Positions 1-64,000 of a stretch of 64,000 nt of DNA are shown here, one piece after another. A program made the translations under genes and the position numbers. The stretch is taken from assembly GCF_900142085.1 (NCBI RefSeq), contig NZ_FQZQ01000005.1, forward strand, positions 1 through 64,000, given 5' to 3'. Every line of letters starts with the position of its first letter. The first letter of the stretch is position 1. Origin of the DNA: Shimia gijangensis (GTDB lineage: Bacteria > Pseudomonadota > Alphaproteobacteria > Rhodobacterales > Rhodobacteraceae). The notes below the pieces were generated by a model. The model made no database searches. It worked only from the letters and a program-made list of their open reading frames with translations, and had not been told where the DNA came from.

Positions 1-2
1 TC

Positions 3-101
3 CAAACACGCATCACAAACAACACCCCCTCCGAGCGCGCCACAGCCTGCAAACAAGTCGAACGCATCGCCTTGCATAGATTAAAGGATCTGGTGCCCTA
101 A
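3..101 (+). CDS. C-terminal end of an unidentified protein (partial)
   Basis: One frame stays open from the left edge and codes for about 32 residues ending in RLKDLVP before a TAA. A hairpin terminator on the same strand follows within 30 bases, which supports a real gene ending here. The other two forward frames also stop within about 85 bases and read less like protein. The fragment is too short to name. Confidence 0.4.
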   Translation, partial: QTRITNNTPSERATACKQVERIALHRLKDLVP

Positions 102-128
102 GCTTTGCACCGCTCATAACGACAGAAA

Positions 129-162
129 GGCCCGGTCATGCAGATGACAGGGCCCTTTTTTT
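129..162 (+). terminator. Rho-independent terminator
   Basis: An 11-bp stem with one mismatch (129-139 with 144-154) and a GCAG loop is followed by a run of seven T at 156-162 on the plus strand. It would end the gene entering from the left edge. The minus-strand bhc operon ends at 182, and the same hairpin could help there, but that side has only a short T run. Confidence 0.8.
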
Positions 163-181
163 ACTTGCTTGGATGAGATGC

Positions 182-1147
182 TCAAAAGTCGACTTCGATC
201 GCCACGCCTTTTGCGATTGCCAGGTCAACCACCGATGCCGCCACAGCCAGATCCTGAAGACCGACCCCTGTGCCATCAAACAGCGTCACTTCATCGTCAC
301 TCTTGCGACCGCGATGTGTGCCATTAATGACCGCGCCAATTTCATTGATGTCACTTTCGGCCTTGGTTCCCGCGCAAACCGCATGCTGGCTTTCGCCAAG
401 TGAGATTGCCTGCGCGACCTCATCGGTGAACACACTGGCGCGTTCGATCAATGCAGGTTCTACTTCTTGCTTACCCACGGTGTCTGTTCCCATGCAGGCG
501 ATATGCGTGCCGTCACTGACGTGGTGGGACATCAGACTTGCTTCAAAAGACGACGTGATGGTGATAATCACATCTGCCTCGTGCAATCCGTCCAGCTCCA
601 CGGCTTCAAACGGCAGACCGGCTTGTGTTGCGACCTTTTCCAAGTTTGGCAACATTTCCGGATGCAGGTTCCAGCCGATCACCTTATCGAAGTTCCGCTG
701 CTCAAGTGCCGCCCGCAGCTGGAATGTCGCCTGATGGCCTGCTCCGACCATACCAATCACTTTGGCATCAGAACGCGCCAAATGCTTGATCGACACTGAA
801 GACGCCGCTGCAGTGCGCAGCGCAGTCAGCAAATTGCCTCCAACCATCGCACTGGCTTTGCCCGTATCGGGATCGAATAAGAACACTGTTGATTGGTGAT
901 TGATCAAGCCGCGTTTCTCAAGATTGTGTGGCCAGTAACCACCCGCCTTCAATCCCAATGCGGCCCCCGCCCGATCAAACCCGCCTTTGAAGCCGTAAAG
1001 CGCCTCTTCGTGCCCAATGGCTTCTCGAATGACTGGGAAGTTATGAGCATCCCCCGACGCCATCGAAGAAAACACCTTTTCAACGGCCCCAAAGGCCGCC
1101 TCTCGGGTCATCAGGCCCGCAATTTCTCTTTCAGGAACAATCCACAT
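182..1147 (-). CDS. bhcD: Iminosuccinate reductase BhcD (ornithine cyclodeaminase/mu-crystallin family)
   Basis: Last gene of the beta-hydroxyaspartate cycle operon. In that cycle BhcD reduces iminosuccinate to L-aspartate, which regenerates the amino donor for BhcA. The product of about 321 residues has the ornithine-cyclodeaminase/mu-crystallin fold, with a central Rossmann motif GMVGAGHQATFQ. The frame is open further upstream, but the ATG at 1147 (MWIVPERE) has an AAGGAG site nine bases before it and lies after the bhcC stop, so it was chosen. Taken alone it would be called ornithine cyclodeaminase; the gene order bhcA-B-C-D with a divergent IclR regulator is what points to BhcD. Confidence 0.93.
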   Translation of the reverse strand: MWIVPEREIAGLMTREAAFGAVEKVFSSMASGDAHNFPVIREAIGHEEALYGFKGGFDRAGAALGLKAGGYWPHNLEKRGLINHQSTVFLFDPDTGKASAMVGGNLLTALRTAAASSVSIKHLARSDAKVIGMVGAGHQATFQLRAALEQRNFDKVIGWNLHPEMLPNLEKVATQAGLPFEAVELDGLHEADVIITITSSFEASLMSHHVSDGTHIACMGTDTVGKQEVEPALIERASVFTDEVAQAISLGESQHAVCAGTKAESDINEIGAVINGTHRGRKSDDEVTLFDGTGVGLQDLAVAASVVDLAIAKGVAIEVDF

Positions 1148-1227
1148 CGCACCCGCTCCTTCATTCATCTTGTTAGAAATACTCCGGGGAAGCTTGAGGG
1201 GGCTGGCCCCCTCATCCCATCCACCGA

Positions 1228-2394
1228 TTAAAACGCTTTCCCGCGTGCTGACACGGGCCACAAAGTTTCTACCTTGCCGTTTCGCACACCGACATACCAA
1301 TCATGCACATTGCAGGTTGGATCGCAGTGGCCGGGCACGAGGCGTAATTTGTCATTCACGCTCAACACGCCATCCGGATCGCCCACGACCCCATGCTCAT
1401 CCGAACACTTCAGATACTCGACCGCATCATCACGGCCAAATACGGTTGGCAATCCACTATCCACGGATTGCGCTTTTAAACCTGCATCCACAATGGCTTT
1501 GTCAGCCTTGGTGTGGCTCATCACCGAAGTCAGAATGAACAGGGCATTGTCCCATTCCCCCTGATCTATACGATTGCCAGCCTTGTCCAGAATACGACCA
1601 TAGTCTGCATCCATAAACGCGTAAGATCCACACTGGAGCTCGTTGTATACACCTGAATTGCTCTCGAAATAGTACGACCCAGTCCCGCCACCAGACACCA
1701 ATTCGCATGTGATACCTTCGGCCTTCAACCCATCCACGGCGTCCCGCACCATAGCAATCGCGACGTCCAATTTGGCTTTGCGGTCTTCATAACTGTCCAT
1801 GTGCTGCATCGCACCCTGATAGGCTTGAATTCCGGTGAACTTTAGGTTCTCTGCAGCGTCAATCGCCTTGGCGATCTCAACAACGGCCTCGGTCGAGTTG
1901 ACGCCACAGCGTCCCGCACCACAGTCAATCTCGATAAAGATTTCCAAAGTTGTGCCGTGTTTGACGGCAGCCGCAGAAAGGTCTGCCACGTTGTCCAGAT
2001 CATCCACACACACAATGATGCGCGAGCCCAGTTTGGGCAGCTGCGCAAGGCGGTCAACTTTCAAAGGATCACGTACCTGATTGGATACAAGCACGTCCTT
2101 GATGCCACCGCGCACGAACACTTCGGCCTCAGACACTTTTTGGCAGCACACACCAACTGCGCCACCCAGTTCTTCCTGAAGTTTGGCGACATCCACGGAT
2201 TTGTGCATTTTTCCGTGTACCCGATGCCGCATACCATGTGCCGCTGCGTAATCGCCCATCTTCTTTATGTTACGCTCCAGCGCATCCAGATCCAGGATTA
2301 GCGCCGGGGTCTGGATGTCAGCCTCGTCCATACCTGGCAGAGCCGGCACATCAAAGCCCACGATCAATTCGTCAAATTTAGTTTGTGCATTCAT
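1228..2394 (-). CDS. bhcC: Beta-hydroxyaspartate aldolase BhcC (D-threonine aldolase-like, PLP)
   Basis: Condenses glycine with glyoxylate to (2R,3S)-beta-hydroxyaspartate, the carbon-joining step of the cycle. The protein of about 388 residues belongs to the fold-type III D-threonine aldolase/alanine racemase N-terminal family. The motif RVHGKMHKS near residue 62 holds the PLP lysine, and PGHCDPT near the C-terminus supplies the metal-binding His and Asp. An in-frame GTG lies three codons upstream, but the ATG at 2394 has GGAG eight bases before it. It sits 17 bases after bhcB in one operon. Confidence 0.94.
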   Translation of the reverse strand: MNAQTKFDELIVGFDVPALPGMDEADIQTPALILDLDALERNIKKMGDYAAAHGMRHRVHGKMHKSVDVAKLQEELGGAVGVCCQKVSEAEVFVRGGIKDVLVSNQVRDPLKVDRLAQLPKLGSRIIVCVDDLDNVADLSAAAVKHGTTLEIFIEIDCGAGRCGVNSTEAVVEIAKAIDAAENLKFTGIQAYQGAMQHMDSYEDRKAKLDVAIAMVRDAVDGLKAEGITCELVSGGGTGSYYFESNSGVYNELQCGSYAFMDADYGRILDKAGNRIDQGEWDNALFILTSVMSHTKADKAIVDAGLKAQSVDSGLPTVFGRDDAVEYLKCSDEHGVVGDPDGVLSVNDKLRLVPGHCDPTCNVHDWYVGVRNGKVETLWPVSARGKAF

Positions 2395-2411
2395 GTTCTT
2401 CACTCCGATGT

Positions 2412-3365
2412 TCAGCTGTTCATCCAGGGCAATTTGTCGAGATCGACATTACCACCGGTGATGATGACACCCACGCGTTTTCCCGCGAAGACTTCTTTAT
2501 TCTTGAGGATGGTGGCCAGCGGCACAGCCGAGGAAGGCTCCATCACAATCTTCATACGCGCCCAGATAAGACGCATCGCATCGATAATTTCTTGCTCTGA
2601 CGCGGTCAGAATGTCTGTCACGTGACTGGACACGAAATGCCAGGTCAAATCCTTGAGCGGCACCTTGAGCCCATCGGCCACAGTGACGGGTGCGTCGTCT
2701 GCAATGATGCGACCCGCCTTGAACGACCGATAGGCATCGTCAGCCTGTTCGGGTTCCGCAGCATAAATCGCTGTCTCTGATGCAAGGGTCGACAGGGTCA
2801 AACAAGTGCCTGAAATCATGCCGCCACCGCCAATTGGCGCAATCACAGCGTCCAGACCACCGGTTTGCTCAATCAATTCGCGCGAACAGGTCCCCTGCCC
2901 GGCAATGACGCGCGGATCATTATAGGGATGTACAAAATCGGCACCGGTGCGTTCCTGTACCTCGGCAAAGACCGCTTCGCGGCCGGTTGTGGATGGTTCA
3001 CATTCGGTGATCTGGCCACCATAGCCGATCACTGCGTCCTTTTTTGCCTGCGGGGCGGTATGCGGCATTACCACATGGCATGGAATTCCCCGTCGACCGG
3101 CCGCATAGGACAAAGACAGTGCGTGATTGCCCGAGCTGTGCGTTGCCACCCCGCGCGCCGCTTGCTCATCGCTAAGACCGAACACTGCGTTTGACGCACC
3201 ACGCACCTTAAACGCGGCTGCTTTTTGAAAGTTTTCACACTTAAAAAACAGGTTAGCGCCGGTCAATTCGTTCAGAAACGAAGACGTCAGGACAGGCGTT
3301 TCATGCACATAAGGCCTGATGCGTTCATGCGCGGTCAGCATGTCGTCAAAGGTAGGAATAATCAT
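2412..3365 (-). CDS. bhcB: Beta-hydroxyaspartate dehydratase BhcB (serine/threonine dehydratase family)
   Basis: PLP fold-type II enzyme of about 317 residues that dehydrates beta-hydroxyaspartate to iminosuccinate. The PLP lysine lies in AAAFKVRGASNA near residue 53, and the phosphate-binding glycine loop is GGGGMISG. The start MIIPTFDDML at 3365 has AAGGA upstream. A second ATG at 3383 overlaps the bhcA stop (TGATG) and could be a coupled start with six extra residues. By homology alone it resembles threonine dehydratase or EutB; the operon identifies it as BhcB. Confidence 0.93.
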   Translation of the reverse strand: MIIPTFDDMLTAHERIRPYVHETPVLTSSFLNELTGANLFFKCENFQKAAAFKVRGASNAVFGLSDEQAARGVATHSSGNHALSLSYAAGRRGIPCHVVMPHTAPQAKKDAVIGYGGQITECEPSTTGREAVFAEVQERTGADFVHPYNDPRVIAGQGTCSRELIEQTGGLDAVIAPIGGGGMISGTCLTLSTLASETAIYAAEPEQADDAYRSFKAGRIIADDAPVTVADGLKVPLKDLTWHFVSSHVTDILTASEQEIIDAMRLIWARMKIVMEPSSAVPLATILKNKEVFAGKRVGVIITGGNVDLDKLPWMNS

Positions 3366-3382
3366 GTCGACGGTATCCTTCA

Positions 3383-4573
3383 TCACGCAGCCGCTTTGAG
3401 GGTGTAACCCGTGGTTTGCCGATAGACTTCCTGCGCGGCGGCCACACCCGATCCAAGTTGGATATCGAGCCCAATGTCGACCATGCACATCTCGGCGGTG
3501 GCGATACCAGACAAGGCCATCACATCAGTCAGCGATCCAAGGTGGCCAATCCGGAACACTTTGCCGGCAACCTCACCCAATCCGACACCGAAGGCGACTC
3601 CGTATACATCCGCAGCATGGCTGACGATGTCAGTCGCATTGAACCCTTCCGGAGTCATAATAGCGCTGACGCTGTCGGAGTAGAGATCCGGCGACTGTGC
3701 GCAGAGGGTCAGGCCCCATGCATTCACAGCGGCGCGAACCCCGTTGGCAATGCGGTTGTGACGGGTAAAGACGTTCTCCAGCCCCTCATTCAGCAACATC
3801 TCGGTCGCCAGCTTCAGCCCGTTCAACAGGCCCACTGCAGGCGTGTAGGGATAGGCGTTGTTGGCATAGCCCGCCGCCATATCGCGAATGTCAAAAAAGG
3901 TGCGCGGCAGGGTTGCGGTTTCCACCTGTGCCATGGCTTTGGGCGAAAAGCCGATGATGGCCAGACCAGCGGGCAGCATAAAGCCCTTTTGCGAGCCGGT
4001 CACAGCGATGTCGACGCCCCATTCGTCCATGCGGAAATCCATCGAACCAATCGACGACACACCATCCACATACAAGAGCGCCGGGTGGCCCGCATTGTCG
4101 AGTGCGCGGCGCACGCCAGCGATATCGCTTTTGACGCCGGTGGCGGTCTCGTTATGGGTCGCCAGAACAACCTTGATCTCGTGGTTTTTGTCGGCGCGCA
4201 GGATCTCTTCGTAGCGATCCGTTGGAACGCCAGCGCCCCAGGCCGCTTCGACGATCTGCATGTCCAGCCCGTGGCGGGTGCACATGTCGATCCAGCGATG
4301 GCTGAACATGCCATTGCGCGCCGCGAGAACCTTATCCCCGGCTGACAGCGTGTTGGTCAGCGCGGTTTCCCAGCCACCGGTGCCGGTTGACGGGAACACG
4401 AAAACCTCAGCCGTTTTGCTTTTCAGAACTTGCTTCACGCCGTCCAGCGCGGGGTGCAGAATTTCGGCAAACAATGACGAGCGGTGATCCAGCGTCGGCA
4501 TATCGGCCGCACGACGCAAGGCTTCGGGCATGTTGGTCGGGCCGGGAATGAATACAGGATTTTGAAAGCTCAT
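3383..4573 (-). CDS. bhcA: L-aspartate:glyoxylate aminotransferase BhcA (class V)
   Basis: First gene of the operon. It transfers the amino group of aspartate to glyoxylate, giving glycine and oxaloacetate, the net product of the cycle. The 396-residue class V aminotransferase begins with FIPGPTNMPEALR and has the PLP lysine at K196 in GSQKGFMLPAGL. It resembles serine-glyoxylate aminotransferase, which is the usual automatic name. The start has a strong site (AAGAGGAGG, five bases before ATG). The divergent IclR gene bhcR lies 196 bp upstream. Confidence 0.95.
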   Translation of the reverse strand: MSFQNPVFIPGPTNMPEALRRAADMPTLDHRSSLFAEILHPALDGVKQVLKSKTAEVFVFPSTGTGGWETALTNTLSAGDKVLAARNGMFSHRWIDMCTRHGLDMQIVEAAWGAGVPTDRYEEILRADKNHEIKVVLATHNETATGVKSDIAGVRRALDNAGHPALLYVDGVSSIGSMDFRMDEWGVDIAVTGSQKGFMLPAGLAIIGFSPKAMAQVETATLPRTFFDIRDMAAGYANNAYPYTPAVGLLNGLKLATEMLLNEGLENVFTRHNRIANGVRAAVNAWGLTLCAQSPDLYSDSVSAIMTPEGFNATDIVSHAADVYGVAFGVGLGEVAGKVFRIGHLGSLTDVMALSGIATAEMCMVDIGLDIQLGSGVAAAQEVYRQTTGYTLKAAA

Positions 4574-4769
4574 GTCAGCCTCCTCTTGGGAATGTCCGGG
4601 TCAATTTATAGGTGCATTGGTTGTGAGTAAATTTTTTTGAAAAGGTTTTTCAAAATCAAATAATCCAGATAAACGTACACAAATTCAAAATGTTACATTT
4701 TTTTATTGAGTGAATTCAATTTTCAAAGTATTTCTTAAAATGACCAGATCACAGCCCAAAGGCCCCATA
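4574..4769. promoter_or_regulatory. bhcA-bhcR divergent promoter with inverted repeat
   Basis: This AT-rich region separates the bhc operon from its regulator. It contains a perfect 9-bp inverted repeat, TTTTGAAAA-GGT-TTTTCAAAA, at 4635-4655, and a related half-site (TTTTCAA) near 4725 next to a TGAATTCA palindrome at 4711-4718. The perfect repeat is a plausible IclR-type operator for BhcR; binding is inferred from position and symmetry only. Confidence 0.65.
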
Positions 4770-5597
4770 ATGCAGCCACCACTCCGCAAGAAAGGCCGCC
4801 CCAAGGCGTTCAACTCCGACGCTGCGGCAAACCCGATTCAATCGCTGGATCGGGCGTTGATCGTGCTGGAAACCCTTGCCGGGCACTCGGGTCTTACCTT
4901 GTCTGAGATTGCTGAGAAGCTGGATCAGTCCGCAGCCACGATGTACCGGGTACTGACAACACTTGCGGCCCGTGGATTTGTGGAAAGTGAGCCGCAGACG
5001 CAGGAATGGCACATTGGCCCGGCCTCGTTTCGGCTGGGTTCAGCGTTTTTGCGACGCTCCAGTGTTGTTGAACGGGCGCGCCCGGTGATGCGAACCCTGA
5101 TGGAGGCGACAGGGGAAACTGCCAACCTTGGCATCGAAAAAGACAACATGGTGATGTTCGTCAGCCAGGTGGAAACCCACGAGTCGATCCGGGCGTTCTT
5201 TCCGCCCGGCACCCTGTCGCAGATGCATGCCTCGGGCATTGGCAAGGCGCTCTTGAGCCTGTTCCCCGAACGGCGTCTTGAGCGTTTCCTGCGAGAGCAG
5301 ACCCTAACGGATTTCACGGAAAAAACCCTGAGCGACCCCGACGCTATTCGCGCCGAGATGGCCAGATCGCGCGCGCAGGGGTTTGCGGTGGATGACGAAG
5401 AGAAAAATCTGGGAATGCGCTGCGTCGCCGCGCCGATCACGAACTTCTATGGTGAAGCCGTGGCCGGCATTTCCGTGTCTGGTCCCGTGAGCCGCATGAC
5501 CTCGGACCGTATCCCCGAGGTGGCAGCGCTGGTAAAGGCGGCCGCCGGGGAATTGTCTCAAGGATTGGGGGCAGACACCCCCAACCCTGAAAAGTAG
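4770..5597 (+). CDS. bhcR: IclR-family regulator BhcR
   Basis: Transcription regulator of the bhc operon; in Paracoccus BhcR responds to glyoxylate. The product of about 275 residues has an N-terminal winged helix (roughly residues 22-85, LTLSEIAEKLDQSAATMYRVL) and a C-terminal IclR effector domain (from about 95, ending SGPVSRMTSDRI). The reading frame is also open from an ATG at 4740 and a GTG at 4710. The ATG at 4770 was chosen because AAAGG precedes it and the extra residues look non-conserved. It converges with guaD, with only four bases between the stops. Confidence 0.9.
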   Translation: MQPPLRKKGRPKAFNSDAAANPIQSLDRALIVLETLAGHSGLTLSEIAEKLDQSAATMYRVLTTLAARGFVESEPQTQEWHIGPASFRLGSAFLRRSSVVERARPVMRTLMEATGETANLGIEKDNMVMFVSQVETHESIRAFFPPGTLSQMHASGIGKALLSLFPERRLERFLREQTLTDFTEKTLSDPDAIRAEMARSRAQGFAVDDEEKNLGMRCVAAPITNFYGEAVAGISVSGPVSRMTSDRIPEVAALVKAAAGELSQGLGADTPNPEK

Positions 5598-5601
5598 CGG
5601 C

Positions 5602-6936
5602 TCAGGCAGAGCGCAGAGCACGCGCTGGTGGCAGATCCACACCCTTTTGCGCACGCCCTGCCACATAGACCTGTTCGACCGACCGGTCGTCGCCCATGAT
5701 CTGCAGAATGAACAGCTCTTCCGACAGGGTTTCTGCGCGCTGAGACCGAAGCGCCATCGCATCGGTGGCCGATGTGTTCAGCACCACGATGTCAGCGTCC
5801 GTACCGGCATGCAGCGTACCGATCCGATCCTGCATTCCCATTGCCACGGCATTGCCGCGCGTGATCCAGTGAAAGGCGCGCAAGGGATGCAGTTTCTGCC
5901 CCTGCAATTGCAGAACTTTGTAGCCTTCGTTCAGAGTTTGCAGCATGGAATAGCTGGTGCCCGCGCCGATATCGGTGGCAATCGCATTGGTGATGCCCTG
6001 CTCTCGCAACCCGCCGTCATCGAACAATCCACTGCCCAGAAACAGGTTTGAGGTCGGGCAGAACACCGGATGCGCGCCCCGCTCAGCGAGCGACGCAATC
6101 TCGCGATCTTCGAGGTGAATGGCGTGCCCCAGAAAGGTCTTTGGCCCCACCAGCCCATAGCGTTCATAAACATCGAGATAGTCGCGGGCCTGTGGGTACA
6201 GCGATTTGGTAAAGGCGATCTCGTCCTTGTTTTCCGACAGATGCGTCTGGACAAAGCAATCGGGGTGTTCTGTCGCAAGCGCCCCCGCCATCTCCATCTG
6301 CTCCGGCGTGGACGTAATAGAAAATCGCGGCGTGATCGCGTAGTGCGCGCGGCCCCGCCCGTGCCAGCGGTCAATCAGCGCCTTGCTGTCGTCATAACCC
6401 GATCGCGGCGTGTCGCGCAGCCCGTCGGGCGCGTTGCGGTCCATCATCACCTTGCCGCCGATCATGCACATGTTGCGGCGCGCGGCTTCGGTGAAATAGG
6501 CATCCGCACTGCCCGCATGAACCGAGCAGAAAGACATTGCTGTCGTCGTCCCGTGGCTGGTCAACAGATCAAAAAACGCACGCGCCATGGCGTCGGCGTG
6601 GCCCTGATCGGCAAAACGCACCTCTTCGGGGAATGTATAGTTGTTCAGCCAGTCCAACAGCTGATCCCCCCAGCTGGCAACCACTTGCACCTGAGGGAAA
6701 TGAATATGCGTGTCGATGAAACCGGCCATCAAAAGATGTGGCCGGTGGTCGACCTCGGTCAGCCCCGGTTGTTTCAGGGCGTCGTAATCTCCAATGGCTT
6801 CGATCTTGCCATCGGCCACAATCAGCGCGCCATCTGCGAAATAGTCATAGGCCTCTGTATCGGCCTCATTCACGGGGTCTGCGTGGAAGTTCAGCACGCG
6901 CCCGCGCAACAGCTGTCTTTGTCCAGAAACGGTCAT
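5602..6936 (-). CDS. guaD: Guanine deaminase
   Basis: Hydrolyses guanine to xanthine and ammonia, feeding the xanthine dehydrogenase encoded upstream. The 444-residue amidohydrolase has the metal-site motifs of the family in order: THIHFPQ near residue 75, HLSEN near 236, GHAIH near 272 and TDIGAG near 325. It is the last gene of a minus-strand operon xdhA-xdhB-xdhC-permease-guaD. The length is normal for guanine deaminase. Confidence 0.94.
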   Translation of the reverse strand: MTVSGQRQLLRGRVLNFHADPVNEADTEAYDYFADGALIVADGKIEAIGDYDALKQPGLTEVDHRPHLLMAGFIDTHIHFPQVQVVASWGDQLLDWLNNYTFPEEVRFADQGHADAMARAFFDLLTSHGTTTAMSFCSVHAGSADAYFTEAARRNMCMIGGKVMMDRNAPDGLRDTPRSGYDDSKALIDRWHGRGRAHYAITPRFSITSTPEQMEMAGALATEHPDCFVQTHLSENKDEIAFTKSLYPQARDYLDVYERYGLVGPKTFLGHAIHLEDREIASLAERGAHPVFCPTSNLFLGSGLFDDGGLREQGITNAIATDIGAGTSYSMLQTLNEGYKVLQLQGQKLHPLRAFHWITRGNAVAMGMQDRIGTLHAGTDADIVVLNTSATDAMALRSQRAETLSEELFILQIMGDDRSVEQVYVAGRAQKGVDLPPARALRSA

Positions 6937-7002
6937 GTTTGATATCCGGTAAAATAGGTGCTGCGGGCGAAGGATGCCGCCCGCAGTCAGGATCAGATTG
7001 GG

Positions 7003-8577
7003 TTATTCCGCCGGAACTTCGTCGACGACGACGTTGGGGTTTTCCAGATCATCTTCCTTGTGGAACATCGGATAGATGAACAGGAACCCAGCCGCGATCA
7101 GATAACCGATGGTCACGCCATCCAGCGTCGGCATATGCAGGCTGGCCGAATGCACGATACCGATGGCTGACATCACGGCACCCGCAAAGGCAAAGCCACC
7201 GGCGTTCTTGAACTTGCCGTCAATGACCGAGGCCACAATCGCCCCCCAGACCAGACCGGTGATGATCGCGCCTTGTGACAGCGCCAGATGCCCCTGGAAA
7301 TGCGCCCCCTGCTGCAAGAGGGCAGCAGTCAGCGCTTCGTCGCCAAGACGTGGCAGACCTTCGACGCCGGTGGCACCAAGCGCGTTCATCAATGAGCCCC
7401 ATTTGATCATCAAAAAGGCCGAGACATGTGGCATCATTGCCAGCGTGACGGCGGCCATGTGGTCGGTTTTCACCGAATGCGCGGTATTGGTGATCAGGCT
7501 GAGCGCCACAAACACCAGAACCGGCGCGGCGGCAGCCACGGGGATCAGGTTGTTGAGGAACGCCAGAAGGCCAAAGAACGCCGCCAACGGGATCACGATG
7601 CCCACACCAATGATATAGCCCGAATGCGCGCCCATGCGTTTATAGGCCGGATGACCGATATAGGCAGTGGTCGGAAAGGGCGAGCCGAACAGCGCACCAA
7701 TCATCGTACCAGCACCATCAATAACCTGACAGGTGGCCACTGGGTAGTGATCCCCCGCAGCTTCGGCACTTTCGACGTTGTTCATGGTCTCGATGAAGTT
7801 ATAGATCTGCACCGGCACCAGCACGAGGAACAGTTCCGGGTTGGCAAAGAGATGCTGAATACCTGCAATCAGGTCACCGAAATAGGGCATCGGCGCGTAG
7901 ACACCCACGCCTTCAAAGCTGACCGAGGCCTTGCCGGTCAGCAACGCCACCATCGTACCGATCAGCAGCGCCAACAGGCCCGCTGGAATGTTGAACGGCA
8001 GGCGGAAACGGCCCACCAGCCCCCAGAGGATGATGATCAGCGAGGCAAAACCAATAAACGGATCTTCAAAGATTGTGGCCAGCGGCACAGTGCCGATAAA
8101 CACCAGCGCGATGCCGCAGAGCGTGCCCAGCATACCGGCGCGCGGTGTCACGCGTTTCAGGAACGGGCCGACAATGGCCCCAAACGCCGCGACGATACCA
8201 CCGATAAAGCCAGCACCGATGCCAACCTGCCAGGCGAGTGTTGCATCGCCTGTCGACCAGTAGATCGGGCCGATCACGCCAAACAGATAGACGAACATCA
8301 CCGGGGTCGAGATGCCATATGGCAGCGCTGTTACGTCCCGGCCATGTTGCGCGGCGGCGCGCTTGGCCAAAACCACATAAACCGCGATGCCTGCCATAAT
8401 CGCCACGGCAGCACCGGGGACAATGCGCCCGAACACGATCTCGGCGGGCATGTTGAACACAAACTGACAAACCCCGGCCAACACCATCAGGTTGATCAGG
8501 TTATCGGTAAACAACGCCCAAAAGGCACTGAAATCGCTGCGATGAAACAGCTTGTAGGTGTAACTCATTTCCGTCAT
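7003..8577 (-). CDS. NCS2-type purine/xanthine permease-like protein
   Basis: Polytopic inner-membrane protein of 524 residues with about 12 hydrophobic segments. It carries the motif NVESAEAAGD near residue 275, typical of nucleobase:cation symporter-2 relatives. It probably imports xanthine, guanine or a related purine for the enzymes on either side. The start at 8577 has GGAGGAGG upstream. The exact substrate cannot be read from sequence. Confidence 0.85.
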   Translation of the reverse strand: MTEMSYTYKLFHRSDFSAFWALFTDNLINLMVLAGVCQFVFNMPAEIVFGRIVPGAAVAIMAGIAVYVVLAKRAAAQHGRDVTALPYGISTPVMFVYLFGVIGPIYWSTGDATLAWQVGIGAGFIGGIVAAFGAIVGPFLKRVTPRAGMLGTLCGIALVFIGTVPLATIFEDPFIGFASLIIILWGLVGRFRLPFNIPAGLLALLIGTMVALLTGKASVSFEGVGVYAPMPYFGDLIAGIQHLFANPELFLVLVPVQIYNFIETMNNVESAEAAGDHYPVATCQVIDGAGTMIGALFGSPFPTTAYIGHPAYKRMGAHSGYIIGVGIVIPLAAFFGLLAFLNNLIPVAAAAPVLVFVALSLITNTAHSVKTDHMAAVTLAMMPHVSAFLMIKWGSLMNALGATGVEGLPRLGDEALTAALLQQGAHFQGHLALSQGAIITGLVWGAIVASVIDGKFKNAGGFAFAGAVMSAIGIVHSASLHMPTLDGVTIGYLIAAGFLFIYPMFHKEDDLENPNVVVDEVPAE

Positions 8578-8607
8578 GACGGACCTCCTCCAGTTACAGG
8601 ATGAGGC

Positions 8608-9498
8608 TCAGACGTGATCCTTTCGGATTGTCTTCTGCCTCACCAATGGATCGCCCTGAGTGGGCGGTTCACTTGCCCCCGGGGGGGCGCTGGTTTCGGC
8701 AGGTTCAGAGGTCAATGCCGTGATCACTTCGGCCACGACTTGCGCGGCGATCACGGACGGCCGCTTGTCGCGGCTACCGCCTGCCCCAATAGGGCAGATC
8801 AACGTGTCGATGGACAGGCCATCGCACTGATTTTTGCACCAAGATTTGAACTTGGCGCGCTTTGTTTTCGAGCCGATCAGCCCGACATAGGCCGCATCAT
8901 TGCGTTCCAGCGCAGCGGATGACAGCAGGAAATCAAGGGCGTGATCGTGGGTGAGCACGACAAAGGCGCTGCGTTTGGGGGCCTGTGCAATGTCGACCTC
9001 GGGCAAGGGCGTCAGCCGGGTCTCGACGTTGGCGTGGCTAAGACCGAGTTCCTCGGCGCGCTGATCAATCAGGACGCATTTCACCGGCATGTGCTGAAAC
9101 AGATCCGCCAGCGCCCGTCCCACATGGCCCGCCCCCAGCACATAGACATGTGGCAGGGCCTGCTCATCCGCGCGGGCGCGCGTTTTCGCTATGTCTTTGG
9201 CTGCCTGATCCATTTCGATCAGGGTAATACGAACCCGCCCGCCACAGCATTGCCCGATCTCCGGGCCCAGCGGCACGTCCATTTCACCCGCCCTGTCACC
9301 ACGTTTCAGCATGGCCCGGGCTTCGTCAATCGCCATATACTCCAGCTGGCCACCACCGATGGTTCCGTTCAGCGCATCCGGCGCGACAAACATGCGCGTG
9401 CCCGCTTCGCGCGGGGATGATCCCCGCACATCCGCAAGGCACACTTCCACAACGCGGTCATGCCGCTCAAAGAAGTCGCTGATATCCACCGAAACCAT
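8608..9498 (-). CDS. xdhC: Xanthine dehydrogenase accessory protein XdhC
   Basis: Molybdenum-cofactor maturation and insertion factor for XdhB, about 296 residues. It shows the XdhC/CoxI N-terminal motif RGSSPREAGTRMFV, the GGGQLEY segment, the GPEIGQCCGG cysteine pair and a C-terminal Rossmann-like region (VLGAGHVGRAL). The ATG at 9498, four bases after the xdhB stop and preceded by AAGGGG, was preferred to an upstream start at 9525 inside xdhB. Confidence 0.94.
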   Translation of the reverse strand: MVSVDISDFFERHDRVVEVCLADVRGSSPREAGTRMFVAPDALNGTIGGGQLEYMAIDEARAMLKRGDRAGEMDVPLGPEIGQCCGGRVRITLIEMDQAAKDIAKTRARADEQALPHVYVLGAGHVGRALADLFQHMPVKCVLIDQRAEELGLSHANVETRLTPLPEVDIAQAPKRSAFVVLTHDHALDFLLSSAALERNDAAYVGLIGSKTKRAKFKSWCKNQCDGLSIDTLICPIGAGGSRDKRPSVIAAQVVAEVITALTSEPAETSAPPGASEPPTQGDPLVRQKTIRKDHV

Positions 9499-9502
9499 CA
9501 GA

Positions 9503-11836
9503 TTACGCCCCTTTGAGCTGCTCAACAGCCATCAGAACACGTTCCGGCGTCGCGGGCGTGTCCAGACGCGGACAGGTTTTGTAATCGGCCACCGATGCCA
9601 CCGCCATCGACAGCGCCTCGAGCACTGCAATACCCAGCATAAAGGGTGGCTCGCCCACGGCTTTCGATCGTTTGATGGTCAACTCGCGGTTTTCCGACCA
9701 GTCAGCCAGATTGACGTTAAAGATGCGCGGACGATCCGAGGCCAGCGGGATCTTGTAGGTCGATGGCGCATGGGTGCGCAATGCGCCCTTGTCATCCCAC
9801 CACAGCTCTTCGGTGGTCATCCACCCCATGCCCTGAATGAACGCGCCTTCGACCTGGCCCTTGTCGAGGATCGGGTTCAGGGAATTGCCCACATCATGCA
9901 AAATATCCGTGCGATCAATGACATACTCGCCAGTCAGCGTGTCGATGCTGACCTCGGAACAGGCGGCACCATAGGCGTAGTAATAGAACGGGCGCCCCTT
10001 GCCAGCCGCACGATCCCAGTGGATTTTCGGCGTTTTGTAAAAGCCTGCCGCCGAGAGCTGAACCCTCGCCATATAGGCGCGTTTGACAAAGTCGCCAAAG
10101 GCAAAGACCTCAGATCCAACGCGCACCTGATTGGGTTGGAATTCGACCTCATCCGCCGAAACACCCCACTCTTCCACGGCAAAGGCAACAAGCCGCTCTT
10201 TGATCTGATCGCAGGCGTTCAGCGCGGCCATGCCGTTGAGGTCTGATCCGCTTGAGGCCGCCGTGGCCGATGTGTTCGGCACCTTTTCCGTTGTCGTCTT
10301 AGTGATCTTGATGGTGTCGAAATCGACCTGAAAGGCCTCCGCCACAACCTGCGCCACTTTGGTGTTGAGGCCCTGCCCCATTTCCGTACCGCCGTGGTTC
10401 AGATGGATCGAGCCATCGTTATAGACATGCACCAAAGCGCCGGCCTGATTGTACCAGGTCGCGGTGAACGAGATGCCGAATTTGACCGGTGTCAGCGCGA
10501 TGCCCTTGCGGATGATGCCACCCTTGGCGTTGTGCTCCAGAATGGCCTGTCGACGGGCCTGATACTCTGACGTGTCCTCAAGTTCGCCGATCAGGCGGTC
10601 CAGAATATTGTCTTCGACCTGCTGATGATAGGGCGTCAGGTCCCGCCCTTCGCCGCCATAAAAGTTGGCTTTGCGCACCTCAAGCGGGTCCTTGCCCAGC
10701 GCATAGGCAATCTCTTCAATCATGCGTTCGGCAGCCACCACGCCCTGTGGTCCGCCAAAGCCGCGAAAAGCCGTGTTTGAGACCGTGTTGGTCTTCATCG
10801 GCTGGCTGACCAGTTTCACATGCGGATAGAAATAGGCATTGTCGGCGTGAAACAGCGCGCGGTCCGTGACCGGGCCAGACAGGTCCGAAGACCAGCCACA
10901 GCGCGCAGCAAAGTCACCTTTGACCGCCTCGATACGGCCATCATTGTCAAAGCCGACCTCGTAATCGACGACAAAGTCATGGCGCTTGCCGGTGGCCGTC
11001 ATGTCCTGATCGCGGTCGGGGCGGATTTTCACCGGCACGTTCCACTTTTTCGCGGCCATTGCGGCAACGACACAGAACAGGTTCATCTGGCTTTCCTTGC
11101 CGCCAAATCCACCACCCATACGGCGCACATTCACCACCACGGCGTTCGACGGCACGCCCAGAACATGGGCCACCATATGCTGCGCCTCGGACGGGTGCTG
11201 GGTTGAGCAATGCACAATCACATCGTCGTCTTCGCCGGGAATGGCAAAAGCAATATGCCCTTCCAGATACATGTGATCCTGACCGCCAATGCTCATCCGA
11301 CCAGCCACGCGATTGGTGGCTTTCGGCATCTCAGCCTCAGCCGCTCCGCGTGCGAGTGTCAGATTGTCGGTGATATGAGGATACCCGGCATCCTGTGCCG
11401 CAATCGGGTCCAGCGCGTGGCGCAGGACATCGCAATCGACGACGGCCCGCTCTGCCGCCCTGCGGGCGTTGTCGCGGGTGTCGGCAACCACGGCAAACAG
11501 CGGCTGGCCGTGGAATTCGATCTTCTCGGTCGGAAACACCGGCTCGTCATTGCGGCCCGTGGGGCTGACGTCATTGTGGCCGGGAATGTCTGCGGCGGTC
11601 AGCACGCCGACCACACCGGGGGCGGCGCGTACAGCCTCAAGGTCTATGCCGTTCAGCGTGGCATGCGCCACGTTCGACACGCCAAGATAGGCATGCAGCG
11701 TGCCGATGGGTTCGGGGATATCGTCGGTGTATTCCGCTCGCCCCGAGACATGTTTGATGGCGCTGTCATGGCGCAGATCGGTGTTTACGCCACCTTTGAT
11801 AGACGCGGATTGTGTCATGTTTTTTCCCATCGTCAT
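9503..11836 (-). CDS. xdhB: Xanthine dehydrogenase, molybdopterin-binding subunit XdhB
   Basis: The 777-residue large subunit oxidises hypoxanthine and xanthine to urate at a molybdopterin centre. It opens with HVSGRAEYTDDIPEP and contains the molybdopterin motif RRMGGGFGGKES and a C-terminal KAVGEPPFMLG segment with the catalytic-glutamate loop. The start overlaps the xdhA stop as ATGA, which suggests translational coupling. Confidence 0.96.
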   Translation of the reverse strand: MTMGKNMTQSASIKGGVNTDLRHDSAIKHVSGRAEYTDDIPEPIGTLHAYLGVSNVAHATLNGIDLEAVRAAPGVVGVLTAADIPGHNDVSPTGRNDEPVFPTEKIEFHGQPLFAVVADTRDNARRAAERAVVDCDVLRHALDPIAAQDAGYPHITDNLTLARGAAEAEMPKATNRVAGRMSIGGQDHMYLEGHIAFAIPGEDDDVIVHCSTQHPSEAQHMVAHVLGVPSNAVVVNVRRMGGGFGGKESQMNLFCVVAAMAAKKWNVPVKIRPDRDQDMTATGKRHDFVVDYEVGFDNDGRIEAVKGDFAARCGWSSDLSGPVTDRALFHADNAYFYPHVKLVSQPMKTNTVSNTAFRGFGGPQGVVAAERMIEEIAYALGKDPLEVRKANFYGGEGRDLTPYHQQVEDNILDRLIGELEDTSEYQARRQAILEHNAKGGIIRKGIALTPVKFGISFTATWYNQAGALVHVYNDGSIHLNHGGTEMGQGLNTKVAQVVAEAFQVDFDTIKITKTTTEKVPNTSATAASSGSDLNGMAALNACDQIKERLVAFAVEEWGVSADEVEFQPNQVRVGSEVFAFGDFVKRAYMARVQLSAAGFYKTPKIHWDRAAGKGRPFYYYAYGAACSEVSIDTLTGEYVIDRTDILHDVGNSLNPILDKGQVEGAFIQGMGWMTTEELWWDDKGALRTHAPSTYKIPLASDRPRIFNVNLADWSENRELTIKRSKAVGEPPFMLGIAVLEALSMAVASVADYKTCPRLDTPATPERVLMAVEQLKGA

Positions 11837-13287
11837 GCGCTCAGCCGGGCGGTGTCATCGCCATTTTGTTCCAACCAGAATCGGCGCAGCAGGTTTTGCG
11901 CCACTTTCAGGCGGTATTCAGCGCTGGCGCGCCAATCAGTCAGCGGGGCGAAATCCTGTGTCAGAGCTTGTGCGGCAGCCTCAAAACTTGCCTCGGCCAT
12001 CGCTTGCCCAACAAGCGCGGCTTCGGCCTGCGCGGCCCGTTTCGGTGTTGCCGCCATGCCACCAAAAGCCAGGCGCGCCGCAACGATCCTGCCATTCTCA
12101 ACCTCAACCGCGAGCCCTACGGCAACCGATGAGATGTCTTCGTCGCGACGTTTCGAAATCTTATAGGCCGCGTGACGCCAGTCGCCTTGCGAAACGGGAA
12201 TATGGATCTCTTCGACAAAATCCCCGGCAACCCGATCCTGTTTGCCGTAGGCGACAAAGAAGTCTTGCAATGCGACCTGACGGCGCTCAGCCCCACGGCG
12301 CAGGGTGATCGACGCATTCAGCGCGATCAAAACTGGCGGTGTGTCTCCAATAGGTGATCCATTCGCGATATTGCCGCCAATTGTCCCCATGTTGCGCACC
12401 TGCCACCCAGCGATACGCGACCAGTACTCGGCCAGATGCGGGAAGGCAGAGGTCAATGTTTCTTCGGCTTCGGAATAGCTGACACCGGCACCCAAACGTA
12501 TACGATCCGCATCGGAATTTATGGACTTTAGGTCATCCATTAGCCCGATAAAAATCGCGGGGCCAATCGGGCGCAGAAACTTTGTCACCCAAAGGCCCAC
12601 ATCCGTTGCGCCTGCCACGATGGTTGCATTTGGGTTAGCAACCAGAACTTCAGCAAGATCATCAACAGATGCCGGAATAATTGCACGGTTGTCGTCCGGG
12701 CCCGCTTCAACCCGAGAGCCATCACTCAGCGCATTTAGTTTTGCAGCAACAACGGCGCGTTCCTGCACCAAAAAATCTGACGCGGGCGTGCCGTAGCGGC
12801 TGATGGCATGCGCGGCACGAATGATAGGGGCATAGCCCGTACAACGGCAAAGGTTGCCTTGCAGAGCCGTTTCAATCTGATGTTCCGAAGGCTCTGGCAC
12901 TTCCATCCAAAGTGCGTAAAGCGACATTACAAAACCAGGGGTACAAAACCCGCATTGGCTGCCGTGCTCTTCAACCATGGCCTGCTGCACAGGGTGCAAC
13001 GCGCCATCTTTGCCGCGCAGATGCTCAATCGTGACCACATGGCAGCCATCAACCGAAGCAAGGAACCGGATACACGCATTCACAGCTTCATAGCGCATTT
13101 GCCCTTCGTGAAGACGCCCCACCAGCACAGTGCAAGCCCCACAGTCGCCTTCGGCGCAACCTTCTTTGGTGCCGGTCAGACGCTGATCAAGGCGCAGAAA
13201 ATCCAAAAGCGTGTTTGACGCCCCAAGATCGGAGATAGAGATATCCCTGTCGTTCAACAGAAAGCGGATTTCGCTGCGGACGCCCAT
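11833..13287 (-). CDS. xdhA: Xanthine dehydrogenase, iron-sulfur/FAD subunit XdhA
   Basis: The 484-residue small subunit carries two [2Fe-2S] centres and FAD, passing electrons from the molybdenum site to NAD. The first cluster uses C44, C49, C52 and C72 (GCAEGDCGACTV), the second C112, C115, C147 and C149 (CGFCTPG and CRCTGY). The FAD domain follows, with NGSPIGDTPPVL. A GGAGGAA site lies just before the start. It is the first gene of the purine operon. Confidence 0.96.
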   Translation of the reverse strand: MGVRSEIRFLLNDRDISISDLGASNTLLDFLRLDQRLTGTKEGCAEGDCGACTVLVGRLHEGQMRYEAVNACIRFLASVDGCHVVTIEHLRGKDGALHPVQQAMVEEHGSQCGFCTPGFVMSLYALWMEVPEPSEHQIETALQGNLCRCTGYAPIIRAAHAISRYGTPASDFLVQERAVVAAKLNALSDGSRVEAGPDDNRAIIPASVDDLAEVLVANPNATIVAGATDVGLWVTKFLRPIGPAIFIGLMDDLKSINSDADRIRLGAGVSYSEAEETLTSAFPHLAEYWSRIAGWQVRNMGTIGGNIANGSPIGDTPPVLIALNASITLRRGAERRQVALQDFFVAYGKQDRVAGDFVEEIHIPVSQGDWRHAAYKISKRRDEDISSVAVGLAVEVENGRIVAARLAFGGMAATPKRAAQAEAALVGQAMAEASFEAAAQALTQDFAPLTDWRASAEYRLKVAQNLLRRFWLEQNGDDTARLSA

Positions 13288-13387
13288 TATATTCCTCCGA
13301 TGGCTAGTGGCAGTGCGGACAAGATTGCACTCTACTCTTTGTGGCTTTTATTGAAAATGCAAACAGTCCAGATTCTCTCTCTTGGAA

Positions 13388-13409
13388 TATTTGATAATCA
13401 GTATTTGAT
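13388..13409. promoter_or_regulatory. Direct repeat upstream of xdhA
   Basis: TATTTGAT occurs at 13388-13395 and again at 13402-13409, a 14-bp period, with a small palindrome TGATAATCA at 13392-13400 between and overlapping them. It lies about 100 bp upstream of xdhA in an AT-rich gap. It may be an operator or upstream promoter element; no regulator can be assigned. Confidence 0.35.
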
Positions 13410-13432
13410 TTATGACGCCACGACCTTAACCG

Positions 13433-14035
13433 CTAGACAATGTTCGGTAAAAGCAAATGCAGATGCCCCAATGCCCGCTCTTGTGCATCTTGTGGCGTTA
13501 CCTTCTCGCCTTGCAAATGCATCTGCAACCAAAGCCCATCAATAAAACAATCGATAGATTGGGCCAGAATCTCAGGGTTTTCCGAAGGGACTAACGCCCG
13601 ACAGGTATCGATCATCGCATCGGTCCGCTGGCGTTCGGCATCCCGACAGAAGTCATCATACCAGTTGTGGGCATTTCCTTCGCCCCAAAAAGCAAACCAC
13701 AGCGCTAACTGCTGCGGGGAACATATGCTGGGATCAAAGTCAGCACGCACCAATCCTGTGATGCGCTCCGCCGGATTGATAAGATCAAGCGCGGGCTGCC
13801 AAAGTTGCATGTAGTCTTCAATCAGATGACGGCAGGTGGCATTCAGCAGGCCCGATTTGGACTTGAAGTGAAACACAAGAACGCCCTGGCTGACGCCCGC
13901 GCGGTCCGCCACCTTCGCCAGCGTTGTGCCACTTAGCCCCTGCATGGCCACAACCTCGACCACGGAAGTTAAGATACGCGCCTTCATCCGGCGGCTGGTA
14001 GGGGAGTCTGTCTCATTCGTCACAACTTGGTCCAT
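13433..14035 (-). CDS. BetI-like TetR-family repressor (first of two paralogues)
   Basis: The 200-residue regulator has a TetR helix-turn-helix at about 20-65 (TTLAKVADRAGVSQGVLVFHFKSKSGLL) and the BetI-like ligand-domain stretch LALWFAFWGE. It is divergent from mttB1, with a palindrome of the TTGAGC type between them, so it probably represses mttB1 and itself. It shares stretches such as ADFD...LWFAFWGE with the regulator at 30912-31559. Its natural ligand is probably a quaternary amine or betaine; this is inferred from family and context. Confidence 0.9.
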   Translation of the reverse strand: MDQVVTNETDSPTSRRMKARILTSVVEVVAMQGLSGTTLAKVADRAGVSQGVLVFHFKSKSGLLNATCRHLIEDYMQLWQPALDLINPAERITGLVRADFDPSICSPQQLALWFAFWGEGNAHNWYDDFCRDAERQRTDAMIDTCRALVPSENPEILAQSIDCFIDGLWLQMHLQGEKVTPQDAQERALGHLHLLLPNIV

Positions 14036-14076
14036 ATCCAGACAATACCATCAACCTCGGGCTCTTCGCAACTTTT

Positions 14077-14092
14077 TTGAGCGTGCGCTCAG
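14077..14092. promoter_or_regulatory. TTGAGCG-type palindrome, TetR1/mttB1 promoter
   Basis: TTGAGCGTGCGCTCAG contains the palindrome TGAGCG-TG-CGCTCA (14078-14091), a version of the TTGAGCGCTCAA element with two extra central bases. It lies between the divergent BetI-like repressor and mttB1. BetI proteins are known to bind TTGA-CG-TCAA type palindromes. Confidence 0.65.
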
Positions 14093-14160
14093 TTAAATTT
14101 GACTAATCACTCAGTTTTCTGCTAAAGCACCTCCAAACGCCAAGTAACAGGACAAATGCC

Positions 14161-15729
14161 ATGACCTCTCGCCCTTCCAGAACCCGTCGCGCCGGTGGCC
14201 GTGCTGCACGCGTCGCGATGCGTGAAGATACCAGGGACGAAACACGCCAAGCGGTTCGCGCAGGTCTTGAGGGCGGAACATACAACCCGCTGAGCGATCA
14301 TGATCTGCGATCAATCCACAAAGCAGCACTGGATATTCTGGCGGATGTGGGCATTGGCGATGCCACAGACGAAGTAATTGAGCTGGCCACCGAACAGGGC
14401 TGTTTCGTGAACGCACACGGGCGGCTCAGCTTTCCTCATGCGCTGGTAGAGGACCTTCTCACCAAAGCTGCCCGCGAATACACGGTCTACAGCCGCGATC
14501 CGATGCATGCGGACGTGCATGTCGGAGGCAACAAGGTCAATTATTGCACAAGTGGCGAGGCTGTTTCGATCTTGGATTATGAATCCCGGAGCTATCGCCC
14601 CTCAACCCTAATCGACCTCTACGACACCGCGCGGGTTGTTGATGCCCTGCCCAACATTCACCAGTTCGGCCAGACCGTGGTTCCGACCGAGCTGGTTGAC
14701 CTTTATGAGCATGACATCAACGTGGTTTATGCGGTTTTGGCGGGTACGACCAAACCTGTCGAGCACACATTCAATACAGTCGAATCGATCCCTCACGCGC
14801 TTGAAATGTACGCTATGGTGGCCGGCGGCGAAGACAAATTCCGTGAGCGTCCCTTTGTCAGCTTCGGTGGCTGCCCGATCGTTTCGCCTTTGCGTTTCGC
14901 GCAGGAAAACTTGGATGTTCTGGTCACTACCAGTCGCCTCGGCCTTGTGAACGACATTGCAATCGCTCCTCAATCCGGGGCAACGGCCCCGTCTTTCCTC
15001 GCCGGTGCTCTTGTTCAGGTCACGGCTGAGGCTCTGGCCTGTCTTTGTGTGGTCAACATGGTCAACCCCGGCTGCCCAATGTCTTTTGCGGCCTGGCCCT
15101 TTGCGGTTGATCTGCGCACAGGTGCCTTTGCAGGCGGATCGGCAGAAGTCGCCGTGTCCATGGCCGCCGTTGCACAGATTGGTCGTTTTTACGACCTGCC
15201 GACAACCGTTGCAGCATCCATGTCAGACGCCAAAATGCCTGACGCGCAGATGGGTTATGAAAAGGGCATCACATCCGTGGTCGCAGGCCTTGCGGGGGCC
15301 AACCGTGTTCTAGAATCTGCGGGCATGATGGCCAGCCTGATGGGCTGCTCGTTCGAAGCTTTGGTGATCGACAATGACATGCTGGGCATGGCCCAACGGG
15401 TTGTGCGCGGCATTGAAGTCAGCGACGAAACCCTAAGCGTCGACACCATCAAAGCCGCTGTGTTGGGAGATGGGCATTATTTGGGGGCCGGTGACACATT
15501 GAAATCCATGAAAACTGAATACGTCTATCCAGCGACCGCAGATCGGTCCTCTCAACAGGTATGGATCGCAGAAGGCGCAAAAACCATGGATGAACGTGCC
15601 CACGAAGCCGCAGGAAAACTGCTGGCCGAACATTTCGTCAACGCCATCCCGGCAGATGTGGACAAAGCAATCCGGGAAAGGTTCCCGATCAAATTGCCAA
15701 AGAACCGGATGGCCCCGAGGGTTGCTTAA
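14161..15729 (+). CDS. MttB-family methylamine/betaine methyltransferase (mttB1)
   Basis: The 522-residue protein belongs to the trimethylamine:corrinoid methyltransferase superfamily and is expected to remove a methyl group from a quaternary amine. The frame has no in-frame stop, so it is a non-pyrrolysine member, like the glycine betaine enzyme MtgB. An arginine-rich tail (residues 3-20, RPSRTRRAGGRAAR) precedes the TIM-barrel region, as is common in Rhodobacterales copies. An AGGA site lies eight bases before the ATG. Its end overlaps the convergent mttB2 by four bases. No corrinoid protein is encoded nearby, so the methyl acceptor is unknown. Confidence 0.9.
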   Translation: MTSRPSRTRRAGGRAARVAMREDTRDETRQAVRAGLEGGTYNPLSDHDLRSIHKAALDILADVGIGDATDEVIELATEQGCFVNAHGRLSFPHALVEDLLTKAAREYTVYSRDPMHADVHVGGNKVNYCTSGEAVSILDYESRSYRPSTLIDLYDTARVVDALPNIHQFGQTVVPTELVDLYEHDINVVYAVLAGTTKPVEHTFNTVESIPHALEMYAMVAGGEDKFRERPFVSFGGCPIVSPLRFAQENLDVLVTTSRLGLVNDIAIAPQSGATAPSFLAGALVQVTAEALACLCVVNMVNPGCPMSFAAWPFAVDLRTGAFAGGSAEVAVSMAAVAQIGRFYDLPTTVAASMSDAKMPDAQMGYEKGITSVVAGLAGANRVLESAGMMASLMGCSFEALVIDNDMLGMAQRVVRGIEVSDETLSVDTIKAAVLGDGHYLGAGDTLKSMKTEYVYPATADRSSQQVWIAEGAKTMDERAHEAAGKLLAEHFVNAIPADVDKAIRERFPIKLPKNRMAPRVA

Positions 15730-17219
15730 CCCTCGCGGAACCGCGCCAAAACATCTTTCGCAACCTGCATCACGGCTTCGTCCGGAGCGGCGGGCGGCGG
15801 GGCTTTGCGGCGCTCGGCGAGATCCAGTGCAATTCGTTCAAACAGATCCTGATCTGGCAAGCCCCCATTGCTAAGAGGGATGTTCGGGCCAAGATAGCGC
15901 GAGTTCCAAACTTGCGTGCGGCAGTTATCAACCGTGTGCTGTTCTGCCAAATACTGTCCCTTGGGGCCAAGGCTATCGATCAGGTCCGTGCCAATCTGTT
16001 CATCGGTGACAGATACCCCTTCCCACATCTTGCGCAACATTCCGGCCTGATCATCGCTGAACAACAACGCCACTTCGGAAAACGTGAGCCCCTGATCCAG
16101 CGAACCGAGATAGTCGACGGTCGCGGGGCGGTGGTAAAAGATGTTCATGGTGCTGGCAGACAGCTCCCACACGGCATCCTGATTGAACCGACGCGCTACT
16201 GTGCATCCACCTGAGGCCGTCAGCGACGGAAACCCCAAGGAACGCCGCACTTGCGCCGCCGCCATGTCGCCCATCGACATCTGCGAGAAACTGCCAATCG
16301 CACCAGTGGCAGGCTCCATAAAGAAAACGTCTGACCCGCCCATGCAAAAGCTGCCCTCGACGGCCAGCTGCCCCAAAACGATGGCGGCAAAATCTGTCAT
16401 CAGACAATGCACCAGACAGCCGGCCAATGTGATTGGCGAAGAGGCACCACCAATAGAGAGCGTTCCAACGCCAACCGGCACCCCTGCCCGCACAGCTGAC
16501 AGAATCTGATCAATGTGGATTTGCGCAAAGCTCACCGGCAATGGCGTCACCAGATGAAAGAAGTACGGCTTGTCACGCAGCGCATCGGCACTGCCCCGCA
16601 CTGCGGTGGCCATCTCAATCACCGCATCAAGCGAAACAGGATACTCGCAAAGATACTCCAGAGGCTTGGTTGTGTTTTCCATCATGCAGAGGAATTCGTC
16701 GATTTCTCCATGGATGGTCGAATCTGCCACGTTTTTGACTGACACACAGATCATGTCGATGTTCGGTAGCCCGTCTGACAGACGGGTTATGGCGGCAAGG
16801 TCCTCGCGGGTCGAAGGCCGGGGTTCGCCGGTGGCATCATCATAAACACCAATGTTGGTCATGCCCGGCATGAAGATCGTGTTTTCGTTGTCAATCGTGA
16901 CCGGGTTTTCGCCGTTGCGATCATAAAGAACAGTTTTGCGCGCCACGGTTTCCAAAGCGCGCTGGGTCACAGCCTCGGGAATTTTCACGATCCCGTCGTC
17001 TCCCAACGTGCACCCAGCATCGCGTAACAGATCATCCGCCTCTGTACCCGGTTCGAACACAATCCCGGAACTCGCCATCAACGAAATCGCCGTGCCGATC
17101 ACCTTGGTCACTTCGGAATCACTTAACGGCCCGTAGGCAGGCGTCGCCCCAAAATGTCGGGTGCTGGGACGCACATTTTCCTGAGTTTCGGGTTGTTTCC
17201 GTGTACGACCGCGACGCAT
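15726..17219 (-). CDS. MttB-family methylamine/betaine methyltransferase (mttB2)
   Basis: Second MttB paralogue, 497 residues, also without an internal stop and so not pyrrolysine-containing. It begins MRRGRTRKQPETQ, a shorter basic tail than mttB1, followed by a typical GPLSDSEVTKVI entry to the barrel. AAAGGA lies six bases before the start. It is transcribed away from the ABC transporter genes, with a perfect TTGAGCGCTCAA palindrome in the shared promoter, so it is likely co-regulated with them. The low visible identity to mttB1 suggests a different substrate or a hetero-complex. Confidence 0.9.
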   Translation of the reverse strand: MRRGRTRKQPETQENVRPSTRHFGATPAYGPLSDSEVTKVIGTAISLMASSGIVFEPGTEADDLLRDAGCTLGDDGIVKIPEAVTQRALETVARKTVLYDRNGENPVTIDNENTIFMPGMTNIGVYDDATGEPRPSTREDLAAITRLSDGLPNIDMICVSVKNVADSTIHGEIDEFLCMMENTTKPLEYLCEYPVSLDAVIEMATAVRGSADALRDKPYFFHLVTPLPVSFAQIHIDQILSAVRAGVPVGVGTLSIGGASSPITLAGCLVHCLMTDFAAIVLGQLAVEGSFCMGGSDVFFMEPATGAIGSFSQMSMGDMAAAQVRRSLGFPSLTASGGCTVARRFNQDAVWELSASTMNIFYHRPATVDYLGSLDQGLTFSEVALLFSDDQAGMLRKMWEGVSVTDEQIGTDLIDSLGPKGQYLAEQHTVDNCRTQVWNSRYLGPNIPLSNGGLPDQDLFERIALDLAERRKAPPPAAPDEAVMQVAKDVLARFREG

Positions 17220-17297
17220 TGCAGTTCCTTTTATTTAGATTTCAAAGGGCTTTAACGGAAAATAGCAGCAAAATGGGTCTTGTCGCAAATAGTTTTA

Positions 17298-17309
17298 TTG
17301 AGCGCTCAA
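17298..17309. promoter_or_regulatory. TTGAGCGCTCAA palindrome, mttB2/ABC promoter
   Basis: Perfect 12-bp palindrome TTGAGCGCTCAA in the gap between mttB2 and the ABC permease, embedded in AT-rich flanks (TTTTA on the left, ATAAAA on the right) that nearly extend the symmetry. It probably serves as operator for one or both BetI-like TetR proteins. Confidence 0.75.
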
Positions 17310-17417
17310 ATAAAATTTGTTAGGACACACCCAAAGAAATGTGGCAGGAAAAGACTTGTGCAAAGCAATTTGCCATGCCTCGAATGAGAACTTGGTCCAC
17401 GAAACAAGGACACCGAA

Positions 17418-18284
17418 ATGGGAATGACACTCGACAAAGAGGCCCGACAGGGACTCACACTGCTCAGTCCAACAGCCCTTTACGCGTTGTTGATGCTGGC
17501 AGCCCCTTTGGCGATGGTGGTGACATTTAGCTTCTGGACACAGAACTATCTGGACATCGAGACTACACTGACGCTGGACAACTACCGCGAAGCCTGGAGC
17601 AAGCCGATCTATCAGGTTTTGATGATTCGGTCGCTGAAGATTTCGCTGCTGGTCACTGTTGTGACGGTCGTTCTGGCCTTTCCCATCGCCTATTTCCTGT
17701 CGTTTCACGTCAAAAACCGCAAAGCGCTGTGGCTGTTCCTGATCACTGTACCTTTCTGGACCAGCTACCTGCTGCGCGTCTTCCTTTGGAAAGTGATCCT
17801 TGGTTATAACGGCGTTTTGAACACGGCCCTGATGGAACTCGGTCTGATTGCCGAGCCGCTGACCTTTATCCTGTACAACGCGAATGCTGTGGTTTTGACG
17901 CTGGCCCACGCATGGGCTCCGTTTGCGATCCTGCCGATTTTCGTCGCGTTGGAAAAGATTGACCGATCGCTTCTGGAAGCCGCCGAAGATCTGGGCGACG
18001 GTCCTGTGCGCCGGTTCTTCCGCATCACGTTGCCTCTGGCTATGCCAGGCGTGATTGCGTCAACTCTGATCGTGCTGATCCCGACTGTGGGCGACTTTAT
18101 TACCCCTAAACTCGTCGGAGGTACCGACGGATTGATGATTGCGAACATGATCCAGATTCAGTTTGGCAAAGCCAATAACGCGCCTCTTGGGGCGGCCTTG
18201 GCAGTGTCATCAATGATGATCGTCGCCGTTATCAGCTTGATAATTTATGCCGCAGGTAAGAAATTTGGAGGGAGAGTGCAATGA
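17418..18284 (+). CDS. ABC transporter permease, PotB-like
   Basis: Inner-membrane permease of 288 residues with about six hydrophobic segments and the EAA loop near residue 190 (EAAEDLGDGPVRRFFRITLPLAMPG), which contacts the ATPase. It belongs to the spermidine/putrescine-type family. It is first in an operon of permease, permease, ATPase and methyltransferase, and its stop overlaps the next start (ATGA). Given the neighbours, the cargo is probably a methylated amine or betaine rather than a plain polyamine. Confidence 0.92.
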   Translation: MGMTLDKEARQGLTLLSPTALYALLMLAAPLAMVVTFSFWTQNYLDIETTLTLDNYREAWSKPIYQVLMIRSLKISLLVTVVTVVLAFPIAYFLSFHVKNRKALWLFLITVPFWTSYLLRVFLWKVILGYNGVLNTALMELGLIAEPLTFILYNANAVVLTLAHAWAPFAILPIFVALEKIDRSLLEAAEDLGDGPVRRFFRITLPLAMPGVIASTLIVLIPTVGDFITPKLVGGTDGLMIANMIQIQFGKANNAPLGAALAVSSMMIVAVISLIIYAAGKKFGGRVQ

Positions 18285-19111
18285 GTTCGCTTAGCAAATA
18301 CCTCTCAGGCAAATGGCTGACCGTCTACGCGGTAGTCTACATGTTATTCTTGTACGCACCGGTTTTCTTGCTACCAATGTTTGCCTTTAACGACGCAACC
18401 ATCATTTCGTTTCCACTTCAGGGCTTTACAACCAAATGGTTCGACGTGCTTTGGGAGACCCAGGCCCTTCATGGGGCCGTGCGAAACAGCGCAACGGTGG
18501 CCATCTCAACCGCTGTGATCAGCACCATTCTTGGGGCTTGCGCCGCGCGGGCTTCTGCACGCTACCGCTTTCCGGGCAAGCGCCCGGTTATGGGGTTCAT
18601 TATGCTGCCGCTGGTGCTGCCCGAGATTATTGTGGCCGTATCGCTGCTGGTCCTGTTGATGCAGCTCGGCATGTCCCTGTCACTCTGGACGGTAGTCGCC
18701 GGTCACGTGCTGATCTGCACGCCATTTTCCATCGCCATTCTGAGTTCAGCTTTTCAGGGCCTCGACAACAGTCTGGAAGAGGCCTCTTTCGACCTGGGAG
18801 AAAGCCGCTGGGGCACGTTCCGGCGCGTCATCTTGCCTTTGGTCATGCCCGGCGTGGTGTCCAGCCTGTTGATCTGCTTCACCATCTCGTTGGATGAATT
18901 CATCATCGCGTTTTTCCTGACCGGCACGGATGTCACCCTGCCCGTCTATATCTGGAGCCAGTTGCGCTTCCCGACAAAACTGCCCTCGGTCATGGCCCTG
19001 GGCACCATCTTGCTGGCTCTGTCCGTGGTTCTTCTGATCCTCGCGGAATGGTTCCGCCGTCGTGCGGCTAAGAAACAGGGCATTGAGGCTTCGGCCGGAG
19101 GATTTATGTAA
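18281..19111 (+). CDS. ABC transporter permease, PotC-like
   Basis: Second permease of the same importer, 276 residues, with about six membrane segments and an EAA loop near residue 166 (EEASFDLGESRWGTFRRVILPL). It pairs with the PotB-like protein to form the membrane channel. Its stop shares one base with the ATPase start (TAATG), so the operon is translated as a coupled unit. Confidence 0.92.
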   Translation: MSSLSKYLSGKWLTVYAVVYMLFLYAPVFLLPMFAFNDATIISFPLQGFTTKWFDVLWETQALHGAVRNSATVAISTAVISTILGACAARASARYRFPGKRPVMGFIMLPLVLPEIIVAVSLLVLLMQLGMSLSLWTVVAGHVLICTPFSIAILSSAFQGLDNSLEEASFDLGESRWGTFRRVILPLVMPGVVSSLLICFTISLDEFIIAFFLTGTDVTLPVYIWSQLRFPTKLPSVMALGTILLALSVVLLILAEWFRRRAAKKQGIEASAGGFM

Positions 19112-20214
19112 TGGCGGCTATCGACGCAAATGACATCATCGTTCTAAGCGATGTCACCAAAACTTTCGGCACGTTTCAGGCGCTGAAAGGGATCAATGCG
19201 GGCATCCGCGAGGGCGAATTCTTTTCTCTGTTGGGCCCGTCTGGCTGTGGCAAAACCACATTGCTGCGCATGATTGCCGGTTTTGATGAACCAACCACCG
19301 GCACCATCGACATTAATGGCAAACCAATGGCCGGGATTTCAGCCAACAAGCGCCCCACCAACATGGTGTTCCAAAGCTATGCAATTTTCCCGCATCTCAG
19401 CGTTGCGGAAAATGTTGGCTATGGACTAAAAACCCAAAAAATGCCCAAGAAAGAGATCGCTACGGAGGTCGACAAAGCCCTCGACATGGTTGATCTGCAC
19501 GGGCTGGGCGACCGCGGCGCGCATGAATTGTCGGGCGGTCAGCGTCAGCGTGTGGCGCTTGCGCGGGCACTGGTGATGCGACCCAAAGTGATCTTGCTGG
19601 ACGAGCCTCTTTCGGCGCTGGATAAGAAACTGCGCGACCAGATGCAGGTAGAACTGCGCTCTTTGCAGCAAACCCTTGGCATTACTTTCATTCTGGTGAC
19701 ACACGATCAGGAAGAGGCGCTGATCATGTCAGACAGAATTGCGGTGATGTTTGAAGGTGAGATCGCTCAACTGGCATCCCCCGAAGAGCTGTATCGCCGC
19801 CCGCGAACCAAACGGGTTGCCTCTTTCATTGGCGTGATGAACTTTCTCGATGCCAAACTTGGGTCGCAAGACGAAACCACATTGACCATCAACATTGATG
19901 CTTTGGGCCCCGTTCAGGTCCCTATCGACATCGCGCCGGCCGGTCTCAATCCTGCAACGATTGATGCGGTTGGAATCCGCCCCGAAATGCTGACTGTCCT
20001 TGGTGATGGAAATGACAATGCCGAGCACAAAGTCGAAGGCGAGGTCACTGGAACGGCGTATTACGGCGATATGACTTATTATACGGTGCAATTGCCCGGC
20101 AGCGGCGAACCTGTCACTATATCCATGCGCAACACGGCAGGCCGTTCGGTTCTGCCTGCTGGCAGCAAGGTCATGGTCAGATGGGGGGCGGAATCCGTCG
20201 TGCTTTTCGAATAG
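19111..20214 (+). CDS. ABC transporter ATP-binding protein, PotA-like
   Basis: The 367-residue ATPase powers the importer. It has Walker A LGPSGCGKTTLLR near residue 43, the signature LSGGQRQRVALARAL near 138, Walker B VILLDEPLSALD near 158 and the switch histidine in LVTHDQEEA. A C-terminal TOBE domain (from about residue 285) is as in PotA and other MOI-type ATPases. Confidence 0.94.
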   Translation: MAAIDANDIIVLSDVTKTFGTFQALKGINAGIREGEFFSLLGPSGCGKTTLLRMIAGFDEPTTGTIDINGKPMAGISANKRPTNMVFQSYAIFPHLSVAENVGYGLKTQKMPKKEIATEVDKALDMVDLHGLGDRGAHELSGGQRQRVALARALVMRPKVILLDEPLSALDKKLRDQMQVELRSLQQTLGITFILVTHDQEEALIMSDRIAVMFEGEIAQLASPEELYRRPRTKRVASFIGVMNFLDAKLGSQDETTLTINIDALGPVQVPIDIAPAGLNPATIDAVGIRPEMLTVLGDGNDNAEHKVEGEVTGTAYYGDMTYYTVQLPGSGEPVTISMRNTAGRSVLPAGSKVMVRWGAESVVLFE

Positions 20215-20255
20215 CACATCCGCAGGCCGCCAAGCGATGATCGGGAGGACACCGC

Positions 20256-21038
20256 ATGAGCGACAATGAACTGCACTACGACAATCAGGTTATCCACTTT
20301 CTTGAGGACATGTGGGGAGACGGGTTTCTGTCTCCCGGCGGAGCAGAAGAAGCGACGCTTGTAGTCGAAGGGTTGGACCTTCGCGGTAAAACCGTTCTCG
20401 ACATAGGAAGCGGTTCGGGTGCAATCGCCGTGCTTTTGGCGGGAACGCTTGGGGCAAAGAAAGTGATCGGCATTGACGTTGAGGAGCCGGTCGTCAATGA
20501 GGCCCGCCAACGAGCAGCCGCGGCGGGGCTTTCAGACAGGATCGATATCCAGCTAGTCGAACCCGGCCCCTTCCCGTTTCCCGAAAACAGCTTTGACATC
20601 GTCTACTCAAAAGACTCAATTATCCATATCCCGGACAAAGAAACTCTGAGCCGTGATGTTTATCGCGTGTTGCGGCCCGGCGGGTGGTTTGCGGCGTCAG
20701 ACTGGCTGATTTCGCACGACAACACCCCGTCACCCGAAATGCAGGACTATATCACGGCAGAGGATCTGGATTTCGCCATGGCCTCGCCTGGTCGGTACAC
20801 CCGCGCCTTGGCAGATGTCGGGTTTTCCCAAATCTCGTTGCGCAATCGCAACCCATGGTACCGGGAAGTCGCGGCAGGTGAACTAAACCGGCTAACGGGC
20901 CCTGAACGATCCAAACTGGAACAAGCCCATGGTGAAACCTTTATTGCAGACCAGGTTTCGACTTGGAGCAAAATGATGCCGGTGCTCAAGTCTGGCGAAC
21001 ACTGTCCACATCATATTCGGGGTCAAAAGCCGAGTTAA
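20256..21038 (+). CDS. SAM-dependent N-methyltransferase, phosphoethanolamine methyltransferase-like
   Basis: The 260-residue class I methyltransferase has the SAM motif VLDIGSGSGAIA near residue 49 and post-I acidic IGIDVEE near 72. The YSKDSIIHIPDKE segment near 117 is reminiscent of phosphoethanolamine N-methyltransferases. It is fourth in the ABC operon (GGAGG site upstream) and is followed by a terminator. A methylating enzyme within a demethylation island is unexpected; it might run on imported amines or make a compatible solute. The substrate is unknown. Confidence 0.8.
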   Translation: MSDNELHYDNQVIHFLEDMWGDGFLSPGGAEEATLVVEGLDLRGKTVLDIGSGSGAIAVLLAGTLGAKKVIGIDVEEPVVNEARQRAAAAGLSDRIDIQLVEPGPFPFPENSFDIVYSKDSIIHIPDKETLSRDVYRVLRPGGWFAASDWLISHDNTPSPEMQDYITAEDLDFAMASPGRYTRALADVGFSQISLRNRNPWYREVAAGELNRLTGPERSKLEQAHGETFIADQVSTWSKMMPVLKSGEHCPHHIRGQKPS

Positions 21039-21060
21039 TCGGAAAATCCCGATCTTTTTT
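21038..21060 (+). terminator. Terminator of the ABC/methyltransferase operon
   Basis: A short stem ATCGG (21038-21042) with CCGAT (21049-21053) is followed by CTTTTTT on the plus strand, starting in the methyltransferase stop codon. The stem is only five base pairs, so termination may be partial. Confidence 0.55.
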
Positions 21061-21089
21061 CCAACTTGCAAACGATGCAGATTAATGAC

Positions 21090-21119
21090 CAACCATCGAT
21101 CAGCGGCGATCGATGGTTG
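21090..21119. repeat. Perfect 12-bp inverted repeat
   Basis: CAACCATCGATC at 21090-21101 and its exact reverse complement at 21108-21119 flank the loop AGCGGC. It lies between the convergent methyltransferase and cupin genes, 40 bp past the cupin stop. Neither side has a T run, so it is not a standard intrinsic terminator. It could stabilise a 3' end or bind a protein. Confidence 0.7.
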
Positions 21120-21159
21120 ATGTGTGGTTTCGGCATTGAAACTATGTATTTAAGCTAAA

Positions 21160-21519
21160 CTAAGTTGAGGTATTGATCACGAATAGTTTGCGCATATGCT
21201 CGTGAATGACCCACTCCCCTTTCCAACCTTGTGGCAGGATCAACAGGTCACCCGGTCCGATCTCTCGGGTTCCGCTACCGTCAGCATTGGTCACTGAAGC
21301 GCGCCCAGAAATGATATGGCAATATTCGCCGGCAGATGTTCGGTCGGCCGTGAAATGACCGGGCGTGCACTCCCAAACGCCAATAGACGTGTTCTCATCT
21401 GGTGAAGTCCACAGAACAACGGCAGCTTCTTCTTGTCCTTCGGTGAGAGTCGTAGGTTTCGGTGCAAAGGCACTCAGCGGTGTATCTGCAAGGTTTTCGA
21501 AGGTTTTCAGATCAATCAA
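21160..21519 (-). CDS. Small cupin-domain protein
   Basis: A single-domain cupin of about 119 residues. The beta-barrel motifs resemble the DUF861/cupin_3 group (GVWECTPGHF, then GEYCHIISGRASVT and GPGDLLILPQGWKGEWVI). No ATG fits the frame. A TTG at 21519 (reading IDLKTFENL) with AAGAGA upstream is the most likely start, and another TTG lies at 21549. It follows the binding-protein gene after a strong terminator, so expression would need readthrough or its own promoter. Function unknown. Confidence 0.75.
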   Translation of the reverse strand: MIDLKTFENLADTPLSAFAPKPTTLTEGQEEAAVVLWTSPDENTSIGVWECTPGHFTADRTSAGEYCHIISGRASVTNADGSGTREIGPGDLLILPQGWKGEWVIHEHMRKLFVINTST

Positions 21520-21555
21520 TGGAATTCTCTTTCTTGGGGCTAAGGGCAAACAAGC

Positions 21556-21584
21556 AAAAAGCCCCGGCCATTTGACCGGGGCTT
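21556..21584 (-). terminator. Terminator after the binding-protein gene
   Basis: A perfect 9-bp stem (21559-21567 with 21576-21584) is followed on the minus strand by TTTTT at 21560-21556. It lies 25 bp after the binding-protein stop and just upstream of the cupin start, so it would uncouple the two or act as an attenuator. Confidence 0.85.
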
Positions 21585-21608
21585 CCTGATTTCTCTCCGT
21601 GAGTGGAT

Positions 21609-22673
21609 TTAGAAACCAGCTTTGATGAGTTCGAACTCAGCAATCATCTTTTCACGCAGTTCTGATGGTACTGGTGACTGCCACAAGGTTTTCGCCCGGC
21701 TTTGCTCGTTCGATGCCAGCCCGACGGCCGCCAGATCGGCTTCAGCCATGGCTGCCATTGCGGTTGCGTTACCGTGGCCATAGCCCCAGTAACCAACCAG
21801 ATAGTTGGCAGTTGCAGGCTCGAGCCATGCGTTGATGAAGTCATAGAACTTGTCTTCGGAGCCCGGCGCATCCGCCAGTTTGGTATACCCACAAACCCAA
21901 GCCGAGCTGCCTTCGTCTGTATCTTTGTTGATCGCGATTGGGTGACCTTCGTAAGACATGGTCGAGAAAGTCTCGTTCCAGGCCCATGACAGGTACACTT
22001 CGCCGCTTTGCATCAACTGAGCCAGAGACGCGCCGTCGGCCCAATAGGTGCGCACGTTCTGATGAACTTTGCGCAGGAAATCAGATGCAGCTTTGAACTC
22101 TTCGTCCGTTGCCTTGGTCCAGTCGGTCACGCCAGTGGCCAGAAAACCCAATGCATAGGCGTCGTCAACGTTGTCACCAACCGAAATGCGGCCTGCGTGC
22201 TTAGGGTCAGCAAAGGCTTGCAGCGATTGCACATCTTCCGCCTTCAGGTGCTCTGTGTGATAGGTGACCAGCGTGTTGCCCCAATCGACCGGAATAAAAT
22301 AATACTCACCATCTTTTTGGAAAGCGGGAATGTCACGGAACGACGTTTCCAGCTCGTCCCAGCGATCAATGCGGCTAATGTCCAGCGGTGCCAGAAGGCC
22401 AGCTTCGATCCATTTTGGAACGGATTGCGAGCAAGGGTGCGCCATGTCAGCTTTAAAGCCGGAACGTAGTTTCTGGAACGCTTCTTCTTCGTCGCCGAAG
22501 AAGGCATAGGTTGGGCTGTCGCCATGTTTGGCAGTATAGGCTTTGAAGAACTCGGGGTCTTCGTAACCCGCCCAGTCAAAGATAACCAGATCAGCGTCGG
22601 CGGCCATGACTGCACCAGCAGTCAGCGACAAGGCGGCTGCGATACACGTCGCCGTCTTTCTAAAGTGATACAT
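21609..22673 (-). CDS. Periplasmic substrate-binding protein, PotD-like
   Basis: The 354-residue binding protein of the ABC importer. A Sec signal peptide (MYHFRKTATCIAAALSLTAG, cleavage near AMA at residue 24) precedes a type II periplasmic fold with the PotD-like start VIFDWAGYEDPEFFKAY. It is transcribed opposite to the permease/ATPase operon, with its own promoter shared with the TMADH homologue and a TTGAGCGCTCAA operator. Aromatic-rich segments could form a quaternary-amine cage, but this cannot be confirmed here. Confidence 0.9.
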   Translation of the reverse strand: MYHFRKTATCIAAALSLTAGAVMAADADLVIFDWAGYEDPEFFKAYTAKHGDSPTYAFFGDEEEAFQKLRSGFKADMAHPCSQSVPKWIEAGLLAPLDISRIDRWDELETSFRDIPAFQKDGEYYFIPVDWGNTLVTYHTEHLKAEDVQSLQAFADPKHAGRISVGDNVDDAYALGFLATGVTDWTKATDEEFKAASDFLRKVHQNVRTYWADGASLAQLMQSGEVYLSWAWNETFSTMSYEGHPIAINKDTDEGSSAWVCGYTKLADAPGSEDKFYDFINAWLEPATANYLVGYWGYGHGNATAMAAMAEADLAAVGLASNEQSRAKTLWQSPVPSELREKMIAEFELIKAGF

Positions 22674-22755
22674 ATTTCTCTCCCTGTTTGGTGGCGTGGA
22701 CCATCTGAGTTTTTCAGACAGACCAGTTCAACAAAAAATTTATGCGGGAACATCA

Positions 22756-22784
22756 CTTGACTCAAGGTTTAATTGAGCGCTCAA
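22756..22784. promoter_or_regulatory. TTGAGCGCTCAA palindrome plus second TTGA/TCAA site
   Basis: A perfect TTGAGCGCTCAA (22773-22784) follows a shorter palindrome, CTTGA-C-TCAAG (22756-22766), in the promoter shared by the binding protein and the TMADH-like gene. The pair may bind two repressor dimers. Confidence 0.75.
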
Positions 22785-22822
22785 ATAATTTTAAGTCGAA
22801 AATGATGTGAAAATAGGCAAAA

Positions 22823-24865
22823 ATGCGCGATCCAAGACACGATGTACTCTTTGAACCCATAAAGATTGGTCCAGTAGAAACCAAAAACCGATTTTATCAG
22901 GTCCCCCATTGCACCGGAATGGGCTGGCGACGACCACAAACACTGGCGGCAATGCGGGGTGTGAAGGCCGAAGGAGGCTGGGGGGTGGTCAACACTGAGT
23001 TCTGTTCGATCCACCCGACGTCCGACAACGACTATTACCCTTATGCGGCTTTGTGGGATCAGGATGACATCCGTGCCAACCGGCTCATGACCGATGCGGT
23101 ACATGAACATGACGCACTGGCCGGGGTGGAACTGTGGATCGGCGGCGGGATGGTCGCGAACCTCGGCACCCGCCTGCCTGCTTACGGGCTGCGCAATCGG
23201 CCTCAGACGGACAGCAGCGTTTTAAATCCATTTCAGGCGCGCAAGGTCGACAAGCAGGATATCCGCGATATCCGTCGCTGGCACCGGGATGCTGCTTTGC
23301 GGGCGGGCGAGGCGGGTTTTGACATTGTCTATGTCTATGCCACCCACGGCTATCTGATTTCCGAGTTTCTTGACCCGACAATCAACACCCGCACAGACGA
23401 ATACGGCGGCTCGCTGGAAAACCGGGTTCGGATCGTTCGTGAGTTGATCGAAGAAACCCGCGAAGCAGTCGGTCATAAGGCGGCAGTGGCCACCCGGTTC
23501 AGTGTGGCGTTGAATGACCCCGAAACCTTCGATGCCTTTGGTTTGCTGGCTGATCTGCCCGACCTCTGGGATTTGACAGTTCCGGACTATGGCGTTGAAA
23601 TGGGGGCCAGCCGGTTCGTCAAAGAAGCCTCCTTCGTGGACAGCATCGCTGCAGCAAAGTCACTGACGTCCAAACCGGTTGTGGCCGTTGGCCGGTTCAC
23701 CTCGCCCGACACAATGGCGCGGGTGATCAAAGATGGATCGCAAGATCTGATCGGCGCGGCACGACCGTCGATTGCTGATCCATTTTTGCCCAAGAAAATT
23801 GAAGAAGGTCGTTCAGAAGACATCCGCGAATGTATTGGTTGCAACGTGTGTTATGCCCATGACTCTCTCGGTGTACCGATCCGGTGCACTCAAAACCCGA
23901 CCATGGGCGAAGAATGGAAACTGGGCTGGCATCCGGATCGCGCGGGCACCAGTCCGCGCAAAGACGAAACTGTTCTGGTTGTTGGCGCTGGTCCGGCAGG
24001 CCTTGAGGCAGCGCGGGTACTGGGAGAACGGGGGCACAACGTTATGCTGGCCGAAGCAACCCGCGATCTTGGCGGACGGGTCAGCCGCGAAAGCCGCCTG
24101 CCTGGTATGGCCGAACTGGCCCGTGTTCGTGATTGGCGCGTCGGCCAGATTGAAAAATTGGACAACATCGAAATCTTCCGCGAAAGCCGCATGACACCAC
24201 AGGACGTGCTGGAATTGGGTGTCGATCACGTGGTGCTGGCCACCGGGTCCACGTGGTCGACCGATACCGTTGGGCGTCATTCGGACACCGGACTTCGGCA
24301 CGAGGCACCGGACATGGTTCTGGGTGCAGAAACCGTGTTGGACGGGGATCCCTTCGACGCCAATCATGTGGTGATTTACGATGACGATCACTATTACCTC
24401 GGATCAGTCATGGCGCTGGAGTTACGTAGGAAAGGTCATCAAGTGACTTTGGTCACCCCTGCCGGACGCCCCTGTGACTGGGGGCAATACACCACCGAAG
24501 TTTACAGTTCGAACGCGGCCCTGATTGAAGCGGGTGTTAAGATTGTGACCAACAAAACCATTGTGGCCGCCAACCCGGGCAGTGCCCGCCTGTCTTGTAT
24601 GTTCTCAGAACAGGAAAGCGATCTGGCCTGCGATGTCATTGTGCCTTTGACTCGCCGGTTGCCCGTGTCTGATCTCTATGACGGGTTGATGGCTATCGAA
24701 GACAGGGTAAAGGCTGTGGGCATTCAGTCGGTAACGCGCATCGGAGACGCCGAAGCCCCCGGCATTGTCGCCGCAGCTGTGCACAGCGGTTACCGTGTGG
24801 CAATGGACTTGGGTGAGGATGTTGATATCGCGAAAAAATATGGCCGGCGCGAACACACTGTCTAA
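22823..24865 (+). CDS. Trimethylamine/dimethylamine dehydrogenase-like flavoprotein
   Basis: The 680-residue homologue of TMADH has an N-terminal FMN barrel, a [4Fe-4S] cluster site and a C-terminal FAD/ADP-binding domain. Cys30 in QVPHCTGMG matches the residue that forms the 6-S-cysteinyl-FMN bond in TMADH. Y172 and H175 (VYATHGY) match its active-site Tyr and His, and cluster cysteines are C337, C340, C343 and C355. The substrate bowl differs: residue 60 is Phe, and D347 stands where TMADH has a Trp four residues after the third cysteine. It is therefore probably a demethylase for a different N-methyl amine, perhaps dimethylglycine-like. It shares a BetI-type operator with the binding protein. 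Confidence 0.88.
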   Translation: MRDPRHDVLFEPIKIGPVETKNRFYQVPHCTGMGWRRPQTLAAMRGVKAEGGWGVVNTEFCSIHPTSDNDYYPYAALWDQDDIRANRLMTDAVHEHDALAGVELWIGGGMVANLGTRLPAYGLRNRPQTDSSVLNPFQARKVDKQDIRDIRRWHRDAALRAGEAGFDIVYVYATHGYLISEFLDPTINTRTDEYGGSLENRVRIVRELIEETREAVGHKAAVATRFSVALNDPETFDAFGLLADLPDLWDLTVPDYGVEMGASRFVKEASFVDSIAAAKSLTSKPVVAVGRFTSPDTMARVIKDGSQDLIGAARPSIADPFLPKKIEEGRSEDIRECIGCNVCYAHDSLGVPIRCTQNPTMGEEWKLGWHPDRAGTSPRKDETVLVVGAGPAGLEAARVLGERGHNVMLAEATRDLGGRVSRESRLPGMAELARVRDWRVGQIEKLDNIEIFRESRMTPQDVLELGVDHVVLATGSTWSTDTVGRHSDTGLRHEAPDMVLGAETVLDGDPFDANHVVIYDDDHYYLGSVMALELRRKGHQVTLVTPAGRPCDWGQYTTEVYSSNAALIEAGVKIVTNKTIVAANPGSARLSCMFSEQESDLACDVIVPLTRRLPVSDLYDGLMAIEDRVKAVGIQSVTRIGDAEAPGIVAAAVHSGYRVAMDLGEDVDIAKKYGRREHTV

Positions 24866-24915
24866 ATTGTTGAGAGCGAGGCATTGCTGTCTGAGCATGC
24901 CCCTCGTGAACCAAA

Positions 24916-24953
24916 AAGAAGCCCCCTTGCGACATCGCGAGGGGGCTTCTTTG
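24916..24953. terminator. Bidirectional terminator
   Basis: A perfect 13-bp stem (24916-24928 with 24941-24953) with a 12-base loop lies between the convergent TMADH-like and aminotransferase genes. T-rich tracts occur on both sides (TTTGTTTG on plus, TTTTTGG on minus), so it can serve both. Confidence 0.9.
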
Positions 24954-24957
24954 TTTG

Positions 24958-26340
24958 TTATGCTGCGTTCAAATTGTCTTGAACTTCCTGAAGCGCGTCT
25001 TCGAGAATGTCGAACATCTCGTCAATTTGTTCGATGGTGATGATCAAAGGTGGCGAGAATACCGCCATGTTGATCAGCGGACGGACCAGAAGGCCGCGTG
25101 CTTCGCAGGCTTCGTCGATCTGGCTGCCCAGTTTTTTCTCGGCCTCGAGATCTTCCGCCTTACCTTCGATACAGCCCAAAAGACCCATACCGCGTGCATC
25201 GCCGACAATCTTGAATTTCATCAGATCGCGCAGCCGCTTCTGGAAATGCGGCGTGACAGCGCGCACGTGTTCCAGAACGCCTTCATTCTCAAAGATTTCG
25301 ATGTTTTTCAGAGCAGCCGCACAGCTCACAGGATGCGCCGAATATGTGTATCCATTGGTAAAACTGGACGGCTCATCGCTGTCGCTCATCATTTCCATAA
25401 CGCGGTCTGAGACGATACAGGCGCCAAGCGGCAGGTAGCCCGAGGTCAGGCCCTTGGCGCTGGTGATGAAATCAGGCTGGATGTCAAAAAGCTCTTCCGA
25501 GGCAAACCAGTAACCCAGACGGCCGAAACCGGTCACAACTTCGTCCGAGATGTAGAAAATGTCATTGGCGCGACAAATCTCGAGCGTGCGTTTGTGATAC
25601 CCCGGGGCCGGAACAATAACCCCTCCTGATGACAGGATCGGTTCGGCGATGAAGGCACCAATCTTGTCAGCACCAATTTCGGCAATGGCCTTTTCAAGAT
25701 CGGCAACTTTTTCGTCGCAGAACTCTTCAACGCTTTGGCCTTCAGCGCGGCGATATGGGTTCACATCTGGCAGGAAGTGCACAAGACGCGTTTCAAAATC
25801 AAAGTGGCTTTTGTCGCGTTCTTTGCCGGTCACCGAATGGGCCAGATAGGTCGATCCGTGATAGCCCTTTTCGCGCGCGATAATCATCTTCTTTTCGGGC
25901 AGGCCGCGGCGGTTGTTGCAGTACTGCATAGTGCGTAGCGCTGTATCCACTGCGGTCGAGCCACCTGTGGTAAAGAACACATTGTTCAGATCACCCGGCG
26001 CCATATCGGCGATTTTCTTGGCAAGAATTGCCGACGGTTCCGTGGCCGAAGTAAAAGGCGACGTATAGGGCAGCTTCATCACCTGATCATAGATCGCTTC
26101 GGCCATATCTTTGCGGCCATAGCCAATTTGCGTGCACCACATACCGCCCGGTCCATCGATAAACCGTTTGCCCGTGCTGTCGTACATATAAATGCCTTCG
26201 GCGGTGTCCACGAGCATATTGTCATAGCCACGCCACGCATCCATCGCATGCCAGGGGTGGATTTGGTGCATCCGGTCCCACTCGATCAGGGTCTCGTTGC
26301 TCGGGGTGTTAGAGCCCGCTACTTTGGTCATCTCAGTCAT
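24958..26340 (-). CDS. Class III aminotransferase, polyamine:pyruvate type
   Basis: The 460-residue PLP enzyme resembles omega-aminotransferases that act on putrescine or spermidine (SpuC-like). The PLP lysine is in TSAKGLTSGYLPLG near residue 300, and TGGSTAVDTALR near 120 binds cofactor phosphate. It is last of a minus-strand operon with a GcvT-like protein and two FAD proteins. The PotABCD-like transporter nearby suggests a substrate with a primary amine as well as methylated nitrogen. AGGAGA precedes the start. Confidence 0.88.
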   Translation of the reverse strand: MTEMTKVAGSNTPSNETLIEWDRMHQIHPWHAMDAWRGYDNMLVDTAEGIYMYDSTGKRFIDGPGGMWCTQIGYGRKDMAEAIYDQVMKLPYTSPFTSATEPSAILAKKIADMAPGDLNNVFFTTGGSTAVDTALRTMQYCNNRRGLPEKKMIIAREKGYHGSTYLAHSVTGKERDKSHFDFETRLVHFLPDVNPYRRAEGQSVEEFCDEKVADLEKAIAEIGADKIGAFIAEPILSSGGVIVPAPGYHKRTLEICRANDIFYISDEVVTGFGRLGYWFASEELFDIQPDFITSAKGLTSGYLPLGACIVSDRVMEMMSDSDEPSSFTNGYTYSAHPVSCAAALKNIEIFENEGVLEHVRAVTPHFQKRLRDLMKFKIVGDARGMGLLGCIEGKAEDLEAEKKLGSQIDEACEARGLLVRPLINMAVFSPPLIITIEQIDEMFDILEDALQEVQDNLNAA

Positions 26341-26358
26341 GTCCTGTTCTCCTATGTA

Positions 26359-27552
26359 TCAGAATGGGTTCGGCGGAGTTGCCCGCGACCGTGCATTCTG
26401 GAAAAATGGTTTGTCGACAAAGGTCAGAGGTACAATGCGCTTGTCCCATTGCCCTTCTTCGCTTACGTAAATCTCGACCCAAAGGTCATCCGTGATTGCC
26501 TTGCCGTACGGCGCTTTTAACTCGGCCAGTGCGATGTTTTGCTTCATTGTCGGCGACCAGATTCCCGACGTGACATGGCCGACTTCTCTCTTTTTCCGAT
26601 GATAGATCAACGATCCGTCGGCCGGCTTAAAGCCTCCAATATCAATCTTGGCCAGATGATAGCGAACACCGTCCTGTTGTTGCTTCAACAAGGCACGACG
26701 GCCATTGAAATGGCCCTTTTCAAAGTGCACCAGTTTATCAAAACCCAGTTCCAGGGGGCTTCGCCCACGATTTAGGCGCATCGCTGCGTGCACCGGCTGG
26801 AAATCCACCCCAGCGGCAATGAACCCGGCCTCAATTCTCACCATGTTCAGCGCCTCGGCACCAATGGCGCGCAGGCCCCAATGCCCCCCGGCGGCCCACA
26901 AGCGATCCCACAATGCGCCAATGTCATTCCATGCGGTCCAAAGCTCGTAGCCAAGATCACCAGTAAAGCCCGTGCGTGACACCCAAAGACCGGGCTCAAT
27001 CTCGCGCAAATCAAACGGCTTCATGTCCTCAACCGCATCAAGGCCCGCGTCCTTGAGCAAAGAAAAGGTGGTCGGTCCCTGAAGCGAAACACCCGCAACA
27101 GTATGAGAGTCATCAATGATTTCAGCGTCAAAGCCCCAGGCCGTATCCAAAAGCCAGCTGTACATTGTTTCCTGACAACACAGCATGAATTCGGTTTCCG
27201 AGTAACGGAACACGGTGCCATCATCGATCAGCATGCCCTCTTCATCACACCACATCGCATAGCCCACACGACCATCACGCAACTTGGACACATCCCGCGT
27301 AACAAGCCGGTTCACAACCTTCAGCGCATCTGGCCCTTTGATGCGATATTTGTGCATTGGGCAAATATCAAACAGCGTCGACTGGTTGCGGATCGCAAAG
27401 TATTCAAACTCAACCGTATCCAGCACCAATGGCGAAATGAAACCCGCCCAGTTTGCCCAGCTTTTGGCTGTGCTGATCGCTTCCATGCGATCATAAAGTG
27501 GCGTTGGAATGACGCCGATCGGCACGGCCTGTTTTGTTGCAGCCTTGGTCAT
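26359..27552 (-). CDS. GcvT-like aminomethyltransferase-family protein
   Basis: The 397-residue protein has the folate-binding GcvT fold, with SLQGPTTFSLLKD near 180 and the signature RTGFTGDLGYELW near 215, and a C-terminal barrel domain. Such proteins pass a methyl or methylene group to tetrahydrofolate (GcvT, DmdA, sarcosine oxidase tail). Its start overlaps the preceding FAD protein's stop as ATGA. It could be the folate acceptor for one-carbon units released by the flavoproteins; this is inferred from context. Confidence 0.82.
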   Translation of the reverse strand: MTKAATKQAVPIGVIPTPLYDRMEAISTAKSWANWAGFISPLVLDTVEFEYFAIRNQSTLFDICPMHKYRIKGPDALKVVNRLVTRDVSKLRDGRVGYAMWCDEEGMLIDDGTVFRYSETEFMLCCQETMYSWLLDTAWGFDAEIIDDSHTVAGVSLQGPTTFSLLKDAGLDAVEDMKPFDLREIEPGLWVSRTGFTGDLGYELWTAWNDIGALWDRLWAAGGHWGLRAIGAEALNMVRIEAGFIAAGVDFQPVHAAMRLNRGRSPLELGFDKLVHFEKGHFNGRRALLKQQQDGVRYHLAKIDIGGFKPADGSLIYHRKKREVGHVTSGIWSPTMKQNIALAELKAPYGKAITDDLWVEIYVSEEGQWDKRIVPLTFVDKPFFQNARSRATPPNPF

Positions 27553-29117
27553 GACAGCACCCCGTCTTTCAAAAGTTGCATTGCACTGTTGCGCCCCGGG
27601 ACGCCGGTGACATCGCCACCCGGATGGGCAGCCGCGCCACAAAGGTAAAGTCCGCCTACGGCAAAGCGATAGTGCGCAAGGCCATTCACCGGGCGCACCG
27701 TCAAAATCTGGTCCACACCCATTTCAGCATGATGCCAATGGCCTCCGGGGGCGCCAGTCAGATCTTCGATGTCCGAAGGTGTCAGCAGTTGTGCTTCTTC
27801 GATCGTGCTGCTCAGCCCCGGCATATGCGCCTCTAGCTGCGCGACAACTGTATCGATGACTTGCTGACGATTGGCATCGTTCCATCCGCCGGTCGGCGTG
27901 TGTGGGACGTGTTGAATAACCGCCGACAGGATATGCCGCCCGCCCGAGGCCAGCTCGGGATCGCTTAGCGTTGGGATCACAGCTTCGACCACAGGCGCGG
28001 TGGGAAGTTCATTGTATTTTACCGGATTGAACGAACGTTCGACAGTCTCGGCTGACGGCGCGATCAACAATCGGCCTGCCATTTGCGCGGCACTCAGACC
28101 TTCGATCTGCGGCGCAGATTTCAAAACGAGGTTCAGTTTGGCAACCGTGCCTTTGCAGCGCATGTTCTTGATGCGCCGCGCTGCTTCGACGTCAAAATGC
28201 TCAATGCCCGCCATCTTCATGGTCGCCATGGGGGCTGCCGAGGACAGAACCGCACGGGTTGCAATCTCGGTGCCGTCTTCCAGCACAATGCCGGTGACCT
28301 TGTCGGCCTCGACATTTACGCGGGCTACTCCGCTACCAGTGCGCAGATCGCACCCGGCCTTGGTTGCCGCGGCTTCAAATGCACGGGCAACAGCGCCCAT
28401 GCCGCCCTTGGGCATACGCACTTCGCCGCCCGTTCCCAAGCGATACATCAGATTGAACACGGTGCCCGGCGACCGTGGCCCCACATAGTTGCCACGCACC
28501 GCATCGGCGCAGATCATCCCAGCCAGCGGTCCGTCCGGCATTTCATCCAGAACCAGATCGTAAACATTGGTCAGGACCACACGCAAGAATTCACGCATGT
28601 CCTTTTTGCCCATCATTTTGACGTTCAGGCCCAGCTTGGCCAATCCGGCCAATTCACCCAAAGCGGCCATCGACGTTAGGCCACCATCCAGCTTGGGAGG
28701 CGATTTGGTCGACAATTGCCCCAACAACCCGGCGAATTTTCGCAGCTGCGCGGTTTGCTTGGCATAAGCATTGACGTCGGGGTGCGTGGTACCATCGGCA
28801 AAGCGCACCATAGCGCCTTCAACCACAACGTGGTTACCGTCCGCAGACAAAGATGTGGTTGGCAAAGGCGATCCCTTCAGCAGATCACCAAGACCCAGTT
28901 CTTTAGCCACTTTTGGGTTCAGATTGTGCAACAGATGCGCGATTTGCGGGGCCGAGACACCCTCGCCCATAGCAACGTTACGCGCCATGCCACCCATTGC
29001 GTCCGATTTCTCGATCACACAGACCGATTTGCCCTTTTTCGCAAGCGTTGCCGCGGCAGCGAGGCCATTGTGACCGCCACCGATCACCACGACGTCATAT
29101 GTTGATGAATTTGTCAT
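27549..29117 (-). CDS. Phytoene-dehydrogenase-like FAD oxidoreductase (first copy)
   Basis: The 522-residue flavoprotein has the N-terminal dinucleotide motif VVVIGGGHNGLAAAATLAKKG and acidic VIEKSD, and the C-terminal FAD contact GLYLCGAAAHPGGDVTGVPG. It belongs to the CrtI/amine-oxidoreductase family. No carotenoid genes are nearby, so an amine or amino-acid oxidation role is more likely. It lies 11 bp after its paralogue in the same operon; the two may form a heterodimer. Confidence 0.85.
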   Translation of the reverse strand: MTNSSTYDVVVIGGGHNGLAAAATLAKKGKSVCVIEKSDAMGGMARNVAMGEGVSAPQIAHLLHNLNPKVAKELGLGDLLKGSPLPTTSLSADGNHVVVEGAMVRFADGTTHPDVNAYAKQTAQLRKFAGLLGQLSTKSPPKLDGGLTSMAALGELAGLAKLGLNVKMMGKKDMREFLRVVLTNVYDLVLDEMPDGPLAGMICADAVRGNYVGPRSPGTVFNLMYRLGTGGEVRMPKGGMGAVARAFEAAATKAGCDLRTGSGVARVNVEADKVTGIVLEDGTEIATRAVLSSAAPMATMKMAGIEHFDVEAARRIKNMRCKGTVAKLNLVLKSAPQIEGLSAAQMAGRLLIAPSAETVERSFNPVKYNELPTAPVVEAVIPTLSDPELASGGRHILSAVIQHVPHTPTGGWNDANRQQVIDTVVAQLEAHMPGLSSTIEEAQLLTPSDIEDLTGAPGGHWHHAEMGVDQILTVRPVNGLAHYRFAVGGLYLCGAAAHPGGDVTGVPGRNSAMQLLKDGVLS

Positions 29118-29128
29118 GATCGCCCCCC

Positions 29129-30766
29129 TTATTCGTTATGGCTGGGCATTGCGCTGCCCTTGCCAATGTTGCGCAGAATTTCACGGGCTGCGTTTGCGCC
29201 CGGAGCCGCCATCACACCGCCGCCCGGGTGCGCCGAGGATCCAACCAGATACATGCCGTCAATCGGCGTGTCGTATTGTGCGTAGCCCGGTACCGGACGG
29301 TTGAACAACAACTGGTCAAAGGTCAGCTCACCCTGGAAGATGTTGCCTTCGGTCAGACCAACTTCGTTTTCGATATCCCAAGGGGTCCGAATTTCCGCAT
29401 GCAGCATTTTTTCGCGGATATCGGGCATTGCCACTTCGATCTTATCCAGAACGCAATCGGCAAATTGCTTGCGGGTGTCATCGTTCCAGTTTTCACCGGA
29501 GCGCACCCCGTTCACCTCAAGATCATAAGGCGCATATTGTACAAACACCGTCATCATATGTTTGCCTGGAGGCGCCAGCGTCGGGTCAATCTGGCTGGGG
29601 ATCAGCATATCGAAATATGGATCCTTGGACCAATGGCCGTCTTTCCAATCATCGTAGGCCCGCTCGAGTTCATTGAGCGAGGTGGAGCAATGCATGTCTC
29701 CACGCAAGAAAGACGCGCCTTCTGGTGCTGCCGGGAACTCTGGCAGAGCATCCAGAGCGATGTTCAACTTGCCAGAGGAGCCGCGAATTTTGAAGCGTTT
29801 GACCGCCTTTGTGAAATCCTCGGGCAGGTGTTTTTCTTCGGTGTGGTTCAGGAACGTGCGCTTTACATCCATGTTCGAAGCCACAATGGGCGCCTCGTAG
29901 GTGTCGCCATTATCCAGCGCGACGCCGGTGACTTTACCGTCTTTCACAAGGAACTGTTCTACACCGGATCCGGTGACGATGGTGCCTCCTGCCTCTTCGA
30001 AACAGGCGCCCAACGCGTTTGAAATCGCCCCCATGCCGCCGCGCGCAAACCCCCACGCGCCAATCGCGCCATCAACGTCACCCATATAGTGATGCAACAG
30101 AACATAGGCTGTGCCGGGCGAATAGACACCAAGTCCGGTGCCGATGATCCCAGCCCCGGCAATATGCGCCTTGATGAGGTCACTTTCGAAATGTTCGTCC
30201 AGAAAATCGCCAATCGACATCGTCCAGAACCGTAGCGTCTCGCCAAGTTCTTTGGCGCCAAGGCCGTGGGCTTTTTTCACAAGGAACAGCAATTCGTTGA
30301 TGTCTCGCGGCTTCAACGAGGCCGGATCAGGTGCGTTGCGCAGAAGGAACGGGCGGATAAACCGACATTGCCGGATGACGGTTTGGCTAAAACGCTCATA
30401 GGCATCCACATCTGCCGGGCTGTGGCGGGCCATTTCGCGACGCACCGCGTCATGATCCGAATAAGAGGCAAAATAGTCGCCATCCGGTGTAAAGGACGCC
30501 CCGCCTTCGTAAGGAATGACCTGCAGGCCAAAGCGCGGCAGTTCCAGATCCCGCACAATCTCGCGACGCAGCAACGAACAGACATACGAGCAGTTCGAAT
30601 AGGTCCAGCCATCATGCAAAGACCGGCTGACAGCGGCCCCGCCGATCCAGTCGTTCTTTTCGACCACCGCTACTTTTAACCCGGCTTTCGCCAGATAGCA
30701 GGCTGTGGTCAGACCGTTGTGGCCCGCCCCCGCAATAATCGCATCGTATTTGTCGTGTTGGCCCAT
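29129..30766 (-). CDS. Phytoene-dehydrogenase-like FAD oxidoreductase (second copy)
   Basis: The 545-residue paralogue of the preceding gene has AIIAGAGHNGLTTACYLAKAG at residue 9 and a C-terminal GMYLVGSSAHPGGGVMAAPG. It leads the operon of four genes. The frame extends upstream to 30973 into the TetR gene, but the ATG at 30766 has AGGAGA five bases before it. The promoter it shares with the divergent TetR carries a TTGAGCGCTTAA site. Confidence 0.85.
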   Translation of the reverse strand: MGQHDKYDAIIAGAGHNGLTTACYLAKAGLKVAVVEKNDWIGGAAVSRSLHDGWTYSNCSYVCSLLRREIVRDLELPRFGLQVIPYEGGASFTPDGDYFASYSDHDAVRREMARHSPADVDAYERFSQTVIRQCRFIRPFLLRNAPDPASLKPRDINELLFLVKKAHGLGAKELGETLRFWTMSIGDFLDEHFESDLIKAHIAGAGIIGTGLGVYSPGTAYVLLHHYMGDVDGAIGAWGFARGGMGAISNALGACFEEAGGTIVTGSGVEQFLVKDGKVTGVALDNGDTYEAPIVASNMDVKRTFLNHTEEKHLPEDFTKAVKRFKIRGSSGKLNIALDALPEFPAAPEGASFLRGDMHCSTSLNELERAYDDWKDGHWSKDPYFDMLIPSQIDPTLAPPGKHMMTVFVQYAPYDLEVNGVRSGENWNDDTRKQFADCVLDKIEVAMPDIREKMLHAEIRTPWDIENEVGLTEGNIFQGELTFDQLLFNRPVPGYAQYDTPIDGMYLVGSSAHPGGGVMAAPGANAAREILRNIGKGSAMPSHNE

Positions 30767-30825
30767 GAGTCTCTCCTGTTGGGTTAAACTGTACGAGAAG
30801 TCCGACTGGGGGTAAATATATTTTT

Positions 30826-30837
30826 TTGAGCGCTTAA
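30826..30837. promoter_or_regulatory. TTGAGCGCTTAA palindrome variant
   Basis: A single-mismatch version of the TTGAGCGCTCAA element lies between the FAD-protein operon and the divergent BetI-like TetR. Long T runs flank it on both sides. It is probably the autoregulatory operator of that TetR. Confidence 0.65.
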
Positions 30838-30911
30838 ACAAATTTTTTTCCGGGGCTGACAGACTGATGAATTTGTGAAAGAAACAGCTAAGCAAATAAT
30901 GTGAGTCTGGA

Positions 30912-31559
30912 ATGAACGACCAAACGCCTACGGGTAAAAAACCCCGCAAGGAACGCAAAGAAAATGCTGACAAACGTCGTCGGCAATTGCTTGACGCCGC
31001 ATTGCGGTCAATAATTCAGAACGGACTGGCGAAAACCACTCTTGCCACTGTGGCAACCGAAGCGGGCCTATCTCAGGGGGTTGCGGTTTTCTATTACAAA
31101 TCCAAGAACGGCCTTTTGACTGCTGCCCTTGAAGATATTTACCAAAAGTACGAAGACTTCTGGCGCGCCGCACTGGAAAAAGCCGGAGATGATCCCAAAA
31201 CGCAACTTTTGGCGTTGGTGAACGCAGATTTTGACGAAACGGTCTGTAATCGTGAAACATTATCGGTTTGGTTCTCTTTTTGGGGCGAACAGAAGTTTAC
31301 GCCCCAATACGCAGATATCACCCAGCACTTTGACCACAATCGGGTCGATGCAATCGAACTGATTTGCAAACGTCTTTTTGCCGTCAACCGGCAGGATCAG
31401 GCGCGCGAGCTTGCTGGTTGGATTGACACACTGACGGATGGCTATTGGCAACGGATGTATCTATTTCCGGATACCTGCAATCGCGAAACGGCTATTCAGG
31501 AGACCCTGAGTTTTCTCGGGCATATCCTGCCAGAGCATTTTGCACCCGAAACGCTGTGA
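30912..31559 (+). CDS. BetI-like TetR-family repressor (second paralogue)
   Basis: The 215-residue regulator has a basic N-terminus (KKPRKERKENADKRRR), a helix-turn-helix (TTLATVATEAGLSQGVAVFYYKSKNGLL) and the BetI-like LSVWFSFWGE segment. It is divergent from the FAD/GcvT/aminotransferase operon, with a palindrome between. It is visibly paralogous to the repressor at 13433-14035, and the two may recognise the same operators. It converges with a LysR gene six bases away. Confidence 0.9.
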   Translation: MNDQTPTGKKPRKERKENADKRRRQLLDAALRSIIQNGLAKTTLATVATEAGLSQGVAVFYYKSKNGLLTAALEDIYQKYEDFWRAALEKAGDDPKTQLLALVNADFDETVCNRETLSVWFSFWGEQKFTPQYADITQHFDHNRVDAIELICKRLFAVNRQDQARELAGWIDTLTDGYWQRMYLFPDTCNRETAIQETLSFLGHILPEHFAPETL

Positions 31560-31564
31560 TTGAC

Positions 31565-32431
31565 TTAAACAGCGGCCGAAATCAGACCCGCCAGTTCCTG
31601 AGAAATCTCTAGGAATCTGGATTTTTCACGCAAATAGAGCGACACTTTGCGGGTCTCATTCAGGCCCTGAATAGGTCGAAAAATTAGCTGATCCGGGACA
31701 AACCCCACCACGGTTTTAGGCAGAATCGTCACCCAGTCACGGTGCCGCACCATCGCAATGAGCGATAAAGTGTTGTGCACCGTGATTCTGGCCCCACCTA
31801 ATACGGTATGAAGCCGATTCAATTCTATCTCTTCGCACAGCGCGTTCCGAATAAATCCAGCGTCCCGTACATCATCCAAAGTTGGATCATTCGGTTGTTT
31901 GGCCAAGGGGTGATCTGCCGCACATACCAGCCCAAAGGGATCTTCAAACAAGGTGAGTTCGCGCATCCCATTCAGCGCGCGTTGCCCCGACGCGATGCCA
32001 ATATCGGCCTGCCCCTGTGCCAACGCATCGATCACTTGCTGAGAATCAGTGTCGCGCAATTCAATCTGCAATCCAGGATGGCGTGCGGACATTTCTGCCA
32101 CCACTGGCGGAAATACCTTGGCCGCCACAGACGGCACCGACACAATCCGCACCAGTCCGTGTGGTGCGATGGCAGAAGATTCAATCGACTGAACGGTCCC
32201 GTCAAACTGACGAAGTTGTTTGTTCGCCAAGTCAAACACCTGCTCCCCCAAAGGGGAAAGCCGGTTTTTACGTTCTGTTTCGAACAGCTTTTTACCCAGA
32301 TGATCCTCAAGCTGTTTGAGCGTCATCGACACCGCTGACGGGGTCCGCCCCAATCGGTTGGCTGCTTCAGCCAGATTGCCCGTCTCAGCCACAGTGCAAA
32401 AACTGCGCAGCATTTCAATTTTTATGGCCAT
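31565..32431 (-). CDS. LysR-family transcription regulator
   Basis: The 288-residue LysR protein has an N-terminal winged helix (NLAEAANRLGRTPSAVSMTLKQLEDHLGKKLF, residues 17-49) and a periplasmic-binding-like effector domain (from about 90). It is divergent from the M19-like dipeptidase operon, which it probably controls. It reads a co-inducer that cannot be named. Confidence 0.93.
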   Translation of the reverse strand: MAIKIEMLRSFCTVAETGNLAEAANRLGRTPSAVSMTLKQLEDHLGKKLFETERKNRLSPLGEQVFDLANKQLRQFDGTVQSIESSAIAPHGLVRIVSVPSVAAKVFPPVVAEMSARHPGLQIELRDTDSQQVIDALAQGQADIGIASGQRALNGMRELTLFEDPFGLVCAADHPLAKQPNDPTLDDVRDAGFIRNALCEEIELNRLHTVLGGARITVHNTLSLIAMVRHRDWVTILPKTVVGFVPDQLIFRPIQGLNETRKVSLYLREKSRFLEISQELAGLISAAV

Positions 32432-32532
32432 ATTTCAATTTTCCTGAAACTTCCTTCAGAAATTTAAGTTTGACCCGGAACTCATCGTATGTCCATCTTT
32501 GCTTGGGTTTATCCTGAGGGGAGCGTTCAGAG

Positions 32533-33507
32533 ATGCTGATAGACGGTTTGCAATATGCCAACTGGTCCGAAAAAATATTTCGCCAGATGCGCGAAGGCAA
32601 TGTGGACGCTGTGCATGTCACCATCTCTTACCACGAAAATTTCCGTGAAACGGTGTTGAACTTTGAACGCTGGAACCGTTGGTTTGAACAATACCCCGAC
32701 CTGATCATGAAGGGCCAGTGGGCCAGCGATATCGATCTTGCGCGCGAAACAGGACGCACGGCCATTTTCTTTGGGTTTCAAAACCCCAGCCCTATTGAAG
32801 ATGACATTGGGCTTGTCGAGATCCTGCACAGTTTGGGCGCACGATTCATGCAGCTAACCTACAACAACCAATCGCTTTTGGCGACCGGATGTTACGAGGC
32901 CGAAGACAGCGGCATCACCCGTATGGGTCGGCAAGTGATCCGCGAGATGAACCGCGTCGGGCTTGTGGTCGACATGAGCCATTCTGCGGATCGTTCAACC
33001 ATAGACGCCGCAGAAATCAGCCAAAGACCTATCGCCATCACCCACGCAAACCCCTTTGACTGGTCCCCTGCCTTGCGCAACAAAAAGGACGATGTGATCC
33101 GCGCCGTGACGAGCAATGGAGGCATGTTCGGGTTTTCCGTCTACCCACATCACCTCAAGGACAAGACAGATTGCACAATCACCAGCTTTTGCGAGATGAT
33201 CGCGCGTACGGCAGATCTTTATGGTGTGTCTCACCTGGGGATTGGTACAGACCTGTGTCAGGATCAACCCGACAGCATCGTTGAATGGATGCGCGTTGGA
33301 CGATGGACCAAAGAGATTGACTATGGCGAAGGTTCAGCCGCAGCGCCAGGTTTCCCGGATATGCCTTCTTGGTTCCGCGACAATCGGGATTTTGGAAATA
33401 TTGCCAAGGGCCTGAGTGATGTGGGTATGAACACTGACGAAATTGCCGCAATCATGGGAGGCAATTGGTATCGCTTTTTTGCCGACAACTTCGGACCCGA
33501 GGCATAA
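32533..33507 (+). CDS. M19 membrane-dipeptidase-like protein lacking the N-terminal metal motif
   Basis: The 324-residue protein has the renal dipeptidase (M19) barrel, seen in GLVVDMSHSADRSTIDA, PIAITHANPFD and GIGTDLCQDQ. The usual N-terminal His-x-Asp metal pair (DGHND-type) is replaced by DGLQYAN, so one metal site is altered. A GGGGAG site precedes the ATG. It heads a plus-strand group with an unrecognised protein, a DUF3726-like protein and an Ldh-type reductase. True peptide hydrolysis is doubtful; action on a cyclic amide or a non-peptide substrate is possible. Confidence 0.82.
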   Translation: MLIDGLQYANWSEKIFRQMREGNVDAVHVTISYHENFRETVLNFERWNRWFEQYPDLIMKGQWASDIDLARETGRTAIFFGFQNPSPIEDDIGLVEILHSLGARFMQLTYNNQSLLATGCYEAEDSGITRMGRQVIREMNRVGLVVDMSHSADRSTIDAAEISQRPIAITHANPFDWSPALRNKKDDVIRAVTSNGGMFGFSVYPHHLKDKTDCTITSFCEMIARTADLYGVSHLGIGTDLCQDQPDSIVEWMRVGRWTKEIDYGEGSAAAPGFPDMPSWFRDNRDFGNIAKGLSDVGMNTDEIAAIMGGNWYRFFADNFGPEA

Positions 33508-33511
33508 TGGC

Positions 33512-33568
33512 ATGAAAACACTTTCCCGCACACTGGAAGCGCGCAATTTTCAGCGAGGTTTGATCTGA
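33512..33568 (+). CDS. Possible 18-residue leader ORF coupled to the next gene
   Basis: An ATG at 33512 with GAGG nine bases upstream opens an 18-codon frame (MKTLSRTLEARNFQRGLI) whose TGA shares a base with the start of the next gene (TGATG). The arrangement would couple translation. It has no recognisable domain and could be chance. Confidence 0.3.
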   Translation: MKTLSRTLEARNFQRGLI

Positions 33569-35253
33569 TGGAGCACCCGACAACCACCATTCCACGCCGC
33601 CCGCCAGCGCAGGTCATGCGTCTGAGCCGCCTGGGGTCAATGCATCAGTGTCGCCTCAGTTTCATGCGCACATTGACCAGACGGATGGCGGCAGAAAACT
33701 GGCAGTTCTACCGGCATGCGTTTGAAATCAATGCCGCTGGTGAGGGCCATGCAGTCTATGTGGCGCAAGGCCCTGAGCGGGCTTATTCCTTGGTTGCCTT
33801 TGCCCACGACTTGCCAGCAGACAAGAGATCAGACCGGGTGATCGCGGAAGCCTGGGACGCAACATTTACGCTGTTCGACGGTGTTCCAACCACGCAGGAC
33901 GTTGAACGACTACGGCAAAACATCCCCCTCCAAGAAGCAGGCCGGGTCAGCGACAGTGAGATTTCAGTGTCGCGCGCCAATCGCTCTGTGCGGCTATGGT
34001 CCCATATGGTCGATGCGCTGGCCGCTGGCCAGCAACCGGATCCCGAACAAATCGCGAGCGTGGGATACCTGATGCGCACCACAGCCGTTTATGGCTCCGG
34101 CAAACTCGGAGCTGCGGATCGCGAAAAGATAGCGGATCGCCCTGAAATGCAGGGTCCTTTTCAGGCAGAAATGCTCTCGGTGTTTCTGACACGTTGGTTT
34201 GTGCGCGATTTGGTGCAGCATATGGCGTTTCAAAAAGGTGGCGATGCAACAGTGACATTGCATCCAGAAATGGCGCGGCGCCTTGGGATCGGGAATTCCA
34301 CCGGGCTTGGCATGGCGCCCTACATCGTGAACCACCCTGTATTGTTCAATAATTGGGTCATGGCTCGGGAAGAAGCCATCGCTCGAGTGCGGTCTCTGGA
34401 AACGGTGCAAAACTCAGAAATCACTGCATTCCTTGACGTCCTGCGGCGCACCGAAACACTGGTTGCGGCCAGTCGTTCACAGCACCCAATCCAAATTGGC
34501 AAACTGCAAAACCTGAAGAAGGACCTTGTGCAGCTAAAATCCTTTTTGACACAACACGCCGGAACACGGGATTATCCATGGGACAGGTTGATTGTCTGGT
34601 CTGAGAAGTCCTTAAGCGAAGAAGGTCAGGAACTGATCGCATCGCTGATCCTTGAACCCTATCCAGACCTTGTCGACGGATTGGCGGATTGTATGTCTGA
34701 CAGCAATCGCGACGCGTTTTGCATTGATGGCTCAATGCGCATTTCGACGGTGCAAGACCTCCTAAAGGATAGTTTTGGCTGGGCATTGGACATCGATTGG
34801 GCCGCGCGCGAAAACTGTGCGCGGGCCTGGTATGTGTCCGAAGAAAAGCTTGAGCCTCGTTTGGGCGAACGATTTGAAGAACCGATCACCGATTACGAAC
34901 AACCTCTTGCTCCGGCGCGGGATGCGGCCAAGGCATATGAAACGCTGAAGGCTTACGACAGCGATAAAACCGTTGCGGAATTTCTGCTGACCCACCCCGA
35001 GCACCGCCACACCGTGCGTCGTGCCCAAATGAGCCGCATCGCCCCATACGGCGAAATCCATGACAATACGATCAGCGACAAGGTGCTGCCAATTGATATG
35101 CTGCGCGCCAAACTCGCGTTTTTCGGGGCCACGCACTTTGATCCCCGATCTGATCGCTGGGTGCGTATCGCGATGTATTCCGGCGCGCCCTACCCTGACG
35201 AGCTAACCCCAGACAATGCTGATTTCTGGGTCTATCCGGAGGTGACAGCATGA
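33568..35253 (+). CDS. Unrecognised 561-residue conserved-type protein
   Basis: I do not recognise this protein. It is soluble with no signal peptide or membrane segment. It is rich in charged helices and has aromatic motifs such as ENWQFYRHAFEI near 45 and SDRWVRIAMYSG near the end, and a cysteine-containing stretch DSNRDAFCIDGS near 375. Its stop overlaps the DUF3726-like start (ATGA), so the two are translated together, and an Ldh-type reductase follows. Codon usage and G+C match the neighbours. An enzyme or enzyme subunit in the breakdown of a cyclic or N-methylated amino acid is the best guess from context. Confidence 0.85.
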   Translation: MEHPTTTIPRRPPAQVMRLSRLGSMHQCRLSFMRTLTRRMAAENWQFYRHAFEINAAGEGHAVYVAQGPERAYSLVAFAHDLPADKRSDRVIAEAWDATFTLFDGVPTTQDVERLRQNIPLQEAGRVSDSEISVSRANRSVRLWSHMVDALAAGQQPDPEQIASVGYLMRTTAVYGSGKLGAADREKIADRPEMQGPFQAEMLSVFLTRWFVRDLVQHMAFQKGGDATVTLHPEMARRLGIGNSTGLGMAPYIVNHPVLFNNWVMAREEAIARVRSLETVQNSEITAFLDVLRRTETLVAASRSQHPIQIGKLQNLKKDLVQLKSFLTQHAGTRDYPWDRLIVWSEKSLSEEGQELIASLILEPYPDLVDGLADCMSDSNRDAFCIDGSMRISTVQDLLKDSFGWALDIDWAARENCARAWYVSEEKLEPRLGERFEEPITDYEQPLAPARDAAKAYETLKAYDSDKTVAEFLLTHPEHRHTVRRAQMSRIAPYGEIHDNTISDKVLPIDMLRAKLAFFGATHFDPRSDRWVRIAMYSGAPYPDELTPDNADFWVYPEVTA

Positions 35254-35882
35254 CCTTTGCAATGAACGAAGTCGAAGCCACCGCCAAACGTGCCACCCGC
35301 GGCGCAGGGTACGTGTGGGGATTGGCAGAGGAAGCCGCAAAAGCCACGCGCTGGTTGTGCGTACATGGGTTCGACGGCGCCTCTGAGCTCGCCGCAACCC
35401 TAAACCGGGGCATGGCGAAAACCGCAGCGGATCATACCCCCGTTGATCCGATGACAGATTGGCAGGCCAGTGATGTTCTTTGCCCTCTCACCAGCGGAGC
35501 TTCTCTTTCCGATTTCGCGAGCCGCCTGAAGGACGCGCCCTTGGTACTGCGCAATGTCGCAAGCCCGGCAATGCTCTTGCCATTTGCAGCCATGGCCGCA
35601 CGCCAGCTGGATGGCGCCCTGACCCTGAAGACCGACGGGTTTACGGCCACTTTTGATCCTCAGGGTTTTGGCTGTGATGGCGCCTGCCCGGAGGTTGCCA
35701 GCATGGTCTCCATCCAGACAGGAGGGTCAGTCTCGCAACCCACTGCTCTGCTTGACCGAGCCAGCCCCTCGCCCGCCGCGTGGGCGACACTCAATGCCTA
35801 TGCGCACAAAACCTTTGCTCCGGCCACCGAAGAATCGCGTCGCCTTGGCGCGGGTGGCGCTGAGCTGACTGACAACGACTAA
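35250..35882 (+). CDS. DUF3726-like protein
   Basis: The 210-residue protein starts with NEVEATAKRATRGAGYVWGLAEEAAKATRWL, which resembles the start of DUF3726 proteins often seen beside Ldh-family reductases in Rhodobacterales (assignment from memory). It has no known catalytic motif. It is translationally coupled to the 561-residue protein upstream and lies 15 bp before the reductase, suggesting a shared pathway or complex. Confidence 0.7.
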   Translation: MTFAMNEVEATAKRATRGAGYVWGLAEEAAKATRWLCVHGFDGASELAATLNRGMAKTAADHTPVDPMTDWQASDVLCPLTSGASLSDFASRLKDAPLVLRNVASPAMLLPFAAMAARQLDGALTLKTDGFTATFDPQGFGCDGACPEVASMVSIQTGGSVSQPTALLDRASPSPAAWATLNAYAHKTFAPATEESRRLGAGGAELTDND

Positions 35883-35897
35883 TCCAAGGACCGTAAC

Positions 35898-36905
35898 ATG
35901 GACATGAAGACCCTATCGCTTGCTGAAATCGAAGAGCTTTCTTTGCGGGCCTTGATTGCCGCAGGCACATCACAGGATAACGCCCGCGCACTGGCCGCAG
36001 CCACTGCCGCCACCGAGGCAGACGGGATCGCCAGTCACGGGCTCGCCTATATCCCGATCTACTGCGAACATGTGCAATGCGGTAAGGTGGACGGACACGC
36101 CAAACCGACCGTTGAACTGCCCAAGCCCGGCGTTGTGACCGTGGATGCCGCCAGTGGTTTTGCGCATCCGTCGATTGATCTGGGTTTTGAACGCCTGATC
36201 CCGCTGGCACGTGAACAAGGCGTGGCAGCTTTGGCCATTCGCAACAGCTATAACTGTGGCGTACTTGGCTATCACACCTACCGGCTGGCTGCTGCGGGTC
36301 TTTTGGGCATTGGATTTACCAATGCACCCGCGTCCATCGCACCTTCTGGCGGGGCCAAACCTGTGGTCGGCACCAATCCCTTTTCCGTCGCCGCCCCGGG
36401 CCCGGAAGGAGAGCCCACCATCCTGATTGACCAGAGCGCCAGTACAATTGCCAAAAGCGAAGTCATGAAGCATGCACGAGAAGGCAAGCCTATTCCGGAA
36501 GGTTGGGCGCTTGATGCACAAGGCAATCCAACGACGGATCCTGATGTGGGTCTCAAGGGCTCCATGGCGCCATCCGGCGGCTACAAAGGGGTTGGCATTG
36601 CCTTGCTGACCGAGTTGATGGCAGCCGCGATGACCGGTGCAACGCTGGGCATAAATGCCTCGCCATTTTCAGGCACCGTTGGCGGTCCGCCTCGCACAGG
36701 TCAGTTCTTTCTGGCAATCGATCCCGGTGCGACCTCGGGTGGCGGGTTTGGCGAACGACTGGCAGCGCTTGCCGAGGCGATCCATGTTCAGGACGGCGCA
36801 CATTTGCCCGGAGATGGCAGACAAGGAAAGCGGGCGGAGGCCCGCAAAAACGGCGTGGCCGTCAACGTGGCCACTTTGCAAAAAATCGAAGCGATCTTTG
36901 CCTGA
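35898..36905 (+). CDS. Ldh/malate-dehydrogenase-type (YlbC family) reductase
   Basis: The 335-residue NAD(P)-dependent oxidoreductase belongs to the family that includes sulfolactate dehydrogenase, ureidoglycolate dehydrogenase and piperideine/pyrroline-2-carboxylate reductase. It has the ADGIASHGL motif near 39. The usual second histidine (NSxHxG) is replaced, reading RNSYNCGVLGYH, so it belongs to a divergent subgroup. Beside a ProC-like gene and a TMADH-like operon, a cyclic-imine reductase role is plausible. An AAGGA site precedes the ATG. Confidence 0.85.
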   Translation: MDMKTLSLAEIEELSLRALIAAGTSQDNARALAAATAATEADGIASHGLAYIPIYCEHVQCGKVDGHAKPTVELPKPGVVTVDAASGFAHPSIDLGFERLIPLAREQGVAALAIRNSYNCGVLGYHTYRLAAAGLLGIGFTNAPASIAPSGGAKPVVGTNPFSVAAPGPEGEPTILIDQSASTIAKSEVMKHAREGKPIPEGWALDAQGNPTTDPDVGLKGSMAPSGGYKGVGIALLTELMAAAMTGATLGINASPFSGTVGGPPRTGQFFLAIDPGATSGGGFGERLAALAEAIHVQDGAHLPGDGRQGKRAEARKNGVAVNVATLQKIEAIFA

Positions 36906-36918
36906 TTGAATTTGACGG

Positions 36919-36946
36919 AACCGGCCTAAAGTGACAGGCCGGTTTT
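36919..36946 (+). terminator. Terminator of the dipeptidase-Ldh group
   Basis: A perfect 9-bp stem AACCGGCCT with AGGCCGGTT (36919-36927 with 36936-36944) and TTTT follows the Ldh stop. It overlaps the 3' end of the convergent flavoprotein gene. The short T run makes it a moderate terminator. Confidence 0.6.
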
Positions 36947-38905
36947 GCGCCCTTCATAGATCGCCGCTGCCGCCAACCTTGGGGCTGCGGCGTCGCCAAT
37001 CAGGCGCGGTGTTATCTCTGCTTCCAACAGATCATGGTGCAATCCGGTGTCTGCGACATTGCCCGTGGCAATCACCAAAGAGTCTGCCTCAATCAAAGTT
37101 TCCTCTCCAGTCAGCAACGACAATATCCTGGCCCCTTCCTCTTGCCACTCAACGATGGCGCTTTCTGTCACAAATCGGGCCCCAAGGGCTGCGAGACTGC
37201 GCCGTGCAGGCAAATCTGTCGCAGAGCGCACCAATTCTTTGGCAATCATCGCATCGGGCGTCACGATGGTGACGTCATGCCCCGCTTCGGCCATGAACCA
37301 CGCGGTGCCAATACCGCGCCAATGACCACCCTCGTCCAGCACAATCACCCGTTTGCCCAAGCGCGCAGCACGCCCCATCACATCCTCGGTGGACCATACG
37401 CTGCCCGCCCTGACGCCCGGCATCTCTGCTACATGCGGCAGAGCCTTTTGGAACCCGGTACCAGCAGGCAGGGACCCCGTCGCCAAAACAACCTCATTGA
37501 CGCCAAACGCGGCGATTTCTTCGGCGTCGAGATAGGTGTTAAAGCGAACGTCGACCCCAAGCTTGCCCAATTGACGTGTGTACCACACGATCAGGTCGGT
37601 GATCTGAGCGCGGCGCGGCTGTAGCCCCGCAAGGCGAAACTGCCCGCCCAGTTCGGACGATGCTTCGGCCAGAGTAACGTGATGTCCACGCTCCGCCGCC
37701 ACCCGCGCCGCCTCAAGACCCGCAGGCCCCGCCCCTACCACGAGAACCGATTTCGCACGATCCGCGCCAGTGAAACGATCTCCGCCCCACAGGTATTCAT
37801 GGCCAGCGGACGGATTGATCAGGCAGGAAATGTAATAATCCCGCCCACGCCGTCCCCAGCATTGCTGATTGCAGCTCAGACACCCGCGAATATCGTCAAT
37901 CCGATCTTCCTGCGCTTTAGTGACAAGATGCGGGTCTGCAATCTGGCCACGCACCAATGACACCAGATCACTGCGGCCTGCCCCTAACACGGCATTGGCG
38001 TTCTCGGGCGTGCGAATGTTGGCTTCGGCGGTCACCAGCGCGGTGATCCCGACCGCTTTTAGACGCTCGGCCAAATCTACCCCAAGGTTTTCCCCATACT
38101 GGAAACTGGGCAGGATCTTGTAGAAATCAAAGTAACTTCCGGCCCCGACAGTGACATAATCCATTAGCCGGTCCGCATCGTGCAAGGCGATGATCTCAAC
38201 CATCTCATCATGGCCAAGGCAAACCTCTATGCCGCTGTCGTCATTGACCCCCAGACCGATGATAAAGTCACCCCCGCAAGCCTCGCGGATGCGGGTCATA
38301 ATCTCGCATGACAGCCGGGTGCGGTTCTCAAGACTGCCCCCCCATTCGTCAGTGCGTTGGTTGGAAAAAGGCGTCCAGAACTGATCCAGCAGGCAATGAT
38401 ACGCTGCCCAAACCTCAACCCCGTCAAACCCGGCCTTTTGGCAACGGATCGCGGCTTGTACAAAGCCATCAATGGTCTCTTCAATCTCGGCCACGGTCAT
38501 TTCGTGGCTGCCATCGTTGTCATGATAGCTGGGCCCGCCCGAAGGTGACCAATTGGCATGCCACGAGTTGTCCCAGTCGCCATGGGCTCCGACGTGGTAA
38601 AGCTGTTGGATCATCACCGTGCCATGGGCCTGACAAGCCTTGGTGATGCGTTTGAAATGCGGAATCACATCGTCGCTTGCCGGGCGGAAATTTCCGCGCG
38701 TCAGCACGGCGGCGGCATGCACGGGCATCGGTTCCACCACAATCATAGCGGCCCCGCCCATGGCGCGCTCAAGGTAGTAGCCAAGGTGTTGATCCCCCGG
38801 CAGCCCGTCCCGGGCCATATTGGTGGTATGGGCGCCAAACACGATCCGATTTTTCAGCGTTTTGTGGCGTAGTTGCACAGGGTTGAAGACGTGGTTCAGG
38901 CTCAT
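36926..38905 (-). CDS. TMADH/2,4-dienoyl-CoA-reductase-type flavoprotein (second paralogue)
   Basis: The 659-residue FMN/[4Fe-4S]/FAD protein begins FNPVQLRHKTLKNRIVFGAHTTNM, without the Cys30 equivalent, so FMN is not covalently bound as in TMADH. Cluster cysteines are complete (GCLSCNQQC plus SCLINP, spacing 2-3-11). A FAD motif VLVVGAGPAGLEAARVAAERG lies near 395. It ends an operon mttB3-flavoprotein-ProC-like-flavoprotein with ATGA overlap to the gene before it. It is likely an oxidative demethylase or reductase acting on the product of mttB3. Confidence 0.86.
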   Translation of the reverse strand: MSLNHVFNPVQLRHKTLKNRIVFGAHTTNMARDGLPGDQHLGYYLERAMGGAAMIVVEPMPVHAAAVLTRGNFRPASDDVIPHFKRITKACQAHGTVMIQQLYHVGAHGDWDNSWHANWSPSGGPSYHDNDGSHEMTVAEIEETIDGFVQAAIRCQKAGFDGVEVWAAYHCLLDQFWTPFSNQRTDEWGGSLENRTRLSCEIMTRIREACGGDFIIGLGVNDDSGIEVCLGHDEMVEIIALHDADRLMDYVTVGAGSYFDFYKILPSFQYGENLGVDLAERLKAVGITALVTAEANIRTPENANAVLGAGRSDLVSLVRGQIADPHLVTKAQEDRIDDIRGCLSCNQQCWGRRGRDYYISCLINPSAGHEYLWGGDRFTGADRAKSVLVVGAGPAGLEAARVAAERGHHVTLAEASSELGGQFRLAGLQPRRAQITDLIVWYTRQLGKLGVDVRFNTYLDAEEIAAFGVNEVVLATGSLPAGTGFQKALPHVAEMPGVRAGSVWSTEDVMGRAARLGKRVIVLDEGGHWRGIGTAWFMAEAGHDVTIVTPDAMIAKELVRSATDLPARRSLAALGARFVTESAIVEWQEEGARILSLLTGEETLIEADSLVIATGNVADTGLHHDLLEAEITPRLIGDAAAPRLAAAAIYEGRKTGLSL

Positions 38906-39633
38906 TCTCCGCGCTCCAGTTTGTTTAGCCCCTGTTCTAATGCCTCTCCCATTCCGCTTTGCTCCATATGCAACCGCAAACGTTGGTTGTAACCTCCTGG
39001 CGTGTTCAAGGCGTCAATCAGCGGTGCGCAAGCCGTGTTCATAAGGTTCGAGGCGACCAGAACGCGCAGGAATTCTTCCCCTTGCGCGGGATCAGACACC
39101 CGTTCGCCCAACCAGTTGGCGGCATCATCCACCATCCGGACCACCGGCGACAAAACCGCCTGTGCGCTGAGATAGGCTGCCATTTCCTCAGCGTTTGGCA
39201 GGTCGAAAACACTGTTGTGGGCCCCAAAAATCTCACCCACCAAGGCTGCGTCTCCGTGCATCATGATCGGCGATCCGCCCTGAGCAATGCCAGGAAACGG
39301 CATCATGATAGCCACCGCGGTGGCTGGCGACACCATGTCATCTGCTTGGGCCAAAGTGGCCCCACCCATAAAGGTGATGACACGCTGATCTGCCCGAAAT
39401 TCCAAACTGCCTAAAACCGCCCGTGCGACGCCCGTCATCAAGGCGACAAACACAACGTCGCTTTGATCCAGCACAGTTTGATTGTCGGCCACCGAGACAT
39501 TGTCAAACTCGGCCGCCAAAGCCGCCGCATGAGAGGCGCTGCGTTCTGAAACCGTGATTTGGTGGCCGTCGCCCGCAATGCCACGGACCACGGCAGATGC
39601 AATTGTTCCGGTGCCTATCACCCCAAGACGCAT
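38902..39633 (-). CDS. ProC-like NAD(P)-binding reductase
   Basis: The 243-residue protein starts with MRLGVIGTGTIASAVVRGIA, a Rossmann dinucleotide fold of the pyrroline-5-carboxylate reductase family, with the middle region MMPFPGIAQGGSP. The C-terminal helical domain is present but divergent. AAAGGA lies six bases before the ATG, which overlaps the preceding stop (TGATG). It sits between two TMADH-like flavoprotein genes, which fits handling of a cyclic imine released by demethylation. Confidence 0.82.
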   Translation of the reverse strand: MRLGVIGTGTIASAVVRGIAGDGHQITVSERSASHAAALAAEFDNVSVADNQTVLDQSDVVFVALMTGVARAVLGSLEFRADQRVITFMGGATLAQADDMVSPATAVAIMMPFPGIAQGGSPIMMHGDAALVGEIFGAHNSVFDLPNAEEMAAYLSAQAVLSPVVRMVDDAANWLGERVSDPAQGEEFLRVLVASNLMNTACAPLIDALNTPGGYNQRLRLHMEQSGMGEALEQGLNKLERGE

Positions 39634-41678
39634 CAAATATCCTTTACCAAACGCAAGGCGTCATAGATTGCAGCATGGGTATTCCTTGCGCTGACGGCAT
39701 CACCGATACGGAACAGCTGAAACCCGCCATCCGCGTTGCGAGACACAGTTTGCACCTGCCCGTCGATCAAGGCTTCATAGTCGACCTCGCCCGCGTTCGA
39801 ACTTAGCGGTTTCAAGTCAAAATACAGGTCATCGAGCGGCATCGTGCCATAGTTCACAACTACCTGATCATAGAGGTGATCCGAGGTGTAATCGCTATAG
39901 TCCGTACCAACTCTGGCTTTGAGCTGATTGCCCTCCCGGGTCACATCCAAAAGGCGGCGCGTTACGGTAAACATCACATCCTTCTCTTGCAGTGCACGCA
40001 TATAAGGAACGAGGTTCATCGCCATGATATCAGGGGCAAAAACCCGATCAGGGGTCATGACTTCGACATGTCCGCCTGCTTCGGCGACAACTTCTGCCGC
40101 CATCAATCCGGGGTGATCGCCACTTTCATCATAAATCAACACATTTGAGCCGGGTTTGACATCTCCCGAGATCAAATCCCATGCGCTGATCACCAGGCCC
40201 TGATCTTTGCCGGTCTCAAACAATTCCACATTCGGAAGGCCGCCTGTGGCCACAATCACGGCATCTGGCTTTAATGCTGTTACGTCAGAGGCTTCCGCCC
40301 AGGTATTAAACTGAAAATCTACGTCTCGGGCCGCACATTGCGCCATGCGCCAGTCGATGATCGAAATCATCTCTCGGCGACGCTTATTCAGTGCTGTCAG
40401 ACGCACTTGCCCACCGGGATCGGGCTGTGCCTCAAACACGGTGACATCATGCCCCCGCTCGGCTGCAACGCGCGCCGCCTCAAGCCCCCCCGGTCCTGCC
40501 CCGACGATAACCACCTTTTTGCGCGTCTCAGCAGGCGTGATCGTGTGCGGCATGGTCAGCTCGCGACCGGTTGCAGCGTTGTGCATGCACAAAGCGTCGC
40601 CAGCCTGATAAATGCGGTCGAGACAATAGGTTGCGCCAACACAGGGGCGAATATCATCCTCGCGCCCTTCAACAATTTTCTGCACGATATGCGGGTCTGC
40701 CATGTGTGCACGGGTCATGCCCACCATATCTAAAAGGCCAGAGGCCACCGCATGACGGGCCGTCGCCACATCGGGAATTTTTGCGGCATGAAACGTCGGC
40801 ATGCCGGTGGCCTTTTTGACCTCGCCTGCGAAATCAAGGTGCGGCGCGTTGGCCATGCCCTGAACAGGGATTACATCGGTCATCGCCGGGTCAGTTTGAA
40901 TGCGCCCTTTGATGACATTCAAGAAATCCACCATACCGCTGTCCGCCAGACGTTTGGATATCTCAAGCCCCTCTTCCGGGGTAATGCCCCCGGCCTGATC
41001 TTCGTCCGCCGTATACCGCAGCCCGACAATGAAATCGTCGCCAACCCGTTTGCGGATGGCCTTCAACACATCCATCGGCATCTTCATACGGCTTTCCAGC
41101 GACTGCCCGCCATAGGGGCCATCCAGATCGTTGGTCAGAGGGGACCAGAACTGATCCAGAAGGTGGCCGTAGACCTGCAATTCGACGCCATCCATGCCGC
41201 CTGCTTTCATGCGCTCGGTTGCGTCGGCAAAGTCGGTGATGATCCGTTCAATGTCCCAGTCTTCTGCCCTCTTTGGAAAGGCCCTGTGAGCTGGTTCGCG
41301 GTGCTTGGAGGGCGACACTGACGGCAACCAGTTGCCTTTGTTCCATGTTGTCCGGCGACCCAGATGTGTCAGCTGGATCATCACGGCACAACCATGCTCG
41401 TGACAAGCATCGGTCAGCTGCCTGATCCACGGCACCACCTCGTCTTTATAGGCCAGCACATTATTGAAAACTGGCGGAGAGTCTTTGGACACGGCCGCCG
41501 ATCCGGCCGTCATCGCCAACGCCACACCCGCTTTAGCGCGCTCGGCGTGATAGGCCGCATAGCGTTCTTTGGGCATGCCATCTTCGGGATAGGCCGGTTC
41601 GTGGCTGGTGGTCATAATCCGGTTGCGCAAAGTCAGGTGTTTCAGCTGATAAGGTTGCAGCAGAGGGTCGCTCGACAT
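39633..41678 (-). CDS. TMADH-type flavoprotein resembling N-methylproline demethylase (third paralogue)
   Basis: The flavoprotein of about 681 residues has the FMN barrel and a FAD motif VVIVGAGPGGLEAARVAAERG near 385. The cluster region reads CVGATYC plus ALCMHN, so the second of the four usual cysteines is replaced by Ala. A similar cysteine pattern occurs, from memory, in N-methylproline demethylase relatives. AAGGAGA precedes the ATG at 41678, which is better than one at 41702. Position next to mttB3 and a ProC-like reductase suggests breakdown of a betaine such as proline betaine (inference). Confidence 0.84.
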   Translation of the reverse strand: MSSDPLLQPYQLKHLTLRNRIMTTSHEPAYPEDGMPKERYAAYHAERAKAGVALAMTAGSAAVSKDSPPVFNNVLAYKDEVVPWIRQLTDACHEHGCAVMIQLTHLGRRTTWNKGNWLPSVSPSKHREPAHRAFPKRAEDWDIERIITDFADATERMKAGGMDGVELQVYGHLLDQFWSPLTNDLDGPYGGQSLESRMKMPMDVLKAIRKRVGDDFIVGLRYTADEDQAGGITPEEGLEISKRLADSGMVDFLNVIKGRIQTDPAMTDVIPVQGMANAPHLDFAGEVKKATGMPTFHAAKIPDVATARHAVASGLLDMVGMTRAHMADPHIVQKIVEGREDDIRPCVGATYCLDRIYQAGDALCMHNAATGRELTMPHTITPAETRKKVVIVGAGPGGLEAARVAAERGHDVTVFEAQPDPGGQVRLTALNKRRREMISIIDWRMAQCAARDVDFQFNTWAEASDVTALKPDAVIVATGGLPNVELFETGKDQGLVISAWDLISGDVKPGSNVLIYDESGDHPGLMAAEVVAEAGGHVEVMTPDRVFAPDIMAMNLVPYMRALQEKDVMFTVTRRLLDVTREGNQLKARVGTDYSDYTSDHLYDQVVVNYGTMPLDDLYFDLKPLSSNAGEVDYEALIDGQVQTVSRNADGGFQLFRIGDAVSARNTHAAIYDALRLVKDI

Positions 41679-41688
41679 CGTTGTCTCC

Positions 41689-43257
41689 TTAGTACCAAGC
41701 ATCGGCCGCCGAGGCCTTTTTACGCGCGATATAATCTTTCAATGCCTCATCCGTACCTTTGTCCAGTGCCGGAGCTTCGAATGCGGCCAAGGTGTCTTTC
41801 CAACGTTGATTGGCGCGGGTGGCGGCGTCAATACTTCCCTGCTCTTCCCATGTTTCAAACGGCAAATCGTCGTTAAATCCACTGTCCCAGTAGGCTGTCT
41901 GATAGTGACGCAACGTGTGGTCCGTGCCGAACATGTGTTCACCCGGTCCATTTTGCGCCAGAGCTTCGAACCCAAGCGTGTCTTCGTTGACCTCAATGCC
42001 CTTCAGATAGGCATGCAGCGCACCGCACATGTCGGTGTCCATGATGAATTTTTCATAGGACATCGATAACAGCCCATCTGCGAATCCCGCCGCGTGCAGG
42101 ATATAGTTGGCCCCGCCCTGCACCGCTGACATCATCGACATCATCGCCTGTTGCATGGCCTGCCCATCAGGACGTTTAGAGGTGCTGAAATTACCGGCAC
42201 AACGCAGCGGCATTTCCAGTCTGCGCGCCAATTGCCCCATGACCAAAGAGCCCAGCGCGGGTTCGGGCGTACCAAACGTTGGCGAACCAGTTCGCAACGA
42301 CATCGACGACAGGAACCCGGCCAGAATGGTCGGTGCTCCTGGGCGCACCAATTGGGCCAGTGCAGCAGACGACATGCTTTCGGCCAGACATTGCGCGACA
42401 GCCCCCGCCATAGTGAGCGGCGACACCGCGCCACCCAGCAAGAATGGCAAATGGATAGACCCCTGCCCAGCTTCGGCGTAGGTGCGAATGCCTGCGGTGG
42501 TCACGCCATCGAGGATCAAAGGAGATGTTGTGTTGAAATTGCCCATGATGACGCAATTGTTGTCGACAAAATCTTCCCCAAACAGAATGCGGCACATCTC
42601 GATACTGTCAGCGGCCCGTTCGGGCGCTGTGATTGAACCCAGAAAGGCCCGGTCGGAATACTTGATATGAGCGTAGACCATATCGAGATGGCGTTTGTTC
42701 ACCGCAATATCGGTGGGCTCGCAAATGGTGCCGCCCGAGTGGTGCAGCCAAGGCGAGGATTGCGCCAGTTTGACGAGGTTCTCAAAGTCCTCAATCGTGC
42801 CATAGCGACGCCCCTTGTCCAGATCCATCACAAACGGTGACCCATAAGCGGGCGCAAACACCATCGCATCTGTACCGATCTCAACATTGTTGACCGGGTT
42901 GCGGGCACATTGTGTAAACCGGGCGGGCGCGGTTTGCAGGATTTCACGCACCATGCCGGGTTCAAATTTGACGTTCCACGAGTCGGCCGTGACCTCAGTC
43001 ACCTTGGCACCGGCCTCGCGATACAGCCGCACGGCTTCGGCGTCATCGCGAACTTCAATGCCAATCTCGGCAAGAATACGGTCTGCTGTGGCTTCAATTC
43101 TTTCCAGACTGCCTTCATCCAGCAAATCATATGTGGGGATGCCACGGGTGATAAATGGCGTTCGCAGGTGCAGGTTCTGCCCCGGTTGCGCCGAACGTTC
43201 GGGCCGTGAAGACGATCGCCGGGAACGGCGGGAACGGGTGGGTGTATCAGTGGTCAT
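41689..43257 (-). CDS. MttB-family methyltransferase (mttB3)
   Basis: Third MttB-superfamily protein, about 522 residues with a basic tail (TRSRRSRRSSSRPER) before the barrel and an uninterrupted frame, so non-pyrrolysine. It leads an operon with two TMADH-like flavoproteins and a ProC-like reductase. Family members are known for glycine betaine (MtgB) and proline betaine (MtpB), and the neighbours favour a cyclic N-methyl amino acid. The ATG at 43257 was chosen; another at 43272 is possible. No corrinoid protein is adjacent. Confidence 0.89.
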   Translation of the reverse strand: MTTDTPTRSRRSRRSSSRPERSAQPGQNLHLRTPFITRGIPTYDLLDEGSLERIEATADRILAEIGIEVRDDAEAVRLYREAGAKVTEVTADSWNVKFEPGMVREILQTAPARFTQCARNPVNNVEIGTDAMVFAPAYGSPFVMDLDKGRRYGTIEDFENLVKLAQSSPWLHHSGGTICEPTDIAVNKRHLDMVYAHIKYSDRAFLGSITAPERAADSIEMCRILFGEDFVDNNCVIMGNFNTTSPLILDGVTTAGIRTYAEAGQGSIHLPFLLGGAVSPLTMAGAVAQCLAESMSSAALAQLVRPGAPTILAGFLSSMSLRTGSPTFGTPEPALGSLVMGQLARRLEMPLRCAGNFSTSKRPDGQAMQQAMMSMMSAVQGGANYILHAAGFADGLLSMSYEKFIMDTDMCGALHAYLKGIEVNEDTLGFEALAQNGPGEHMFGTDHTLRHYQTAYWDSGFNDDLPFETWEEQGSIDAATRANQRWKDTLAAFEAPALDKGTDEALKDYIARKKASAADAWY

Positions 43258-43289
43258 GGGCGATTCTCGCATGATAAACACATTTTTCT

Positions 43290-43322
43290 GACATATCTGT
43301 CGCGCGACTCGACATATGTGTC
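43290..43322. promoter_or_regulatory. Twin GACATATSTGTC operators, mttB3/TetR promoter
   Basis: GACATATCTGTC (43290-43301) and GACATATGTGTC (43311-43322) are each near-palindromic (GACA...TGTC) and repeat with a 21-bp period, two helical turns. They fill the gap between mttB3 and the divergent TetR gene and are likely its tandem operators. Confidence 0.75.
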
Positions 43323-43364
43323 AAGAAACTTGTGCACCAGTGACAAGACTGCTAGGACATCGCC

Positions 43365-43976
43365 ATGCAACACACTCACAAACAAGGCGGGTCAGAAGCC
43401 GCATGGTTGGCCGCCGCATATGACCTGTTGACCGAAAACGGCGTTGAGGCCGTCAAGGTGATGCCTCTGGCCAAAAAGCTGGGCCTGTCCCGCACGGGTT
43501 TCTACTGGCACTTCAAAGACCGTGACCAATTGCTCGAGGCAATGGTGCGAAGGTGGGAGCAGAAAAACACCGGAAATCTGGTGGCGCGCGCCGAAGCCTA
43601 TGCGGACACAATCGCCGAAGCGATGTTCAACGTGTTTGACTGTTGGCTGGATGACGCCTTGTTTGATGCACGCCTGGATCTGGCGATCCGCAACTGGGCC
43701 CGTAACGACGCCGCCCTGCAACAGCGATTGGATCAGGCTGATAGCCGACGACAGAACGCCTTAACTGCGATGTTTGAACGGTTTGAATTTGGCCGCGAAC
43801 AGGCCCATGCCCGCGCGATGACCGTGATGTACACGCAAATCGGCTATATCTCAATGCGCGTCACAGAAGGCACCAAAGAGCGGATCGACAGAATGCCGGA
43901 CTATATCGAAGTCTACACAGGCCAAAGACCCACGCAGGCCGAGATTGAACGATTCCGCTCGCGCCATCCGGCCTAG
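43365..43976 (+). CDS. TetR-family repressor (third, unlike the BetI pair)
   Basis: The 203-residue regulator has an N-terminal TetR DNA-binding domain (AVKVMPLAKKLGLSRTGFYWHFKDRDQLLEAM, near 24-56) and a ligand domain without the BetI LWxxFWGE segment. It is divergent from the mttB3 operon with twin GACATATSTGTC sites between, and probably represses it. It ends immediately before the convergent alkB stop. Confidence 0.92.
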   Translation: MQHTHKQGGSEAAWLAAAYDLLTENGVEAVKVMPLAKKLGLSRTGFYWHFKDRDQLLEAMVRRWEQKNTGNLVARAEAYADTIAEAMFNVFDCWLDDALFDARLDLAIRNWARNDAALQQRLDQADSRRQNALTAMFERFEFGREQAHARAMTVMYTQIGYISMRVTEGTKERIDRMPDYIEVYTGQRPTQAEIERFRSRHPA

Positions 43977-45122
43977 TTACGATCCCTTGGGCTTTGGCAG
44001 GGTCCATGCTTTGTAGGGACCCCAGTCTTCGATCTCGGGATAAAACTGGCGACGCCATGCGCGCACTTTGGGATTGAACACCCGACGCCAGATCGGCGGC
44101 ACCATCGCCATCGCCGTCATCGGTGGATACCCGGTTGGCAATTGTGGCACCTGCTCCTGATCGTAAATTTGCAACAACGGAAAACGCCGCATTGGATGCA
44201 CATGGTGGTCCGCATGACGTTGCAGGTTTATCAACAGCAAGCCTGACACATGATGCGCCGAATCCCAGGAATGATGCAGGCGTACAGGCTCATACTTGCC
44301 CTCGCCCAAATATTTTCGCGTCAGGCCGTAATGTTCCACATAGTTGGTCAGCTCCAACTGCCACACAGCGACCAGCGCCTGAAAGGCAAACAAACCCACG
44401 GCAACCCAGCCGCCAATCGTGTAAGCCAAAGCCAGAAATGCCAATTGCAGTGCAGCATATTTGAAGATCGGGTTCGCGGCATTCCAAGGCGACAGCCCCT
44501 TGCGCGCCAGCATCTTTTTCTCGGCCCGCCATGCCGATCCCGGCCCCTGCACAAGAACGCGAAAAAACGCGCGATGAAAGCCTTCGTTGTAGCGCGCGGT
44601 TACTGTATCGCGAGGGGTGCCCACATAAGGATGATGCACCAAAAGATGCTCGGTGCGAAAATGCCCATAAAGCACGAGCGCCATCAACAGATCACCCAGA
44701 TTGCGCTCGGTCCAATTGGATTTATGAAATAATTCATGGGCATAGACGATTCCAACAATACCCGTCGTCACGCCCACCCCGAACATGATGCCAAGAGTTT
44801 CCAGCGTCGAATACTGCCCCACATGGGTCAGATACCACAGCGCCCAGAACACCAAAGCGAACTGGATCGGAAACCAGATCCACGTCAACAGGCGAAACCA
44901 GAATAACGCGGCATCCGGTGTGTCCGGGTCTGGATTGCGCAAGTTCTTACCCAGAACCGTGTCCATCACCGGCATCAGCACCCAGCCATAAAGCGGGATC
45001 AAAAGGATGGTCCAGCCCCCCTGCAGCACGGCCAGAACAACCAGCGGCACAAAGGTAATTGTGATCCAATAAGGCCATGCGCTGGGCCGTTGGGTAGATT
45101 GCACTGTCTCTTGCAAAGTCAT
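43977..45122 (-). CDS. alkB: Alkane 1-monooxygenase AlkB
   Basis: The 381-residue integral-membrane di-iron hydroxylase oxidises the end of alkanes or related chains. All histidine boxes are present: HELFH (H129, H133), EHLLVHH (H159, H163, H164), NYVEHYGL (H264) and LQRHADHH (H303, H306, H307). Several membrane helices lie in the first 130 residues. No rubredoxin is fused or adjacent, so the electron donor is encoded elsewhere. The start overlaps the P450 stop (ATGA). Confidence 0.95.
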   Translation of the reverse strand: MTLQETVQSTQRPSAWPYWITITFVPLVVLAVLQGGWTILLIPLYGWVLMPVMDTVLGKNLRNPDPDTPDAALFWFRLLTWIWFPIQFALVFWALWYLTHVGQYSTLETLGIMFGVGVTTGIVGIVYAHELFHKSNWTERNLGDLLMALVLYGHFRTEHLLVHHPYVGTPRDTVTARYNEGFHRAFFRVLVQGPGSAWRAEKKMLARKGLSPWNAANPIFKYAALQLAFLALAYTIGGWVAVGLFAFQALVAVWQLELTNYVEHYGLTRKYLGEGKYEPVRLHHSWDSAHHVSGLLLINLQRHADHHVHPMRRFPLLQIYDQEQVPQLPTGYPPMTAMAMVPPIWRRVFNPKVRAWRRQFYPEIEDWGPYKAWTLPKPKGS

Positions 45123-46540
45123 GACGAGGCGTCCTTTTTGGTGATCTTTGTGCGTGGTGTGATCCGCAGGCGAATGCCATCAGCAGACCGCACGGTCAGA
45201 TGGGCCACGGGCATCGGGTCATCGCCTTCGACAGGATCGAACCGAAAGGCCCTTACCAACATCGACAGCAACAGTGGCCCTTCGGCCATGGCAAAAGCCG
45301 ACCCGGGACACACCCGCGCACCAGCAGAAAACGGGATATAGGCCGATCTCAGACATTCCTTGCCGTTAGGGGTTTCAAACCGGTCGGGGTCAAATTCGTC
45401 CGGCCGGTCCCACAGCCGTTCATGCCGATGTAGGTGCCACGGGCTGAGGATCACTTGGGATCCTTTGCGCACCTTGCGATCTCGAAAGCTTTCGGGACAG
45501 GCAGCCTCGCGCACATACATTGGCACAGGCGGATATAGCCGCATCGACTCCCGGAATACCGCGCGGGACTGGCGCAACTTGGAAAGCGTTGAAAAGTATA
45601 TCTTTTCCGGTTCAAATGCGGCGATAGCTTCTTCTGCCAACTTGTCCTGCCAGTCCGGATATCGCGCCAATAGATACAAGGACCACGCCAGGGCCGCCGC
45701 CGAGGTTTCATGACCTGCGAGGAAAAAAATCGACACCTGATCGACCATTTCTTCGTGCTCAAAAACCTTTCCGGTTTCGGGATCAGCTGTGGTCATGATC
45801 TTGGTCGCCAGATCATCCGGCGCTGTCCCGGCCTCAATCTCTTTTGCGCGCCCTTCAGTCAGCTGGCCAATCAGATCGCGAATGATGCGCGCGGTTTCGC
45901 GGGTCTTGCGGGAATGCGGGCGCGGAAACCATTTCGGCAACGGCAAAAGCGCGCCAATATTGGCGACTGGCTGAGCCGCCTGATGTTCTTTGAAAGTCTG
46001 GAATGCCGCGGACGCGATTTCATGCTCTACTGGCACCGAAAACAACGTGCGAAAAATCACGTCCATGGCCACGTGGCTGGTATGCCCTTCGACGTCCACT
46101 GGTGTTCTGTCTGCTACCTTCTCCAAACGCTCAACGGCCGCAACACCGCTGTCCCACATGGCGGGAAACACGGTGCGAAGACGCCCCCCTTCAAAAGCCG
46201 GATCAATGATACGTCTTTGGCGTTCCCACAAGGGCCCGTTTGAGATGAAAATCGACTCACCCAACAAAGGCTTCAACCCCACCCGAATACGCTCAGATTT
46301 TGGAAAATCCATGGGCCTTTTTTTCAGGACAAGGTCCACCAGTTCGGGGTCATTGCACATATAGGACCGGAAAAAAGGTGTGCGCATTTCAGCCATCCAG
46401 GCCCGGTAAAGATGCGCGGGCTGTGCCGACAGAATGTCCTTTTTGAACAAACGGAAATAGGTCCACAGCGATACACGCCCTTTGCGAGAGGGCGGTTTCA
46501 CCGGCAGGCGGGGGCCATCGTTAGAGTTTTCATCGAACAA
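45119..46540 (-). CDS. Cytochrome P450
   Basis: The 473-residue soluble P450 has the I-helix oxygen motif AGHETSAAALAW, the K-helix ESMR and the heme loop FSAGARVCPG with the ligand at C411. It is first in an operon with alkB, so the two hydroxylases probably act on the same class of hydrophobic substrates. A divergent Crp/Fnr gene with an FNR-like palindrome lies upstream. No ferredoxin or reductase is in the window. Confidence 0.95.
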   Translation of the reverse strand: MFDENSNDGPRLPVKPPSRKGRVSLWTYFRLFKKDILSAQPAHLYRAWMAEMRTPFFRSYMCNDPELVDLVLKKRPMDFPKSERIRVGLKPLLGESIFISNGPLWERQRRIIDPAFEGGRLRTVFPAMWDSGVAAVERLEKVADRTPVDVEGHTSHVAMDVIFRTLFSVPVEHEIASAAFQTFKEHQAAQPVANIGALLPLPKWFPRPHSRKTRETARIIRDLIGQLTEGRAKEIEAGTAPDDLATKIMTTADPETGKVFEHEEMVDQVSIFFLAGHETSAAALAWSLYLLARYPDWQDKLAEEAIAAFEPEKIYFSTLSKLRQSRAVFRESMRLYPPVPMYVREAACPESFRDRKVRKGSQVILSPWHLHRHERLWDRPDEFDPDRFETPNGKECLRSAYIPFSAGARVCPGSAFAMAEGPLLLSMLVRAFRFDPVEGDDPMPVAHLTVRSADGIRLRITPRTKITKKDASS

Positions 46541-46612
46541 AATCTCTCTCCGTCTTACTTCCGCGCATCCTGCGGTTTGATCCGTTCTCCTCCAAACACA
46601 GGTTTTTCGTCA

Positions 46613-46626
46613 TTGACGATCGTCAT
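46613..46626. promoter_or_regulatory. FNR/DNR-like palindrome
   Basis: TTGACGATCGTCAT contains the perfect palindrome TGACGATCGTCA and fits the TTGAY-N4-RTCAA pattern of the Crp/Fnr superfamily except for the last base. It lies between the P450-alkB operon and the divergent Crp/Fnr gene, and is likely its operator. Confidence 0.7.
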
Positions 46627-46752
46627 ATTTTGCGCGCGATTAATAGAAGCAAAAGCGCTGTTACGTTGCGCCGCAGTCGACAGGCACCGGCTTGCATATT
46701 ACCTAAGAGAGGAAAGTTAACGCGCGCAGAACAATTTGAAACTGAGGGTCGG

Positions 46753-47469
46753 ATGCAAAGCGCCGCGAAAATTGACCATCCCTGTCGCCAATGCGCCTTT
46801 TATGCGGAAAGTGTCTGGCACCCTGTTGAACAGGATTCTTTGCGATCACTGGCACAAAACTTTGTGCGCCGCGATCTGAGCGAAGGCGAAGTGTTGTTTG
46901 AACAAGGCACCGATAACCGGGGCGTATTTTGTGTCTCGCGGGGATTGATTGCCTTGCGCACGCATCATGCTGATGGCAATTCCACGCTTCTGAGACTGGC
47001 ATATCCCGGTGAGGTTATTGGTTTTCGCTCGTTTCTGGGGGATGGGCAACACCAGACCGAAGCCCGCGCGTTGACACCATCGCGCGTATGTACGGTTCCG
47101 CGGTCTGCATCCAGCCACCTTTTACAGGACAATCCTGCGATCATGAAACAACTGGCCACGCGGTGTGTGCGCGAGATTGATCGGACCCACGAAAGGATTT
47201 GTTCGGCGGCCACCAAAACCTACAAAGAACAGCTTGCCGACCTGCTGATGACCCTGATGGACCATCACGGCGAACAACAACAAAAGGGCCAGCGACACAT
47301 GCGCCTGCCGTTGTCGCGCTCAGATCTGGCCGATTTGCTGGGTGTTCAGCCTGAAACGCTATCACGTCTGATCAAGCGGCTGGAAAAGGATGGCTGGGTC
47401 CAGATCAAAGGTCGCCATGTCACCATGCTTAGCCACCCCCTCAGGGACTTGTCCGCAAGCATAGGCTAA
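46753..47469 (+). CDS. Crp/Fnr-family transcription regulator
   Basis: The 238-residue regulator has a cyclic-nucleotide-type beta barrel (GEVLFEQGTDNRGVFCVSRG, near 46-66) and a C-terminal winged helix (LSRSDLADLLGVQPETLSRLIKRLEK). The N-terminus carries CRQCAFYAESVW, where only two cysteines precede the barrel, fewer than the cluster-binding set of classical FNR. GAGGG precedes the ATG at 46753. It probably controls P450-alkB. It overlaps the convergent flavoprotein gene by four bases. Confidence 0.9.
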   Translation: MQSAAKIDHPCRQCAFYAESVWHPVEQDSLRSLAQNFVRRDLSEGEVLFEQGTDNRGVFCVSRGLIALRTHHADGNSTLLRLAYPGEVIGFRSFLGDGQHQTEARALTPSRVCTVPRSASSHLLQDNPAIMKQLATRCVREIDRTHERICSAATKTYKEQLADLLMTLMDHHGEQQQKGQRHMRLPLSRSDLADLLGVQPETLSRLIKRLEKDGWVQIKGRHVTMLSHPLRDLSASIG

Positions 47470-49427
47470 ATTTTGGCAGCAATCCGCAACCCTTCCAAAA
47501 CCGCCTCTTCTACCGTGCGCGGGCTCAGGCAATCTCCAATCTCATGCACCGGCCCGTCCCAATCGCGTAAGCCTTCAGCAAGATCAGCCTCTGGCACATG
47601 GCCCAAGGCGGTGACAATCGTGTCCACACCCTCCATCACAATCGGTTCTCCGCTGAGGGTGTGCTGCAAATATGCCGTGTCACCGTCTGCCCCGAAAAGA
47701 CGCGCATAAGGGGTGATCTCAACGCTCAGCCTGTGAAGGTCTCCCAACCATTTATCGCGCGCATATTGTGGAATGCTCTGCCCGGCTGTCATGCCGTTCA
47801 CAGTAAGGCGCACATGGCAACCATCCCGCGCCAATTGCTCCGCCAAACCAAGCCCAACCCAGTCACACCGCCAATCGGCTACAACAACACGGGCGCCGGC
47901 GTTGGCCTCCCCTTTTAGTACCTGCCATCCCGAGACAATATGCGCGTCATCCTCGCCCTCAATCGTCGGGGCATAGGGCATGGCCCCGGTGGCCAGGATC
48001 ACCACCTCGGGGTCCTCGGCATCAATCATGGCCCGGGTCGCTTTGGTGCCCATCGTGATTTTGGCCCCGGCCTTGCGGGCTTCCCGAGAGAGGTTGTCGG
48101 TCACACCTCCAAACTCGGCCCGCCCCGGCAAAAGCTGTGCCAGATTGACCTGCCCGCCCAACCGTTGCGCGGCCTCATACAACGTCACGTCATGGCCACG
48201 CGCTGCGGCCACAGCGGCAGCTTTGAGCCCGGCAGGGCCGCCGCCAACAATCAGAACTTTGCGCGGTGTCTTGGCCTTGGCCAGTGTCCCATACTGCAAC
48301 TCACGCCCGGTTTCAGGACGTTGAATGCAGGAAATCGGGTATCCGTTCAGCATATGACCGATACAAGCCTGATTGCAGGCCACACAGGCCCGGATGTCGT
48401 CCAGATCACCGTGCTGAGCTTTGGTCGGCATTTCAGGATCAGAAATCAAGGCGCGGGTCATGCCGCACATATCGGCCTGCCCGTTGGCCAGCACGCCTTC
48501 GGCGATTTGCGGCTGATTGATGCGTCCCGCGACAAACACCGGGATGCTCACCTCGGCCCGCACGGCCGCTGCCAAAGGGGCGGTATAACCGGTTTCAATC
48601 ATCATCGGCGGCACAATATGGACCGAGCCAGCCAACCCGGCTGACGTGCCTGCCGTGACGTTCAGATAGTCCAGCACGCCCTGCCCGTCGAAATGCTTCG
48701 CAATCTCCAGCGTCTCGGTCGCCTCAAGCCCGTCGTGATCTTTTTCCTCGGCTGACATGCGCATGCCAACGGCCATATCCGGCCCCGCCCCGCGGCGCAC
48801 CGCTGCCATCACCTCGCAAGCGAATCGCATACGGTTTTCAAAACTGCCGCCGTAGGCGTCCTGTCGCAGGTTCACACGTGGGTTAAAGAACTGCGCAATC
48901 AGATAGCCATGCGAGGCGACAATTTCGATCCCATCCAAGCCTGCCTTGCGAATGCGTGCTGCAGCCAGCTCGAACCCATCAACCACCTCTGCAATCAACG
49001 CCTCTGACATGGCCCGCGGCATGACATGAAACCGCTCGTTAGGAATGGCCGAAGGCGCCACTGCTACAGAATGCGTCCCGTCTGCCGCCAGCACCATCTC
49101 GCGTCCCGGATGCGACAGCTGCGCAAACACTTTGCACCCATGCGCATGACAGGCCTTTCCAATGCGCGCATATCCCGGAATGCAGGCGTCGTCATAAGCC
49201 CGAATGGCCGGTCGCCCGCTTTCACCAGATTTATGGGCACGTGCCGCCTCAAGAATGATCAACCCGGCCCCGCCTTGGGCCCGCGCCTGATGATAGGCCA
49301 CCATAGCGTCGCTTGGCAGGCCATCTTCAAGCATCACAATCATATGCCCGGTGGAAAATATGCGGTTTTTCAGGCGCACAGGACCCACATCAAGCTGAGA
49401 GAACAAGTTTGGCAAAGACGATGTCAT
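47466..49427 (-). CDS. TMADH/2,4-dienoyl-CoA-reductase-type flavoprotein (fourth paralogue)
   Basis: The flavoprotein of about 653 residues has an FMN barrel, a complete cluster motif (ACVACNQAC plus SCIQRP) and a FAD motif VLIVGGGPAGLKAAAVAAARG near 380. The N-terminus reads NRIFSTGHMIVMLEDG, without Cys30, so FMN would be non-covalent. A TTG at 49478 extends the frame but the ATG at 49427, with GAGGT upstream, is more likely. It stands alone between Crp/Fnr and AsnC genes; its substrate is unknown. Confidence 0.84.
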   Translation of the reverse strand: MTSSLPNLFSQLDVGPVRLKNRIFSTGHMIVMLEDGLPSDAMVAYHQARAQGGAGLIILEAARAHKSGESGRPAIRAYDDACIPGYARIGKACHAHGCKVFAQLSHPGREMVLAADGTHSVAVAPSAIPNERFHVMPRAMSEALIAEVVDGFELAAARIRKAGLDGIEIVASHGYLIAQFFNPRVNLRQDAYGGSFENRMRFACEVMAAVRRGAGPDMAVGMRMSAEEKDHDGLEATETLEIAKHFDGQGVLDYLNVTAGTSAGLAGSVHIVPPMMIETGYTAPLAAAVRAEVSIPVFVAGRINQPQIAEGVLANGQADMCGMTRALISDPEMPTKAQHGDLDDIRACVACNQACIGHMLNGYPISCIQRPETGRELQYGTLAKAKTPRKVLIVGGGPAGLKAAAVAAARGHDVTLYEAAQRLGGQVNLAQLLPGRAEFGGVTDNLSREARKAGAKITMGTKATRAMIDAEDPEVVILATGAMPYAPTIEGEDDAHIVSGWQVLKGEANAGARVVVADWRCDWVGLGLAEQLARDGCHVRLTVNGMTAGQSIPQYARDKWLGDLHRLSVEITPYARLFGADGDTAYLQHTLSGEPIVMEGVDTIVTALGHVPEADLAEGLRDWDGPVHEIGDCLSPRTVEEAVLEGLRIAAKI

Positions 49428-49499
49428 AGAGACCTCGGACAGTTCTGATTGTGTCGACTTTAACGGTGCAAACCGCAAAGGCGAGCAAAAAGGCGTGTC

Positions 49500-49949
49500 T
49501 TAAAGAACATCCAGCGAGGCTTTGACCCGGTCCATCACAACCGAGGTTTTAAACCGGCTGATGTTGGATTCATCAAAGAAATTCTCTTCGGTGAACCGTT
49601 CGTATTCCTGAATATCCTTCACCGTGAGGATCAACATGAAATCGGCCTCGCCGGTGGTGTAATAACATTGCTGCACACATGCGGCCTGTCGCATTTTGCG
49701 TTTGAAGGCGTCCAGATGCGCGCGGCTTTCACGCTCTAAGATCACCTCAACAATGATGGTCATATCGCGGCCCAGTTTGCCTTGGGATAGCACCGCGATT
49801 TCACGTTCAATCACACCGGTTTCGCGCAACTTCTTTAACCGCTTCTGAACGGCTGGCGCAGACAGGCCTACATCCAAACTGATGGCATCCGCCGTCAGCC
49901 GCGCATCATTTTGAACCAGCCGCAAAATTTTCAGATCTTTTTCATCCAT
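49500..49949 (-). CDS. Lrp/AsnC-family regulator
   Basis: The 149-residue regulator has a helix-turn-helix (DAISLDVGLSAPAVQKRLKKL, near 20-40) and a RAM ligand-binding domain. It is divergent from a four-gene amino-acid-type catabolic operon and probably senses its substrate or product. The similar pairing of an AsnC regulator with amidohydrolase and M24 genes is known from ectoine degradation loci. Confidence 0.93.
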   Translation of the reverse strand: MDEKDLKILRLVQNDARLTADAISLDVGLSAPAVQKRLKKLRETGVIEREIAVLSQGKLGRDMTIIVEVILERESRAHLDAFKRKMRQAACVQQCYYTTGEADFMLILTVKDIQEYERFTEENFFDESNISRFKTSVVMDRVKASLDVL

Positions 49950-50073
49950 GTTCCGAAAAAAATCGCAACTCAGGCAAAACGCAACCTATTTCGTCCAACT
50001 TTCCCCAAGTTTCCATTCCCGCCGGATCAATTTCAGCATTAAACTCGTGCCGGAACAACGATGGAAACACCCC

Positions 50074-51216
50074 ATGAGTCTGCAGAAAAAACTGATCGGA
50101 ATCAGACAGGATCTTCACCGTCATCCAGAGCTTGGCTTTCAGGAAGAGCGCACCAAGACCATCGTCGCCACAATGCTGCGGGATTTAGAGATCGAAGTGT
50201 ATGAAGGCGTCGGTGTTGTCGGGATTTTGCGGGCTGGAAATGGTCCCGGCACGATAGGATTACGCGCCGATATGGACGCGCTGCCAATCACGGAAACCTC
50301 GGCCCACCCGTATGTTTCAACCAAACCCGGCGTCATGCACGCCTGTGGTCATGACGGGCACACAGCAATGCTTTTGGGCGCCGCCGAAACGTTGGCCCGC
50401 GAGACGGGTTTTGATGGCACCGTCGTGTTTATGTTCCAACCCAACGAAGAACATGGGCTGGGCGCACAGGCGATGATTGACCAAGGCGTGCTGAACCAGT
50501 TTCCGATGGATGAAGTCTATGCCATTCACAATCTGCCCGGTCTGCCCGTCGGCCATATGCAAACCCGCACCGGGTTGATTTGCAGCAGCGAAAGCCTGTT
50601 TGAGATCGACATCAAAGGCCAAGGAGGCCATGCCTCCATGCCTCAGGTCGGGGTGGATACGATCACCGTGGGGGCTGAAATCGTGTCGGCTTTGCAAACT
50701 ATCGTTTCGCGCAAACTCGCCCCCGGCGCCGGGGCTGTGGTGTCTGTGACCGAATTCCTGACCGATGGCACTCGTAACGTGTTGCCAGGAAATGCGACGT
50801 TGAAAGGCGATGCCAGGGCGCGTTCCCCAGAAGATCGCATCGCCATTGAAAAGCACATGCGCGCGATCGTGTCCGGCATCGCCTCCGCACATGGCATTGT
50901 CGCCGAGGTGAGCTTTCGCACGGAATTCATCGAGACCATCAATGCACCTGCTCCGGTTCAGGCCGCTACCCGCGCCGCGCGGGCCAATGGTCTTTCCACC
51001 AATCCGGACTGTACCCCAATGAGTTTCTCTGAAGACTTTGCGCATTTCAGCGCGCAGGTTCCCGGCTGTTTTCTGATGCTGGGCAATGGCATCGATGGCC
51101 CGCACGGCCGCCCGTTGCATGCATCAGATTATGATTTCAACGATGCGCTTTTGACCAAAGGCGCGGATTTCTGGGTCACGCTTGTCCGCGACAGATTGCC
51201 CGCAGGAAAAGGATAA
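50074..51216 (+). CDS. M20 amidohydrolase (N-acyl amino acid deacylase type)
   Basis: The 380-residue M20D metallohydrolase resembles hippurate and indole-acetyl-amino-acid hydrolases. It has the metal-site motif MHACGHDGHTAM with the cysteine ligand near residue 97, catalytic PNEEHGLGAQ near 130 and a C-terminal SEDFAHFSAQVPG. It probably frees an amino acid from an acyl group. It starts the operon; the ATG at 50074 aligns with the family, whereas the open frame runs back into the AsnC gene. Four bases separate it from the next start region. Confidence 0.9.
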   Translation: MSLQKKLIGIRQDLHRHPELGFQEERTKTIVATMLRDLEIEVYEGVGVVGILRAGNGPGTIGLRADMDALPITETSAHPYVSTKPGVMHACGHDGHTAMLLGAAETLARETGFDGTVVFMFQPNEEHGLGAQAMIDQGVLNQFPMDEVYAIHNLPGLPVGHMQTRTGLICSSESLFEIDIKGQGGHASMPQVGVDTITVGAEIVSALQTIVSRKLAPGAGAVVSVTEFLTDGTRNVLPGNATLKGDARARSPEDRIAIEKHMRAIVSGIASAHGIVAEVSFRTEFIETINAPAPVQAATRAARANGLSTNPDCTPMSFSEDFAHFSAQVPGCFLMLGNGIDGPHGRPLHASDYDFNDALLTKGADFWVTLVRDRLPAGKG

Positions 51217-51219
51217 AAA

Positions 51220-52410
51220 ATGGACGTATTTACAACTGCCTCTCTTCATCATGTGGCAGGCAATCCAACCAAGGGACAGGCCGCCATGACGGTTTTGTCC
51301 CCCGGTGATTTTGAACAGGCCGTAGCCGAAATCACCGCCTGGCAGGGCTATGAGGCAACTCCGTTGGTGGCTCTTGATGATCTGGCCCGTCAATTGGGCA
51401 TCGCCCGAATTGATTACAAACACGAAGGTCCACGCTTTGGGCTTGGCAGCTTCAAGGCCTTGGGCGGGTCTTATGCCGCCTTGCGCGTCCTGCAACGCGA
51501 ATTGTCCGACCGCCTTGGCAAAGACATAACTCTGCCTGACATTCGCAACGGTCAATACAAAGCAGACTGCGCCAATATTACCCTGGTATCCGCCACCGAT
51601 GGCAACCACGGGCGCTCTTTGGCGTGGGGGTGTCAACGGTTTGGCGCACCCTGCCGGATTTACATTCACGCCGAAGTCAGCGAAGGCCGCGCGCAGGCCA
51701 TGCGTGATCTGGGGGCTGAGGTGATCCGCATCGACGGAGACTATGACGCGTCCGTTGCATTGGCACGAGATGAGGCCGACGCCAACGGGTGGTTCGTGGT
51801 CTCGGACACCTCTTGGGAAGGCTACACCGAACCACCCCGCGATGTAATGGCGGGATACGGCGCCATGACATTTGAGACCTGCAAGGCACTGAATCAGGCG
51901 CCTACCCATGTGTTTTTGCAAGGCGGCGTCGGTGGGTTGGCGGCTTCGGTCGCAGCTGCGTTACGCCAGTACTGGGGCGATCAGCCCCCTCGCGTGGTGA
52001 TTGTCGAACCCGAACTGGCCGCCTGCCTGTTTGAAAGTGCCCGCAAGGGGCAGGCGACGACTGTAGCGATCGCCGAAGAAACCATTATGGCCGGACTGTC
52101 CTGTGGCGAACCTTCTGAAATGGCGTGGGAAATTCTGCGCGAAGAGGCCTCGGACTTCCTGACCATCCCGGACAGTATCGTCGCCCCAACCGTGCGATTG
52201 CTTGCCCGGCCTCAAGGCGGCGATCCGGTTGTTGAAGCCGGAGAAAGCGCCGTGGCCGGGCTCGGGGCCTTGATCGCTGCGCGGCAGTCCCCGGACCTAA
52301 GCGCGGCCCTTAGGCTGGATGAAAACGCGCGTGTTCTGTTGATCGGTTCAGAAGGCGTCACAGACCCGGACATCTTTCAGGCGATTATGGAAGGCACCAC
52401 CTATGGCTGA
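51220..52410 (+). CDS. Diaminopropionate ammonia-lyase-like PLP enzyme
   Basis: The 396-residue fold-type II PLP enzyme matches the diaminopropionate ammonia-lyase family, which splits 2,3-diaminopropionate to pyruvate and ammonia. The PLP lysine lies in GLGSFKALGGSYAA near residue 77, SATDGNHGRSLAWG binds substrate, and QGGVGGLAASVAAAL is the phosphate loop. AAAAGGA precedes the ATG. It overlaps the M24 gene by eight bases. Its place after an M20 deacylase suggests that an acylated diamino acid is the pathway input. Confidence 0.88.
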   Translation: MDVFTTASLHHVAGNPTKGQAAMTVLSPGDFEQAVAEITAWQGYEATPLVALDDLARQLGIARIDYKHEGPRFGLGSFKALGGSYAALRVLQRELSDRLGKDITLPDIRNGQYKADCANITLVSATDGNHGRSLAWGCQRFGAPCRIYIHAEVSEGRAQAMRDLGAEVIRIDGDYDASVALARDEADANGWFVVSDTSWEGYTEPPRDVMAGYGAMTFETCKALNQAPTHVFLQGGVGGLAASVAAALRQYWGDQPPRVVIVEPELAACLFESARKGQATTVAIAEETIMAGLSCGEPSEMAWEILREEASDFLTIPDSIVAPTVRLLARPQGGDPVVEAGESAVAGLGALIAARQSPDLSAALRLDENARVLLIGSEGVTDPDIFQAIMEGTTYG

Positions 52411-53569
52411 CATTCCTGAGCGCGGATTTCCCGAAGCCGAATTCGCGACGCGCACTGCCAAGGCACAGGCAAAAATGGCAGAGGACGGCTTGTCAGGCCT
52501 CTTGCTGATGAGCGAACCAGAGGTGCGCTATTTCAGTGGTTTTCAGACCTTGTTCTGGCAAAGCCCCACGCGGCCGTGGTTCCTGTTTTTACCCGCCACC
52601 GGCAAACCCATCGCGATCATTCCGGAAATCGGCGCGGCACTGATGCGCCGAAGCTGGCTCGACGATATCCGCACCTGGAGTGCCCCTGCGCCCGAAGACG
52701 ACGGCATAAGCCTGCTCACAGACCTGCTGTCGCCATTGGCACAACAAGGCGAACACATCGGGATCATGAAAGGTCATGAGACGGGCCTTAGAATGCCACT
52801 CGGCGATTATGAACGCCTGATCGCAGGATTGCCCGGATTAAAAATCAATGATGCCACCGGGCTGATCCGCGGACTGCGCATGGTCAAATCCGAAGCCGAG
52901 ATTGAAAAACTGGCCCATATCTGTGCCATCGGGTCCGCGACCTTTGCCAAAGTGCCCGAGTTTGCGGCCGAAGGTACGCCGCTCGAGGATGTGTTTCGTG
53001 CTTTCCGGCGGGAGGCCTTGCTGCGAGGGGCTGACGATGTGCCCTATCTTGTCGGAGGTGCGGATCAGGGCGGTTATCACGATGTGATTTCTCCACCTTC
53101 GCGCCGCCCTTTGGCAACTGGTGACATTCTGATGCTGGACACGGGCGCCACCTGGGATGGCTATTTCTGTGACTTTGACCGCAACTATGCGATTGGCGCG
53201 GCAGATGACCTGTCCAAACGCGCCTATGATGTCTTGTGGCGTGCCACCAACGCCGGTATGGACGCCGCCCGCCCCGGCGCCACCTGCCGTGATCTGTTTT
53301 ACGCAATGCAATCGGTCATTGCCGAGATCGACGTTCAGGGCGGCGATGTTGGGCGTTTGGGCCATGGGCTGGGCATGCAGTTGACCGAGTGGCCGTCCCT
53401 TGCAGCGTTTGACACCACAGTGATCGAGGAAAACATGGTGCTCACGCTTGAGCCTTCCCTTGGCTATGGAAATGGGCGCATCATGGTGCATGAAGAAAAC
53501 ATCGTCGTGCGACGTGACGGGGTTGAACTGTTATCAACCCGGGCGGCGCCTGCGTTGCCAGTGATCTGA
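52403..53569 (+). CDS. M24 family hydrolase (Xaa-Pro dipeptidase/creatinase/ectoine hydrolase type)
   Basis: The 388-residue protein has an N-terminal creatinase domain and a C-terminal pita-bread fold. Likely metal ligands are visible: two Asp in LDTGATWDGYFCDFDRN, His in GRLGHGLGMQ, and Glu in TLEPSL and VHEENIV, so it is a metal enzyme rather than a creatinase. DoeA ectoine hydrolases belong to this fold. In this operon it may open a ring or an amide. It is translationally coupled to the gene before it. Confidence 0.88.
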   Translation: MADIPERGFPEAEFATRTAKAQAKMAEDGLSGLLLMSEPEVRYFSGFQTLFWQSPTRPWFLFLPATGKPIAIIPEIGAALMRRSWLDDIRTWSAPAPEDDGISLLTDLLSPLAQQGEHIGIMKGHETGLRMPLGDYERLIAGLPGLKINDATGLIRGLRMVKSEAEIEKLAHICAIGSATFAKVPEFAAEGTPLEDVFRAFRREALLRGADDVPYLVGGADQGGYHDVISPPSRRPLATGDILMLDTGATWDGYFCDFDRNYAIGAADDLSKRAYDVLWRATNAGMDAARPGATCRDLFYAMQSVIAEIDVQGGDVGRLGHGLGMQLTEWPSLAAFDTTVIEENMVLTLEPSLGYGNGRIMVHEENIVVRRDGVELLSTRAAPALPVI

Positions 53570-53579
53570 AGGTGTATGA

Positions 53580-54320
53580 ATGAAACTGGAATTTGACACA
53601 GACGCAGGCATAGGCACCCGCGCCACCCTTGGCGTGGTTGTTTTGGAAACCGACGAAACGCTGGAACCCGAGATTGCCCGGATGGCCGATCTGCCCGATG
53701 TCGCCCTGTATCACACCCGCATTCCTATGGTGAACGAGATCCGCCCGGAAACACTGGCCCGCATGGAGGCCGATTTGCCGGCCTCGGTGAAGATGTTGCC
53801 CGGCGCGCTCGATTTTGATGTGATTGGCTATGGCTGCACGTCTGCCTCAACCGTAATCGGATCCGAGCGGGTTGCCCGTGCCATTCAAACCGTGTTTCCA
53901 AATGCCCAGGTTACCGACCCACTGGCCGCTTTGATCGCAGCAGGAAAACATTTAGGGGTTAATCGGCTGGGCTTTATCACCCCCTACGTGCCCGACGTTT
54001 CGGCGCGCATGCGTCAAAAGCTCGAGAATGCAGGGTTTGAAATTACGGCTTTTGGATCTTTTGAAGAAGGCGACGACCGTGTGGTCGCGCGTATCACCGA
54101 AGACGCTATTTTGGCCGCAGCAGAAACCGTAGCCAACGCAGCACCCTGCGATGCCATCGTCATTTCCTGCACCAATCTAAGATGTCTGCGCGTGATCCCG
54201 GAGATCGAATCCCGTACAGGAGTCGCCGCACTTTCAAGCAATCAGGCCCTTGGCTGGCACATGTTGCGCCTGAGTGGAATCACTGACGCGCGCGAAGGAT
54301 TTGGTCAGCTTTTCCAATAA
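53580..54320 (+). CDS. Asp/Glu racemase-fold protein (EutA/maleate isomerase-like)
   Basis: The 246-residue protein has the two catalytic cysteines of the Asp/Glu racemase and maleate isomerase superfamily, in YGCTSAST near residue 85 and ISCTNLRC near 197. EutA of ectoine gene clusters is in this group. It closes the AsnC-regulated operon. The reaction could be racemisation, isomerisation or decarboxylation. Confidence 0.85.
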   Translation: MKLEFDTDAGIGTRATLGVVVLETDETLEPEIARMADLPDVALYHTRIPMVNEIRPETLARMEADLPASVKMLPGALDFDVIGYGCTSASTVIGSERVARAIQTVFPNAQVTDPLAALIAAGKHLGVNRLGFITPYVPDVSARMRQKLENAGFEITAFGSFEEGDDRVVARITEDAILAAAETVANAAPCDAIVISCTNLRCLRVIPEIESRTGVAALSSNQALGWHMLRLSGITDAREGFGQLFQ

Positions 54321-54436
54321 AGTTCCCGAAAATTGACGCGAAACAACGTCAGACTATGAGGAAATTTCAAAAGATTTTTCGTAACTTCGCCGTTTTCTCG
54401 CCGCAATGCCTGAATAGGTTTTTCTATGAGATAGAT

Positions 54437-54469
54437 CGGATTCTCCTCCAGCTCGCGGCGGAGTATCCG
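54437..54469. repeat. Imperfect hairpin in the response-regulator leader
   Basis: CGGATTCTCC (54437-54446) pairs with GGAGTATCCG (54460-54469) with one mismatch around a 13-base GC-rich loop, about 40 bp upstream of the response-regulator ATG. No T run follows. It may be an mRNA structure affecting translation or part of the promoter. Confidence 0.45.
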
Positions 54470-54509
54470 GATTCAGTTGGAGCCTACTTGTGATGGGACG
54501 GATGTGGAT

Positions 54510-55604
54510 ATGAAGATACTTGCAGTCGACGACGACGAAAACATTCGCGAACTTCTCGCGGTCTCTATGGCCGCCGAAACCACACATGAATTGGTCACCG
54601 CCTCATCTGGTCCGGAAGCCCTGCGTATGGTTGCCAATGCCGACACACCGTTTGATTGCTTTTTGCTCGATATTCAGATGCCGGTAATGAATGGGATCAT
54701 TCTTTGCAAAAAGCTGCGAAAAACCGCAGGCCATGGCCGCGTGCCGATCATCATGCTGACGGCCATGTCGCAAAAGAAATACATCGACAAAGCCTTTAAT
54801 GCAGGCGCGACAGACTATGTCACCAAGCCTTTTGATTTCTTCGAGCTGTTCAGCCGCATCAGCAATGCCGATCGCCTGACCCAAGAGCAGGCGCGCTCGA
54901 ACGAAGGTCTCAATGAAGTTGCGGCCCTCAAGCGCGACCTTGAGAGAAGTTGTGAAACCAGTCTGATTGAACCCGTCGAAATCACGGGAATTCCGGGTGT
55001 TGTTGGCTATGTAACTTTTGAAAATTACACCATGCAATTGTCGCGTGCCAAGTTGATGCGAAGCCACGTGTTTGCGGTCAAGGTCGTGAATGTGGAACAG
55101 GTACATCGCAGCCTGACACCCACGGCGTTCACCCGGATGCTGACCGATATCGCAACGGTTCTGGCGGCGAACATGAACCAGGAAGACTGCCTGATTGCCT
55201 ATCGCGGCAACGGCGTGTTTCTGTGCACAACAAGCGGAAAAGTGAACCAAACACAGCATAATTTTGAACTAAATCTGAACCATCAGTTTGCAGAAACGCC
55301 CACTGCGCGATTTGGCGACACCAAAGTGACTCTGAGTGTCGGAGAGGCGATTTCACTGAAGTCCCTGACCCGTGCAGGAGCAATGTTCTCATTGCAGACC
55401 GCGGCTTCCAGCGCAGAAACACGCGCCTCGGGCAGCAAAGAAGTGTTGAAAGTGATGAAGCGCCTGATGATGACCCGCAAGCGCAGCAATCTGCAAACCG
55501 CTATGGAACGACGTGCCTATGAGGTGCTGCTTCGCGACGCCATGCGCGATGAAACACGGCGCACTATGATGGGTGGAACTGTGCCTTTGGCCCGTCAGCG
55601 TTAG
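54510..55604 (+). CDS. Response regulator with degenerate GGDEF domain
   Basis: The 364-residue protein has a REC domain at about 1-120 (acidic pocket DDDE at 7-10, phosphorylation site D54 in LLDIQMPVMNG, TKPFD near 112). The second domain resembles a diguanylate cyclase, but the catalytic loop reads YRGNGVFLC instead of GGDEF and is followed by VTLSVGEA, so cyclase activity should be absent. It may bind nucleotides or partners. The ATG at 54510 was chosen over a TTG at 54477. It converges on luxI with a four-base overlap. Confidence 0.85.
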   Translation: MKILAVDDDENIRELLAVSMAAETTHELVTASSGPEALRMVANADTPFDCFLLDIQMPVMNGIILCKKLRKTAGHGRVPIIMLTAMSQKKYIDKAFNAGATDYVTKPFDFFELFSRISNADRLTQEQARSNEGLNEVAALKRDLERSCETSLIEPVEITGIPGVVGYVTFENYTMQLSRAKLMRSHVFAVKVVNVEQVHRSLTPTAFTRMLTDIATVLAANMNQEDCLIAYRGNGVFLCTTSGKVNQTQHNFELNLNHQFAETPTARFGDTKVTLSVGEAISLKSLTRAGAMFSLQTAASSAETRASGSKEVLKVMKRLMMTRKRSNLQTAMERRAYEVLLRDAMRDETRRTMMGGTVPLARQR

Positions 55605-56188
55605 TGAACAGCATCGTGCAGGTCCATCATGGCGACCTGCACTTTCATACCCTCGATCTCCATCACAGGTCCCACTGGCTCTGCATGCAGGCCCAACCTC
55701 CCGATCCAGCGCGGCCATAAGGCTGGCACCATACCCAGCAGCTTGTCAGCTCCCAAATCCTTGGCAGTTTTTATCAACTCAAGCATAAGCTGCAGCTGAA
55801 CCGCGCGGCGCTTGTTAGAAGGCGTGTTCTTTGAAATAAACACCCGCGAAGACTCCCAGATTTTCTGGTCTATTGGGGCTTCAAACGCCAAAAGATCAGA
55901 AGGGATGTCTTCAAGCATCCCCTTTTGCGCATCCCGGATCATATAGGTGTACATTCCACAACGCGCGGTGGTTGGGGTTAGACGAATGCCCGCGAGCACC
56001 TCGTCGTTTTCGTGAATCGCAATCCACCGGCTGGCAGGCGTGTCGTACTGATCATACTCCATGCCTTCGGCTTCCGGGAGATCCCAGTTGCGCTCGACGA
56101 TGAAAGACTGCCGTCTTGCCCGAAGTAGTTTTACCAGCAAATCGCCATGATTATGCATGTTTCCAAAAGAAAGCGTCGTCGCATCCAT
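55601..56188 (-). CDS. Acyl-homoserine-lactone synthase (LuxI family)
   Basis: The protein of about 195 residues uses SAM and acyl-ACP to make an acyl-homoserine lactone signal. The family's conserved residues are visible: RRQSF, W and E-YDQYD in the first 50 residues, then GIRLTPT and the ESSRVFI Glu-Arg pair. No LuxR gene lies within the window, so it is an orphan here. The ATG at 56188 was preferred to one at 56263. The nearby histidine kinase and Hpt genes suggest links to a phosphorelay. Confidence 0.92.
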   Translation of the reverse strand: MDATTLSFGNMHNHGDLLVKLLRARRQSFIVERNWDLPEAEGMEYDQYDTPASRWIAIHENDEVLAGIRLTPTTARCGMYTYMIRDAQKGMLEDIPSDLLAFEAPIDQKIWESSRVFISKNTPSNKRRAVQLQLMLELIKTAKDLGADKLLGMVPALWPRWIGRLGLHAEPVGPVMEIEGMKVQVAMMDLHDAVH

Positions 56189-56758
56189 TTGTGAAGTAGT
56201 CCTGCAGATGTTCTTGCCGCGTACCCGATACAAACCCGAAACTTCAACCCCAACGTGAATCAAGGATTGTCACTTTTGCCAAGACCAAACCGCACGCACC
56301 GACATTTTTTGCCCGCTCAAGAGATCAGGAAACACCATCCGGAGTTCACCGAAAGAACAACCTGTCCTATGGTATGGTGGCTTTTGCCACTCTTGAACCG
56401 GAGCATTTTGCGCCGAATTTCGCCTCAACATTGATTAAGAAGATTCACAAAAACACAAAACACGCCAGAGTTTATTCACGAGTTCGTGGATATTTTTAAA
56501 AACTGTACCTGAACCACCATGAAAACGCAGTTTTTCCGGCAAAAATTCGCCGATCTCCTCCGATCAAACGAGCATCACAGACGCATGTTTGCAAAACCAT
56601 CCGCAAAAGATCGTTCGTTTTCTAGGAAAGACCTTTCTGTGAACACGTTTTTGCCAGTTTGCGGCGACATCCTGAAAGCGAATTAAATTGTGTTCTTTTT
56701 GCTCGGCGCCCTTTGGGGGGCGGTTGGCTTTAAGACAACAGATACCATGAGGACGTAA
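56189..56758. other. 570-bp intergenic region
   Basis: This AT-richer stretch holds the luxI promoter on the left and the promoter of the 127-residue protein on the right. It contains a small palindrome, CACGA-GT-TCGTG, at 56477-56488. A 55-codon frame at 56519-56686 (MKTQFFRQKF...) has no ribosome site and is probably chance. No lux box, tRNA or clear small RNA was recognised. Confidence 0.6.
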
Positions 56759-57142
56759 ATGCCCGACTATTTTATGCAGTTCCAGGTTTTTGGTGAAGTC
56801 GCCGGTTTTCTTCTTTTGAAGGAGCCCGAAAAGCGACTTCTGGTTGATATTTCTTCTCTGCCTCGCGATCTGCATGCCGCCAAACAGCGGGGCTATGCCA
56901 GCCGAACTTGTTTTTCGATTTTTGAGGAAGACCTGATCACAGGATTTCTCAGACAAATGTCGGTTGGCGACACGATCAAAGCCACAGGTACCTTTGCCCA
57001 AACCAATTATGTGCCTCATAAAACCAGCTACATCGACACAACATTTCACCTATTGGACTTCCGTAAAATTGACCGAAATGTTGGCGCGCTGGAAATGAAT
57101 GGGCAGGTTATCGAGCCCGCCCCCGGCGCAATGGTTCACTGA
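56759..57142 (+). CDS. Hypothetical 127-residue protein, possible OB fold
   Basis: I do not recognise this protein. It has no signal peptide or membrane segment. The C-terminal half (VGDTIKATGTFAQTNYVPHKTS, then TTFHLLDFRKI) alternates like the strands of an OB-type barrel, and the first half starts with a strand-like MQFQVFGEVAGFLLL. GAGGA precedes the ATG. It is 34 bp upstream of the histidine kinase and may be co-transcribed with it. Confidence 0.7.
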   Translation: MPDYFMQFQVFGEVAGFLLLKEPEKRLLVDISSLPRDLHAAKQRGYASRTCFSIFEEDLITGFLRQMSVGDTIKATGTFAQTNYVPHKTSYIDTTFHLLDFRKIDRNVGALEMNGQVIEPAPGAMVH

Positions 57143-57176
57143 TGGCATTTCCTCAGGATTGGTCTGGCAAAAGAAA

Positions 57177-58619
57177 ATGAAATCTGATGTAAGAATACGC
57201 ACAAATGAGGCCAACGGGCCGCTTTCCCTGACGATGCCAATGATGCTGTTTCGGTGGGTTTCCAAATTTGTGCAATCGTCGAACGAAACCACCCCAGCCA
57301 GCGCCAAACGACTTGAAAAACAGATCAAAGATTTCGCCAGCGGAGGTGTCGCACTGATCCCGCAGCGTCAGGGAATTTACCTGGGCGCGATGCTTCTTTG
57401 CTCGTTTTTCTTCAACTTCCAAACCGCCATTTCCTGCTATTTGTTTTGTCAGGTTGCGGATGGGCTTGATAGCCTTGTTTCCTTGCGCGTCATGCGTTGG
57501 TCCGGCGGGTCGGCGCGCCAATCTCAGAAATACTATTTTCAGCTTTTGGGCACCTCGACTTTAAGCGCGACAGCTGTCGCCACCTTTGTTTTGCTCGTTG
57601 CAAATCTGGAGGGGACGTCGAGTCACATGACTTCGTTGTTCTTCCTGTTTGCGGCCGGTTTGTTTGCTGCTGTGAACAACCACCAACTGCCCAAGGTTTT
57701 GGCCGTGCGTCTGGTGATCTACAGTGCTGTCTTCCTATTTATCCCAATTCGCGACATTTGGATTCTAAATCCACCTTTAAAATCTGTCTATTATATGCAT
57801 TTGGCTACAGTGCTGTTTGTCCTGTATTTTGTTTTGGAATGTTCGATGATCTTCCTGCGCCTTTATCAAAAGGGTCTGGACCAGTATGAAGAACTGCGTA
57901 TTGAACGGGACCGCGCAAAGGAAGTGTATGAACTGAAATCTCAGTTTGTATCGGTGGTCAGCCACGAATTGCGCACCCCTCTCACGTCAATCATCGGCGC
58001 GCTTGGTTTGATGAAGACCATTGATGGCGCCAAAAACCCCACAGGCTTTGCAAAAATCCTTGAGATTGCGGACAAGAACAGCAAGCGACTGTCCAATCTC
58101 ATCAACGATCTGCTGGATCTGCAAAAGCTCGAATCCGATAGTATGAACTATCAAATGGCACCGCTTGACCCCGCAGAAATCGTAGGGGACTCGGTGCATG
58201 CGATTTCCGTCCACGCAGAAGGTGTGGGTGTGGATGTGCACCTTGCGCACGTTGACCAGGGCCTATGTGTAGATGCTGACCAAGACCGCCTGACCCAGGT
58301 TCTGGACAACCTACTGTCCAATGCTGTGAAGTTTTCCGATGCAGGCACCTCCATTGAAGTTTCATTGCAGGCCAAAGCCAATACAGCCGTGATCGCCGTA
58401 AAAGACACCGGCATCGGCATTCCAGAGAATTCCCACGATCTGGTGTTTGGTAAATTCAGCCAGGTGGATTCGTCTGATCACCGTGCCCACGAGGGCACCG
58501 GCCTTGGCCTCAGCATCGTGCAGCAAATCGTCGAGGCCCACAGTGGCCAGATCCACTATGAAAGTGAGCTTGGTGAAGGCACAACATTCTTTGTCACCCT
58601 TCCCTTGCAAGCCAAATAG
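57177..58619 (+). CDS. Membrane histidine kinase
   Basis: The kinase of about 480 residues has roughly six hydrophobic segments (about residues 65-230), a dimerisation box VVSHELRTPLTS with phospho-acceptor H263, N-box NLLSNAVKF, and ATP lid motifs DTGIGIP and GTGLGLSI. It has no periplasmic sensor domain; the membrane part may sense. It is followed at once by an Hpt gene and a divergently placed receiver, suggesting a phosphorelay. An ATG at 57234 is an alternative start. Confidence 0.92.
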   Translation: MKSDVRIRTNEANGPLSLTMPMMLFRWVSKFVQSSNETTPASAKRLEKQIKDFASGGVALIPQRQGIYLGAMLLCSFFFNFQTAISCYLFCQVADGLDSLVSLRVMRWSGGSARQSQKYYFQLLGTSTLSATAVATFVLLVANLEGTSSHMTSLFFLFAAGLFAAVNNHQLPKVLAVRLVIYSAVFLFIPIRDIWILNPPLKSVYYMHLATVLFVLYFVLECSMIFLRLYQKGLDQYEELRIERDRAKEVYELKSQFVSVVSHELRTPLTSIIGALGLMKTIDGAKNPTGFAKILEIADKNSKRLSNLINDLLDLQKLESDSMNYQMAPLDPAEIVGDSVHAISVHAEGVGVDVHLAHVDQGLCVDADQDRLTQVLDNLLSNAVKFSDAGTSIEVSLQAKANTAVIAVKDTGIGIPENSHDLVFGKFSQVDSSDHRAHEGTGLGLSIVQQIVEAHSGQIHYESELGEGTTFFVTLPLQAK

Positions 58620-58629
58620 AAAGAGTGAC

Positions 58630-59004
58630 ATGACCCATCCAGCCCCCAAGCCCCATGACCATCTTGAAAAGCATCTCAGCGTTTTGCGTGTGCAGTTTCA
58701 CGGATCCCTTCGGAAAAAAGAAACCGAATTGGAAGAAGTCATTTGTGATATCGCAGCCTTTGGTGCGGATCAGGATCGCCTGTCGCGTCTATTCTATATT
58801 GCCCACAGTCTTGTTGGGGTCGCGCCAACGTACCGTTTCAACGATCTTGCCACAGCTGCCGAAAAGGTCGAGGCACTGGTGGATCAATCCAACCTGATCC
58901 CCGGCAGACAGGATATCGCAGCCGAGCCTGTGCTGATGGCGGCTGATGAAATGGCCGAGGAAATGCGCAAAGCCCTGAAGGCGGGCCCGCCGCGTCACAC
59001 CTAA
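58630..59004 (+). CDS. Hpt-domain phosphotransfer protein
   Basis: The 124-residue helical protein has the histidine H59 in FYIAHSLVGVAPTYRFNDLA, matching Hpt domains (AHxLKG), though the usual Lys is Val here. It lies 10 bp after the kinase gene, so it probably shuttles phosphate between that kinase and a receiver such as the one encoded at 59034-59420 or the REC of the GGDEF-like protein. Confidence 0.82.
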   Translation: MTHPAPKPHDHLEKHLSVLRVQFHGSLRKKETELEEVICDIAAFGADQDRLSRLFYIAHSLVGVAPTYRFNDLATAAEKVEALVDQSNLIPGRQDIAAEPVLMAADEMAEEMRKALKAGPPRHT

Positions 59005-59033
59005 GGTTTGAAACCGGTTCCGACAAAGCACAG

Positions 59034-59420
59034 TCAGCCGACGTTTTGGCTCCACAAGTCCTGAATCTGTTCCGCCAGCAACGTGGGGTCAAATGGCTTG
59101 GGGATCATTCCAATCGCCAAATCCTGAATGGACTTCTCATGTTTGCCTGCCGCATTTAGCGAAGTGACGAAAATTGCCGGTACATCTGTCAGGGCCGCAT
59201 TTTCGCGCAACGCTTCAAGGGTTTCCACTCCGTTCATTCCGGGCATCATCATGTCCAGCACGAAAAGATCAGGCGCATAGCTTTCAGCCTGCTCAATCGC
59301 TTCTCTCCCGGACAGGCATTGCAATAACTCGTAACCACCAATTGTCTCTAGGCAAATCTTAACAATAGCCTGAATATCAGGGTCGTCCTCGACATGGAGA
59401 ATTCGGTTTAACTCCCCCAT
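59034..59420 (-). CDS. Single-domain response regulator
   Basis: The 128-residue CheY-like receiver has the acidic pocket E11/D12/D13, phospho-acceptor D56 (LDMMMPGMNG), VTSLNA and PKPF lysine. It has no output domain and so works through protein contacts or as a phosphate sink. It converges with the Hpt gene, 29 bp apart, and is likely part of the same phosphorelay. Confidence 0.92.
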   Translation of the reverse strand: MGELNRILHVEDDPDIQAIVKICLETIGGYELLQCLSGREAIEQAESYAPDLFVLDMMMPGMNGVETLEALRENAALTDVPAIFVTSLNAAGKHEKSIQDLAIGMIPKPFDPTLLAEQIQDLWSQNVG

Positions 59421-59791
59421 TTCGTGATCACTTTCTGTCCATTCCTGTGTAGGTGTACTAACGAGACATCTTTAACGCGAATTGTCAACCAATTCAAGCA
59501 CACCAACCAAATGCAAGCTCCTGTAAAATAAGAATTTTATCAACCACTACGGGAGATGATCTGTGTATCTTCGCGCCAATAGGGCGCATTCTGGCGCGCG
59601 CCCCTATTCAAGACCGCCACGCCAACAGCCAGCCATCCGACAAATGGGCTGCCCAGCCTAAATAGAAGGACCTGCGTCATTTTACGCATTGTCTGGCGTC
59701 AAATCACTCGTCCCGCATGGTAGGGTCAGGCAATCACAGTGTTTGTGTTGAACGGGGTTGTCCATTAGGGTCACTGAGGGAGAGGAAATCG
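59421..59791. other. 371-bp intergenic region
   Basis: Promoter region for the response regulator (left) and pta (right). It contains an imperfect hairpin at 59578-59608 (AATAGGGCGC with GCGCCCCTATT, one bulge) and a short stem near 59675 (TGCGT/ACGCA). No open frame with a ribosome site was found. Confidence 0.55.
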
Positions 59792-60790
59792 ATGAAACCG
59801 TTGGAAATGCTGCTGCAAAATGCGGCCCGTTCGCAGAAAACAATCGTGCTCAGCGAAGGCACTGATCCTCGTGTTGTTCAGGCTGCAATTCAGGTTCGCG
59901 CCCAAGGCATTGCACGCATCATTCTGGTCGGCGACGACGTCACCGTGCGGCTGCAATTCTCGTTGGCTCAAAGCGAACCAGGTGACGGCATCGATATTCA
60001 CGATCCGGCCACCTCGCCCTATCTGGACGAGCTCGCACTGCAATATTACGACTTGCGCAAGGAAAAGGGAGTGACGTTGGAACATGCCTTGCGAGCTGTC
60101 TTGCAACCCCATGTTTATGCAGCGCTTTTGGTGCGCAAAGGCTATGCAGATGGTACTGTGGGCGGGGCTGTGGCCACCACCGCCGACATCGTGCGCGCCG
60201 CTATTCAGGTGATCGGGCCCAAACCCGGTACCAAACTGATCTCGAGTTTTTTCCTGATGTTGTTCTGCGAAGAACATCACAGCAAGAAGGGGGCGTTTAT
60301 CTTCACGGACAGCGGTTTGGTCGTGGACCCCAACGCCGAAGAACTGGCCCAGATCGCAATCGCATCGGCCCGCTCTTACGAAACCCTTATCGGCGACACC
60401 CCACGCGTGGCCATGCTGTCGTTTTCCACTCACGGCAGCGCGGATCACCCGGCGGTCGACAAGGTGGTTCGCGCCACGGCGATTGCAAAGGAAACCAATC
60501 CGGAATTGTTGGTCGACGGCGAACTTCAATTTGACGCGGCCTTTGTGCCGGATGTCGCGAGTGCCAAGGCCAGCACGTCTCCCTTGCAGGGCGACGCCAA
60601 CGTGTTCGTATTCCCCAACCTGGAAAGCGGCAACATCGCTTACAAGGTCGCCCAGCGCATGGCCGGGGCCGTGGCCATTGGCCCAATCTTGCAGGGCCTC
60701 TCCAAACCTGCCAACGATCTGTCGCGTGGTTGCTCGGCCGAAGACATCATCCATATGATCGCTGTGACCGCCGCCCAGGCCGAAGAGTAA
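59792..60790 (+). CDS. pta: Phosphate acetyltransferase
   Basis: The 332-residue single-domain enzyme interconverts acetyl phosphate and acetyl-CoA. It has the family segments YADGTVGGAVATTADIVRAA near 130, the FLMLFCEE region and GGxVAIGPILQGLSKPANDLSRG near the C-terminus. GAGAGGA precedes the ATG at 59792. In Rhodobacterales such short Pta proteins often take up acetyl phosphate made by sulfoacetaldehyde acetyltransferase, but no xsc gene is in the window. Confidence 0.9.
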   Translation: MKPLEMLLQNAARSQKTIVLSEGTDPRVVQAAIQVRAQGIARIILVGDDVTVRLQFSLAQSEPGDGIDIHDPATSPYLDELALQYYDLRKEKGVTLEHALRAVLQPHVYAALLVRKGYADGTVGGAVATTADIVRAAIQVIGPKPGTKLISSFFLMLFCEEHHSKKGAFIFTDSGLVVDPNAEELAQIAIASARSYETLIGDTPRVAMLSFSTHGSADHPAVDKVVRATAIAKETNPELLVDGELQFDAAFVPDVASAKASTSPLQGDANVFVFPNLESGNIAYKVAQRMAGAVAIGPILQGLSKPANDLSRGCSAEDIIHMIAVTAAQAEE

Positions 60791-60864
60791 ACCAACCATC
60801 GACCATTGACCCTGCGATCTGAAACCCCTCATATCGCGGAGACATCACAGTATTGGCGAATTTC

Positions 60865-61809
60865 ATGACCACAGAAAACCACTCGACCCATGACGCCGAA
60901 CAGGACGCCCGCAATGATGATCTGATGATCTTTGTGGACGGTAAGATTGTTCATAAAGATCAGGCCGTGGTCTCGGTCTATGACTCTGGATTCATGTTGG
61001 GGGACGGCATGTGGGAAGGCATGCGACTGTACGACGGCGAATGGGCGTTTTTTGACGAACACATGGATCGGTTGTTCAATTCGTGCAAAGCCGTGTCGCT
61101 GGACATCGGCAAAACCCCGGAAGAAATTCGCGCCTTGCTGAATGAGACCGCTGCCTCCAATGGCATGACTTCAGATGCGCATTGCCGTCTGATGATCACC
61201 CGTGGACGCAAAGCCAAGCCGTTTCAGCACCCTCAACTCAGCCGCTTTGGCCCGACCATTGTGGCCATTGTCGAACACTCCAGGCCAGCGACAAGTCTGT
61301 TAGGCAAAGGTATCCGGCTGGCCACTGTGCCTCAGGTGCGCGGGTTGCCAACCAGTCAGGATGCCAAGTTCAACAGCCACTCCAAACTGAACTGTGTAAT
61401 TGCATGCCTGCAGGCTGAACAAGCAGGTGCTGACGAAGGGTTGATGCTGGATCCGCATGGGTTCGTGAACACCACCAATGCCTGCAATTTCTTCATTGTC
61501 CGTCGGGGCGAAGTTTGGACCTCAACCGGGGATTACTGCATGAACGGTGTCACCCGGCAAAAGGTGATCGATCTTTGCCGCACAAACAATATCCCAGTGT
61601 TTGAAAAGAACTTCTCATTGTACGAAGCTTATGGTGCAGATGAAGCGTTCCTAACGGGTACTTTTGGCGCACAGACCCCCGTGGCCGAGATTGACGGCAA
61701 AACCATAGGCCCACATGAAGGTGCGGGCCCGATGACTTTGTATATCCGTGAATTGTACAAAGCTTTGGTCGCAGAAAATGTCGCCGCCCAGCAAGCGGCC
61801 CGCGCTTAA
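60865..61809 (+). CDS. Class IV aminotransferase (branched-chain/D-amino-acid type)
   Basis: The 314-residue PLP enzyme has the class IV signature. The lysine lies in FNSHSKLNCVIACLQAEQAG near 180, and the cofactor loop is NACNFFIVRRGE. It may transaminate branched-chain or D-amino acids. The ATG at 60865 was preferred to a TTG at 60853. Its end overlaps the convergent oxidoreductase gamma subunit by four bases. Confidence 0.88.
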   Translation: MTTENHSTHDAEQDARNDDLMIFVDGKIVHKDQAVVSVYDSGFMLGDGMWEGMRLYDGEWAFFDEHMDRLFNSCKAVSLDIGKTPEEIRALLNETAASNGMTSDAHCRLMITRGRKAKPFQHPQLSRFGPTIVAIVEHSRPATSLLGKGIRLATVPQVRGLPTSQDAKFNSHSKLNCVIACLQAEQAGADEGLMLDPHGFVNTTNACNFFIVRRGEVWTSTGDYCMNGVTRQKVIDLCRTNNIPVFEKNFSLYEAYGADEAFLTGTFGAQTPVAEIDGKTIGPHEGAGPMTLYIRELYKALVAENVAAQQAARA

Positions 61810-62339
61810 CCGGCCATCAACTGGCGACCTGCCTGAAAGGCTTCCATGTTGAGCGTAGAAAACTTGGCAGGCGTCATCGCCTGCAAGGATTTCTCCAAAG
61901 CGGCCTCATCACACAACGACCCGGCCTGTGCTAACGCCCCCAATGCCACGATATTTGCCACGCGTTTGTTGCCCAACCGGCGGGCGGTTTCCACAAACGG
62001 AAGCGACACGACGTTGAGCGGCGCCGCTGGCTGGGATTTCACTTGATCCGCATCCACCAGAATGACCGATTTTTCATCCAGCAACCCGGAAGATTCCGTC
62101 GCTGCCGCCTCATGCAGAATAAGCAGATAGTCCAGCGACTGGCTTAACGGATAGTCGGCTTCGCCGTCACTCACCACAAGATCAGAACGGCTGAGGCCAC
62201 CACGAGACACAGGCTCGTAACTTTGTGACTGGGCGACATTCCGGCCTTCGGACACCAAGGCAGACGCCAAAATGCGTGCGGCCAGGATAAGCCCCTGCCC
62301 GCCACTGCCGCTGAACCGGATATTGAGACTGTCCATCAT
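61806..62339 (-). CDS. 2-oxoacid:ferredoxin oxidoreductase, gamma subunit
   Basis: The 177-residue protein is the gamma chain (KorC-like) that contacts CoA, with the start IRFSGSGGQGLILAARILASAL and the QSYEPVSRGGLSRSDLVVS segment. It is third in an operon alpha-beta-gamma with ATGA overlap to beta. With the other chains it splits 2-oxoglutarate or a related acid, passing electrons to ferredoxin. Confidence 0.92.
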   Translation of the reverse strand: MMDSLNIRFSGSGGQGLILAARILASALVSEGRNVAQSQSYEPVSRGGLSRSDLVVSDGEADYPLSQSLDYLLILHEAAATESSGLLDEKSVILVDADQVKSQPAAPLNVVSLPFVETARRLGNKRVANIVALGALAQAGSLCDEAALEKSLQAMTPAKFSTLNMEAFQAGRQLMAG

Positions 62340-63184
62340 GTGCCTCCCTTTTCACCGCGCAAACCCGCGGTCATCTCGCGGTAGGCGTTGCCGTATTCCG
62401 GGCGATCCACTTCGGTCAGGACCCCTGTTTTCATCGCATTGGGACGGAAAGGCACATCCACCGTATTGCGATAGGCAAACGGGCGCATTGTGCTTTTCTG
62501 GCTCATCATCATTTCCGGAGACGCCCCCAGATCGTTTTTACGCCCGTAGATTTCGGTGCAGTCAGAAATCACTTCAACGAATGAGAACCCATTGTGAACA
62601 AGCGCTTTTTTGAACATGTCACGCAACGCAATGATCTGCATGGTCACCTCGCGCCCGACAAAACTCGCCCCCGCAGCGGTGGCCAATGCGCAGGCGTCAA
62701 ACACCGGTTCAGTGTTGCCCGCAGGTGTTGTGGTTGTGTAACGATCCCCGGATGTTGTGGGCGACACCTGACCGCCGGTCATGCCGTAAATCTCGTTGTT
62801 CAACATCATGCAGGTCATGTTGAGGTTGCGCCGACAAGCATGGATCAGGTGATTGCCACCAATCGCCAGACAATCGCCATCCCCCGAGATCACGATGACA
62901 TTCAGGTCGGGCCGCGCCAGCGCCAACCCGGTGGCATAAGCCAACGGGCGTCCGTGAGTGGTGTGGTACGTATTTGCATCCACATAAGCGCTGAGGCGGC
63001 CCGAGCACCCGATGCCTGACACGATGGCCAGTTTATCCTTGTCGATCCCCAACTGATGCACCGCCCACAAAAGGGCGCGCAGCGCGATGCCGTGCCCGCA
63101 ACCGGGACACAGGAAATGCGGCATCTGATCCAGCCGGATGTATTCGTTGATGTTAAATTCGTTTTCGTTCAGGTGATCTTTCAT
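62336..63184 (-). CDS. 2-oxoacid:ferredoxin oxidoreductase, beta subunit (TPP-binding)
   Basis: The 282-residue beta chain binds thiamine diphosphate: CPGCGHGIALRAL near 25, then GDGDCLAIGGNHLIHA and LNNEIYGMTGGQVSPT near 130-140. It resembles KorB. It overlaps both neighbours as ATGA. The specific acid (2-oxoglutarate versus branched-chain acids) cannot be fixed from sequence. Confidence 0.93.
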   Translation of the reverse strand: MKDHLNENEFNINEYIRLDQMPHFLCPGCGHGIALRALLWAVHQLGIDKDKLAIVSGIGCSGRLSAYVDANTYHTTHGRPLAYATGLALARPDLNVIVISGDGDCLAIGGNHLIHACRRNLNMTCMMLNNEIYGMTGGQVSPTTSGDRYTTTTPAGNTEPVFDACALATAAGASFVGREVTMQIIALRDMFKKALVHNGFSFVEVISDCTEIYGRKNDLGASPEMMMSQKSTMRPFAYRNTVDVPFRPNAMKTGVLTEVDRPEYGNAYREMTAGLRGEKGGT

Positions 63185-64000
63185 GACGCCACCTCGCGGG
63201 CTTTGGCGGAAATGTCGTCGGGTGTGATGGCTTCTCCATCAATGCGATTGATCCGCTCAATCGCGACCTGCCCTGCCAACAGCCTCTCGACTTCCAGCAC
63301 CAACTGCCCCTGATTCATTTCCGGTACAATCACGGTTTTTGCACCGGACGTTTTCACGGTCTCACGCAGGGCTTCTTCTGGGAATGGCCAAAGGGTGACG
63401 GGGCGAAACAACCCGGCTTTGATGCCTTGGCTACGCAAATCGCGCACGGATTGGCGGGCCGCACGTGCCGAAATGCCAACCGCCACGATCAGGAAATCGG
63501 CATCTTCCACGTCTTGTGTGCGATAGCTTTCGATCTCTTTACGGTGATGCACCAACTTATCCGTCGTCCGCATCACCGCCGCCTCGGCCAGCGCCGGGTT
63601 TTGCGTTGGAAACCCGCTTGGCGAATGGGTCAGACCCGTGGTGTGGGTGCGATACCCATCTCCGGGATAGGGCATGGGCGGCACCATATCTTCGGTCACC
63701 GCATAGGGCTCGAAGTGCTCAGCAGGCCCTTCGGCCCATTTTCGCCAAACCTCTGCGCCCTCGGGCACATCGTCCAGATCAACGGTTTCCACCAGATGGC
63801 CGATCACCTCGTCCAACAACACAACAACCGGCACACGCAAACGTTCAGACATATTCACCGCCCGGATGGTCTCGCTATAGGCTTCGGCAACAGAGGCCGG
63901 TGCCAACACGATAATGGCGTGGTCACCATGTGTGCCCCAACGCGCCTGCATAATGTCCCCTTGCGAAGGCCGTGTCGGCATGCCCGTCGACGGGCCACCG
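63181..64000 (-). CDS. 2-oxoacid:ferredoxin oxidoreductase, alpha subunit (partial, 5' end outside window)
   Basis: The last 272 codons or so of the alpha chain. At the right edge the frame reads GGPSTGMPTRPSQGD, the conserved loop of KorA-type subunits, so the gene continues beyond 64000 and the ATG at 63981 is internal. It ends with an ATGA overlap to beta. An N-terminal gamma-like domain, typical of fused KorA proteins, would lie outside the window. Confidence 0.92.
   Translation of the reverse strand, partial: GGPSTGMPTRPSQGDIMQARWGTHGDHAIIVLAPASVAEAYSETIRAVNMSERLRVPVVVLLDEVIGHLVETVDLDDVPEGAEVWRKWAEGPAEHFEPYAVTEDMVPPMPYPGDGYRTHTTGLTHSPSGFPTQNPALAEAAVMRTTDKLVHHRKEIESYRTQDVEDADFLIVAVGISARAARQSVRDLRSQGIKAGLFRPVTLWPFPEEALRETVKTSGAKTVIVPEMNQGQLVLEVERLLAGQVAIERINRIDGEAITPDDISAKAREVAS

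Follow-up and report, generated by a model that had tools for sequence, protein, structure and literature searches.

The island of methylated-amine genes on contig NZ_FQZQ01000005.1 of Shimia gijangensis (assembly GCF_900142085.1) encodes two paralogous BetI-like proteins, TetR1 and TetR2, and raises the question of whether both read the same palindrome as one regulon or whether each has an operator of its own. The preliminary description of the first 64,000 nucleotides of this contig, hereafter the window, had taken the former position, placing four copies of a single element, TTGAGCGCTCAA, in four divergent promoters that control about 14 genes through two paralogous readers. The analysis presented here points with good confidence to a different arrangement, in which TetR2 would bind a 22-bp operator (class A) and TetR1 its own tandem operator (class B).

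A near-perfect palindrome in three divergent promoters

Three of the four places were as originally reported. In the window TTGAGCGCTCAA was perfect at 17298-17309 and 22773-22784, and the copy at 30826-30837, TTGAGCGCTTAA, differed by one mismatch, with each core lying in the gap of a divergent gene pair. Across the whole 4.09 Mb host genome the perfect 12-mer was found twice, both times in the island, and 14 places carried one mismatch (reversed control, one). These sites were scored with an operator matrix built from 50 distinct sites of other genomes, the host genome being excluded and one site, L093:1264, lying outside a TetR2 promoter. While the three window sites scored 42.2-47.8, the 13 one-mismatch places other than 30826 reached at most 2.1, and the one-mismatch genome scan that had been proposed as a check does not portray a randomly scattered motif. 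The longer 22-mer TTTNNTTGAGCGCTCAANNAAA was found at up to three mismatches at six places in the host genome (reversed control, two), the three window sites having 0-1 mismatch and the three others three mismatches. The bare 12-mer at up to three mismatches was not enriched in the window (20 found against 33 expected from shuffling); the class A signal is that of near-perfect copies together with their flanks, and not that of the bare 12-mer. The palindrome and its A/T-rich flanks are thus best described as a candidate 22-bp operator with the consensus TTTATTTGAGCGCTCAAATAAA and the core TTGAGCGCTCAA. A sigma-70-type scan predicted no promoter over the operators.

Table 1. Candidate operators, repressors and island genes in the window, with predicted circuit membership where assigned
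Feature	Coordinates	Strand	Basis or context
TetR1, BetI-like repressor	13433..14035	-	PF13977 + PF00440; class B association
Class B operator unit 1 (putative)	14077..14092	+	TTGAGCGTGCGCTCAG, inverted repeat; TetR1/mttB1 promoter
Class B operator unit 2 (putative)	14099..14114	+	TTGACTAATCACTCAG; starts 22 bp after start of unit 1
mttB1, MttB-family methyltransferase	14161..15729	+	PF06253, 348.1 bits vs 25; predicted TetR1 circuit
mttB2, MttB-family methyltransferase	15726..17219	-	PF06253, 176.3 bits vs 25; predicted TetR2 regulon
Class A operator (putative)	17293..17314		Core 17298-17309, perfect; mttB2/transporter divergent promoter; kept in G220, G085, L035
ABC permease 1 (polyamine type)	17418..18284	+	PF00528
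ABC permease 2	18281..19111	+	ORF; Parasedimentitalea homologue annotated ABC permease
ABC transporter ATPase	19111..20214	+	ORF; Parasedimentitalea homologue annotated ABC ATP-binding protein
SAM-type methyltransferase	20256..21038	+	PF08241
Cupin, downstream of binding-protein gene	21160..21549	-	PF05899
Solute-binding protein, PotD-like	21609..22673	-	PF13416
Class A operator (putative)	22768..22789		Core 22773-22784, perfect; binding protein/flavoprotein dehydrogenase divergent promoter; kept in G220
Histamine/trimethylamine-dehydrogenase-like flavoprotein	22823..24865	+	PF00724
Class III aminotransferase, last gene of FAD2 operon	24958..26340	-	
GcvT-like aminomethyltransferase	26359..27564	-	PF01571
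FAD1, flavoprotein with distant resemblance to CrtO (score under cut-off)	27549..29117	-	
FAD2, flavoprotein with distant resemblance to CrtO/CrtI (scores under cut-offs); operon starts with this gene	29129..30766	-	
Class A operator (putative)	30821..30842		Core 30826-30837, TTGAGCGCTTAA; FAD2 operon/TetR2 divergent promoter
TetR2, BetI-like repressor	30912..31559	+	PF13977 + PF00440; clade/operator association

The class A operator follows TetR2 across Rhodobacteraceae

The distribution of the operator was analysed in 394 Rhodobacteraceae genomes, of which 27 have a TetR2 homologue and 367 do not. The 22-mer at up to one mismatch was present in 24 of the 27 TetR2 genomes and in one of the 367 others (Fisher p 5e-34, a value that overstates the support as the genomes share descent and are not independent). 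Among genomes without a TetR2 homologue the one carrier, G416, is 72% complete; its 13-kb contig includes genes for the Rieske protein, the transporter and the binding protein and breaks off within the dehydrogenase gene. At two mismatches the 22-mer appeared in 16 further genomes outside the TetR2 set (reversed control, five genomes). On the strength of its presence in 24/27 genomes with TetR2 against 1/367 without, TetR2 is very probably the reader of the class A operator.

The core at up to one mismatch was located upstream of TetR2 itself, as in autoregulation, at 24/27 loci including the window (23/26 of the other loci), and was absent from the TetR2 promoters of L093, L101 and L102. Among TetR2 promoters lacking a near-perfect core, G371 gave no matrix match, and the weak matches in G062 (24.9 bits) and G315 (24.3 bits) were not counted as class A, since class B unit 2 of G129 also reaches 24.9 and the matrix at that level cannot separate decayed class A from class B. 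Perfect 12-mers numbered 33 in the 29 genomes searched, 31 of them within TetR2-type clusters; the two outside (G073, L141; G220, L142) were taken as chance occurrences, with matrix scores of 8.4 and 8.6 and L142 lying inside an ORF. When the clusters of 11 other TetR2 genomes were examined at length, all 11 had a class A site at TetR2, 10 had one ahead of the transporter or of its Rieske gene, and six had one next to the gene for the binding protein or the dehydrogenase. Two sites precede a Rieske gene distant from TetR2, by 325 kb in G004 and 46 kb in G024. Since genomes without TetR2 almost never carry the 22-mer at this stringency, it offers a way to locate other genes of the pathway, even ones remote from the cluster. 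Together with TetR2 it makes the regulation of an uncharacterised methylated-amine pathway, found in about 7% of the sampled Rhodobacteraceae genomes (27/394), open to experimental test.

In Rhizobiaceae (L144-L146) and Fuscovulum (L147), clusters with homologues of FAD2, FAD1 and GcvT encode a BetI-like regulator that belongs to neither the TetR1 nor the TetR2 clade; no class A site was found in these clusters at 22 bits or above.

A tandem operator associated with TetR1

The fourth place, in the TetR1/mttB1 promoter, had been described as a lone copy of the palindrome with a two-base central insertion. It is an inverted repeat, but at 16 against 12 bases it is four bases longer, and it forms half of a tandem pair whose second unit had been missed. 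Such class B elements consist of units of the types TTGAG-N6-CTCA and TTGAC-N6-CTCA with starts 21-22 bp apart, and one occurrence was found in the host genome (control, none). The TTGAC conserved in TetR1-clade promoters suggests that unit 2 possibly lies over a -35 element.

In a tree of 56 rows, from which L140_8834 (a duplicate of L096) was omitted and in which L033 represents the G129 locus also labelled L037, operator class was found to follow repressor clade. The TetR2 clade comprised 30 rows (100/98), 27 of them class A, 25 by the promoter script and two, L085 and L100, whose sites are seen upstream of TetR2 but were missed by the script, which had taken an over-long start that covered the promoter. 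The TetR1 clade comprised 11 rows (100/99), all with the tandem element in their own promoters and none with the 12-mer at up to one mismatch; the class B pattern was drawn up from these same promoters, which makes the 11/11 partly circular, while the absence of class A is not. The remaining 15 BetI-like rows had neither class. Some rows, such as L038 and L039, are near-copies. Comparison of 25 of the 30 TetR2 rows with five of the 11 TetR1 rows revealed seven alignment columns that differ consistently, including A58/L and Y61/H, which are presumably positioned in the recognition helix. We infer from the tandem element in 11/11 TetR1-clade promoters, none with the 12-mer, that the island probably comprises two circuits rather than one regulon.

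A single regulon in which both proteins bind all four places is the most probable of the alternatives. Both proteins are BetI-like, are 32-35% identical and face similar half-sites, their circuits share the island and probably a pathway as well, and the class A matrix gives 15.1 for the TetR1 promoter of the window and 24.9 for that of G129. Furthermore, CTGATCGCTCAA in the TetR1 promoter of G220 differs from class A by just two mismatches, and cross-binding is therefore possible. Against these points stand the agreement of operator class with clade, the consistent differences at residues 58 and 61, the different length and tandem form of class B, and the genome of G129, which lies outside the set of 27 with TetR2 and has TetR1 without any perfect 12-mer or any 22-mer at two mismatches. 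A shared regulon is thus unlikely, and TetR1, as the predicted reader of class B, probably forms a circuit of its own, here limited to itself and mttB1.

Proposed regulation of the island

From the operators and their association with the two clades we infer binding, repression, operon limits, ligand and pathway as follows. Bound at its three operators in the window, TetR2 would repress 13 genes in six divergent transcription units, namely tetR2; FAD2-FAD1-gcvT-aminotransferase; binding protein-cupin; flavoprotein dehydrogenase; mttB2; and permease-permease-ATPase-SAM methyltransferase. A quaternary amine or its demethylated product would release TetR2, whose closest solved sequences, those of TtgR at about 50 bits, are uninformative on the ligand. 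TetR1 would act as a diverged sister repressor on its own tandem operator. The idea of a multi-gene regulon marked by divergent promoters thus holds for the three class A copies and about 13 genes under TetR2, but does not extend to the fourth site, which is of a different class, nor to mttB1, which probably belongs with TetR1. The island would then pack into a short stretch two sister repressors, each apparently with an operator of its own.

Most TetR proteins of the TetR2 type are repressors, and each divergon here has one symmetric site, and both points make it quite unlikely that TetR2 acts as an activator, or reverses its effect when it meets its ligand, at some of these promoters. Such behaviour has a precedent in BetI2 of Ruegeria pomeroyi, for which the available part of the source describes regulation that differs between its two divergent units when choline is present (PMC12442346).

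Relation to BetI

Both proteins contain the BetI-type C-terminal domain PF13977 (64.9 bits for TetR1 and 56.2 for TetR2 vs 27), but both fall below the curated BetI cut-offs (TIGR03384, 104.3 and 116.9 vs 201.3; NF001978, 97.5 and 116.6 vs 118), and by this sequence measure neither is BetI proper. The BetI1-type box TTGACGCGTCAA was not found at up to one mismatch around TetR1 or TetR2 (L166, L163). Linkage to betBA, betC or betT was likewise not found, the divergent neighbours being mttB1 and FAD2 and the island genes in the family scan, which left out the xdh-like and LysR-like neighbours, belonging to other families.

The BetI-type look noted for the palindrome is supported; its TTGA-N4-TCAA frame matches the R. 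pomeroyi BetI1 box ATTGACGCGTCAAT given in the available part of PMC12442346. This shared frame, together with two BetI proteins above cut-off encoded elsewhere than the island in the host genome, could suggest that another regulator such as true BetI reads the palindrome and that TetR2 is merely a neighbour. That is very unlikely, given that class A tracks TetR2 across genomes and that the matched stretch of one host BetI locus is preceded, at a distance of about 47 bp, by a separate box, ATTGACTCGTCAAT, while the other has none of this frame. That the palindrome arose by chance or for structural reasons and plays no part in regulation, as the lack of enrichment of the bare 12-mer in the window might suggest, is extremely improbable in view of the genome-wide and cross-genome scans and the conservation with TetR2.

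Island enzymes and a possible exchange at the transporter operator

The closest solved relatives of the island enzymes, trimethylamine and glycine betaine methyltransferases for MttB2 and histamine and trimethylamine dehydrogenases for the flavoprotein dehydrogenase, point to a methylated-amine substrate without naming one, as does carnitine monooxygenase for the Rieske protein of relatives. MttB1 (397.7) and MttB2 (208.6) fell below the pyrrolysine MttB cut-off (TIGR02369, 525), and no in-frame TAG for pyrrolysine was found, both ORFs being open under table 11; a TAG in mttB2 of G220 that seemed to be in frame proved to be the gene's ordinary stop codon, two codons short of where the stretch ends. 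The host genome encodes one corrinoid-type protein (PF02607).

The operator at the transporter is followed in relatives by a Rieske oxygenase gene, as seen for 13/13 close homologues. In the window the same operator adjoins mttB2, a cobalamin-type methyltransferase gene, and no Rieske homologue passed 1e-60 in the host genome. We tentatively suggest, at somewhat short of an even chance, that an ancestral O2-dependent Rieske demethylase was lost in the host lineage and that mttB2 came to stand at the same operator, the first demethylation passing from oxygen-dependent to oxygen-independent with its regulation kept. If true, one enzyme would have been exchanged for a non-homologous one while the regulation was conserved.

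Comparison with known systems

TTGAGCGCTCAA was found in no paper of the open-licence literature searched, and no paper on the TetR2 regulon was recognised among the best matches, judged by titles and the starts of abstracts, subscription papers being outside the search. The nearest described systems are those of R. pomeroyi. As far as the available part of PMC12478193 describes it, glycine betaine demethylation by MtgB/MtgC shares with the island Pfam MTTB methyltransferases in a roseobacter, and unlike the island comes with no BetI-like operator. According to the available part of PMC12442346, BetI1 resembles TetR1 and TetR2 in its TetR fold, its BetI-type C-terminal domain and its link to methylated-amine catabolism, and its box resembles the class A core in having TTGA and TCAA arms four bases apart; the centre is GCGC in class A and CGCG in the BetI1 box. 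Unlike BetI, the two proteins described here, both below the BetI cut-off, are predicted to control a cluster of transporter, methyltransferase and flavoenzyme genes. In that same account, BetI1 and BetI2 offer a close parallel: a single catabolic cluster encodes both of these BetI-type paralogues, each repressor has an operator unlike the other's, and one of the operators is a double palindrome. While those repressors divide the choline-O-sulfate and choline steps between them and the BetI2 palindromes overlap, the class B units are spaced and the genes concerned differ.

A longer operator around the 12-bp palindrome

The two perfect copies and the one-mismatch copy of TTGAGCGCTCAA reported in the preliminary description were present, each between divergent genes as claimed (table). 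In the genome of Shimia gijangensis (4,094,570 bases, 78 contigs), TTGAGCGCTCAA occurred perfectly at two places and with one mismatch at 14 (one place for the reversed control). At up to three mismatches the bare 12-mer showed no enrichment in the window (20 places against 33 expected). From sites collected across genomes, the predicted class A operator is longer than 12 bp. A symmetric 36-column matrix, centred on TTTATTTGAGCGCTCAAATAAA and built from 50 distinct sites, all in other genomes, gave the three window sites scores of 47.8, 45.8 and 42.2, the next-best score in the window being 15.1, at the TetR1 promoter, and the best among 60 order-2 Markov windows 20.9. The other 13 one-mismatch 12-mers of the genome scored at most 2.1. 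The 22-mer TTTNNTTGAGCGCTCAANNAAA at up to three mismatches occurred at six places in the genome, the three window sites at 0-1 mismatches and three others at 3 (reversed control, two places). The frequent random copies that had been named as evidence against the motif were thus not seen in this genome.

Features of the methylated-amine island and its neighbourhood (window coordinates)
Feature	Position	Context	Evidence
Xanthine-dehydrogenase-like gene set	8608-13287	adjoins TetR1, same direction	judged by eye
Class B, first unit	14077-14092	TetR1 promoter	
Class B, second unit	14099-14114	TetR1 promoter	
Core	17298	mttB2/permease divergent pair	perfect TTGAGCGCTCAA
SAM-dependent methyltransferase gene	20256-21038	within an otherwise catabolic operon	
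Core	22773	binding protein/flavoprotein dehydrogenase divergent pair	perfect TTGAGCGCTCAA
Core	30826	FAD2 operon/TetR2 divergent pair	TTGAGCGCTCAA with one mismatch
Second methylated-amine-type cluster	36926-46540		
Two OYE-type flavoenzymes	within 36926-46540	second cluster	BLAST similarity
Third MttB-family gene	41689-43281	second cluster	PF06253, 712 bits
TetR-like gene	43365-43976	second cluster	
Fatty-acid-desaturase-type protein and P450	within 36926-46540	second cluster	

Class A operators accompany TetR2

TetR2 homologues (E<=1e-45) were found in 27 of the 394 family genomes searched, with the core at up to one mismatch upstream of TetR2 in 24 of these 27 loci, the window included, and kept in homologues down to 45-47% identity. 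The 22-mer at up to one mismatch occurred in 25 of the 394 genomes, namely 24 of the 27 with TetR2 against one of the 367 without (Fisher p 5e-34, overstated because the genomes are related). Completeness of that one exception, G416, is 72%; two sites lie on its 13-kb contig together with Rieske, transporter, binding-protein and dehydrogenase genes, the contig breaking off within the dehydrogenase gene. At up to two mismatches the 22-mer was found in 43 genomes, comprising 26 TetR2 genomes, G416 and 16 others (reversed control, five genomes). Three TetR2 genomes (G062, G315 and G371) had no near-perfect promoter copy; G062 and G315 gave weak matrix matches there (24.9 and 24.3), which were left uncounted as class A because G129 reaches the same level with a class B unit (24.9).

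Perfect 12-mers lay at 33 places in 19 of 29 genomes searched (reversed control, one place), 31 of them in TetR2-type clusters by position and fetched context and two outside (G073, G220). Among long cluster stretches fetched for 11 other TetR2 genomes, a site stood at TetR2 in all 11, before the transporter or its leading Rieske gene in 10 (at mttB2/permease in G085) and beside a binding-protein or dehydrogenase gene in six. G220 keeps all three class A sites, with an identical FAD2/TetR2 mismatch. Two genomes (at L123:6996 and L126:5974) carry an extra class A site, TTGAGCGCTCAC, near TetR2 and upstream of another Rieske-type gene.

A different element at the TetR1 promoter

The fourth site had been described as the same palindrome with a two-base central insertion. 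Its element is instead four bases longer than the 12-mer and is followed by a second unit, forming a tandem pair; by length, tandem form and distribution in the TetR1 clade it is another element. Such a pair, with starts 21-22 bp apart, was found in the promoters of 11/11 TetR1-clade rows (the window, G220, G129 and eight of loci L036-L046), a count that is partly circular because the pattern was defined after viewing those promoters. Free of that circularity, the 12-mer at up to one mismatch was present in 0/11 of the same promoters. The S. gijangensis genome had one class B match (control, 0). In G129, which is outside the 27 TetR2 genomes, TetR1 adjoins the FAD2 operon, and that genome had no perfect 12-mer and no 22-mer at two mismatches. 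One observation counts against full separation of the classes: the TetR1 promoter of G220 includes a 12-mer that differs from class A at two positions.

In a tree of 56 BetI-like proteins, TetR1 (11 rows, 100/99) and TetR2 (30 rows, 100/98) formed separate clades. Class A was found in 27 of the 30 TetR2-clade rows (25 by script, L085 and L100 by locus inspection), and the 15 rows outside both clades had neither class. Seven columns differed consistently between 25 TetR2 and five TetR1 rows, including 58 (A/L) and 61 (Y/H), which we take to lie in the recognition helix.

Rieske oxygenase and mttB2 at the transporter operator

After the site that precedes the transporter, relatives carry a Rieske oxygenase gene (PF00355 and PF00848), whose product has carnitine monooxygenase as its closest solved relative. 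Homologues (E<=1e-60) were found in 17 of the 29 genomes searched. Thirteen were at least 59% identical (the query's own genome included), all 13 having a matrix site upstream, no more than about 100 bp from the match, even where this lay away from tetR2 (325 kb in G004, 46 kb in G024). The four remoter homologues (50-52%; G073, G319, G129 and G315) had no 22-mer at two mismatches beside them, the matrix check covering G129. MttB2 (E<=1e-100) was found in three of the 29 genomes, S. gijangensis, G220 and G085, none of which had a Rieske homologue at E<=1e-60; mttB2 also occurs with a class A site in the MAG locus L035, and these four form one TetR2 subclade (99/89). It may be hypothesised that mttB2 displaced the Rieske gene at a kept operator. 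This is a hypothesis because nine of the 27 TetR2 genomes had neither enzyme at these thresholds, so that loss without replacement is also common.

Regulon content and neighbouring clusters

The preliminary description proposed one regulon of about 14 genes read by both repressors. A multi-gene regulon is supported: judged by the order of the genes, the class A sites, three in all, would serve 13 genes in predicted operons: mttB2; permease-permease-ATPase-SAM methyltransferase; binding protein-cupin; dehydrogenase; FAD2-FAD1-gcvT-aminotransferase; and tetR2. That both repressors read a single regulon is not supported; TetR1 and mttB1 probably form a second circuit. The enzymes are consistent with N-demethylation in steps and then transamination, in that presumed order, with MttB or Rieske as the putative quaternary-amine demethylase, a histamine/trimethylamine-dehydrogenase-like flavoprotein as the dehydrogenase, flavoenzymes with a GcvT-like protein, a class III aminotransferase and a polyamine-type transporter. 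The SAM-dependent methyltransferase gene recurs in many mapped clusters. For PF02607 (B12-binding_2) the genome gave a single match, in a 259-aa open frame (G000:C60:19900-20121), whose product perhaps serves the MttB enzymes as a common corrinoid protein.

The matrix scan found no class A site within the second cluster. In Shinella (L145), homologues of its OYE-type and TetR-like genes adjoin one another. In three MAG loci labelled Deltaproteobacteria, Proteobacteria and SAR324 (L049, L056, L059), mttB1 is clustered with aminotransferase, dehydrogenase, binding-protein and transporter genes, the fetched stretches having no FAD1, FAD2 or GcvT homologues at 1e-12.

Comparison with known BetI-type systems

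Two BetI genes of S. gijangensis over the curated cut-off (G000:C42:12580-13113 and 3832-4386) resemble the two-BetI arrangement reported for R. pomeroyi, and one of these loci has a box, ATTGACTCGTCAAT, upstream of the stretch that matched, at a distance of about 47 bp. With class A at TetR2, class B at TetR1 and ATTGACTCGTCAAT at a BetI locus, the genome therefore appears, on promoter sequence, to encode three related repressors with a separate box for each. A text search of a library of open-licence papers did not find TTGAGCGCTCAA. R. pomeroyi BetI1 is described as binding ATTGACGCGTCAAT and BetI2 two overlapping palindromes (PMC12442346), MtgB/C/D are assigned to glycine betaine demethylation (PMC12478193), and TmaR and TmoR are reported for trimethylamine (PMC13390433). 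The repressor system of the island is BetI-like, a new member of that kind, and not BetI itself.
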